64,000 bases of DNA from Asterochloris sp. CNOR1 (lineage: Eukaryota; Chlorophyta; Trebouxiophyceae; Trebouxiales; Trebouxiaceae): NCBI GenBank assembly GCA_963969365.1, contig OZ017758.1:2418001-2482000 (forward strand), in the 5' to 3' direction. The notes under the pieces are model-generated. The model worked only from the letters and a program-made list of their open reading frames with translations, had not been told where the DNA came from and did no database searches. The position numbers and the translations under genes were made by a program. Position 1 is the stretch's first letter, and every line of letters starts with the position of its first letter. This document shows, piece after piece, positions 1 to 64,000 of this stretch.

Positions 1-411
1 CCCAAACAGCGCCCCACACAAGGGGACCACTGTCCTATAAGCCCTTGACACTGCAAGACCGGATGAAGAGCAGGCCATGCCGAAAGTCCTCACTTGAGCT
101 AGCAGGGACTGTTTTGCCATGAGCCCCTCATGAGTATTGCTTCACTGACGCAGCGCACCAGCCCAAAGAGGTCAGGGTCCGCTCTCCTGCTCTGCCCCAG
201 TGACAGCCATGACATAGCACCCTGCTCTAGAGGGGTTTGCTCACTCCAGCAAGGGGTGGTGCTTTGAGTGCCAAGCGCTTGAGCTGCCGTTCAGCAATGA
301 CATGACAACCTTTCTGCCAAGGCAATAGGTGTCGATGGCGCTACTGCAGCATGATCGCTCACTATGTGACTCGCAAACCCCCACAGCCACCTTGTGCTCA
401 CCAGCAACCTG

Positions 412-579
412 TGCCGCTTCCTGCCTCTCCTCATTCCGCTTCTCCTCCCTCAGCCTCCTCCGTTCAGCTAGGAAATCAGTGCTCCTGGTCTCAAGGACCT
501 ATGCCTCCCTGGCAAGGCTTTCTAGCTGCTGATCCACTTCAGCCAGATCTTGAATGAGCTCTTGCGCCCGTGTTAGGCC
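412..579 (-). other. Possible coiled-coil exon
   Basis: Read on the minus strand after a CAG acceptor at about 580, the frame gives a heptad-like, charged peptide (LTRAQELIQDLAEVDQQLES, then about ten residues later FLAERRRLREEKRNEERQEA), before a GTGAGC donor at about 411. The composition is typical of a coiled coil. One in-frame TAG separates the two halves. That would mean a decayed exon, a wrong boundary or a base error. No family could be named. It may belong to a minus-strand gene running off the left edge. Confidence 0.3.
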
Positions 580-1606
580 TGCTTGCAAATGCATGCCTTC
601 ACTTGGACATGAGGCTTTCGCCAGCTCAGACATGACAAACACCAGTTAGCGCCTGGTGAACCGAATTTAGCTGTTAATACTGGGGCTGTAATCCTGCAGA
701 AGTGCTCTAGGGCTTTCCAGGGAAAGTGGCAGACAGCGAACCCAGCATCTGCTGCACCTGCCATGCCTCCGCCTGTGCGACCTCTTTCAAGCTAGTGATC
801 GATGTGCTACTGTATGGCACGTTGTCGCTGAACTCAACAAGATCAGATCTGGCTTACATGCTGACACCCATCTTTTTTTGTCTGACTTTTGCCATGCTGG
901 GCATGCTTGACAACTTCGGCAATCCGGTTTCTGTTGTTGCTTTGAAGATGTGTTGCTTGCAAACAATAGTTGGTGAAGGCTCGCATGATTTTTGGCAAGG
1001 CCGGCCGCCCTCAAGCCCACATGACCTGCTGCTCCTTCTATGCATGGCGGAAATGATGCTTCAGTAAAAGGTCCGAGCAGCAGCACTACTGGCAGGAGCT
1101 GCTCTCTGGCTGCAGCTGAAGCTGTGCAGGCACCCCAGCTCCAGGCTGAGCTGTGCCTGGAGCTGTCGCAGCTGCACTCACATGCTGCAGCCCAGGATGC
1201 TCTGCACCTGCCAGGTTGCTGCCATGAGGCCATCTCTCACAACTGATCCGCCTGAACATGTGTTGTGCTGCATGGCACACATCTCTGCAGCCTGCTATGC
1301 ATGGGTCAGGCACCATGCATACTTGCCCAAGTGACCCTGGCTGGAGGCGCAAACAGCCTGAGAATGAAAACCTCAAAAGGTTTAATCCATCACTGGGGCA
1401 GGCTGCCGCTCCCTGGCTCAGCGTCCTGGTGTGAGTGTGCTGGTTGCAATGAGCAGTTTCACACAGTCTGGAAAGTCTAGCTTGCTGTGTCTGCCCTCTT
1501 GCAGTGCTGGGATTCACATCTGATGAAGCGTTTGGCTCAAGATGGGGGCACATCACATCAAACTTGCAATACTGCACGGGTTATGGTCATTTCTAAATGC
1601 TGGCAG

Positions 1607-1640
1607 AGATCACACACACACGCACACACATACGCGCACA
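1607..1640. repeat. CA/CG dinucleotide microsatellite
   Basis: An impure run of CA, CG and TA dinucleotides lies immediately beyond the stop codon of the histidine-phosphatase gene. It therefore sits in that gene's probable 3' untranslated region on the minus strand. Confidence 0.7.
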
Positions 1641-1642
1641 AC

Positions 1643-2997
1643 TCAGTAGTAGATGCCATCTTGGTGCATGTGGGCCGTCTGGTTCATGCTGGTCAGCATG
1701 GGCTCGCCGCGCTTGTTCACCCGGAAGGTTGACACCCCTCCATTGTGGATGTCGACAGCTCGAAAAGAGGAGGGAGGGAGGCCCAGGGCAACACAAAGGA
1801 ATGCCCTCATCATAGATTTGTGAGTGATGACAAGGTGGCTGCTTCCAGGAGCAGTCAGAATCTCTGCAGCAAAGGCGATGCATCCATCAGGGTTTGAGCA
1901 GGTACAGGCCTGCCAGTCTCTGCCAGTCAGCAAGATGCAGGTGAGCTGCTCACCCTGCCAGGCCTCCTTTGCCTGATCAAAGACCTCCTTCAGGGGCCAC
2001 CGCCCGTCAAATGTGAATTCAGCAGGCCTCTGGCGCCAAGTCGTAAACTCTTCGCGGTAATCGCGGGCTGCATCCTCTGCAACACGGATGTATGGTTGGA
2101 GCCATGCTGGCTGCACACCAAGCTCATCAGTAGGTGACTGGGTGCAGCTGAGCTGGTATGACAAAGCAGCAGTGCTGCCACACCTTGTCGCATTCCCTCA
2201 AGCCAGCCTGCAGCCAACACATGACATTTTCGCATGTGACTCTCATCTGGCTCAGCAGGGATGACCGCCCACATACCTAGGTGGGCCTCCTTCAGACTGT
2301 CCAGAAATGTGACTTTGCCTGGCCGATCCCGCCACATGATGTCTGCTGTTGAGGCGGCTCGCCTGATGGGGCTGCTGAAGCAGCTGAAGGCAGCAAAGAC
2401 ATGCAGGCTCAGTGGTGGATGAGCGCATTCTGCAAAGTCAGCATGCCGCTCGGACAACTGTGTGAGCATTCTCTCTTGCGAGAGCAGCGGCGCACCTATC
2501 GATACCCATGTGACTCAAAGCATCCCTACAGCGCACAGCCTGCAGCTCTCCAAATGGCGTCAGCTCAGCGCCGTTGCTGCTCCCCTGCAGCAGCATAGTC
2601 CTCGTGTCCCCAATAAGGCCTCACAGCCTGCACAATGCACATGCAGCCGGCCGCCACGCACCTGGATGCGGTGCTGCTCGTTCCAAGTGGTCAGGCCGTG
2701 CCTGACAATGATGATCTGCTTTTCATTCTGTAGGGGCTTGTCTGCAAGAGAGACAGTGGCTCCAGCAGTGGTGATGTCCATGGAACCTGTATTGAAGGTG
2801 CTGCGGGGAGCCTGCAACTGCTGCTGCTCATTCTGAGGGGCTTCAGGCTGAGCTGTCTGGCTGGCCTGGCAGAAGGGTGTCACATGGTAGCTGCAGTGTT
2901 TCCTCTTCACGCCTTTGTTTGGGGCCTTCGTCGATGCGTGGCGGACATGGCATTGCGAGCGACCAGCCAATGAGCTGGCTTGGTAGGCATGGTTCAT
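1643..2997 (-). CDS. Histidine-phosphatase, 2-carboxy-D-arabinitol-1-phosphatase-like
   Basis: This is a phosphoglycerate-mutase-superfamily phosphatase closest in pattern to the plant proteins annotated as probable 2-carboxy-D-arabinitol-1-phosphatase, which remove phosphate from a Rubisco inhibitor in the chloroplast. Exons read on the minus strand: 2997-2662, 2584-2496, 2383-2277, 2110-1954 and 1863-1643. A 24-nt exon (2207-2184, WLEGMRQ) probably lies between the third and fourth, but its join is out of phase and unresolved. The catalytic RHG motif is in IIIVRHGLTTWNEQHRIQGS. Then come LTPFGELQA, CFSSPIRRAASTADIMW and FLDSLKEAHLG, and the second catalytic His is in LVITHKSMMRAFLC. The C-terminus contains LGLPPSSFRAVDIHNGG, as in the plant family. 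About 65 residues before the RHG motif are Ser/Ala/Lys-rich and acid-poor, like a plastid transit peptide. An in-frame ATG at 3030 is an alternative start. Substrate specificity is inferred only from family resemblance. Confidence 0.85.
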
Positions 2998-3210
2998 CTT
3001 GCAGATCCCCTGTCTGCCTCCAACTCTCACTCAGATGCCATCTTCGCATCAATGGCTCTGAAGGGCATCCTGCCCGCCTCTGGCCATGATGCTTCCTTCA
3101 TAAGGTTGGCTTGCGCAGCATATTGCTCAGTCTGCTTGCTTCTGCTGTGTTGTCTTCGTTCAGGCAGGCCAGGGCAGGCAGTGATCCTGCATTCTGCTGA
3201 TTCCCTGTCA

Positions 3211-3885
3211 CTATAGCCCTTGCTCAAAGGGGATAGGTGTGCAGGCCACTGTCTCATAATGAAGCCTCTTTTTTGAGCCTGCAATGGTACACCCTCTGCC
3301 GCAGACCTGCAGCGAGGCGTCCTTGACCAGGTTGCTGGTGACATTGGATGCACACAAGTTGCGCGGCATGTGTAGTCCAGCAACCTGCCTGACAGCAGCC
3401 CCCAGTGACATTGGGTGCCCAAAAACTTACATCCCTGATCGCCTGTGCAGGAGTCTGGCGCTAGGAGCTGCTGAAGCCTGTCCCCGCAAAGTCAGCTTAG
3501 AGCTGCGCACGTCTAGCTTGCTGCCAGACAGGTGGTATCGCAACTCATCCACAGGATGCTGTCTGGCAGGTCAAGGATGCACAGGGCCCTGCGACATGGA
3601 CATCTCAAGAGCCTGCACAGCAATTTCTAGGAAGGTCACAGCTGTGGCGTACATGCGTTGAGCAGTACAGCTCTGCGCTTTACCAAACAGCTGTACTGGG
3701 ACTCATTGACAGAAAGAGCCGCCCCACATGCAGTGCTCATCACAACACTGCGGCATACCATCTCCACCCCTGCTGATCCACCCTGAAAACGTTTCTGCCA
3801 GAGGCGCACAGCCTGTCCGGCTGTGCAGATATATATGCAGCGTGTTCTTCTTAACCAATCGAGGAGGGCATTCGAGTCTCAGCAC
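3211..3885 (-). CDS. Small unrecognised gene, probably spliced
   Basis: Several minus-strand stretches between the phosphatase and the amylase look coding and are bounded by plausible splice sites. These are: about 3675-3595 (MYATAVTFLEIAVQALEM), about 3570-3430 (VDELRYHLSGSKLDVRSSKL) ending at a good GTAAGT donor, about 3391-3312 (LHMPRNLCASNVTSNLVKD), and about 3272-3211 (KKRLHYETVACTPIPFEQGL) ending in a stop. I do not recognise the product. The start is uncertain; the ATG at 3885 and the tandem ATGs at about 3754 are candidates. It would be transcribed divergently from the amylase, with about 90-220 bp between the starts. Exon joins were not all reconciled, so a decayed gene is also possible. 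Confidence 0.35.
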
Positions 3886-3975
3886 TTCGCTTCCTCGTTC
3901 AACAACTGCGGCCTGTGATTGCCAGCAGCCAATCTTCTGTCATGTTCAGGAGCAGGGTCACTGTGGAGCATCTCG

Positions 3976-6900
3976 ATGATGTTCAGCAGCAGGCTTGACC
4001 TTCAATGCCGACCCTCAATCAATTGCATATCGGAAACTGGCTATAGATCTCTGCTGTCTATTCAAAGGTACAGACTCAGATTGGCAGCCTCAGCTCAGCA
4101 GCTGGAGGTGCAGGAGGTTGTTGCCGCCCCAGTCACATCAGTTGATAGGGCAATTCTAGTGCAAGGCAGGGTGATGTGCACTGTCACTGCTGCTGCAAAG
4201 CTTGAAGGCTCAGTCAGTCCTGGTGAAGGACATCACATAGAGATCGCTGCCCCAAGACTGCGCTGCATGCCCCACTGCAGGCTTCAATTGGGAGAGCTGC
4301 AGGGATGGCGCATGGTATGAGACTGTAAGAAGCAAGATTGGGGAGCTGCAGCAGACCGGTGCGACACACATTTGGCTGCCGCCGCCCAGCCAGTCAGTCT
4401 CGGACCAGGTCAGCAAGTCTACCTCCAGCTGCACAGCTTGCTCAGCATGTGATGCGGTGCAGGTGCAACCAAACAACAGGCTGCTCCAGGGGCGAGGTGC
4501 TGCTAATGTCATGTTGCCCGCAACAGGGATGTGCCCAGAGACAGGGCAGTCTGCTCATTGAGAAAGGGAGGATGAAGCGGGGGCCAGCCAGTTCAGCTGT
4601 ACTGCAGATCTTAGCACAAATAAACTGTGCCTGTGTGCCCTGCGGGCCCTTGTTGCCACATGGCTTGAAGCCTGATCAGTGTCAATGTGTGCTGCAGGGC
4701 TACCTGCCATATGGCTCGCAGCACAATCGCTGCCAACATGCCTCAGCAGGACGACCTTTCACATGGCTTCAATCAGTGATTCTGCCCTAGTGTCTCCTGC
4801 AGGGCTACCTGCCACAGCAGCTGTACAACCTCACCAGCAAGTATGGCACCAAGGAGCAGCTGCAACACCTGACATGGGACCTCAACCATGCCGGCATCAA
4901 GCCGATAGCAGGCAGGTGCAGGGGCACACTTCCCCTGGGCATACTCCCATGATGCTGTTGCTCTCCTGTCTCAGCAGGGCCTGGCAGAAGGCTCCTGCAG
5001 CCCACTGTGTTGTGTCTGCAGGATGGGCTGCCCAAGTGGCCCTGGGTGACCCTGTTGCACACCTACTGGCACACTTTGCTGGCTGCCAGCCAGACTAGGC
5101 TGCGTCTCAGATGCCTGCCTTTGCTGCATGCAGACATCGTGATCAACCACCGCTGCGCTGATGCCCAGGACGAAAAGGGAATCTGGAATTGTTTCAAGTA
5201 AGGCAAGATGCAGCTGGACCTGGGCAGCCCTCAACCACTAAACCCTAGCAGCAGTCAAGCCCAGTTCGCAGTGCTCATGGCGGCATCGCTTTGCGTAGGC
5301 ACATGGCCTGGCAGACACGTTGGGCACCAGGACAAATGCCAGCACAGCAGAGTGTCTGCCAGGGGGGCACTGCATTACAGCTGTCGACATCTGCCCACGC
5401 CCTTGTATGTATGTGTTCAGGGATGAGACCGATCACCTTGGCAGGAAGCTGGATTGGGGCTCTTGGGCCATCTGCAGCGACGACTTTGCCTACCAAGGTG
5501 TGTATGAATCCTGGCAGGCAGCCTGCTGTGTTTTGGTCAGCTTGAGGCCAAAACAGCACATCCCCGCAAGCTTCAAGTGCAGCATGCTGACCGCAGCCCT
5601 CCTGTCCTGCTTAAAAGTTTGCTGATGCAATTGAGCGACTGTCAACTTTCATTTGAAATATCTGGATTGCTCAGCATTGCATGTCCTTTCAGGCAAACCT
5701 GCACACTGAAAGAGCTGGCAAAGTGCATCTGCAGCCTGGCGAGAGCTCTGGCTGTGCCCTGCTGCAGGCAAGGGTGGGAAAGACACAGGAGCAGCGTACG
5801 ATCCTGCTCCAGGTAAAAGCGGCTGCCTTTCCCTCATGACTGGAGATACAGGCCTCTGCACCCCAGCAAGCTCTCAGGAGTGCATGGCCTGCCCGCCTGT
5901 GTCTGCAGAGTGCTGTGGCAAAGCTTTCAAGTTTCTGAGCCTGCCCCTGTACCTGCAGACCTGGACCACAGCAATGAGGAGCTGCGTGCTGCGCTCAAGG
6001 AGTGGCTGTGGTGGCTGCGCGACAGCATTGGCTTTCAGGTGCACTGCCCTGCGTTGCTTTTCTGGAGCGCCGCTGAGGTGGTGTGCCTCAGTGCCTTCAG
6101 GGCGCGCAGGCTTTGACAAACGCTGTAAGAGCCTCTTTGATACCACCTGGTGCCTGCTAGACTGAAGGCGCAGTCTCCATCACCTGCAGGTTGCTGCTGT
6201 AGGGCTGGCGCTTTGACTTTGCCAAGGGCTTTGCGGGGCGCTTCTGTCAGGAGTATGCGGACTGTTGCCGCTTCCAGGAGGCTCTCCATGTGGCCGAGTT
6301 CTGGGTGGACATGCGCTGGGATGGAGCTAGCATGGCAGAGGACCAGAATGCCCCTCGGCAGGCAAGCCAGAGTGGTGCAGTGGTGTGTGGGCTGAAGACT
6401 GAGACAAGCTGTCAATTATCACCACAAGCCAAACCCAGGTTGAGCCCTGAGGTTGCCAAGAGGCGCATGGCTCACCCCAGTTCAGACATGGATAGAGCAA
6501 GGGCCCCACTCCGGGTCCCACCGTGCCTGATTTCCTCCAATGTCTGATAATGTGTGCCGTCCCTTCAGACATGCCCAAGGTAGTGCACAGCTGGCTGCTC
6601 GATGCCCACTCTGCCTAGCCTTGCGCATGATACAGGGCACAGCAGCTGCCAGCTTCAGTCGGTGTGCTCTGTGCCGACTGATAGGCTCTGGCAGCTGACT
6701 AGCTGGCTGCTCCCCCGTGCTCACTATGCCCTGCCTGGCTTTTGCTACAGGGCACAGAGGCAGCCAGCTTCAGTCTGCATGTGCTGTGCCCGCAGACAGG
6801 CCCCTGCAGCTGACTGCTGCCTGCCCCCGCTCACTATGCCCTGCCTGGCTCATGCTGCAGGGCACAGCAGTAGCCAGATCCAGTCCAATCTGCTCTGCAT

Positions 6901-8716
6901 GAGGCTGCAACCATGGAACAACAGCCAGGCAGGGCTGCCCTTCCCCAGACGCTGCCCCTGATAAGGGCAGTTCTGCTCCACCGCGACATGTCTGGTCGAT
7001 GCCTCGCTGTGTGCTGCTCCTGCAGGCGCTGTGTGACTGGATAAAGTCCGCCGGCGCCAAGGTGTGCGCCTTCGATTTCCCCACCAAAGGCATCCTGCAG
7101 GAGGCAGCCCGCAACACGCAGTACCACCGCCTCAGGGACCGGGAGGGGCGTCCTCCAGGGCTGCTGGGGTGGTGGCCGCGCAGGGCTGTCTCCTTTGTGG
7201 ACAACCATGATACAGGTGGAGCTGATGTGGTGGCCGTGCAGGCTTGCCTGTACCTTGCACAGCCACGGCACAGGTGGAGCTGGGGTGGTGGCTGCGCAGC
7301 GCTTTTCTCGCTGGACAACCATGACACACGGGGGCAAGGAGACTCTGGGTGGGGTGTGTCATGCGCAAAATATCTGGGGCCACGCCGGCCTGTTTGGGGG
7401 GTTTGGAGGGCCCTTTCAGGCTGCCGTGCTCTAGGACCTCAGCAGCACCAACCAGGGCCAGGGAGCTGCTTATCTGAGATCGCAGGTAAGCGTACGAGAT
7501 TGCAGGCTGCTGGGCAGGGACCTGTTCCCACACATTGACAGCCTCGGTCAACAGAATGTCTGAGTTGCTACAGCAGACATTGAAGCTGCTTCTGCCTTTG
7601 AACTGACCTTGTTTGTTGCCATACTTGAGATTGTGGTGTTATGCTGCTTGTGCCCGTGCCCTAGTGGGCACGCAGGTGTCTGCTCCTTCCAGCGCGCCCA
7701 CCATGCCCCAGACTTCTGCTTGCCTGTGAGCCCATCATACAGAAGGCCTCACAAAACAAGACACTCTACACCCAAGATCACAGTGGTGTGGCCCCTGCTT
7801 GCAGGCAGCACCCCCCGGCACTGGCCTTTCCCCCACAGCCACACAGGTAGGACCAAGACTTCTTAGGTTTTTGTTTTTCATAAAATCAATTTTTGTTGAC
7901 GTCCTTGCTCCACTCTTCATGACACACAGGGCTTGGATATGCATACATCCTGACGCATCCAGGTGAATTAGGGCTTGGCTATGCATCATCCTGACGCATC
8001 CAGTGAACCAGGCCTTGCTGCACTGCCAGCCACCGCATTGAGCTGGCAGCCTGGTGCATAAGCTGCCAGCCCCATGTGACTGGCTGCCCTGCAGGCATTC
8101 CCTGCTTGTTCTGGGACGACCTCTTCTCAGAGTGGCACCATGACACCATGTGAGCCTCCATTTGTGAATGCCTGCTGTCACACTTCACATGTGCTGGACG
8201 TGTTTCGTCAGATGCTATGGCTGCAGCAAGCATTGTAAATGCCAGAACATGACCATCCTCTGGCATACTTGGGCAACTGACTTCTGCAACCATGCCTGCA
8301 GCGTCTCTCTGGTAAAGCTGCGCCAGAAGCACCAGATACATGCTGGCAGCAAGCTTGAGATACTGCGGGCTGAGTGGGACCAGTATGTCAGCCGCACAGA
8401 TGACAGGTGAGGCTGTTTGCAGCTCTGCTTGCTCACCCCTGCATGTCATGATGCTGCAATACAGTCCAACTGACATGGCCCAGTCCCCTTCTGGCATCCC
8501 TTGCGCCACACCTATTGCTGCATGTGCTGAATACATCCCACATTGTGCTGCATGTGCCAACAGGGTTGCTAGTGGAGCATGTTCTACATTGCATGCAGGC
8601 TTGTGTTAAAGCTTGGGCCTCGCCGTGACATGGATTCCCTTCTGCCAGATAGCAGCCAAGGCTGGGTGATGGCAGCCAAAGGCCATGACTGGGCGCTGTG
8701 GGAGCGAGTGCTGTGA
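3976..8716 (+). CDS. AMY: Alpha-amylase (glycoside hydrolase family 13, plant type)
   Basis: Hydrolyses internal alpha-1,4 bonds in starch. Fourteen exons (3976-4165, 4281-4408, 4803-4911, 5134-5197, 5421-5497, 5768-5812, 5959-6038, 6203-6361, 7026-7215, 7805-7846, 7930-7962, 8095-8149, 8302-8406, 8599-8716) total 1,395 nt in one open frame, 464 residues. The start of the catalytic barrel is QGFNWES, then THIWLPPPSQS. All four GH13 signature regions are present: DIVINHRCAD, GWRFDFAKG (nucleophile Asp), HVAEFWVD (acid/base Glu) and SFVDNHDTG. Plant-type markers GLLGWWP, GYAYILTHPG and a short C-terminal beta domain follow. Roughly 60 residues precede the barrel. They are rich in Ser and Arg with hardly any acidic residues at first, suggesting a plastid transit peptide. 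Introns 1, 3 and 8 use GC donors (4166, 4912, 6362), which the frame requires. Several introns hold copies of their neighbouring exon edges. Confidence 0.95.
4691..4825 (+). repeat. Copy of amylase exon 3 acceptor edge
   Basis: CTGCAG followed by GGCTACCTGCCA occurs at 4692 and again at the true acceptor 4797-4814. It is a decayed duplicate of the first 12-15 bp of exon 3 plus its splice site, about 105 bp upstream inside intron 2. Confidence 0.75.
6605..6890 (+). repeat. Tandem repeat in amylase intron 8
   Basis: Three imperfect copies, about 115 bp each, of a unit containing CCTGCCTGGC, CAGGGCACAG and GCCAGCTTCAGTC start near 6605, 6720 and 6835. The array lies wholly inside the 664-bp intron 8 and does not contain recognisable exon sequence. 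Confidence 0.8.
7186..7340 (+). repeat. Copy of amylase exon 9 donor edge
   Basis: The end of exon 9, encoding the catalytic-region phrase DNHDTG and its donor (7192-7222), reappears at 7309-7339 as GGACAACCATGACACACGG. Internal pieces beginning AGGTGGAGCTG also recur (7214 and 7271), so the duplicated segments overlap. The second copy is intronic. Confidence 0.75.
7930..8001 (+). repeat. Tandem copy of whole amylase exon 11
   Basis: Exon 11 is only 33 bp (GLGYAYILTHP). It is followed after 8 bp by a near-identical copy at 7971-8001 that lacks two bases and has lost its GT donor. The copy is therefore a dead exon duplicate in intron 11. Confidence 0.85.
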
Positions 8717-9926
8717 GCAGTACTGCACCCATCTATGCCTGCCAGACAGAGAAAAGACTTTTTTGATCTCCGGCGCAGCTTCGTCACAACATGGTTTCGA
8801 GATCCCCACTGCTGGTCTAGGCCGCAGATCATGAAGTGCATTACAACATACCAGGACTCCACTAAGGCAGCTGACAGGCGCTCTGCAGACCTGGAGCTGA
8901 CAGCAGAGCAGAACGGGGGAATGAGCCATGCACACAAACATTCTGTCAGCCTGGGCACATACAGCCCCCAGTTGAGTGTTCACTGATGAGCTCTCTAAAG
9001 TCTCAGGCAGCAGTCAGAACCAGGTGCCAGCTGGGAACACCTTGGCTTCACATTGACAGAATCTAAAACAAAGTCAGCAGATGCAGTGCACCTCTGCTAG
9101 CTGCAGAGTGTTTAACGCTCCTTGTGCACTTGAGCCTTCTGAGCTAACTCTGCACCCTCAAAAGCTGTGGTTCCAGCATGGGCTTGAGGCAACACCCCTT
9201 ACACTCTATATAAGTTCACAATGTGCACTGCTAGTTGAGGCTGCACCCAAAACTGGGCGAGACCTTGCTTAGCAGCGGCTTTGCAAGCTTGACTTCATGC
9301 TGCATCCATGACCTCCAGGCCATGAAGGTGCTTGAGGCTGTGATCATCTGCTGGCCTATTGCCAGCTCGTTGCTGAGCACGCCCAGCTCGTTGCCAGCGA
9401 GGTAGTGGTGCTGCTTGTCCTCCACAATGTGCTACAGCAGGTCTAGGATGCGCAGAATCTCTGCAGCATGGGCAGCTGTCCCTTTCAGGTGAAGCTGTCC
9501 CCTTTCACTATTGGTACAGACTTGCACGTCATCTGCCCTGTAATCATGCATGCCTGGCCCGGCAGCTCTGGCAAGTAACGCCTGGCCTGGACCTGATCGA
9601 CAAACCCTGCAACACCGCCTGATCAGTCAGCCACACATTGTCAATCACATCTGCTTGGTCCCCGCATCGCTCCTTCCCGCTGCTGGCCAACGTGTCATGT
9701 GGCAAGAAAGCAAATGAAGTCTGGCTCCAACCATTGCATCGAATGCTAGGGGGCCGAGCTGCAGCACTTGGAAGGCTCAAGGAGAACAGAGAATGCAGCG
9801 AGCAGGCTGTTTCTATTGATCGGCTTGGACTGGACAGTGAGGTTGACGCTGCGTCAGGTGTGCATGCAGCAATGCCATGATCTGGGACATTGTGTTTCTG
9901 CCCTGATCTGTATAATGCTTCTGCAG
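8717..9926. other. Intergenic, amylase to FAM221-like gene
   Basis: No gene recognised. It contains the amylase 3' untranslated region and presumably the promoter and unresolved 5' exons of the FAM221-like gene. A TGTAA, the green-algal polyadenylation motif, lies at 9539-9543. An open stretch at about 9425-9231 on the minus strand resembles coding sequence, but matches no family I know. Confidence 0.5.
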
Positions 9927-10811
9927 GCCCTGACGAACAGGTCCCTGTACAAACAGTACTGGTCCCTGTGTGGCGCTGCAATGTCTGCCAAGTGGAGTGC
10001 GTGCCTGTAAGGGCTTGGGAGGCAATGGCTCAGCACATGCTGTACTGAGAGAGGGAGGTGAGACTGCTGCCCCTGCCTGCAGGTTCGGTCAGAGTCTCGC
10101 TGCCTTTGTGGCCATCGTCTCAAGGCGCATGCCATGAAGGAGGGCAGCAGAAAGCTGAGGTGGGGAGATGAGCTGGGAACTCTGCAGGCTGCCGCAGATG
10201 ATCTTGATCTCAGATGTTGATGTCCCACTTTTGTTTGCTAGAAAGTGTAGGCAGTGTGTCATGCCTGCAGATGCGGGAACAGCAAGTGCAGATGCCCAGA
10301 CTTCTTCTTCATTGTGGCAGAGGGTTCCTGGTGGGCAGCCTGTGCTAGCTGCCTGTGCGCTGTATGCATTTACTTCTGTCGCACTCTAGCCCAGCCGTGT
10401 CCTCCCCACAGGATTCTGCGGTGCCAGTGCAAGCACAAACACACAGAACATGACCCAGTGTCCAAGGCGTGCACGAGGGCAGCATGCCACTGCGAAGGCT
10501 TCCACAGTCCCTGGCATTGTAACTGCAACCACCCCTGGGCAGAGCACACGCAGGTGACGGCAGCAGCACTGCATGGTGTTTCCAAGGCGCTGGCTGCCAT
10601 CTGTGCGGTCTGCTGGACCAAAACATGTGTCTCAGTCATCTCTGTCACCTACCTGCAGCTCCTGGAGGAGAGGCAGGTGCAGTCACTGGCGTCCATGCTG
10701 GCGCGGCTTCAGATGGCACCACAGCACGCTGCCCTGGCTGTGACCGACACTGCTGCTGGCACTGACATGGCAGGCTGGGATCATGTGAAGAGGGGGCAAG
10801 AGAATGATTGA
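9927..10811 (+). CDS. FAM221-like cysteine-rich protein (5' end unresolved)
   Basis: Resembles the FAM221A/B family, whose molecular role is not established. Exons seen: 9927-10006, 10083 to about 10185, 10251-10330, 10412-10553 and 10660-10811. Paired Cys and CxC/His motifs run in the order typical of the family: WRCNVCQVECVP, RCLCGHRLKAHAMK, CHACRCGNSKCRCPDFFF, LRCQCKHKHTEHDP and FHSPWHCNCNHPWAEHTQ. They suggest several zinc sites. A short helical tail with LLEERQVQSLASMLARLQ ends at the stop at 10811. The first exon begins in mid-codon, so one or more upstream exons between about 9560 and 9926 are missing from this model. The junction after the second exon is also uncertain and may use a GC donor. 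The gene ends only 155 bp before the DRP5B start on the same strand. Confidence 0.75.
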
Positions 10812-10965
10812 AGAGAGAGAGATTTGACACATCTGAAGAACGGCATCTCCGTTGACTGGCATGGTCAATGCCTCAACAACGTTGTGATCCAGCTGTTTCA
10901 GTGCTCTGAAGGGTCGGCGAGGCCCAGGCCGGGTCCCTCCTGCCTGTAGCTTACTGCACCGTACC

Positions 10966-13900
10966 ATGGCAGAGAGGTGGCTGCAGAGCCAGGCCAGCAG
11001 TCGCTATCCCCGCGCCAGTCATGAGAGCTACCACCTGGATGTGGACGAGAACCGGACGCCACCCTCTGGCAGGCGCACAGCAGCCAACAAGAGGCAGTCC
11101 ATGCCCACCATTGTGCACAGCGACACCTCTCCTGATAGGAGCACCACATTCAGGGGCGGCAATGAACGTCTGTATGAGGCCTATAATGACCTCCACTCCC
11201 TGGCCCAAGACTTTGAGAAGCCCTTTGATGCTCCCGCCATCTTGGTGGTGGGGCACCAGACTGACGGCAAGTCGGGTAAGGCTCAGCACGCCCAAGCAAT
11301 GCGGAAAGAGTAATGCAGCGCTGTGCACATGCGCTGCTGGGCTTTGCTCAATGTCGTGCTGCAACTCATTGACATGTGGTCCACCCATGCGTGTGGTAGT
11401 GAAAGGTATCAGCTCCTGCACTCTCGGCACGTGCAGGATGTTAGGTGTCCTTGCAGCCACTCCTGCTGCGTGTCGCCCTGAGGCATCCGCTGCTGACTCA
11501 CTAGCCCTGCAGGAGCGCTGCTACCAGGGTCTCAGTGGCTCAGGCTGTTCATGCTCTTGTGGTGACCCTCATGTCGGCAGTTGCAGCTGCACCTAAGCTG
11601 CCGCTGCCAGCCCCTGCAACCCTGGCACAACTGGTGTTGCTACTCCTGCTGAGGGTTTGATAGAGAGGCAGCCACCTGCAGGGGCAACAGAGCTGCAGGC
11701 ATCAGCAGCGTCTCATTGCTGCTGCTGTCCTGCCATACTGCTGTGAGGAACTGCTCAACTTGCTGTTCCTGGGATGGCTGACAGCACCGTCACACATCTC
11801 GTCACTGGCGCTGCCGGTGCCTGCAGCTCTGGTGAAGGAGCTGATGGGCTGCCAGTCAAATACAGATGCTGTCTGCAGCTCAGCAGCTTGACAGGACCAA
11901 ACAAGTCACCCTCATGGTCATCGACTGCAGCTCTTGTTGAGAGGTGCAGCCTGGCCTGCAGTTGCCGGGAATGTCACAACAGCAACTGCATCAGAGCAGC
12001 ACTGAGTCAATGCTGGTGCCTGCAGCCCTGGTGGAAGCGCTGATGGGCTCTGTGTGTCAAGGGTCAGCCACCACAGTGTTGCTGCAGCCCATGGAGCTCA
12101 TTGCTGACCTCATGCTGCCTACCCAGGGATGTGTTTCTGCAGGGGCAGCAGCAGAACCCCCCAAAGTTGCCTTAGATGCTGCCTGCAGCCTTGGCACAGC
12201 AGCACGAGAGATGCACACCAGAGTCCTCACCAGCAATATTGCCTGCAGCCCTGGTGGAGGCGCTGATGGGCTTCCAGTTCAACCACGTGGGCGGGGGCAC
12301 CAAGACACGGCGCCCCATCACGCTGCACATGAAGTACAACAGCGCCTGCGTGCAGCCCAACTGCTTCCTGGTCACCGAGGATTATGGAGAGCAGGAGCTC
12401 ACGCTGGAGGAGCTGCAGGCGGGTGCAGCTGACCACAGGCACCAAATGCCTACCGGCAGCACAGGGCATGCTGTGGTTCTCCTCGCGAGTGCAATCAATT
12501 GCAATGGTGCCATTCAAGGGTGCCGGTGCAGTGGTTCCAGTCTTCTCTTCAGCCCGCAGATATGAAGCGGCGAATGACCTGTGAGCTGGACCAGGATGCA
12601 GAGGCAGAGCAGGAGCACAGTAAGCAGTGCATGTGGGCCTGCTGCAGGAGCATATTGAGAGTGAGAATGCGCGGCTGGAACGGGAGCAGCAATTTTGGGC
12701 CAAGGAAATTGTGGTCAAGATTGAGTACAAGTACTGCCCCAACTTGACCATCATTGACACTCCAGGTGGGCTGCTAGCGGTCTGTAAGTGGCATTGAGGC
12801 AAATCACCACTGCTACCAGAACGTGCTGCGAAATGAATTTAGCCAGCTGTTGTGCAGCACTGCGCACAATCTGGTGGCAGCAGATTGCAGGCAGCAGAGC
12901 CGCTTGGCTGCAAACTCTTTACCCATGTGCGCTGGGTCATGAGCTGCTGCTTGGAGACGGGTGGCAGTGCGCCGGGCATGGCAAACATGAGGTTTGCAGC
13001 TTGCTGCTCAGATACTAAGACAAAGCCCTATGTGTGATGGTGCAGGCCTGATCTCTGCTGCTCCTGGGCGGCGTAACAGCATGATGCAGAACAGCGCCAA
13101 GCAGGTGGAGGGGATGGTGCGCCAGAAGATGGAGCAGAAGGAGTACATCCTGCTGTGCTTGGAGGACACCAATGACTGGAGCAATGCCACCACGCGGCGT
13201 CTGGTCATGCAGGTGTGTAGACTCACTCAATGGTTCAGGGATTCGTGGACATGGAGGTGCAGTGTACCATGCGGTGCCTGGTTGTGCAGGTGCACCTTAC
13301 CATGCTGCTTTAGGCAATGACAAGGGATTGCACCTGTGAAGGTCTGGCTGACTTGTGAGCAGATTGTCCTGAAGCTTGGGGCTGGTGGCAGGGCTACTGC
13401 TGCAATGTGACCAATGGGCATAGGACTCTTTGTGGCAGGGTGACGCTGACCTGTAGCAATCTACCTGATGAGTTCTGGGGCTCAGCACCAAGCCACTGAG
13501 TGCTGCACAGCATGCGGATGTCAGGCTGCCGTAGCTTCCAGCAGCACCTGTACACTGCTGTTTGACTAATGCCTACTGTTTCTGTGCACCAGGTGACTGG
13601 CAGCTATGTGGTCTGCAGATGTATGCTTTAGTAACAGAGGTCAAGGTCGGTTCGTGCCGCCTGATGCAAGCATGACGGAGCCAGGCTACCAGCACCCATG
13701 TTGCCTGCAGATTGACCCCCATCTGTCCCGTTCAGTGGTGGTGTCCACCAAGCTGGACACGAGGCTGCCCCAATTTGCGCGGGGCTCGGATGTTGAGATG
13801 TTCCTGCGGCCGCCGGGGCGCTTGCTGGAGCCTGGAATGCTGGGGGGGTGCCCTTTCTTCACGTAAGCCGCAGGCTGAAGGGCCATTGCTGCTCACAAAA

Positions 13901-16900
13901 GTCACTCTGAGCCTGATGGGGCGAGGAGGCGTTTCTGACTCCTGCCTGATGGAGATTGTGGCTGCATTTGACATCCTGAGCCAAGGTCGCTGTGCCAATG
14001 TGGGCTGTCTCTTGTCACATGAGCCAAGCCTGGATGCTGCTGGAAACGAATGAGGAGATGCTCCTGATGGTTGTGGGCCTGTCTGCGAAACTGGAGATGT
14101 TCTTGTTACAGCCCCTGGGATGCTGGGGGCTGCTCTGTCGTGCAGAAGCAACGCAGGCAGGCAGCATAGCACAGATGTCAGCTGCTTCCCACATAGACAA
14201 CAGCGCGGTCTTGCAGAAATTGAAAGCTGACAATATTTGTTAATCTGCTTGCCTCATCTGGGCTGGTCCGTCTGAGCCGGTGCATGTGGCAAAGTTGGCT
14301 GCTGTGCGGCCTGCCAGGCGGCAGTAAAACACCACTATAGCAGCACAGCGCCCGGCACACTTCATCACTGCCAAGGTGGCCACCAGGACTCTGCTCCTGC
14401 CTTGCATCACCAAAGGAGGGATGCACTGTAACCTGCCAGGTGAATGCTCACCTGAGAGGCTGGCAGTTTGCAGCAAGACAAGCTACGCTGCCCAGTGCAG
14501 CTGAACCTCCTGAGCTACAGATCAGCACACAGGATGTTGTCTCACACAGGGTGCACCACCTCACGCCTGCCCCTCCCATGTGCAGGTCAGTCCCTTCAGG
14601 GCGTGTGGGCAATGCAAAGGACGCCATCTTCCGCAGCAACGAGCACTTCCGCCAGGCTGTCGGCGAGAGGGAGGACTGTGATGTGGGGGAGCTGGAGCAC
14701 AGGCTGGACAGAAAGCTGGAGAAGGCGGAGCGGGCCAGGATTGGGGTTGGGCAGCTGCGGAGATTCCTGGAGCAGCTGCTGCAGCGCAGGTGAGACAAGG
14801 AGGCAGTCTGAGCGCTTCAGGCTGGGAGGCCGAGGAGCTGGAATGTCTGCAATATGTCGCTGAAGCTGTGCTGTACACAGCAGCTAGAGCACAGATCTGA
14901 CACTTCGTGGAAGGAGGCCGAGAGGCATGGATTGGTGGGGTGCACCCGTGCCGCTTCCTGGCAGCCGCTGCTGCGGGGCAGGCTGGCAAACACAGGGAAT
15001 TTTGGATAAGGAGCATGCATTGCACAGGGCACAGCAGCATGTGCTTGCTGGATGCATTGTCACAGCCTGATTCCATCTCCAGGACAGGGAGCGGCAGAAT
15101 GCTGAGCGGGCTGGAGCTGGGCTCAGCAGCTGTCTAGGGTTCTGCAGCAGCTGAAGCACTGCAAGTGGAGCCAGGGATGCAGCATGTCTGGGGCGTGGTT
15201 GGTCAAGATACACTGTGCCGGGACAGGGCTGCACCGCTGCAAAAGCAGCTGCAAAGGATTCTGCAGCAGCTCTCACAGTGCAAGTAGGGTCTGGGGGCTC
15301 CCTGCATAGAGGCCAGACTGATGCGGCACAGGCTGCACTGCAGTGGTGGGCTGTGGCTTGCAAGGTGCAAACCATGCCTGCATTTGGATCGTGGATGCTG
15401 CAGCAAATGAGAGAGCAGCTATAGGGCAGACTGAGCCACTGCGTCTAAATCTGCAGCAGGGAGCTTGTCTCCAGTCCCATGATCTGCAGGCACTTCCTGA
15501 TGTGGGCACGCATCTGGTAACCTGAGCCTGAGGTTGGCTCAGCAAGTCCAACCTGCAAGTCACAGGCTGGGAAGGCTGCCTTCGCTTGTGCTCTCCATCG
15601 TGCCCCTACTGGACACAGCACTTGATAGCAAACAGCAACGGCTGGTAACACTGACGCAGCTGCATGCAGGCACATGGAGAACAGTTCATCCAGCCGGCCC
15701 CTGCTGGACATAGCACTTGATAGCAAACAGCAATGACCAGTGACACTGACGCAGCTGCATGCAGACACCTGGAGAACACTTCATCCATCAGGCCCCTGCT
15801 GGACACAGCACTTGATAGCAAACAGCAATGGCTGGCAACCTTGATGCGACTTGCATGCAGGTACCTGGAGAATGTCCCATCCATTGTGCCCCTGCTGGAG
15901 AAGGAGTACCGCCACGCAGCTGCTCGTCTGGAGTCCACTCAGGAGGAGCTCAACGACCTGCACCCTGACAAGTGAGAGGCGCAGACTAGAGACAGACTAG
16001 CCAGTGCTGCAGTGGGAGTTGCATGTGCGGCCCACGGGGAAGCTCAGCAACCTGTCAGGGATGGTGCATGGGAGGAGCTCAATGATAACCTGCACCTTGA
16101 CAAGTGAGAAAAGCAGACTGCAGAGTCAGGTCAGCCTATGCTGGACAGGGAGGTGCATGTGGCGCTCACAGGAGGAGCTCAGCAACCTGTCAGGGATGCT
16201 GCCTGTCACATTGTCCTCTCCATGCCCCATGGGCGCAGTCTCCAGTTGCACAGGGCATGCCAGCTGGCATCTGCTCCAACACCTGGCGCCGTGAAAAGTT
16301 AGTGCAGGTGGAGGGAGCAGAACTTGCTTGTCTTGTCTGAACAAGGCGTCCAGCTTCTTGAGCAAGCTGTTGGCAGGCCTGCACCAACCAGTCAGTCTTG
16401 CAAGCAGCTGACTGGCCGTCCACATCTGCGCACACAGGCGGAGGCTGGTAGGTCTCAAGAACGTGCCACATGACATCCTCCACCGACCTCTGCCTAGGCT
16501 GAGGGGCAGGGAGCATCTCCCAGCTACTGTTCTCCACTGATCAACCCATTAAAGTGGTGTGTTCGCCTGCCTGCAGGCTCAAGGAGAAGGGGCGCATCTT
16601 TCGGGAGTCATTCCTGGCCAAGCTAGCGCTATTGCTGCGAGGGACAGTGGCAGCACCCCCTGAGCGGTATGGGGAGACGCTTGCTGACGAGCACATCCGC
16701 GGGGGTGAGACTGATGTGCAGTGACCAACAGCAGTAGCATTGCAACAGTTGCTCTGAGGGGCGCACGATCTTGTAGGCGCTGCAGTGGACGGACGTGCGG
16801 CGGTGGCTTGCTGCAAGCCCAGAGATTTCCTGCATGGGAGCAGGGGATGGGTGGACCACATGGCGTATTGGCAGCGCGCAGCTCCTGTTGGATGGGAACA

Positions 16901-19900
16901 CTGTCAGATCCATGTGTGCAGACAGGAACGTTCGCGGGGCCGCCTTGAAGCGGTGCACAAGTCCCTTTGCACAGCATGGCAGCTGATTGGACTGCATGGC
17001 ATGATGGCAACAAGTGACAGCTGCATTGTTGCTAGGCAAGAGTGGCCTTCACCCCAGCGCTTTGGAGACATGTGGCTGGACGAGCTCACCCACCACGTGA
17101 GCCAGCGGTGCAGGGTTGTTGTTGTTGTATTGTGTTACACATGTACCTGACTGAATGTGAGGGCGGTGTGCGGCTTGGCGTCATGATGGCCTTCCCCAGT
17201 GCAGGGGCGTTTGTGGGCCCAGACGGCAAGACTTTGCCTGTCCCTGAGAACCTGCCCAATGCACACATGCGCCTGTTTGGGGGCGCCCAGTACCACAGGG
17301 CCATGGCAGAGTTCAGGGCGGGTATTGGGCAGCTGACCTGCCCCGACATCAGCCGCGAGGAGATTGTGAATGCCTGCGGCATTGACGACTTCCATGACGG
17401 AGTCAACTACACCCGCACCGCCTGCGGTGAGGCCTCACAAGGGCTCCAGTGTCTATCATCAGCCGGCCCTCGAGAGAATCTGGTGGACTTGAGGTGCCCT
17501 GTACGGCTGCCTGCAGCTACAGTGAGACTGCTTGGCAGTCTCCGGTGCCCATCTCGCCGTGCTGCTGTGCAGTTGAACTGGTCTTGCGACTGAAGTGGTT
17601 TGCTGTGAGCAGACAGCCAGCGCTGTATCTCTAGCATCAAAATGCGCTGGCTGCATGGCAGTGCAGCCGGATTGCCAGGCTGCAGCTTGGCCTGCAGACA
17701 TGTACAGCTGCATGCGGTTCTTTCTGCAGACGGCCCTGCATATTGCAATGTTGTCTGTCTGACTGTCGGCCCTGGTGCTGCAGTCATCTCTGTGTCCAAG
17801 GCAAGGGACTGCTTTGAGCCCTTCCTACATCAGGTGACCCTGCCCCTGGCACCAAGCTCAGTCTGGCCAAGGGCTGACCTGTGATGCAGTAGCAACTTAA
17901 ACACCAGCAGCTGCTTCAAGCAAAGACAGTGCTTTGGCAGTGAGTGCACCTTGCTTTGTGTGGCTGCCTGCCTGCGTTTGCCTGCACCCCAGCCAGTCAG
18001 ATAGGCTGCCAGCGGCGGTGCACCAGGTCCATAGGATGGTGTGGCTGCTGTGCCCTATTACTGACAGGATGTGGAGACCGGCCACACGTGGAAGCACCCC
18101 ATCATATCCAGTTTGTCAAAGGATCTGATCAGCTGAACCCAGCAGGACCACCCTGTAGCTGACAGCCTGCATCAGCCGCACCCTGCTCGCACTTTTGACC
18201 CAGGCCGTGTACTGCTGCAGCTGGGGTACCGCTTTGCCCACATCCTGCGGCGCATGCTGCCCATTGCAATGTACCTGCTCCAGAAGGATGGCCAGTTCCT
18301 CAACGGGCATGACCTCTTCCTCAAACGTGTGGGGGCCTCCTTCCACGCCTTCATTGATGAGTCTGAGAAGGTCAGACCTGGCTCATGGGGGCAGCAACAG
18401 ATGGCTTGAGCCCTGTCGATTTGATGGCGGCAGAACGATGAGCGTAGGGCAAGCTGAGCTTACCAGGGCCTCACTTGCTGGCACATGCTATCATGAAGCA
18501 GAGAAGGGATCCATATCCATGGAACACAAGCAGCACTGCCTTTGCTGCACTGTGCTTGACCAGTGGTATATGCTTGCCAGAGAGCTTGTACGTGCAATGG
18601 CTTACATGCTCTCTGGCAAGGCAACTGACACTCATCCCTGGGTAGTCCTTCCTTTTTTCACACAGGCAGTGCAAGGTGGTTGCACCCACACCAAGCATGT
18701 CTGCATTGCCCACCGTGGTGGCAGCGATCTTAAGCAGCTGCACTACATGCTGCTGCTGATACACCGCCTGAGTTTGTGTTGACGCTTTCTAAGCCTGCAG
18801 TCATGCTGCCAATGCAGACCTGCCGGTCCAAATGCCTGGAGGACCTGCAGAGCACAACACGTTATGTGACCTGGAGTCTTCACACCAAGTCACGCAGCAG
18901 CCTGAAGGCCATGCTCTCCAAGGTGGGTCCCCAGACTGCAGGGCGCAGTGATGTAGCAGGCTCCAGGCAGCAGGTATACTCACAGCAATGATTGCTGGCC
19001 GTCCCTGGAGACATGACAGCACCTGTCCGCACCTGGCCTGGTGGTGGCTGCCCCTGGCCTTACCTGACATCGAGCGCTTGGAATGCTACTTGCATTCCAT
19101 GCGCTGCACAGGCTGGGAGTTGTCCTTGGAATTGAGCAGCCATGTTCAGGCCACCCCTCTCAGCTCTGATGGAGCGCAACATTGGACAGGCAGGCAGGCG
19201 AGCCAGCCAGCTGCACCTGGCAGCACCATCTGGGGAACCCTTCCAAACATGATGCAGCCTTCACAGCCGCAAACTGTCAAAACAGCTCAGCGGCCGTCGA
19301 TCAGCACGCAGGCAGGCTGACATTGTAAAACAGCCTGCTGCATCGCCCTCATCTACACCACTAGCTCACCTGCAGCCAGCCCAGGCAAGTCCAGCAGGCA
19401 GCGGCGGGTGCCCAGAAGTCGACAGGCATCACTGCGCCTGCCTCCGTCCAGCATGACAGCAGGCCCGCCCAGGGCTGGTCTCCTCAAGGAGAGCAATCCA
19501 CCTTGCCTCACAAAGCGCTCGCACTGCCTGGGCAGTGATAAAACTCCTCAGCTGGCAGGCTACAGCAACTCGACTCCAAATCACAGTGCAGCAGCCAGCT
19601 CTGAAGCCCAGCAGCCCACCTGCAGGCTGACCCATCTGCCTGCCTGCCTGCCGGCGACCACTGCCCACCCTGAGGCAGGGCCATCGTCCTGCGAGGGGGA
19701 CTGCGCACATGGCAGAGGTTCACCATGCTGTGCTCTCACTGGCTGCTCTTGTCTGCAATGGCAACACCACATCGCTCACCTGCCTGCCACCACACTTGGG
19801 GGCTGAGCCCGGGGGCTGAGCAGGCAACGAGGACCACCGCTCAAGTCCATGCGCGGCTCCCAACTGCTGCTTTTGTTGCCTGCATACCATTACATATATG

Positions 19901-21888
19901 TACATGTGCATACTTCCCTGCAGGCCAGCTTAGTTCCCTGATAGCACGACACAGGACGCCGTGTGGGTGCAGCCAGTCTGCCCATCAGCAGCGACCTCAA
20001 ATGGTTTTTATGCGCCTGTTGGTGCAGGTGACGACCACCCCTGAGGGTGGAGGTGGAGGGCAGCAGTCCCGCCCAGGGACTGTGCGCGCGACAGGGGCCA
20101 TCACGCCTGCCCAGCCGGGGGACAATGGGGTCATGGACGTCCTGGAGAACACGCTGTGGAACCGCCAGCTGGGGGTCATGTCGGAGGAGATTGTGGCCGC
20201 GCTGGTGTGCCAGATCTTTGAGGGTGAGGCGGGGGCTCACGTTGCATGGCATGGAAGATGGGGATGCCAGAAGCTCCATCTTGGTTGTATAGGCAGCTGA
20301 AAAGCTGCTGTTTGAGGTGTCCACAAAACGGTGCACAGGTGAACAGCAGCATGAGGGTAGGGCTTTGTCGCAGGCTGCGTAGCGCACAGGACACCTCACC
20401 AGAGATGAAGAGGCAATGCTGTATCTGATCACCAGCCATGAAGATGGTGTCTGAAGGGCTGTACGGCTTGAAGCTGAGCGCACTCCTCGCTCAGCAGATT
20501 GCGGGGAACAGGCCTCCCACTGAATTTCCTGGAAACACCAGTGGTAATGTTGTCCAGCTTGGCTGGCTGCTACACGACTGGCCAGTGCAGTCAACAGAGG
20601 GCTGGTCCACCCACAAATAGGCTGATGCCCTTCCAGACCCAGAAGTCTAAACACTCGTCTGCCTACAGGCATTCGAGACCATGTGGTCCAGGCCGTGGAG
20701 CTCAAGTTCAACTGCTTCTTTTTGATGCCAGTGGTGGACTCCTTCCCAACACGCCTGCGGGAGGAGCTGGAGGCAGCCTACGAGGAGGACATTGACGAGG
20801 TAGGTGCCTGCTGGCAGTGACTGTGCTTTCTGGGCTGTGGTTCACATTGGCTGGGCGCTCTCCCCTCAAGCAGTTGCTGGGGAAGTGGTGGCCTGGACCC
20901 CATCAATGATACCTGCCGGGCTGGCTACTGACTGTGGGGGGTGGTGAACAAGGGGCAGCCCATGAGGTGGACAGCAGCAAGGTGGCGATCAGCTCTTCAA
21001 CATTTGGAGATGACCCGCCTGCAGGAAGGAACAGGGCCTCCTTGCCGCCTCAGTCCAGGCACTGCACGGGCCAGACACTTGCCGGCATAGGATCGCTGCA
21101 TCGTTGACCAGTCCCAGGCTTTGGTACCTTGCCAGCCTCACCTGCAAATGCCTGAGCTGGACTGCTGGCATCTGGCCAGAGAGCAGCTGCCAGCACAACA
21201 TGATGAGCCTTGAAGCCAGGCAGCGAGGCCTTGCCTTGAGTCCGCACGTCGTGCTGCCCATGGCCATGTTGCGGGGTCTCAAGGACTAGAGCAGCTGTGA
21301 GCATGAGGCATGTTGTGGGGCTTGAGGTCCAGAGCATCTGCATTCACATCATGTGTTCACAACAAACAGCTGTTCCATTTCAATCTCCCCTGCAGCCAGG
21401 CCTCAGTTGCATGCCACTTAGGCACAAATGAGTGCATGCAGGTGTTTGATGTGACCGCAGTGCGCAATGCGCTGGAGTCGAGGTTGAAGTCCTTGGAGTC
21501 AGAGTTGCACCAGGTGTGTCATCTCTGTCTGCCAGTATGGCCAGACGCATTGGCACCATGTGCTGCATTGTTTACGCTGGTGCCTCTGCCGGTGCAGGTT
21601 GAGCGCTTGCAGCGCAAGTTCGCCATGATACATTCGACTCTGGCACAGCAGCAGAATCCCAAGCCTGGGCCTGACACCCCTCGCATGCAGTCAAGCCACT
21701 CGCAGGCAGAGAACCTGGCCAAGGTGGGAGCGCAGACATGCGACCTGTGTGTGCCTCTCTTTGCTCGCAGAGTGACCTGTGCCAACAACGTGACACATGC
21801 CCTACAGGTAGTGCAGGCTGCGCAGGCCAGCAAGCTGGCCAAGAAGGTGGAGGGCCTTGAGTTGCGGGAACGCAGTGTCAATGCATGA
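10966..21888 (+). CDS. DRP5B: Plastid-division dynamin DRP5B/ARC5
   Basis: A dynamin-family GTPase that constricts the chloroplast from the cytosolic side. Seventeen exons recognised: 10966-11275, 12249-12418, 12648-12765, 13046-13212, 13711-13862, 14586-14789, 15861-15971, 16577-16704, 17205-17426, 17784-17833, 18221-18370, 18818-18922, 20028-20223, 20669-20799, 21442-21513, 21598-21723, 21808-21888. They total 2,493 nt in frame (830 residues). Markers: P-loop GHQTDGKSALVEALMGFQFN, switch GGGTKTRRPITLHMKY, TIIDTPGLISAAPG and STKLDTRLPQF. The middle domain has AQYHRAMAEF and EEIVNACGIDDFHDGVNYTR. The C-terminus has LENTLWNRQLGVMSEEIV and a coiled-coil tail. Every block aligns in order with plant ARC5. 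The 1.1-kb gap between exons ending 18922 and starting 20028 has Ser/Pro/Gln-rich open stretches (19150-19320, 19390-19690) that may be extra disordered exons. Intron 2 has a GC donor at 12419. Confidence 0.93.
11819..12290 (+). repeat. Copies of DRP5B exon 2 acceptor edge
   Basis: The true exon 2 start (12249), encoding ALVEALMGFQF and preceded by CTGCAG, has three diverged upstream copies in intron 1. They start near 11821 (GCTCTGGTGAAGGAGCTGAT), 11925 (shorter) and 12021 (CCCTGGTGGAAGCGCTGATG). Spacing is roughly 100 to 220 bp. The 12021 copy keeps the acceptor AG and about 20 bp of near-identical exon. Confidence 0.85.
15590..15905 (+). repeat. 95-bp array across DRP5B exon 7 acceptor
   Basis: Three CATGCAG acceptors, ending at 15669, 15764 and 15860, are each followed by a version of the exon 7 start (YLENVPSIVPLLE). 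Between them is intron sequence containing GCACTTGATAGCAAACAGCA. The period is 95-96 bp. Only the last copy keeps the reading frame and continues into the exon. Confidence 0.9.
15943..16115 (+). repeat. Copy of DRP5B exon 7 donor edge
   Basis: The exon 7 end GAGGAGCTCAACGACCTGCA plus its CCTGACAAGTGAGA donor reappears at about 16073-16110 as GGAGCTCAATGATAACCTGC and CTTGACAAGTGAGA. A third partial copy (AGGAGGAGCTCAGCAACCTG) lies near 16172. All copies after 15971 are intronic. Confidence 0.85.
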
Positions 21889-21974
21889 TCTCATCACATG
21901 TTGTATTGGAGTTGAACGAGTCTCATCATTGTGGTTGCGTGCTGGCGAGAGAGTTATACTTGTCAACTCATGCA

Positions 21975-21979
21975 TGTAA
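21975..21979 (+). terminator. Probable DRP5B polyadenylation motif
   Basis: A TGTAA pentamer, the chlorophyte polyadenylation signal, lies 87 bp after the DRP5B stop and just before the stop of the convergent minus-strand gene at 21999. Confidence 0.45.
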
Positions 21980-21998
21980 AAGGAGAAGTGGGCCACAG

Positions 21999-24900
21999 CT
22001 AGGCAGGGAGGCCCTTTAACAGCTGGCCAGTCCAGCCTTCTGCAAAAGGGCCAGGCTGCAGATGCATATCACTGGGCTTGGGGCTCATAGCAGGCACGCC
22101 TGTGGCTGGCTGGGCTAGATCCTTGGAAGGTGTTGACAAGGGGTCTGGACCAGCTTCCTTGCCAGGGTCCTGGGGTTCACAGTACTCCTCTGTGTTTAGG
22201 GCCAGCTGCAATGCATACATGACAGCAGCCTGCGGTCCCGGGCCAGCCCTGATGTCAAAGGCAGCTGACACCTGCAGGGGAGTGAAGCAAGCTGATGGCA
22301 GTAACCCCCTTCTGGCAGACAGGACAAGGGCACCTGCATGCAGCTGCATGTACACTGCAGTGTACACACATGTGCCAGAGGTACCAGAGCGACTGTCCTT
22401 GCCTCAAGGGTGCTGCTGTGCCGTTAACCAGCCACCAGTGGTTGCCTGTGCTGATGAGACCAATGCTGGTGCGCCCCCTGCAGAACCAGTCAGCAAGGTT
22501 GTCGAAGGGGTCCAGAGCTGTGCTGGCAAGCCAAGTCACGCACGACGCACCGGTTCATGTAGCCATACAGCTCTGCCAACAAGGCACACACATTCCTGAA
22601 CAGTGGCATGCTATACTGACGAGCATCTGCATGAGATAGAAGACCTGCTTCTTAGGGCTGCCAGATGTTTGCAGCAGGTCACAGGTGCTCACTAGCACAG
22701 TCGCACCTGGAGAACAGTGGCTGTTGTATACTTTGACAAGATCAGGGACAGGCTCTGTTTGTGATAATGTGAGGTAGGCAGGCTGCTGGACCTTGACAGT
22801 GACACAATCACGGCCTTGTGGGTCTCTAAGGGCGTAGTCAATAAAGGTGGCGCTTGAGCGCTGCTGGGCGATGGCTGCCTTGACCCTCTACTTACCAGAG
22901 CGTGCCGCCTCTGCCTCTGCCGGCCGCTTGGCACCCACGCTATCTAGGGACGTTGCTGTGCTGGCTGCCGGCAAGGGCTGGCTGGGCTCATGTGCAGCTC
23001 CTGTGGCTGACATGAGTCCACCTTCAGGGGCCGCAGATGGTGGACCTATGTCAGCCACTGCAGCTGCATCACCTTGGCGGGCCTGCCGCTTGCCGGCTGC
23101 TGTTGCTTGAGCTGCAACAGCAGCTGCAGGAGGGACATGCTGCCTGACTGACACTGACTTGGCCAGCGGTGCCCAGGCCAGCCCAGCATTTGACATGGCA
23201 GCAAACTGCGGAAGCCCTCTGGCAAATCTGGAGACGGCGCACAGGACACAGCGTGAGCGTGAGGTCAAGTCAAAAGGGTCACGGTCCTCAACCAGCTCAG
23301 TGTATTCTGCAGGACTGCGACAGCGTCCTGGACCCTGCTGCTGCTGCTGCCTTGCAGGGTGCTTTGCAGCTGCTGGATGGCTGACAGCGCGCCTGGCCAC
23401 AGCACCACCTTGCCTGGCCAAGTCGTGTGCATTTCCTCTGAAGCCACGCTACTGCTGGCAACGGTCTCTGGGTGCAGCTTGAAGTCAAAGAAGTGTGCTG
23501 TGGTGGGGGGACCTGCACCGACAAGGGATGAGCTTTAGCGAACGGCTGCAGCTGGACCTCAACCACCAGCATGCTGTCAAACAAATGGTGCTGCAATGTC
23601 TAAAGGTGTCTGCGGGGTGCACGCTGTGCAACAGGTCAGCATGGCCCCTCCAGACGCAAAGCTTGTAACACCTGCTTCCTGCACACGGCCGCCTGCAGGC
23701 TCTCACGCATTGCCAGCTGCGACGTGCTCCACCTGCGATGCTCAGCTGTGATCCCATAGCCTCTGACAAAGCACTGCATGCAAAGCTGGACCCCAACACA
23801 GTTGAATATGCCACCCACCCTTCAGGGTAAGACCGCTGCAAAAGGCCAGAACAACTACAGCGGTTGCATGCAGGGCAGCATGGCCAGCCAACGAGTGAGG
23901 ATGCCCCACAGAGGTCAGGTGGCTGTGCCACAGCCTCAAGCCGCCCTTGAGGTGCAGGCTGCTCCAGCAAGACTGCACCTGAGCTTGGACGCCGGAGGCA
24001 GGCCAGCACTTCGGGTGCAGGTCTGCTCTGTGAGCTGTAGCTCCACACCTAAGCACACGTGTGGTGGCAGCTCACCTAGTCCTGCCAGTGTGGCCTGCAT
24101 CATGTGTTCGACGTCCTCCTCCTCCAGATCCGGCCATCCCTCACGGTAGTCCCCAACCATGCTCAGCAGCACCCCGCCGCTCAGGCCCCCTTTTTGGCCT
24201 CAGCTTTCGATGCCAGCTTCCTTGCCTGGGCAGGCGTGACCGGCATCCTAACAAGCAGCACCACAGCAAGCTCGCAAAAAAAAGGGCATGTCCCTGCTAC
24301 AGGCATGGGACACGGTGCATGTTCTACTGCAGCAGCCGACAGGGGTGCATACAGGTGTGCCAGGTGTTGAGACTGCCACCAGGAGTGTATACAGGTGTCA
24401 TATATATTCCTGACAACCTCACCACAGCCAGATTGTTGCAGCTTTTGGCACTGCAATCTGCAGCTGACATCCCTGAGCCAGCATTTTGGTTGCAACGCAG
24501 GGAACTGACAGTGCAAGGCTTGCTGCGGTCTTGAGGCCTTTGTGGGCCTCATACACTGGTGCAACCAGATGTGCTTTGTGCACAAAAATGTCACAGAATG
24601 CAGGAGCTGTCCTTATGGAGACTCTGAAGTGCATGGGCACCTGAGTAAGCCCAGTTGGGCTTTAGTGAGCTCTAGGAGTCTCTTGACAGCTATGAGACTG
24701 GCCTGCGCTCAAAGCCTCCGCCTGTGCCACCTTTTCCCAGACGTGCAGTGATGCTATGAAACTGGCTGTGACCAGGTCACACTCAAAATCCACGGAAGAC
24801 AGGGCCACAGGCAGCACTTTTAGCCACTCCCTTCTTCTCAACAAGTTGACAGTCACAAGGGGAGATATGACATGTGAAGGTGCAAGTGAGGGGCCAATGA

Positions 24901-25100
24901 CACCTGATTGGGTTGCCAACATGAGGCTTGCCATGGATCCAGGGACGCCACGCATAGAGCCAAGAGACCTACCTGACAAGTGAGGTCCTTGACGTAGCAG
25001 GGTGAGTAGCCACAAGGCCTGAAAGTAGGTCTTGACAGGTTCCTTCTCGCAGGCACCTTCACGCCGCTGCACAGGGAGACCTGCAGGCGCTGCAAGCGGC
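21999..25100 (-). CDS. Unrecognised multi-exon gene
   Basis: A series of coding-like stretches on the minus strand, separated by plausible GT-AG sites, points to one large gene ending at 21999. Going downstream they include: about 25067-24995 (EPVKTYFQALWLLTLLRQG), about 24860-24700 (LLRRREWLKVLPVALSS, then VTASFIASLHVWEKVAQA), about 24300-24190 (CELAVVLLVRMPVTPAQARK), about 24180-24065 (LLSMVGDYREGWPDLEEED), about 23820-23640, about 23600-23510 (FDSMLVVEVQLQPFAKAHP), about 23490-23300 (FFDFKLHPETVASSS, SAIQQLQSTLQGSS), about 23240-22890 (FARGLPQFAAMSNAGLAWAP then an Ala/Pro-rich run), about 22600-22440 and 22271-21999 (FDIRAGPGPQAAVMYALQLA). The helical, Leu-rich character suggests a HEAT-like scaffold, but I cannot name the family. 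Exon edges are approximate and some joins may be wrong. The 5' end is not defined. Confidence 0.5.
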
Positions 25101-25640
25101 CTGGCAGCAAGCTGGTCGCTCCTGGCCGTGCGTGGGGGAAAGGTGCATGGTCCCTGACCTCGGGAGACCAGTCATGGGCAGAAAAGTTGTGTGTTGCAGC
25201 AGCTGCTGGAGGCCACCTAGCGTTGCTGCAATGGCTCCGCCAGGATGGCTGCTTATGAGATCAGGGCACGTGCTCATGCGCAGCCAGAGCGGGCCACCTT
25301 GCAGTCCTGCAGTGGGCGTGACAGAATGGCTGCAGTTGGGATGAGCACACCTGTGCCGAGGCAGCTACAGGGAGGCCACCTGGATGTGCTGCAGTGGGCG
25401 CGACAGAATGGCTGCAGTTGGAGTGCGGCCACCTGCCGTTGCGCAGCCGCAGGGAGCCACCTGGCACTCCTGCAGTGTACGCGACAGAATGGCTGCAGTT
25501 GGAACGAGGCCACCTGCGCCAGCGCTGCTGAAAGGGGCCGACTGGCAGTGCTACAGTGGGCGCGCGAGAACAACTGCCCCTGGTCTGGTTTCACAACTTT
25601 GTGGGCAGCTATACGAAACCGCCTTGGTATCTTGAGGTGG
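25055..25640 (+). pseudogene. Decayed ankyrin-repeat gene
   Basis: Four to five ankyrin units of the type GGHLALLQWLRQDGC, GGHLDVLQWARQNGCSW and ERGRLAVLQWARENNCPW follow each other at 33-residue spacing. This algal and protist type of ankyrin array often sits in F-box or stand-alone ankyrin proteins. The frame is interrupted by two in-frame TGA codons (about 25254 and 25319) and a shift near 25375, so no intact product is encoded unless splicing removes those parts. No start codon or flanking exons were found. It lies head to head with the unrecognised minus-strand gene. Confidence 0.65.
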
Positions 25641-25870
25641 GCACGGCAGCAGCAACCCTCCTGTCCATCGGGAGCCTTGATGAGCTTGATGATGACAATG
25701 AACTTTGGCTGAGTGGTGCCAAGCCCAGCACCCTGCTGTGGCTTGCGCAACATGGAAGAAGCCCATGCCATTGCCTGCACCTGTGCCGACAGGCTGACGC
25801 ATGCCTACATGGCCCTGAGAGCCTTGCTGCCTGATGAAGTTTTGCTTTACATACTGACACTATCTATGGA

Positions 25871-26086
25871 GTGAAAGCAATGTCAAGTCACCAAGCTACA
25901 CACTTAGCTTATGTTGTCAAGCATGACCCAAATGGGCAAATCTACATGATCAGCAACATGGCACACAGGCACCTGTTTGTTCAGCTGAATCACTATGCAT
26001 ACAATGTTAGGGTGTTCACATATGGCCTCTTCTCGTTCCTTAAGCTGCAGCCTATTGACCTGTATTATAGGGGTGCACTTTTGTAA
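25871..26086 (+). other. Open frame of unusual composition
   Basis: A 71-codon frame rich in His, Tyr, Asn and Met (HLAYVVKHDPNGQIYMISNM) with clearly lower G+C than its surroundings. No family is recognised and no splice context is evident. It may be foreign or chance. It is recorded because its base composition differs from the adjacent ankyrin relic. Confidence 0.2.
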
Positions 26087-26202
26087 GACGGGGCATTGAC
26101 CTTACTACTGAAGCTGCCAGGAAGGATGCTGCAGCCTCTGCAGCTGTGTCTATCCCCTGATGAGCTGCCCAGACGGCACTGCACGGGGAGGCTGCTGAGT
26201 TC

Positions 26203-26491
26203 CTTGTCCAAGGAGTTACTTGTGCCTTGCAGGACGCCCATGATACTCAGCCAATCAAGCTCCTTCTTGAAGGGCCCTATGGCTCACCAGCGGTGGACAT
26301 CTCTGGTGACTCCTACCAGATCCCTGCTAATCTCTGGGGGCATGGCAATATGCCTGTGCAATCAGTGGTGAACAGTCTGGTAGGAGTCACGAAAGCTGTC
26401 CACCGCTGGTGAGCCATGAGGCCCTTTGAACAGAAACTTGATCGGCTGAGCATCAGGGGACCTGCAAAGCACAAGTAACTCCTTGGACAGG
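26203..26491. repeat. Inverted duplication of a reductase exon (hairpin)
   Basis: Left arm 26203-26320 and right arm 26376-26491 are reverse complements over about 117 bp, with roughly 85% identity by eye and a 55-bp loop. The arms share segments such as CCAAGGAGTTACTTGTG, GGCTCACCAGCGGTGGACA and GTGACTCCTACCAGA. Read on the plus strand the left arm encodes QPIKLLLEGPYGSPAVD. The right arm on the minus strand encodes QPIKFLFKGPHGSPAVD. This phrase matches the NAD-binding half of ferric reductase/NADPH oxidase proteins. No other part of such a gene is present. Each copy is preceded by GCAGG or GCAGGT at an exon-like edge. Confidence 0.85.
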
Positions 26492-26817
26492 CAGCACCTC
26501 ACCTTCCCAGTTTCTGCCCGTCGCTCCCGGCAGAGACACCTGTGAATTTGGCGCCGGTAGGCCAGCAGCCAATTGCCATTATGCTGACACACAACTCCTC
26601 AACAGCTGGCTGATCTCCTCAGGTGGAGGACCTGCAAATGCATCGTGGTGCAAGCTTCAGCGGTGACGAGGCTGGCAAACTTGGACATGAGACTCCCTGC
26701 AGAGTCATGCCTCCACCGGGCTCTGGAGCCAGGGGCCACACAGCTTCCAGCATTTCAGACTGCAAGGGGTGGGGGTCAGATGCGCAGGTCAGATCTTCAG
26801 GCTGGCGCAGCTCGCCT

Positions 26818-27145
26818 CTGGCACAGCAGCAGCCTGGGCTTGACACCCCTTGCATGCAGTCAAGCCACTCGCAGACCCTGGCCAAGGAGAGAGCGCCAAC
26901 ACGCAACCATGATGTCTCTCTCTTGTCTCATAAGTAAGCCTCCGCCTTACAGGTGGTTCAGGCTGCACAGGCCAGCAAGCTGGCCTGGTGGAGGGCCTTG
27001 AATCGTGGGATTGCAGTGTCAGTGCATCATTTCATCAAATGTTGTGTTCAAATTGCAGTCATCATTGTGATCACCTGCTGGCGAGGGAGTGGTACTCATA
27101 AACAAAAGCCATATGACCTGATAAGTGGGCCAAAGCTGGGGCAAG
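26818..27145 (+). pseudogene. Decayed duplicate of the DRP5B 3' end
   Basis: This segment parallels 21640-22005. It has the penultimate-exon phrase CTGGCACAGCAGCAG, TGACACCCCTTGCATGCAGT and CAAGCCACTCGCAG. It then has the last-exon phrase GGCCAGCAAGCTGGCC with GGTGGAGGGCCTTGA. Beyond that lies the matching untranslated region (TCATCATTGTG, TGCTGGCGAGGGAGTG, AAGTGGGCCAAAGCT). The equivalent reading frame is broken. The copy lies about 5 kb from the original, in the same orientation, and includes sequence past the DRP5B stop. It is therefore a DNA-level segmental duplication, not a spliced retrocopy, because an intron-like spacer is kept. Confidence 0.85.
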
Positions 27146-27215
27146 CTGCATGACTTGGTTCATGTGGCAGCATTGTGTGTTACAAAATCTGGAGTGAGTG
27201 TCATGCTTAAGAAGA

Positions 27216-29697
27216 TCAGTTTCTGGCTGGGCGCCAGCCGGCTCCCAAAGCCTCTTGGTCTGAGCAGAACCAGCGCTCGCCCTTGTTCGTTTCAATCAGA
27301 GTGCTCTCATATGCGGCGCCTCCAGGTCTGTGGTAGACTGCACAAATGGGCAATGACCATTCGGTATCCTGTGGTTTTGCATGGCAGGTACATGGCCGTG
27401 TCACGCGTGGGACAAGCAGTCAAGCACGCTGGCTCAGCCAAACACCATGCTGCAGTACAGATGGCAGTGTGGCAAGGAAGCACTCTGCCCGGCCCTGAGA
27501 AGGGGCACCAGATAGTGCACCGCACTGATTGTGGACAGCTTACTCACCTTTCTCCCCTGATTGGCTAATGTTGCCCTTGATGGCACACCCTGGGTTGGGC
27601 GGATGGGTTCCCCCTCTGCTGGCCCCAGGCAGGCTGGCCTGCAGTTGGAGAGGCTGCTGTGCCACTGCTGGGCCCCCTGCCCGCTGCTGCTTGCGCCAGT
27701 CAGCTGGCATTTGGAAGTCCCCCTGCCACACTCCCTTGCGCGCCTGGTGGGCCTGCTCCTCCAGGGAAACGTACTGCTTGCTGTACTGCCTGCATGATGA
27801 AACTCACAGAATGCTGGGAGGGCTGCCCAATGCAGTGATTCTCACTGAGGCATCAGCAAAGATGGGCTCAGCTTGCTCTTGTGCAGTTGGCTTGCACTGC
27901 CCACATGGCAGCTGCAGAGCAGCAGCAGTCTGCCACTGTTGAGGCTTCACAGCACATCCCCAACAGCACCAGCCGCCTGCCGCAGCATAGATACCACATG
28001 CCAAAGTGGTCAAAGCAGCACTGCATCCATGAGCCCCTTCAACATCACCGCCATGGCTGCTCCTGGATCCTGTGTCCTGAGCTGCTCAGGCTCTGCTGTA
28101 AGCCACAGCGCTGCCTCAGCACAAGCCCAGCGACAGCAATCTCCTGGAAACTGCTGGCCTGAGCACACTAAACCTGCAGACGCAAGTCCCACACCCACCT
28201 GCAAGCGCACCAAACAATCCACAGAACAGCAGAGGGAATGATAAGCACTGCCTGCCTTGGGAAACCCTAGAGAGCAGCCCTGCCCTGCTGCAGGAGTCGC
28301 ACAACCTGCAAGTGCTCAAAGGTTTTGCGACTCCAGCCATTGCCACCAAAGAAAAAGGCGATAGCGTGGCCATTGGACGTCATACAACCCATCATGTCTG
28401 CAGGGGCCTGTGGCGTCTGAACAAGCTCAAACAGGCATTCACTCCCTTACACCACCCTAACCCTCCCACCTGAGGGCCACAGCGCAGCGACTGGACTCAA
28501 CGGGCGTCGTAAGCAGTCCACAGGCACATCTCCGGCATGATGCCAACTTTTCGAGTCGGAGGCACTGTGTCTGCCCAAGCCTCACCTGTAGGCCACAGCA
28601 TAGCCGTTTGACACCATGTAGTCCCCGATGTCCTCAGGCCCCTGCGGCGTCAGCACGCTGCAGGAGGACACGCTGCGCTGGTATTGGTCCTTGTTGCGCA
28701 CCTCGCACCGCACGGGGCGCTCTGCAATCCTGGCTCTGAGGGCCTCGGTTGACTGAGCACCTGCAGGAGTGGCGGGTTCTCACTCGTTTTTCTAATTTTG
28801 GGGGCCAGGCAGGGACACAGCCTGAGCGAGAGGCCGACATAAAGGACAGCTGCCCTGGAGGAGCCCGTGTTTGAGCGGTGCCAGAAGGTACTGCATGCAG
28901 GTACTACGACTGCTGCAGAGCAGACCAATTAATTTAGAGACCCTCATGGGCTCTTGTGGGGGCCTTCATCGCAGTCTCATCAGAAGACAGCCTGGGGGAA
29001 GCTGTGAGCCCTCCAGCAGACGCACACCCATGCGCCATGTGCTGCAACCCCAGCCCTGCACACTGCTGTAGGGTTGCCGGCAACAGAGTGCTCTCACCGC
29101 AGGGATATTCCCGCTGCCTCCCATCCCTGCACATCTGCTTCTTCTCAGGAGCATCAAAGCCGAACAGGCGCACCTTCCTGTCAGCCACCTGCACAGGCCG
29201 CCAGAGCCCTCAGCACTGCCGGTGCCTTTAGCAGATTGAACAATCGACCGCACGCAAGCACTGCTGCAGTCAAAGCCACTGCTCACCGTTATTGTGTCCC
29301 CGTCAGATACTGAGGCTGGGCCCTGCAGGATCTCCCCTGCCTCAGCTGGCATGCGCAGGGCGGACAGAGACAGCAGGGCCGTCAAGCCAGCCCCCAGTGC
29401 ATGCTGGGCTGCCTGCCTGTAGAGTCCCTGCACATGAGGCCTCCATTTAGCATTGCCTGGAGGCTGTGAGAAGTGGACAGCCTGACTGTCTGCACACCTG
29501 TCCAGGCGCAGGCCCTCTTGCTGCACGTGTGGATTGTGCAGGCAGGCGACTCTGCCTGACGGAGCAGCATGTTTGCTGCATGCTGATCTGATTTTACAGG
29601 GTGCCACTTGCTTTCTGAGCTCATCGCCTCGCAATGCTAGAGCAAGGCAATGGAGGTTAGGTGTGGTAACTTGCCAGCTATACCCTATAAGATGCAT
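27216..29697 (-). CDS. Staphylococcal-nuclease-like (SNase) protein
   Basis: A calcium-dependent nuclease-fold protein of the thermonuclease family. Minus-strand exons 29697-29287, 29188-29098, 28760-28586, 27789-27548 and 27337-27216 total 1,041 nt in frame (346 residues). The SNase domain runs from GPASVSDGDTITV through KVRLFGFDAPEKKQMC and RPVRCEVRNKDQYQRSV to DYMVSNGYAVAYRQYSKQYV and KGVWQGDFQMPADWRK. The catalytic Asp, Arg and Glu positions seem conserved in type, though I did not align them formally. The C-terminal extension CAIKGNISQSGEKVYHRPGG with KGERWFCSDQEALGAGW is the excalibur-like tail seen in many bacterial and algal members. About 130 residues precede the domain and include an Ala/Leu-rich segment (ALGAGLTALLSLSAL), a possible membrane anchor or targeting region. 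The chosen ATG is the first in the frame, and an upstream exon cannot be excluded. Confidence 0.88.
28330..28612 (-). repeat. Copies of SNase exon 3 donor edge
   Basis: The true end of exon 3 (GYAVAYR and GTGAGG donor at 28585) has two decayed copies further into intron 3. One, near 28500-28470, has GCTGTGGCCCTCAGGTGGGA. The other, near 28410-28350, has a peptide-level likeness (MTSNGHAIAF against MVSNGYAVAY). Spacing is about 110 bp. Confidence 0.65.
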
Positions 29698-42957
<13,260 letters not shown>

Positions 42958-44031
42958 TTGCACACTTTAGAAGACAATACATATGCTGCTGGTGCTCTAT
43001 TCGCCCTCAGCCCTGAGCACCAGCAGCCTGGGGCACTAGGTGTAGACACCAATAAATCTGGCTGCAGCAGCTGATGGCCCCTGATGGTTCCAACATGTGC
43101 AATCTCCTTGGGCAACCAACCACCAACTTGACATGAAAGTGGCAGTTAAAGTGTGACATGCAGAAATTGCAGCAGAGACTCTTTGGACAAACAGGCCTCG
43201 AGATAGCAAGATGGCTTTGAAGAGTCTGGGGTCCATCATGAGTGATCGTGGGACTGACAATTGTAAACAGTCTTAAGGTGGAAGCCCCACTGATTGCTGC
43301 TGCAGCGATGCGGCACGCGCATACTTAGCAGCTGAAGTGATGGTCAGCAGAAAGGTCTGGCAAAGGCAACATTAGCTGCTAGACCAGTGGTATGGTCATC
43401 AAGCTGGAGTCAATGCAAAGATGTGCTGATCATCCTCTGTAACTGTTACTGAGTTGCAAAGGCGGCATGTTCTCCCATGGCTAGCTTCTGAGATGTAGCA
43501 GCCCGGTCTCAGCTGTTAGCTTGTGGCTGCTGCAGAAGCTTGAGGCCGCGGAACTGCGCAGTCTCTGGCCTCTGCCTCGCTAAACGTAAAGGATGTGCAG
43601 TCTCTGCTGTGAAGGAGCCACGCATCTGCCTGTATGCGGCCGCTTTGCTGCTGTCTGAGTCTCTTGCAGCCCTCATGTCGCTCTGCGCTGAGGGCGCTGC
43701 CTGAGCTGCCGCAGGCCGGCAGACAGCAGATCTAGCAACAGGATGCGGGGGCCAAGGAAGAGTTGCAGAGGGTGTGTCTTCAACACCGCTCAGAACACTG
43801 TACTTGGTTGTTGTGCGGCAGGACCGCAGATGCGCTGCCTGGAGTCAGTCACTTGACATCACCAATGCAAAGCAAGCCAGCATTTTTCAAACTCAGCCAG
43901 GACAGTCAGGTGGGGTGCATGGTCACTGCAAAGACATAACCCTCCAGTCCTGTCAAAGGCCCCATGGGGAAGTGTCAGGTGAATTCATGGTTTCAGCAAG
44001 TGTTTCACCCAGATGATGTTGTTTCAGCAGC
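42958..44031. other. HSP90 3' region and intergenic
   Basis: Contains the HSP90 3' untranslated region with TGTAA at 43262-43266, a good candidate polyadenylation motif 305 bp after the stop. Beyond it, to 44031, I see no gene, RNA or repeat I can support. Confidence 0.5.
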
Positions 44032-44748
44032 TCAGGACCTCCTCATGGCTCCTGCCAGCTGACCACGCAGGGCCTTGGGCAGGTTGCATGCCTGCAGGTT
44101 GCATGCCTGCACAAACGTGGGGCATAGCTGTGCCATGTCTTGCGACGTTTGTATGTCAGACGTAGGGCGTGCCTGTCCCTGCTTCTTGTGACGCCCCACC
44201 CTGTACATATTGCAAGGCTCAATGCAGCAATAGGCACAATGACTTAGGAACGCTCGGCATACTTCCATTGACTCCAGGGACCCTTGCATAGTGGGAGTCT
44301 TGCCCCACCAGCTTTGATGATCAGCATCTGGGCTGTCGCCTTCCAGATTGGAGGATTGCTGCGCTGCACTTGTGAGCCTTCGACGCGTGCTTCTGGACCT
44401 AGCATTGCTTGCAGCTGGTAGCTGCTGCAATGTTCCGCCAAGGACGTTGAAATCTGGCCACGCGCCTGTGACAACAAAGAACTTCATCTGACTAGGTCAC
44501 AACTCACCTTGAATGCAGCCGGATCTACCACAGACATTCTGAGGCGAGCGGTGAAGACCCGTCTCAGCCGCATTGATATCCCCTTTCTTCGAGGCATAGG
44601 TGAGCATTCTGCAGGCTGCACAAGATCTATACCCCACAGATCGTGGTCCCAGCGGCTTCAGGACAAATACCTGCTTGCCAGCCCTATTGTGTGCTGAATC
44701 CGATGAGCCATCAGGCTCCAAAGGGCACAAAATAGATATAAGCAGCAC
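44032..44748 (-). CDS. Hypothetical two-exon protein
   Basis: Two minus-strand open stretches, 44748-44508 and 44465-44032, join cleanly across a 42-bp GT-AG interval. The join gives GCIQGAWPDFNVLGGTLQQL in frame and about 224 residues in all. The product has several Cys (YRSCAACRML, HCAYCCIEPCNMYRVGRHKK) and a Ser/Arg-rich middle. I recognise no family. The intron would be unusually short for this genome. A pentadecamer, GCATGCCTGCAGGTT, repeats near 44090-44110. The gene could be spurious. Confidence 0.35.
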
Positions 44749-44969
44749 TCTACTGTGTTAAGTGCCTGAGCCTTGTTCAGCAGCTGCCTGTGATGAGCAG
44801 GAGCCCGGCTGGTCTGCGTGCAGGGTTATTGGCAAGCTGGGGTTGCTGGCAAACATACTGCCTGCCTCTCTGCACCCTGATAGGTGCTAGCGGGTCTGCC
44901 AGGCTGCTTATTGCCATGCCCTGCTTGCAAAGTCCGAGCTTTGATTGAATGCAGGTTGGCGCTGCCAAC

Positions 44970-47900
44970 ATGTGGGTGGAATCGCAGGTGAGCCCTGCCG
45001 TGGACACTCATACCGTGTTGCTGGCCCCCGCATGCCGTTTCTGGCAACTCAGGTCTCAAAGGTCACATCCCGCTTACCTGCTCCATGCTGCCTGCAGAAG
45101 AATGGAGGTGTTGGGTTCATGGTGGCAGCCCTGCTGCTGCTGGGTGAGTCAACCGTGCCATGATGGCTTGAAGGCTGCAGTGCAGCACTGATGGCTTGTG
45201 CTGCTCCTCCTTGGCCAGCACTGGTCATGCTGGTCGCTGTATCATCACCATGTACTGCTGCTTGTAGGCACCTGGCCAGCATTGCTGAATCTGTGCGAGC
45301 GCAAGGGCCGCCACCCGGCCCACACCTTTCTGGACGTGAGTCGCTCGTCTGCTTACTTGACAATCAGCTGTAAGGGTTGCCAAACGGCCCGCAACCTCTT
45401 TGGGACGTGAGTTGCTGCTGTTCTGCTTGATATTTATTCAGCTCCAGCCACACATCTCTGATGGGGGTATTGCTCTTCTGCTGAGTTCCAGAGTTCTTTC
45501 ATGCAGCCAGCTGGTGGAATGTTGCGTGCTGCACAAGACCTGTTCTCTCTGTTGAGTCAGCCATATGTTGCTTCACCCAGCTTAAGCACACCTCAACAAC
45601 CCCTGGCGGCTGACCACTTTGGCTGATGCTGCTGCTGCCGAGCGGGCTGCACTCCCTGTGCTGCGCAAGCATCCCAGTGCTCATGTACTGCAGGATTCAC
45701 TGGTTGCTGCTCCTTCCAAGAAGGCTTGCTCTCTGCTGCCCTTGCTTCCCAAGCATGCCTGTGTCTTCTCCTGTGCTGCAGTACAGCTTCACGAACTACC
45801 TGATAGCCATCATTGTGGCCCTGACGCTGGGCCAGATAGGCAGCTCTACCCCAGAGACCCCCAACTTCACCACCCAAGTCCACCAGGTGAGGGAAGATGA
45901 GGGGTTTGTGCTGCTTGCTGATGAGTAAATGCTTGCCTGGAGTCTTGGGCATACTGTTTGCTGGCAAAGCCGTTCTCCTCAGACCGACAGGAGTGCCGTA
46001 TGCATCCCCACTGCAGCCACAATCCAAGGGCTTGCCAGGGTTCAGCAAGTCATGTGACTTTGATACAATTATATGTGCTGGGCAGCCTGCTAGGTCTCAG
46101 GTCCACCATCTCCCTGTCAGAACTGCCCTCAAGTCAGGCTTGTGATCAAAAAGATGCAAGTTCAAGTCTCGCCCCGCCTCTTCTTGGGAGACTCCAGGGG
46201 CTCTTTCGAATGTCATTGACAGGAGGGCTGTCATGCAAAATGCACACCCTCTGCAGCAATGTGAAAGTACTTGCCAGGGTTCCAAACGTCATGCTGGGCT
46301 GCCCACCTGACTACAAGCTGCGCATCTGCTGTGTCAGTGCTGGCCCACCAGGTCTGCAGCAATGTTATCAGCATGCCCCTCACAGCCACACACAGCGTCC
46401 TGTTCCAACATGCTGCCAGACCATGCAGCTTTGGGCACCTGGCATCTGCTGAAACAGACAATCCAAGTTCAGCGGCCAGCAGCACTGGTTCCATGCTTTT
46501 TGGCTTTGCACCATACTCTGCGCTGCAGACACTTGGGCATGCTGTGGGCTTTGCCAACAGAGGAGGCGTCCTGGCAGCTGCTTTGACTCCGTGCATCTCA
46601 CTTGTACCTTATGTGGCGTTGCAGAACAATGGGCCCTCTGTGGGGTTTGCAATTGGAGGAGGCATCCTGCTGATGGCAGGCAACCTGTCGGTGCAGTATG
46701 CCCTTGCCTTTGTGGGTCTGGCGGTGGCTGAAACAACCACATCATCAATGACCGTGGTTGGCGGGTGAGCAGTTGCGCATCTGAGGGCAGCTGCCAGGGC
46801 ATCAGCCTGGCAACCAGAATCACCAACGATACTTCCTTGTTGCAGGACGACCATCAACTGGTTTCTGGATGGTCGCATCAACAATCCTGCAATTCTTTTC
46901 CCAGGTAAAGGTGTCTGGTGGCAGTGAGCATGCTGTCGTCAAAATTCATTGCGTTTTCACCCGGTCAACATCAGAGGACTGCAATGCCTGCTGGTGGCAA
47001 GTGTACCCGCTCCCCTGTGATGCCCTCACCTCAACTCATGCTGCACACAGGTGTGGGCTGCTTTCTTTTGGCAGTCTTCCTGGGGGCTGGCCTCCACATC
47101 AGCAATACGAGGGACAATGAGAGAAAGCTGGGCCTGGCTCGCACCAGCAACCCCATTGGAGAGTGAGTGTTGTTCGCTGACTAAGTTGCAAGGGTTCTGC
47201 ATTCAGTGCTGCTGCACGAGCTGCCAAGGTTGCCACGCCTCCGCTCTGTGCAATGAAGCAGCAAACACGAAATGAATGTATTGGGTGTGTAGTAGGGTTC
47301 GTCCTGGCTTTAAGCGCTGCCCGTGATCATGTCTGCATCCTTCACACATACGGCAGTTGCCATCGCTGCCTGCTTTGATGTGTCTGTCACTGCAGCCAAA
47401 AGGTATGCCTCTCCTGCTGCAGCTCTATCAGGCACCGCCAGGAGACTGGAGCCACGCTGACACCTCCTATGGGCTTTGAGTTGCCCGCCAAACCAGGTGA
47501 GGGGGTAGGATATTCCGTTGCGCAGACAGCTTATCAGTAATGCTGTTCCACAGTCAGGCTGTGCCCTGCCTCTGCTTCTTCATCTCTGCGTACGCCAGAA
47601 GGCTGGAGGCACGCTGACACCCCCTGTCGGCTTTGAGCTGCCTGCCAAACCAGGTGGGCGGGCCAAATCTGCATATTCTGTGTGCAGCAGCACAAGGGGC
47701 AAAACTGTCATATCCTGACGACAGAGGCCTGTCCTGGAACTGATGCTCAAAACTGCTTCAAGCGCAGTATGAGAAGGTGTTGTGGGATTCAGAGAGGCAG
47801 CAGGGACTGCTGTGCTTGTTGCCTGCTCAGAGTGAGCACATCTGATGTTTGTCTGACACCTTTCACCTTGGCAGTCAAGCTGTCAACATTCCTGAAATCG

Positions 47901-50900
47901 GGTTGCCAAAACCCATATTTCATCTTTGCCAGGCTGCTGTGCTGTGCAGGCCATCATGACTCGGCATCGTGCAAGCCAGCCTATCACTGGGTGCTCTGCC
48001 CACCAAGGCGGCACTGCCCTTGTCAAGCACTGCCATGTTCTGTGCAGGTGTGCCCAACCCTGAGGTCAAGCACTGCCATGCTTTGTGCAGGTGTGCCCAA
48101 CCCTGAGGACTCAGCCCACAAGGGACACATCGTGGACAAGGACTATGACCCAGCGCTGGATGTCAAGCCCTCAGCGCCCAAGCCTGCCAAGAGCAGGTCG
48201 GCCGTGGGCAGCGCAGCGCATGCAGCAGAGGTTGAGGACAAGAGGGCCATCAAGGTGCGCTGCCGCCTCTTCCTGAATCTCTGCTCACCAAACATGCCTG
48301 CATGAGGGCACAGGCTGTGAACCTGAGGTTCACCGAGGTGCAGTAGAAAGGGACTTACAGGCTTTGCGCATTGGCACTTTGCTGGTGTTACATTTTGGTG
48401 GCTGCTGGTGCTAGATTCCCCTGCTGCCAGTAGGAGCCAAGTAACAGGGTCGGCCTGTCTGAAGGCTGGAGGGTGAGCAGACGTCAGGCCCACTCTGGTG
48501 TACAGTTGGCTGCTGCTGGGCTTTCTGTGGCCAGTCGCATGTCGTCCTAGCTGTGTTGGTCAGCCCCCATGCCCCGCCTCAGTGAGCACCCCATGCTGCA
48601 GGTCTGCGGCATGTGTGGATGCAAATGGTTGCTTTAGATCTCTGAAGTTGGTCCTTTTGTGAATCTGGCGGCTTTGACGGTGTTGGTCGGGGTCTCTGCT
48701 AATTTTCTCTGCGCTGCACATCCTCAAATTCTTGGCAACACTGTGGTTATGGGTCTCACCATGTGCTGCATCTCTGCAGGTCTCACCATGTCTCTGCAGG
48801 TCTCAGCATGTGCTGCATCTCTGCACATCCCACCTCGTGCTGCGCTTCTGCAGGTCCCATGGTGTGCTGCGCAGGGCTCTGCAAAGAGCATGTCTGAGTG
48901 CCGGATCTTTTCGCTGCATCTCTGCAGATCTCTGGCAGGGGCGTGATGGTGGGTCTGGCTCTGTGTTGCATCTCTGGCACCTCCTACATTCTCTTCTCTC
49001 CGGCAGTCAACCTCGCCACCAATGACCAGTGGCACAAGCTGGCAGACGGAGTGCCCCACCTTGTCGTCTACACAGGTCAGTCGTCATTCCCCGAATCCTA
49101 CATTGCTCCTGTCTGGACGCAGCTCGTCACATGTGAGCAGGGAGGTGTGCCATGGGGTTGGGGCGTCAGACTGGTTGCCTGGCCTGCGCTGAAGCATGCC
49201 AGACGGTTGCCAGTTTGCGCAGACCATCCCCTTTCTGGACCCCAGTCACCTGGCTGCTGAATATTGTCCTGCATCACTTTGCATCTCTCCCATGTCAGTG
49301 CCTGCTTGCTGGGCCTCTGCAGTTCCGCTGCCTGACCTGACCACAACTTTAGCTGCCGCCTCTGTACATACCCCTTGAAGCGAAATACTTCATACCACTC
49401 TGTCTTCTTTGCCTGCAGCCTTCTTCTACTTCAGCACAGCATTCTTTGGCGCAAGCGTGATCCTCAATGTTATTTTTCTGTACCGGCCAGTCCTGGGTTT
49501 GCCAAAGAGGTGAGGTCACAGATGGCGCTTCCGACATGCCTTTTCTCCCTGCCATGTGATGTGGGGCTACATGCATGGCCCTTGCTGGCGGCATGACCAA
49601 ACAGGTGACTGGCATTGTCTGCATCCTTGTGGAGTCCTGTAACATGGGTTGCATGCACTGTATTCCTGCGGATCCAAAATTAAGAGAGCGCTAGGGTATG
49701 CCTGACATATCCATGGCTTTTGCTTTGTTGTGGGCCTGTTTTGTGGTCTCAGTCCTCGAGTCTGCTTCCTGGTGTGGTACTCTGCTCTGTTGGCTGTCTG
49801 GCTTCCTCACCTTCCTCAAAACTCTCCACCAGCAAGCCATGAATCCCACACACTGCAATGCTGCCCTGCAGCGTCCACCACATACCTGGTTTCAGATGTC
49901 CAAGCCCTGCTTATATAATGAGAGCTGCCCTGCAGCTCTGTCAGACCTGACTGGCAGAGGTCCAAGACAGCTCATGCAAAGTTCCCTGGCTTGCAACTCC
50001 CTCAGAGGCGGCCTCCAGATTGTGCACGACCAGCTCACACATCTTTCCTGCCTTGCAGCTGCCTTGGTGCCTACATGACGGACCATGCAATGCCACCACT
50101 GGGCCCTGCTGGCTGACACACAATCTTGATCCTTGCAGCTCCCTTGGCGCCTATGTGAAGGACATGCACTGCCGCCACTGGGCTCTGCTGGCCGGCGGTC
50201 TCTGCGGCTTGGGAAACACCTTCCAGTTCATGTGAGTTGAAGCACAGCTGGCAGGGAGTGCCATATACAGTTTGTCTGCTTTGCACGGATAGGCAAGGAT
50301 GCAATGCTTGGCAAAACTATTTGTTTTGTAAATGTCGCCTGCCTCGCCTATCCTGGTAGATCATCCTTGCTCTGCATACCTTTCACTTCGTGAGGCCCGA
50401 AGGATTTGGGCTGCCTTTGCGCGGCAGTGCAGCTTCCATAGACACAGCTTCCATAGGCTGGCTGCAGCTGATGGTACTGGACACTGTGTGCAGCGTGACA
50501 GCCTTGCGCAAACCTCAAACCCAAATTTTGAACCCGATCTTGAATTGCCTAGGCCCTCTGCCGCCTCTGTGTGACGACATGGCCTGTGTGTGCTCTGATG
50601 TCCTGTTTCCTGCTTGCAGGGGTGGCCAGGCTGCTGGCTATGCCGCTGCTGACTCTGTCCAGGTGAGAAGCTGCATCAAAGCCTTCAGCTCTGCACCAGC
50701 TCGTCACACACCCCCTTGTGTCACACACCCCCTCCACCACCCCTCGGGCAAGTTTTGCCAGTCTCTTGTTCTGGGGCATACTCCGTGACGGCCTGTCTGC
50801 CTCTTAGGCCCTAATGTGCCTGATGCTTTATGCTTACTTAAAGTTTATCTACCCAGGTTACTTTGATAGTTGTGATGTTTGCAGGCGCTGCCCCTGGTGA

Positions 50901-51046
50901 GCACCTTCTGGGCCATCTTCCTCTTTGGCGAGTACCGGCGGTCCAGCCCCCGCACGTACGTCCTGCTGGCGGGCATGCTGTGCGCATTTGCGGCCGCTGT
51001 GGGGCTGCTCATGGGCTCCGCTGGCACCAGGAAACCAGGCTCCTGA
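44970..51046 (+). CDS. UPS: Ureide permease (UPS family transporter)
   Basis: Plasma-membrane transporter of allantoin, uracil and related oxo-heterocycles in plants. Fifteen exons (44970-44987, 45098-45143, 45268-45335, 45782-45886, 46625-46764, 46846-46904, 47051-47162, 47396-47402, 47442-47496, 48091-48254, 48928-49075, 49419-49509, 50139-50231, 50620-50662, 50885-51046) give 1,311 nt, 436 residues. About ten membrane segments are visible, beginning GVGFMVAALLLLGTWPALLN. Family landmarks include GQIGSSTPETPNFTTQ, NNGPSVGFAIGGGILLMAGN, FSPAVNLATNDQWH, GGLCGLGNTFQFMGGQAAGY and STFWAIFLFGEYRRSSPRTY. A long cytosolic loop is encoded by exons 8-10, ending EDKRAIK as in plants. The 7-nt exon 8 is needed to keep frame. 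An earlier in-frame ATG lies at 44949. Exon 9 has a full duplicate at 47599-47653. Confidence 0.93.
46518..46665 (+). repeat. Copy of permease exon 5 acceptor edge
   Basis: The first 45 bp or so of exon 5 (CTGTGGGGTTTGCAATTGGA GGAGGCATCCTG) and its GCAG acceptor have a copy 96 bp upstream starting at 46529 (CTGTGGGCTTTGCCAACAGA GGAGGCGTCCTG). The copy is intronic. Confidence 0.88.
47430..47660 (+). repeat. Duplicated permease exon 9
   Basis: Exon 9 (47442-47496, ETGATLTPPMGFELPAKPG) has a complete second copy at 47599-47653 (KAGGTLTPPVGFELPAKPG). Both are 55 bp, both have a CGCCAG acceptor and a CCAG/GT donor, and both keep an open frame. Because each begins in phase 0 and ends in phase 1, including both would shift the frame. 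Confidence 0.92.
48024..48115 (+). repeat. 43-bp duplication across permease exon 10 acceptor
   Basis: Two nearly identical units carry TCAAGCACTGCCATGTTCTG or TCAAGCACTGCCATGCTTTG, then TGCAG and GTGTGCCCAACCCTGAGG. They end the intron twice, at 48047 and 48090. The first acceptor would add 43 nt, shift the frame and meet a stop, so the second is the productive one. Confidence 0.93.
48738..48930 (+). repeat. Acceptor-rich repeat in permease intron 10
   Basis: Repeated TGTGCTGCATCTCTGCAG and GGTCTCACCATG phrases at 25-50 bp steps lead up to the true acceptor of exon 11 at 48927. The exon itself contains GTCTGGCTCTGTGTTGCATC, so the unit resembles its interior. Confidence 0.75.
50050..50205 (+). 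repeat. Copy of permease exon 13 acceptor edge
   Basis: Exon 13 begins CTCCCTTGGCGCCTATGTGA after CCTTGCAG at 50138. A copy 80 bp upstream (50059) reads CTGCCTTGGTGCCTACATGA and continues with similarity through CCACTGGGCCCTGCTGGC, over 60 bp, but out of frame. Confidence 0.9.
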
Positions 51047-51884
51047 TCAGGTCAGGCACGACCCCGCTCAAGTGCCTGCCAGAAGCAGAGCGCGCAGCAG
51101 GCAAACCCCCTATCAAGCACCAGTCAACAGTCAAGTTGAGCAACAGTCGATGGCCCCACGTGCTGGACTCATGATCGATGAAGTATGCCAAAGCGCTCAA
51201 GTAAGTGCAACATGCTGGCCGTATGCCAAAGGGCACCCACCAAGTCAATGCAACATGCTTTCCGTACAGTGCACCCATCCAGTCAATGAGGGCATCATGT
51301 TGACCTTGGTGCAAACACCCACAAGCATGGCTGTCCCTGTCAAGCCCGCACACTCTGACATCATGCTCAGCTGTACCAATCTGCAGACGTACCCACTTAT
51401 GTCAGCCCTCACATGTACGCTGTGTAGCACTATCTTTATCACAGTTAATCACCTGGCCTTGTTCCTTACCCTGATTTGAAAAACGTTTGCAGGTTGCATA
51501 CAGAATTGCTTGTCAAATGTACATGTGCTCTGAGTGTTATCGCTGCTGAGGCTCATTGAGATAGCCTGCTGCAATTCTTTATTGTAATGTTGACAGTGAA
51601 TTAAAGCTGGAGCAGTAATAAAATCTAAAAAACCTTATAGTCAACGCCACACTCGGTTGCTCTCCATGCCGTTCAAGCATCTGCCGCCCTATCTGTACAG
51701 CAGACCGCTTTGATCTGCCCACTGTGCAATGGCTCGCCTGGTGAGTCAAGACATGAAGCATGCCTCGTCTGCAGGGTCGCCTACCACCAGCTATGTGCGT
51801 GCAGCAAGCATCAGGCATCCTTTCTGTGGCTGTAGCCAGCCAGCATGAACCACCTGGTGGATGCATATCCCAACCCAGGCTGGC
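51047..51884. other. Permease 3' region and intergenic
   Basis: A TGTAA motif at 51583-51587 could end the permease transcript. The CATGCTGGCC, CAACATGCT and GTATGCCAAAG phrases recur around 51175-51265. No other gene is supported before the PA14 gene. Confidence 0.45.
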
Positions 51885-54800
51885 ATGCAGGTGGCCCTGC
51901 ATGCAGCGCTCCTGGCTGCAGCCTCAGCTCAGCGCCTGTGCCCAGGCCTCCTGGGCAGCTACTGGTATCGCACCACATTCCCCCAGACTGGCCCTGATGC
52001 AACCCTCAGCCTGCCACCGCTCAGCTACACACAGCTGGTGCCGCCTGTGCTGGCACGCAATGAGACTGTGCTTTCCATTGGCAGCTTCGAGGATGCGGTC
52101 CCTTTTCCTGAAGGGTGAGCTACCACCTCTCAATACCGCGGTGCACATTTGCTGCCAGCATTTCCCTGCTGGCAAGCCCTGTGTGCAACGCGCCGTCTCT
52201 GCCAATGGGGCTGTGCTACTGTCAGACTTGACCCAGATCTGGTCGCCCCTGGGTAAGCACAGCCTTGACTGAGACACTCCTCATGCTCTCCTCTGCCTGC
52301 ACAGGTCTCTCGGCTAATGGCTTTCCCTGTGTCCCTTTCACTGTAACACTTTGCAATGTTGCCTTGCCTACAGGATCAAGACTCAACACAAGAATCAGCT
52401 GTCTCCCTGCAGGTTCAGCATCATCTATACTCTCACACTTTGTGTTGTCCTGCCTGCATGAGCAGCACCCACTCAAGGCTCAGCTCTGCTGCCTCACTGC
52501 AGTCTCAACAGATGGGACACTTTGCATTACTGCCCTGCCTCCAGCACTCAAGACTCAACACCAGAATCAGCATACCCTGTCTCCCTGCAGGTTCAACATA
52601 ACCGCTACTCTAAAACTTTGCAATGTTGCCCTGCTTGTAAGACCAGCACTCACCTCAAGCTTGAGTTCCCATTGCAGCCCTGCAGTTCAAAGATCCCGTT
52701 TACAGTGCAGATTTGCCGTGCCTTCAGCACTCAGCGCTCAACACAGGCATCAGCTTCCCCTGCTTGCCCTGAAGGGTTCGCACCACCTCTACTGCAACAC
52801 CTGCAGCATTGCCCTGCCTGCAGCACTTAGCGCTCTCAACTCAGCTTCAGTGCCCACCGCCACCCTGCAGATCCAACGAGACATTTGCTGTACAGTCATG
52901 CAGTGATACCCTGCCTGCAAAGCACACCATAACCTCCAGCCTCCCTGCCTGCCCTGCAGATTCAACACGACGTCCATCGTGACAACCTTCCAGGGCTACC
53001 TGCAGCTCCCCTCGCCAGCCACGCTGACGCTGTTCCTGCAGTCCAGCGACGGGTCGGAGATGTACCTGGACTGGAGAAACACCTGTGAGCCACTCAAGTG
53101 CCAGCCTGGGTCTGAGGTCCCCAAGGGGGGTCTGTGACGCACAAACCGTGTGGCCACAGCCCTGTCACCGGACCCTGCTGGCTGCATGCGACGCTGCATT
53201 CCTCAGCCTGCAGCAGGGCGCACCTTTGCGCTGCACGCTCCCCCAAAATGGCATGCAGGTGGCTTGTCACGATCTTGCCTGACAGGCCACCTGGGAGCAT
53301 GTGACCTGGAGTGCCCTTGATTCAGTCAGACCTTCAAGCTACCCGTGTCAGAGCCCTGTTGTCTGACTGCTGCAGCGGATCTGACGAGCAGCCGCGTAGT
53401 GACGTACCAGCTCACAGGGGACACCACATTCGATGAAGGTGAGCCATTCAGCCAATCCAATCCACAACATGGTGCTGCTGCTCACAGGAAACATCACTTT
53501 CAATGAAGGTGAGGACTGCCAAAGTGTACAGGAAATGGTGCTGCTGCCCACATGCCTCTGGCACCAGGCCGCTGCCCTATCTGTAGTGCAGGATCCCATA
53601 TTTTGCCAGCCCTGCATGTGCACCATGTACTGTGCTTGTCTGGGGTCAGCCTGCAGGCCAAGCGGCATGTTGCGTGCTGCAGCCAGCCAGCTACAGCCTC
53701 GTCCTGCTTGCGGAAAGCTGTGGCAGCATCTCAATAAACCCAGCTGGCATTTGCAGCCATGCATTGCACTGCATTCATAACATCACAGCAAAAGTCATGT
53801 GCAAGACCAGTGTGGTGTGCACTGCCAGGACAGCCAGAGGCCAGCACCCTACTTTGCAGACGTTGACCATCATGCCGGCTGATTGACAGCAATTGCTCAC
53901 GTGCAAGATCAGTGTGTTGCAATCTGTCAGCACTGCCAGATGGCCAACACCCTACTTGTCAGGGGCTGGCCAGTGTGCTGGCTGGCGGCAGCATGCCTCC
54001 CCTCATTCTTCTTTGCAGAGGCTGACCACCATGCAGGCCACAGCTGTGGCATGCCTCACCCTGCACCATGGAGGCCTGCAGCACGCAGGCCACCCTGCCG
54101 GCCCAGTCCTCACAACGGCCCCCTGTCACCGTGACATCAGCTTCCCCCCAAACCCTAAACCCTGTAAACCTTGCCCGAATGGTGTGTACATCCAGGGTAC
54201 AGGACTGAGGTGCCTCCGGCACAGCCTGGGACGTATCCTATCCAGTCGTCAGTCCAGCGCCGTGCATGGTCAGGTGGTGCGTCAGCTGAGCGTCATTGGC
54301 TGGCACATCATGCTGAACCCTCGTTGCAGGCTACGGCAGCGTCACAGTCAACATCTCCGCTGCGGGGCCCTACCAGTTCCTTGTGCGCCACCAGAAGTCT
54401 TCCAGTGTGGCCGACTGGGGCCCCCCTGGTGTGCTGCTGGGGTGGGCTGTTGAGGGCAGCGCAGGGTTTGACACCCCGCGCACGGTGAGCCACTGGGTTG
54501 TGAAGGTCATGCGGCTGCCACCCGGCCTGCAGCTGCAGAGCCATTCTGGGTAGCGCAGGCATTGACACCCTAAGCACGGTGAGCTGCTGAGTCGCGAAGG
54601 CTGTGTCGGACAACCAACCCAGGATGCGAGCAGCGCAGGCAGTCGCACCTCTGGCGTGGTGAGCTGCTGGCGAGCTCCTGGATTGCAATGCGAATGTGAA
54701 ACTGCCATGCAGCTGGCAGCTGCAGAGGCCATTCAGGGCAGCGCAGGGTTCGACACCTCTTGCACAGTGAGCCGCAGAGTTGTGAAGGTTACGTGCGGCT

Positions 54801-57582
54801 GCCACCCGGCTTGCAGCTGCAAAATCATTCAGGGCAGGCGAACATCCTTGCACGGTGAGCTGCTGAGTCACAAAATGCGACTTGAGATTGCCATTCAGGA
54901 TGTGGGCAGTGCAAGCTGACACCCTTTGTGTGATGAGAAGCTGAGCTCTCATGGTCAGATGAGCTTTCAAATCAGGATCAGCCGCAGAGGGCTGCTCAGG
55001 GCAGCACAGCATCCAGCACTCCTGGAACGGTGAGCTGTTGAGCAGATGTGAGACCACGACCTGGAATGCAGCTGCAGAGGGCCGGTCAAGGCTTGACACT
55101 CCTGCGCACAGTGAGCTGCTGCGTCGTGACGCTGACCCCAAGCCAGCAGCCAGCATCCCTGACCTGGCTTACTGCAGGCTGCGTGCTCAGGCAAGGCCTT
55201 TTTATTGTTGCTGATGACGCCGCCAGTTTCTTGCTGAAACTCTAAGCCAGCAGCCTCCATGCTGACCTGGCATGCAGCAGCCATGCTCTGCAGTGTCCAG
55301 CAGCCTCCATCCCTTGTCTGCCATGCTGCAGGGTCCCCTACCCTTGCGAATGCGCTGACCAGTGTCTCCTGCCTGCCTCCAGGCAATCCCCCCCCAGTTC
55401 CTGTTCAGCGCCTGCCCTACCAACGACATGACCCTAGGCGTACCCATTCAGTCTGCCGTGCCGGCTGTGGGGAGCGCGGCGCCATCTGTTGCCGGGGAGG
55501 CGGCCGTAGCCCCAGCTGGCGGAAAGATGCCGCCAGACAGTAGCTTCTCAGGCATGTGACTTATCAGTTTTGATGTCCTTCTGGCATCTGCTAGGCACAG
55601 AGCAGGGCACACCTGTTGGAGAGTCTCGGGTCTTAGCTACGGCCATCTGGGTTTGCTGTGCGATGCCGCTTCTGTGTCAGGGGAATGACATGGGACCCTT
55701 CACTGGGCAGCAGCCACAGAGGCTTGTGCTGTCTCTGAGGCGCAGCCTCTGAACAGGTTGCCTGCCTGCACAGGGCTGCCGAGCACCTGAGCACATTGTT
55801 CCATGGAGTGGCAGCCTGCACGCGTACGGGGGCTGAGCAGCTCAGCATGTCGTGCCTTGGCCAGGCATCTTGCATGCAGGGCTGCGGAGCACATTGGACT
55901 GGCAGCCTGCCTTGAAGAGGAGTGCTGAGCAGCTCAGCGCTTCGCTCCTCGGGCGCATGCAGAAGGGTGCCAAGCAGCTCGCCATGTTGTGCCATGGACA
56001 GGCAGGCTGCCTGCAGAAGGGTGCCAAGCAGCTCGCCATGGTGTGCCTTGGACAGGCAGGCTGCCTGCAGAAGGGTGCTGGGCAGCTCGCCGCATAGTTC
56101 CGCGGACTGGCAGCCTCCATGCAGAAGGGGTAGCTGAGCAGTTTGGCACCGGCCTTGGGCTCAGCAACACCACCAGACTGCATGTCAATCTCCATGGCCA
56201 CAGCTTGCGGTGCTGGACCGACAGCTGGTGTGGGAATCCCAGGTGCATGAGGGCCTGCCTCTCTCAGGAGCTGCAGACCTCATGTATTGACTGGTGCAGC
56301 AGCCAGGGCTGGTGAGTGGGCAGCTTTGCCAACCTTGTAGCAGATGCTGGGGTGAATTGGGAGCGTCACTTACCCTACAGGACGCAATACAGGCAAACTT
56401 TTTGACAACGACATTGCTGAGTTGGTTGAACGTCTCAGGGCCTACTTTGCCTGCAGGTGCCTACCTGCCAGCAGCAGGCCAGACAGCCTCGCCTGCAGCC
56501 CTTGGCCAGATGCTGAGCAGCCTGTCCTCCCTGCCCCCCCTGGTGGTGGGAGGCTATGGGGCTGCTGCAGCTGGAGGCCCCTCCAGTGACCTCCCAACCC
56601 TACCTGAGACGCAGGGGACCCCAGCAGGTGCTGGCACCACGCAGCCGCTGCTAGGGGGAGATGCGTCTGCACCAGCCAATGCAACGGCAGGGGCAGGGGC
56701 AACTGCTGTGGCACCAGGTGCGTCACAGGGGTTCCACTGATGTGGGCGCCCAGTAGAGCTCAGGGTCGCATCTCATATATTTGGGCCTGGCCTGCAGTGC
56801 TGGGTATCAGCCCAAGCAAGCTCGACCTGCACCAACAAGTGCAGAGACTTTGGCTGCAGTACTATGTGTGGGCACACTAGGGCAACCTGCCAGTAAGGCT
56901 CCGCATGGTGGAAGGCATGTGGAGGCATAGTCACACCCAGCAAGAGGGCACCATGTCACTCACATTGACCTTGGGCGGGCCATGCCCCTCTTGTAGAAGT
57001 CAGTCTGAGTGAAGGGTCTGCATCTTGCAGTGCATGTACCATGCAATCTGCCCTTCTATGAGCGGCATTCTGAACATGTACAGCATAGGGCATGTTGCCC
57101 GACAGGCCCCATGTGTCTTGTTGCATGCCCTCTGGTGGAGTGCCGTCTCAAACTGCCAGCGCGCCTACCATGCAGGCGTGATGACCGCAGCCCAGGCCGC
57201 AGTGCTCCCACCGGTGGAGGCTTTCACATTTGCGCCCGTCCCGCCCAATGCGCCGACTGTGACATACGCAGTCGCAGCCGCCGGCACAGCCCTCAACAGC
57301 ACAAGCGTGGCGGCCTCCGGCGCTGCTTCCCCAGCAGGGGCAGCTGCCCTGCACAGCGTCAGCAGTGCCAGCGGTGCAGCCGGTGCACTGCTGCCCCTCC
57401 CCTCTCTGGAGGCAGAAGCGCCGCAGAGTGCAGCCGCCCTGCTGCCACTGCAGGCCGTGCAGCCAGCGGATGCAGCCCCACCAGCTGCAGCTGTTGTGTC
57501 ACAGCCAATTAGCCCTGCTCCAGCAGCGGCTGAGAGCAGCACAGCTCAGCCTGGTGCTCAAGGGCAGGCTCCTTCCACCTGA
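51885..57582 (+). CDS. Secreted PA14-domain protein with Ala/Pro-rich tail
   Basis: Exons 51885-52114, 52960-53084, 53376-53438, 54330-54484, 55383-55551, 56457-56717 and 57176-57582 give 1,410 nt, 469 residues. The N-terminus MQVALHAALLAAASAQ is a good signal peptide. It is followed by GLLGSYWYRTTFPQ, the usual start of a PA14 beta-barrel. The core FQGYLQLPSPATLTLFLQSS with DGSEMYLDW matches the PA14 ligand-binding domain, found in glycosidases, adhesins and cell-wall proteins. GYGSVTVNISAAGPYQFLVR and DWGPPGVLLGWA complete the domain. The remaining 240 or so residues are Ala/Pro/Ser/Gly-rich and probably disordered or glycosylated. A wall or surface carbohydrate-binding role is inferred. 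Intron 5 needs a GC donor (55552). The join to 56457 is the least certain; an alternative open frame lies at 56382-56455. An in-frame ATG at 51861 is also possible. Confidence 0.78.
52405..52985 (+). repeat. Copies of PA14 exon 2 acceptor edge
   Basis: The true edge CCTGCAGATTCAACACGACG is preceded in intron 1 by diverged forms at about 52408 (CCTGCAGGTTCAGCATCATC), 52585 (CCTGCAGGTTCAACATAACC), 52682 (CCTGCAGTTCAAAGATCC) and 52864 (CCTGCAGATCCAACGAGACA). Phrases such as ACTTTGCAATGTTGCC and CCTGCCTGCA recur between them. Spacing is roughly 90-180 bp. Confidence 0.8.
53405..53512 (+). repeat. Copy of PA14 exon 3 donor edge
   Basis: The exon 3 end CTCACAGGGGACACCACATT CGATGAAG with GTGAGC has a copy 70 bp downstream, CTCACAGGAAACATCACTTT CAATGAAG with GTGAGG. 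Both have intact donors. Using the second as donor would read through intronic sequence. Confidence 0.9.
54157..54173 (+). repeat. Interstitial telomere-type motif
   Basis: AAACCCTAAACCCTG in PA14 intron 3 contains two plant/green-algal telomere units (CCCTAAA). A second identical 15-mer lies at about 58652. Too short to be a telomere; listed for the match between the two sites. Confidence 0.6.
54435..55116 (+). repeat. Seven-unit array of PA14 exon 4 donor edge
   Basis: The true end of exon 4 (GGCAGCGCAGGGTTTGACAC CCCGCGCACG and GTGAGC, 54485) is followed by decayed copies whose donor-equivalents fall after 54578, 54658, 54766, 54854, 55029 and 55110, with a weaker one near 54930. Units are about 80-108 bp. 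They also repeat intron text (TGCTGAGTC, GAAGGTTACGTGCGGCTGCC, CAGCTGCAGAG). Several copies keep GTGAGC. Confidence 0.92.
55855..56135 (+). repeat. 60-bp tandem array in PA14 intron 5
   Basis: Four to six units with the core GGCAGGCTGCCTGCAGAAGG, GTGCCAAGCAGCTCGCCATG and TGTGCCATGGACA. The two central units (about 55970-56090) are nearly identical; outer ones are diverged. The array is confined to the intron. Confidence 0.9.
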
Positions 57583-57813
57583 CAGCCTTGCTGAACACTA
57601 GAGCCTCAATCTGATTTATTGAGCTTCAGCGCCTCAAAGAGAGACATCAAAGGGTCTTATAGACTACAAGCACTTGACTCCGATGTGAATTGAGACCTCA
57701 GTTATAGGCCTCGTCTGCATGAGCTCATTTTCAGTGCAGACACATTCCATGGCCCATCAGCACGACATGCATTTGCTCTTCTTTTGTGTTGGCCCCCGAG
57801 TGATTCACTCTGA

Positions 57814-60800
57814 TCAAATGCTTGGATACTCTTCAGCATCTACTTCGTCAGGATCCAGCTCCCGCTTGGCCACCGCGACCATGACGTCTCTTAGCTTCCC
57901 ACGTGCAGCTGCTGCGGACAACGGTGTCTCCCCTTCCTTGTCCTCAGCCTGCACCAAGTCAGCAGACTGCACTGAGCTTCAACAGGCCATCTGTCGTCAC
58001 TGCGTGAAGGGTCGCACCTTGCATTTGCCAACAAAGCAGGTGCAATGCAGGGCCACAGCTCCACTGCTGGGGACACTGTGTGCTGCTAAAGTTACTTACC
58101 CCCCCAACTGACTGCATGATGCATGTGTGGCTCAGTCAGCTCCGTTGCCTATGTTCATTACTCTGGTTTGTTCTTCCCACCGACCCCAGGCTGTGTGGCG
58201 TAAGCGCAAGCGTTGGCCGCAAAGTCTGGACTGCTGTGCTGTGCTACTGGTCCCAGCTAGCTTGGGCTGATTAGACATACAAGGCAAAGAGAGACTGCCG
58301 ACCTCAGGGTGGGCCCCACAGTTGACCAGGAGGGAGAGGTGCTGCAGTGAGACAGCTTGGGCTGCTCAGACAGATGAGGCAGGAAGACGCTGCCCACCTC
58401 AGGGTCAGCTCCACACTTGGCCAGGAGGAAAAGGGCGACGGGCTGGTGGCCACTGGCCGCAGCCACGAACAGCGGCGTCTGGCCCAGCCCATCCTGCAGG
58501 TGCAGGGGACTTGCTTGGCATTGCTGTGCATGATGACCCTGACAGATCCTGGGGTTGAGGGAGCCAGCGAGGGGCAGCTCCCACCAGGTGTCTTTTGGCT
58601 CAGCTGCTGGCCACACAAACAGCATGCACCACAGGCCTGCATCCAGGCCCTAAACCCTAAACCCTGAGGGCTCATGTCTGGGCTCCTTTGTGCAGGCAGA
58701 TGCCCTGAAGCCTCTGCCTGGCCCACCCCCAGTTCTACCACAAGAAGTTGCCCAGGCATGTTTGCAGCTCTGCTGCTGCCTGGGGCACATGGGCTGCTGC
58801 CCTCCAGCATCCATGCACCGTGGGCGGCGCAAAACCGCTTCAGCAGCAATTAGCTGCAGCAACAGCAGAGGCAGAGAGCAACACACCACAGCATGAGCAG
58901 CACAGTGCCGATTGGAGCAGCAAAGAGCCACAAATCTGCTCTGTTGTGGCACCACAATACTGACTATGCCAGCAGAGCTTTGTCTGTGGCAGTGCTGTGG
59001 CATGGCCCTGGCAGCACTGAGGCAGAGCGACTGCACACAGAAGCAACAGCTGCCGAGCTGTTGCTTGGCTCTGCCAACGCTGCAGTGTGACTCAGGGAAA
59101 TGCTGGTGAACATATGGTATCACCTTGATATTCACTTTTGCCTTCCCATCCTGCACCAGCATCTTTGCAGCAGCTATTTGCCCGGTGCTGCAGGCCCTGC
59201 AGTGGCACAGCAGCATCTGTCAGTCGCGTGCCAGCTACCATCAGTGCGCAGGATCTCAGTAAGGTACGACATGACTCATGCCATAGTCGATCTGGCTCAG
59301 CAGAGGTCTGCTGCAGCAGGGCACCGGCAAAGCATGCCAGAAGCGCTGCAGCGCCCCGATGCGTCTGATGCAACACAATGGCAGCATCAGACATCCCATC
59401 ACTGCAGCATGTGCCCGACTTGCAGGGTGGGCATGCTGGGAGGCAGCAACTCCCCAAAGCCCCTCACCTGTGCAGGGGAGTGGAGCCTGTGCTGTCCTGC
59501 GCGTTCACCTTGGCTCCTGCTTTCAGCAGAAGGGAAATGATGGCAACCCGCCCCTTGGAGGCCTGCAGGCAAACAAGCACAGCATCTTGTCACTTGTACT
59601 TTGTTGCGTCAGAACATGAGACTGGCCATCCACATCCGTAAATACTCATTATTGCGCTGAGGCCAAGCGCAGCCAGGGACTCCAGTTGGTAGGCACTCTG
59701 CTGAGCTCCACTTGCAGACTCCTGAGCTCCGCTGCGGGATGTGTATGATACTTGCAGCGCCTGAGCTGTCAGGCAGCATGCCAGCATCTTCAACACCTTG
59801 ACTATAAATGAAATGTTCTGATGGGTTTGCTGGGCATGCCGGCAGCAGTCCCGCAGCGCAGTGCACTGACTCTTAGCCAGTCTTGCATGCCAAACAAGCA
59901 TCAAGCGATGTGTGGACATGAAATTCTGGGGTCGCTCTTCCTGCTGCAAGCATCTGTCAGGCAGCACCTCTGCAGCACCTGTGCAGAACATCGTGTAATG
60001 GTACATCATGCAGCAAGGCCATGCCAGTGTGTGGGGTGGCAGGTGGGCCCAGCAGCAGCAATCCCACCGCATGATGTGGCGCAGTGCGCCTCATCGATTG
60101 GAGTGGCCCTCATGTAAACATTTCCTTCTTGATGAAAGCAACCCCCATGCAAGGCCATTGCAGGCCACATGCAGTCGGCAGCAGTGCATGCCACTGTGTG
60201 GTGCACTGCCATGCGCATCCCCAGGCTGTACTGGAGTCAGAGTTCTGTCTGGTGCGCCTCTTGGTGGCAGGGCACATGCAACTGGCAGGAAGACCTGCAA
60301 TGCACTGTCACGCACTGTGTAGTGCAGCGCTGTCCGGCCACCCGAGTTGGCTGCGTTGGGGTCTGCGTGCAGCTCCAGCAGGCGCTGTGCCACCTGATCA
60401 TGCCCCGCGCTGACAGCAGACTGCAGCGGCGTCCATCCCTGCACTGCAGACATGCAGCAGGTGGCCCCTGGAACTGCGCGACAGACACTTATTCAATTTT
60501 GCCTTGCAAAGCAGGCCCCAATTTGGCCTGCATCATGTCAGAACAGGGGAGCACTGTGCCTGAGCAGCATTGCAGCGGCGGTCATTCGTGCACTGCAGAC
60601 ATGCAGCAGGTGGCCCCGAACAGTGTGCGACAGACACCGTTTCGTTTTTGCCTAGCACCGCAGGCCCCATTCCAGCCTGCCGTCTGTCAGCACAGGGGAG
60701 CGCTGTGTCTGAGCAGCACTGCAGCAGCGTACAGCCCTGCACTGCAGGTGGACAAGCCAAAAGCTGGTCAGGTGGACTGCAGTAAGGTTTTGCTCTGTAA

Positions 60801-61477
60801 CGCGGGCCTAGCCCCAGGCTGCAGTCTGCAAGCAGCAGCAAGCGCTGTGCCTGAGCAGCACTGCAGCGCAGTGCAGCCCTGCACTGTAGGGACACAGCAT
60901 TGACTCGAGCAACCGCACTTCTGGCAGGCTACAGCATTTGTGAGCCTGCAGACTGTCATCAGCAGGGAGCAGTGCAGCAGTGCACTACCCAGCCCTGCAG
61001 GCACGCTGCAATGGCTTTATGAGCAGTCTGTGACTGCACTCACGGCAAACAGTGGTGGCTCCGGTCTGTCAGCAGCACTCTGTTGCCCAGCCTGGTTCAC
61101 CTGTCAGCACAACCACTGCTGCAGCACGACTGCCAGACGCCTGCACCTGTGCTCTTCCTGCCTTGTTGCCAGTCACGGCCGGCACCCTGTGATCAAAGCT
61201 GTGCTTGCAGGCAATGTAGCGCTGCAGCAGCAGAGAGTGCTCTACCTGCTTCATGCTGGCTGCTTACCTCATCATCAGCAGTGTTCACGCTCTGTCCTGC
61301 GCCCTTTTGCACCAGAAAGTCAAGCAATTGTAGGTTGCCACTGGAAACTGCTGAATGGAGGAGGGTTCGCCCGTCTTCGTCTGTGCTTGAGATCAGGCTC
61401 TGCAGATTGCCCTGTTGATCCAAGGATTTGATGGCTTCAAGATCGCCCTTCCTGCACGCCTCTGCCACACTCTGCAT
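57814..61477 (-). CDS. Ankyrin-repeat protein resembling proteasome p28/gankyrin (PSMD10)
   Basis: Minus-strand exons 61477-61268, 60438-60316, 59562-59468, 59196-59124, 58493-58398 and 57948-57814 give 732 nt, 243 residues. Five to six ankyrin repeats fill almost the whole protein: RTLLHSAVSSGNLQLLDFLV, WTPLQSAVSAGHDQVAQRLL, ASKGRVAIISLLLKAGAKVN, STGQIAAAKMLVQDGKAKVN, QTPLFVAAASGHQPVALFLL and TPLSAAAARGKLRDVMVAVA. Size, repeat number, the short N-terminal helix (VAEACRKGDLEAIKSL) and the order DxxGxTPLH suggest the PSMD10/gankyrin type, a chaperone that binds the Rpt3 ATPase during 19S proteasome assembly. The acidic tail ends DEVDAEEYPSI. Generic ankyrin proteins look alike, so the specific assignment is tentative. 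It is convergent with the PA14 gene (231 bp apart) and divergent from the hydrolase. Confidence 0.85.
58265..58412 (-). repeat. Copy of ankyrin-gene exon 5 donor edge
   Basis: On the minus strand exon 5 ends CTCCTGGCCAAGTGTGGAGC TGACCCTGAG with GTGGGCAGC. A copy about 117 bp downstream reads CTCCTGGTCAACTGTGGGGC CCACCCTGAG with GTCGGCAGT. It is intronic and still has a GT. Confidence 0.9.
58650..58668 (+). repeat. Interstitial telomere-type motif
   Basis: CCCTAAACCCTAAACCCTG, two and a half CCCTAAA units, lies in the 58494-59123 intron of the ankyrin gene. It matches the motif in PA14 intron 3. Confidence 0.7.
60418..60900 (-). repeat. 147-bp array across ankyrin-gene exon 2 acceptor
   Basis: On the plus strand, CTGCAGCGGCGTCCATCCCT GCACTGCAG (exon 2 start and its acceptor in reverse) recurs in diverged form at about 60569, 60718 and 60861. 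The shared text includes CATGCAGCAGGTGGCCCC, CAGCACAGGGGAGC and GCTGTGCCTGAGCAGCA. The period is 143-149 bp. Only the 60438 junction is in frame. Confidence 0.88.
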
Positions 61478-61735
61478 TGCTCTATCACTGCAGCTCAGGA
61501 AACAACCTGATTTTTCGTTCTAGCTAGATCGCATTGATGATGGCAGATGCTTGCCATCAGTGAGCAATCTTACTCAAGACATTGCAGTCAAGGCCATGTG
61601 AGAGGCGAGGCAGCGTCACTGCACAGAAGGGGTACCAGAAGACAGCTTAAGCACACCCTGCCTATCCTGAACTTGTTGCTGCACAGGCATAGGTCAAGCT
61701 GTCAGCAACCCAGGATAGCTGCGTTCAGGCTTCTT
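61478..61735. promoter_or_regulatory. Divergent promoter region
   Basis: Only 258 bp separate the start codons of the ankyrin gene (minus) and the hydrolase (plus). Both promoters and 5' untranslated regions must fit here, or the genes share a bidirectional promoter. No TATA box or known element was identified with confidence. Confidence 0.5.
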
Positions 61736-64000
61736 ATGGCAGCAGCACAGGAGCAGAGCACAGTCACAGACAAAAGGGTGACATTCCAGAATGCTAACCA
61801 CGAGACGCTTGTGGGGCTGCTGCGCGACTGTGGCCACCAGGCCGCCATCCTCTGCCATGGCTGGAAGTCCACCAAGGAGCAGAGCATGTTCGCCCAACTG
61901 GCCAACAGGCTGGAGGCCGAGGGCCTCACAACCCTCCGCTTTGACTTCAGCGGCAATGGCGAGAGTGAGGGCGGCTTCCACTATGGCAACTACAAAGCAG
62001 AGGTCAACCACAAATGCTGCAGCTTTTTGAGCGAGCCTGAATGTACTTGGGTCCCTGCACGGCGGGAGAGTGAAGTGCTTTACGCTGCAGCACCTACAGT
62101 GCCTTGGCCACCTTGTAAAGCCAGCGATGTCAGTGCATGGCAGAAGCGGGACTGCATTTGCCGCGTAACGGAGCAGAGTTCAGGGGTGGAGTGCTGCAGC
62201 TGTTATGGGCCAGCCTGCCTGCAGCGTAAGGCTGGGGATGTGTGTAACGCCTTGCACCGATTGCATTGTCAGCAGTGTCACTGTGCAGTGCGAGCACGGG
62301 GGCCACTCACCACAGCAGTCAAAAAGCACAGGCGGGACAGCAGCGTACCAGGAGGGACAGCTTCATGATAGGCTCAGCTGTCAGCTGGCGAGCCGCATGT
62401 GCTCTGCTGGATTGGTGCCATGATGTGCAGGTAGCCAGCAGCGTGGCCGGCAGGGGTCAAGGATGGCTTGGGCGTTGAGCTCTGCAGCAGCACATGTCAG
62501 TGATCACCTGCTCTTGCTGAGCAGACACGCCCTGGCTGCAAGCGCGTCCTCGGACTGCTGCAGGCTGAAGACCTGAGAGCTGCCATCCAGTTCCTGCAAG
62601 GCCAGGGCTTCAAGATGGAAGCCATTCTAGGTGAGAGACTCGCCGGAATGTTTGGGCGCCCTTAGCTCTGCTGACTACGCCATTCAGGCAAGTCCACAAC
62701 AATGTAATTTGGCAGTCTCTCCAGTCTCAATCCTATTTGTGGCGAGGCCTTCATACATTAGCACTTATCAAATCTGGGCTCACAACACCAGCAGAAGTTT
62801 TGTTGCATATTGCTGTGGCACATTTATCTTTGTTCAGTCAAGCCAGCTGACAACCTCCTGTGTCGTTGCCCTGCAGGTCACAGCAAGGGTGGGGACTGCA
62901 TGGTCACTTATGCAGCCAGGTACGACGACATCCCAAAAGTTGTCAACATTTCTGGGCGCTTCTGGTGCAATACAGGCAAGTCTGGCACTCCAAGTGCAGT
63001 GGCTTGGGCAGCTTCTATGAAGACAGCAAGCAAGGTTAGCAGAAGTTTACTGGCCACTGTGGCTTAAACTGCCCTGGGCAGTGACTTGCATGAACAGCAA
63101 GCTGCAGCTGCTCTGTCTGGCTGCCAGCAGGTGTCAAGTAGCCAGTAGAGGGCTGTCCGACATGCTGGAGTCTGTGTGTCAGCTGTCCAATGTGCCTCCA
63201 GCAATGTGGCACTGAGGAACTGGGCTGGCACTGGTGCAGCCATGTCGTGCTGCCCATGCCTGCGCCCCAACATTGGTCAGGGAATCTTGTATAACCAATC
63301 AGCCAAGCACATACAGACACCCATGCACATGCAGAGATGTACGGCAATTGTGTCAGATGCTGTGCACATCATCCCTTGTCTCTCATCTGCAGGCATCACT
63401 GAGCGCTTTGGAGAGGGCATCATCGACAAAGTCAAGGCTGAGGGGAGTGTGGAGCTCCCTGACGGGCCTCATGGACAGCCCTGGTCCCTCACAAATGAGG
63501 TGAGGGGTCGAGACCATCAGCACATCTCACTGTTCAACATGGCTTCCAGAAGAGCGGGGGCGTCCAAGGCCCGTCGATACTGTCTCGTCAAAGCTCAGCA
63601 GCTCACAATACTCTGCTCATTCAGTGAAGGGTCTCCCACAAGTGTAAGGCTTTTTCAGCACATTGTACTGATGTCAAGCAGATTCACATCACTTCAAGCA
63701 CATCTGGGGCTGAGCTGTTAAGGTGGTGGCCTGCTGCTTGCAGGATGTGCAGGAGCGCATCAACACTGACATGGAGGCCAACTGCAAAGCCATCAAGCAG
63801 AGTCGCGTGCTCACAATCCATGGCAGCGATGACAAGACCATCTCTGTAGAGAATGCAGAGGAGTTCAGCAAATGGCTGCCTGACAACATGCTGCATGTGA
63901 TCAAAGGTGCAGACCACAACTTCCAGCGGCAGGAACACACAGACGAGCTCATCAATACAGCTGTGAAGTTCATCACATCACCTGAGCAACCCCCTGCTGC
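61736..64000 (+). CDS. Alpha/beta hydrolase, serine-aminopeptidase S33 type (3' partial)
   Basis: Exons 61736-62002, 62564-62630, 62877-62975, 63393-63499 and 63744 to the window edge keep one frame. The protein is about 265 residues so far and its stop is not reached. The fold markers are complete: an early LVGLLRDCGHQAAILCHGWK (oxyanion region HGW), LRFDFSGNGESEGGFHYGNY, the nucleophile elbow GHSKGGDCMVTYAA (Ser), LTIHGSDDKTI (Asp) and VIKGADHNFQR (His). Plant relatives are small cytosolic or plastid esterases of undefined substrate, so no reaction can be assigned beyond ester or peptide hydrolysis. Intron 3 uses a GC donor (62976), required by frame. The frame is open 189 nt upstream of the chosen ATG. 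Confidence 0.9.

Follow-up and report, generated by a model that had tools for sequence, protein, structure and literature searches.

The window analysed here is a stretch of 64,000 bp from Asterochloris sp. CNOR1 (contig OZ017758.1), and it carries amylase, DRP5B, HSP90, ureide permease, PA14, SNase and ankyrin genes. Diverged copies of exon edges, together with the splice site, lie within adjacent introns of these genes. The principal features are as follows, where z is the score of the edge test described below.

4686-4814, forward strand: amylase exon 3 acceptor, junction 4802/4803; copy 4686-4709 of 4791-4814, offset 105 bp; 92% over 24 bp; z 3.5, the weakest of the confirmed cases
7163-7328, forward strand: amylase exon 9 donor, junction 7215; intronic copies at offsets 58 and 116 bp (75% and 81%); z 14.1
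11812-12278, forward strand: DRP5B exon 2 acceptor, junction 12248; intronic copies 11812-11856 and 12011-12049, 90% and 97% identical to the exon edge; z 12.8
14706-15182, forward strand: DRP5B donor 14789; copy 15082-15182, offset 376 bp; 71%; z 5.0
15594-15899, forward strand: DRP5B exon 7 acceptor 15860; array of 95-bp units (TRF 90% matches; blastn 82% over 210 bp); z 6.3
15942-16205, forward strand: DRP5B exon 7 donor 15971; contiguous tandem copy, unit 129 bp; 79% over 129 bp; z 12.1; also recovered with exons masked
32511-33306, forward strand: surroundings of HSP90 exon 5; pairs 32511-32553/32632-32674 and 33157-33195/33268-33306, wholly intronic and not junction copies; z -0.1 to 0.9 at the closest junctions
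38919-40599, forward strand: 2.1-kb HSP90 intron; wholly intronic old array, unit about 208 bp; 14 pairs, 67-90% identity
42685-42860, forward strand: HSP90 last-exon acceptor 42833; copy 42685-42717 of 42828-42860; 88%; z 8.0
46520-46669, forward strand: ureide permease acceptor 46624; copy 46520-46573, offset 96 bp; 74%; z 7.2
48022-48108, forward strand: ureide permease acceptor 48090; two 43-bp units that include TGCAG and the exon start (TRF 95% matches); z 9.1
50051-50192, forward strand: ureide permease acceptor 50138; copy 50051-50113 of 50131-50192, offset 80 bp; 86% over 63 bp; z 14.7
53410-53552, forward strand: PA14-gene donor 53438; copy at offset 70 bp; 73%; z 10.3
58259-58434, reverse strand: ankyrin donor, junction 58397/58398; copy 58259-58339, offset 95 bp; 78% over 81 bp; z 12.3

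Gene models and searches

Counts were made on a sample of 256,741 bp around and including the window, with predicted models for 54 genes and 416 introns. The models are self-trained predictions made without RNA or cDNA, and the learned splice consensus is CAG/GTGAG at donors and TGCAG/G at acceptors. Predicted genes with fewer than 240 coding bases (18 in all) were removed ahead of counting, as were 52 uncertain exons that are small and frame-neutral, and the HSP90 model was edited by hand by merging two predicted genes and deleting five false small exons. In the edge test, exon-edge 50-mers consisting of exon letters only were compared with the adjacent intron by local alignment, for exons of at least 50 bp and introns of at least 120 bp, and z>4 was taken as positive. 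For the exon-masked count, exons and splice motifs were masked and offsets up to 450 bp were used. The bias fits, the comparison with tandem and spaced simulations and the analysis of exon-part length were confined to offsets up to 300 bp, as was the second observed row of the unmasked age comparison. Five of 84 clusters that touch intergenic sequence were left out of the genic comparison.

Local direct repeats and exon-edge copies

Local direct repeats are abundant, beyond chance. At offsets below 1.5 kb, the sample holds 187 direct pairs versus 37 inverted ones, and a single order-3 Markov sequence of equal length gave two direct and 14 inverted. The window alone has 49 direct pairs and no inverted pair within 3 kb, and its self-comparison returned one far pair; a genome-wide search with one 601-bp piece gave a single additional match, 72 bp at 83%. 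Introner-like or transposed introns would place one sequence in numerous introns genome-wide. Wholly intronic clusters number 17 in 146 kb of intron, and the intergenic density is similar (four in 47 kb). The smallest offset per cluster has a median of 118 bp (80 clusters, offsets up to 400 bp). An apparent floor near 80 bp was rejected, as blastn returned no offset below 55 bp and TRF arrays with periods of 15-43 bp are also present; such short units are visible only to TRF and the local-alignment test.

A copy in the adjacent intron was found for 72 of the 626 exon edges tested, about one in nine (32/316 acceptors and 40/310 donors; within the window, 8/69 and 7/65). Control pieces were positive in 4/399 cases when taken 60 bp deeper in the exon, in 18/311 when taken from mid-intron and in 2/626 when reverse-complemented. 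Of 832 junctions, 29 acceptors and 29 donors have an intronic copy by blastn, and these copies lie mostly on the intron side, upstream of their own junction in 30/35 acceptor rows and downstream in 33/39 donor rows. Direct, nearby duplicates that contain the splice junction are what a tandem duplication crossing an exon-intron boundary comprises, and such duplicates were found.

A preliminary description of the window had named 18 junctions with intronic copies, of which 11 were confirmed, one was suggestive and six were not recovered; it gave no per-junction coordinates, and its exon numbers were matched to the present models by our own assignment. Among those recovered are both amylase junctions, all three in DRP5B (exon 2 acceptor, exon 7 acceptor and donor), the last-exon acceptor of HSP90 (its exon 16) and the three permease acceptors, with the z values listed above. 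Two genes gave a mixed outcome: in the PA14 gene, donor 53438 was found and the exon 2 acceptor and a second donor were not, several of the PA14 edges not recovered being under the length limits of the edge test, and in the ankyrin gene, donor 58397 was found and the exon 2 acceptor was not (z -0.8). The SNase exon 3 donor is suggestive only (z 3.9). The copies proposed at the HSP90 exon 5 acceptor and donor (z -0.1 and -0.9; 0.9 and 0.3 with numbering shifted one exon later) and exon 12 donor (z -1.1, or 1.0 under the alternative numbering) did not appear. Conversely, several positive window junctions are absent from the earlier list, namely donors 13862 (z 5.2), 14789 and 12418 (z 4.0, borderline), acceptors 20027 (z 4.3) and 48927 (z 6.3), and a donor in a weak gene model at 55762-55910 (z 7.8).

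In keeping with the earlier proposal of junction-spanning tandem duplication with a single working site, the copies are direct, local and mostly on the intron side of their own junction. In the two genes examined, the protein reads uninterrupted across the working splice site: the amylase exon 3 junction is continuous with alpha-amylase 1ht6, and the HSP90 last-exon junction aligns through to HSP90-alpha of 8ffv. This continuity suggests that one site per pair is spliced, and conversion of the spare exon piece into intron would follow from the anatomy.

Junction bias or unequal decay

The exon-edge copies are probably explained by random short tandem duplications followed by unequal decay. Short tandem duplications, typically of about 100-150 bp, would hit intron-rich genes roughly at random. 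Those wholly within a coding exon would be purged by selection, and those crossing one splice junction would be tolerated as long as splicing continues at the outer site. The intron would then absorb the spare exon edge with its splice site and lengthen by one unit, and each event would presumably be neutral. A wholly intronic pair would decay in both copies, whereas a junction pair would decay mainly on the spare side, because its other copy is coding; junction pairs would therefore be recognisable for longer and seem over-represented.

A naive sliding-placement count gives 39 junction-to-intron clusters versus 15.2 expected. However, this is insufficient as proof of bias, because simulation shows that unequal decay yields such an excess. 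With exons masked, 7/34 clusters span a junction, and random tandem duplication predicts 16-20% overall and less for old events. The strongly junction-biased process suggested previously is thus not borne out, since simulations under random placement gave junction shares of 106/541 and 71/434. Simulated old events (k 0.1-0.2) gave 20/175 and 8/118 (7-11%), below the real share. Stronger masked matches span junctions in 6/21 cases at 45 bits (simulated 17-20%) and 5/14 at 60 bits or more (simulated 18-19%), and unmasked pairs above 100 bits comprise six junction and four intronic cases (simulated young events, 33-44% junction), these strong-match and age-split samples being too small to decide on bias. 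Boundary-touching masked cases are rarer than simulated (1/34 versus 13-15%).

The fitted junction bias factor was 0.73, 1.39 and 1.26 in three settings, and in each of them the best fit is better than a factor of 1 by no more than 0.4 log units. At a score of at least 26, exon edges were positive in 71/626 cases versus 19/311 for mid-intron pieces, a ratio of 1.9, and unbiased simulations gave 1.5 and 4.7. The unmasked junction share is 52/69 (75%), compared with 44-52% in simulations with uniform ages; this counts against the model, which requires mostly old events, and the fits assign 1-2% of events to the youngest age bin. Gap-to-mismatch ratios were 0.071 for junction pairs and 0.132 for intronic pairs, near the lower simulated indel rate (0.09) and not the higher (0.19-0.21). 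Overall, random placement and decay can account for most counts, and coding constraint on one copy, by preserving junction pairs, probably produces most of the junction excess; a junction bias of about two-fold may be compatible with the counts.

Shape of the copies

Matches reach a median of 37 bp (acceptor) and 33 bp (donor) into the exon, and 14 and 19 bp into the intron, an asymmetry that decay predicts. Real pairs resemble a contiguous-tandem simulation (k 0.20-0.35) in intron side (14 versus 15 bp), exon side (37 versus 41 bp), length (61 versus 62 bp), identity (79 versus 78%) and the share with an intron side of 12 bp or less (0.46 in both). Beyond the match, intron flanks retain residual similarity with a mean z of 0.94 (n 41), compared with 0.36-0.40 in simulated tandem and 0.00-0.11 in simulated spaced copies. 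Short spaced copying was therefore rejected, its simulation lacking the flank similarity seen in real pairs; in addition, spaced copying from uniform sources should also place deep-exon pieces in introns, which were seen at the low rate of the deeper-exon control. A contiguous duplicate is clear in the arrays 15594-15899 and 15942-16205. At junctions 12248, 42833, 50138, 126388 and 133672, there is little or no intron-side similarity (z -0.9 to 1.4), and identity is 80-92% over the first 25 exon bases.

The length of the exon part has a cap near 60 bp: 3/50 pairs reach 60 exon bases versus 24-45% simulated. Exon length correlates with offset at r -0.31 (simulated +0.13 to +0.39). In exons of at least 140 bp, positives among 296 fall from 51 (0-50 bp) to 23 (30-80), three (60-110) and one (90-140), a gradient steeper than in all ten simulated settings. 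The exon cap and the scarcity of young events in the fits are unexplained by the best model.

One possible contribution, to which we give somewhat less than even weight, is selection through splicing, whereby survivors keep enough intron flank of their own or have a spare exon piece too short for recognition; it may act jointly with random placement. The capped exon part is in its favour, and offset minus exon part is at least 45 bp in 68/74 blastn rows. However, a simulated minimum flank of 45-75 bp lowers the gradient only to 0.22-0.28 at 60-110 bp, where the real value is 0.06, and junctions 7215 (offset 58 bp) and 48090 (unit 43 bp) are exceptions.

We regard as unlikely a junction-focused process, in which breakpoints are favoured near exon edges and edge pieces no longer than about 60 bp enter the intron regardless of unit size; nucleosome placement on exons, co-transcriptional breaks and the shared CAG/G motif are suggested causes. 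The naive excess, the steep exon gradient, an exon part that is capped and unrelated to offset, and the lean of the stronger masked matches towards junctions are all consistent with such a process. Nevertheless, the overall masked junction share equals that of random placement, boundary-touching cases are scarce and the fitted bias is near 1. The cap could also arise with a true unit of about 100 bp if the site had to keep some 45 bp of its own intron flank, with larger offsets reflecting skipped copies. A little more doubtful still is a process with breakpoints tied to exon edges in which, irrespective of unit length, the outermost 20-60 exon bases and the splice site are copied into the intron next to them, so that introns grow preferentially from their ends; its signature would be a capped exon part, no scaling with offset and a steep gradient.

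An artefact of assembly or gene prediction is very improbable: the models were self-trained without RNA and small false exons did arise and were removed, but assembly errors do not yield copies as diverged as these (mostly 70-90% identity), the HSP90 and amylase junctions are backed by protein alignment, and edge, deep-exon and reverse-complement tests on the same models differ sharply. Least credible is the birth of introns from duplicated exon pieces by AGGT tandem duplication (the Rogers model), which was rejected even though both splice consensus sequences share the needed motif, since in-register donor-acceptor similarity (threshold, at least 14 of 22) was found in 0/358 introns on the upstream side and 1/358 on the downstream side (null 0.08 and 0.16), a signal that old events would have lost.

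Relation to known duplications

Internal gene duplications, which occur within genes, are reportedly frequent in eukaryotes, some converting exon sequence to intron; here, in contrast, an existing intron is lengthened, and the in-register test detected no new intron. Published work already describes duplication that crosses an exon-intron boundary. The preliminary description knew of no name for a junction-biased process; for the mechanism, both tandem genomic duplication and internal gene duplication are used in the available text of PMC4974935. According to that text, a tandem duplication in potato RdRp crosses an intron-exon boundary (Ma, Lan and Niu 2016); as here, the unit consists of the 3' end of an intron and the start of the next exon, and the duplicate brings most splicing signals. 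In potato, however, a new second intron formed in the duplicated region via a cryptic donor, whereas here the spare copy sits within the old intron. According to PMC3443670, PMC4974935 and PMC2891723, the AGGT model of tandem genomic duplication (Rogers 1989) likewise has a tandem duplication neutralised through splicing out of one copy, but it needs a donor and an acceptor in register at one unit length, which the in-register test did not find here. Similarly, novel intron positions in Drosophila are described, in the part available of Lehmann 2010 (PMC2891723), as arising via sliding or tandem duplication; both involve tandem duplication of a region, one copy of which is then intronised, and the Drosophila cases concern new intron positions rather than intron growth or decayed copies. 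Among titles and abstract openings in one open library, no paper on intron lengthening by junction-spanning duplication was recognised; such papers may exist elsewhere.

To our knowledge, intron lengthening without transposons has been poorly quantified. Under random duplication with unequal decay, splice junctions would serve as fossil recorders of old duplications, which stay legible there after intronic ones of equal age have vanished, because one copy is coding. Counts of junction-associated duplications therefore need correction for preservation, for which the exon-masked count is a simple way, and further leads open to testing are the unexplained exon cap and the scarcity of young events.

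Sequence analysed and gene models

The window covers bases 2,418,001-2,482,000 on contig 13 of a 56.4-Mb genome assembled in 21 contigs, and the TTTAGGG repeats at the end of this contig, ~93 kb to the right of the window, are presumably plant-type telomeres. Together with a DRP5B-type dynamin and a ureide permease, they point to a green alga as the probable source. A further 192,741 bases of the same contig were added, giving 256,741 bases from one contig of one strain. Gene models were predicted using a two-strand hidden Markov gene finder, self-trained on these bases, which learned the consensus sequences CAG/GTGAG (donor) and TGCAG/G (acceptor). Small exons of doubtful status (52) and very short genes (18) were discarded, leaving a predicted set of 54 genes and 416 introns (median 306 bp). 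Pfam matches were obtained for seven of eight predicted proteins submitted:

amylase, fused with a FAM221 gene
dynamin GTPase
SNase
HSP90
ureide permease
ankyrin
alpha/beta hydrolase

For the downstream portion of the dynamin region Pfam gave no match, and PA14 was absent from the Pfam result for the permease-plus-PA14 model; the PA14 gene name is that of the preliminary description only. The HSP90 model, hand-corrected and begun at its conserved first residues, aligned with HSP90-alpha of 8ffv from residue 3 through the end (706), and the amylase model aligned with alpha-amylase 1ht6 continuously across its copy-bearing junction. Therefore, in these two genes the spare copies lie outside the protein.

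Copies of exon edges in adjacent introns

Local repeat pairs (offset <1.5 kb) were predominantly direct (187, versus 37 inverted) across the 256,741 bases, whereas a single random sequence matched in third-order statistics gave 2 direct and 14 inverted pairs. When exon-edge 50-mers without splice letters were matched to the adjacent intron, positives (z>4) occurred at 32/316 acceptors and 40/310 donors, including 15 of the 134 edges tested within the window. In comparison, exon pieces 60-110 bp inward were positive in 2/206 (acceptor side) and 2/193 (donor side) cases, mid-intron pieces in 18/311, and reverse complements in 0/316 acceptors and 2/310 donors. Intronic copies of exon edges thus exist, as had been proposed from 18 named junctions, eleven of which were upheld; one is suggestive and six were unconfirmed. 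At HSP90 exon 5, the repeats are wholly intronic.

Three other repeats were observed in the window. The 2.1-kb HSP90 intron (38628-40737) holds an old, wholly intronic array of ~208-bp units with 67-90% identity. The permease exons (47423-47653) repeat the 15-residue peptide TLTPP[M/V]GFELPAKPG, an exon-tail duplication with both copies predicted to be coding. Additionally, a 72-bp piece (20390-20461) has an 83% match on contig 2, the sole other genome match of a 601-bp test piece.

Origin and decay of the copies

At acceptors, matches extend a median of 14 bp into the intron and 37 bp into the exon; at donors, the medians are 19 and 33 bp. Following a duplication, the intron parts of both copies would decay while the exon part of one would not, and such unequal decay predicts this asymmetry. 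A model of contiguous tandem copies diverged by 0.20-0.35 substitutions per site came close to the real medians for intron side (14 real versus 15 simulated), exon side (37 versus 41), length (61 versus 62), and identity (79 versus 78%). Across 41 real pairs, intron flanks past the match retain slight similarity (mean z 0.94), compared to 0.36-0.40 for simulated tandem and 0.00-0.11 for simulated spaced copies. Wholly non-coding clusters have similar densities in introns (17 per 146 kb) and intergenic sequence (4 per 47 kb), and thus no intron-specific factor is needed.

Two features do not fit this model. The first is the short copied exon part, which reaches at least 60 bases in just 3 of 50 junction pairs (an exon edge and splice site with a spare copy in the neighbouring intron), with a cap near 60 bp whatever the offset. 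Simulations with units drawn from observed offsets reach 60 exon bases in 24-45% of cases (48-52% in an earlier simulation run that included fewer indels), and the exon part shrinks instead of growing as the offset increases (r -0.31). In exons of 140 bp or more, the number of positives out of 296 fell from 51 at 0-50 bp to 23 at 30-80, 3 at 60-110, and 1 at 90-140 bp, a relative gradient of 1, 0.45, 0.06, and 0.02; the nearest simulated gradients were 1, 0.47-0.51, 0.22-0.25, and 0.08-0.14. A true unit near 100 bp, combined with a requirement for ~45 bp of original intron beside the site, could account for the short exon part, as could breakpoints tied to exon edges.

The second is the scarcity of young events, as age fits assign 1-2% of events to the youngest bin. 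Recombination removing identical tandem copies would produce this, as would a past burst. Assembly collapse would do so too, but a general collapse is disfavoured by a retained tandem duplication, either a very recent event or an assembly duplicate, which contains the alpha/beta hydrolase gene:

59956-64787 and 64675-69506 (second copy past the window end), 4,832-bp tandem duplication, 99.98% identity

Passages of published accounts describe related processes: tandem genomic duplication among intron-gain mechanisms, with 188 identified events (2012 review, PMC3443670); intron gain in a potato gene via a tandem duplication crossing an intron-exon boundary (PMC4974935); and Drosophila cases in which duplicated exon sequence became intron (PMC2891723). 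The first two both cite Gao and Lynch 2009. Our literature search of one open library found no tally of duplications that span a junction and simply make an existing intron longer, nor any mention of the preservation effect set out below. Intron birth by AGGT duplication (the Rogers model) was rejected, its in-register signature occurring upstream in 0/358 introns and downstream in 1/358 (null 0.08 and 0.16).

Junction bias

The preliminary description had proposed that duplication is biased to junctions. With one representative per cluster, 84 repeat clusters comprised 39 junction-to-intron, 17 intron-intron, 13 exon-to-intron, 5 junction-junction, 4 intergenic, 3 exon-exon, 2 exon-junction, and 1 junction-intergenic. 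A naive null, in which the 79 genic clusters were slid over genes, expects 15.2, 29.3, and 13.2 of the first three kinds, and by this null alone junction-to-intron clusters are in 2.6-fold excess. However, protein constraint would preserve one copy of a junction pair and neither copy of a wholly intronic pair. In decay simulations with uniform placement and an exon rate of 0.2, young pairs were detected at 1.00 (junction) and 0.98 (intronic), but at 0.2-0.3 substitutions per site at 0.66 and 0.21. Therefore, the search was rerun after masking exons and splice motifs, which leaves unconstrained intron sequence as the sole means of detecting either kind.

The masked search gave 34 clusters: 7 extend into an exon, 26 are confined to introns, and one reaches a boundary but does not extend past it. 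Random tandem duplications, simulated with simple rates and the same blastn search (which returned no pairs at offsets <55 bp), gave 106 junction, 364 intronic, and 71 boundary-touching of 541 in one set, and 71, 298, and 65 of 434 in another. The junction share is thus 21% in the real data and 20% and 16% in the simulations. Simulated share depends on age, at 86/340 and 63/315 below 0.1 substitutions per site and 20/175 and 8/118 at 0.1-0.2, while stronger real matches lean to junctions (6/21 at 45 bits, 5/14 at 60, 3/9 at 80, and 2/7 at 100, against 15-20% simulated); together these count somewhat towards a bias. Unmasked pairs above 100 bits were 6 junction and 4 intronic, where young simulated events are 33-44% junction.

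When age and bias were fitted jointly to the scores from the unmasked search, the bias factors were 0.73, 1.39, and 1.26. A two-fold bias costs 2.7, 0.6, and 0.7 log units, and a four-fold bias 7.8, 4.5, and 4.3. Therefore, a strong junction bias is unlikely, and a weak bias of no more than roughly two-fold may operate.
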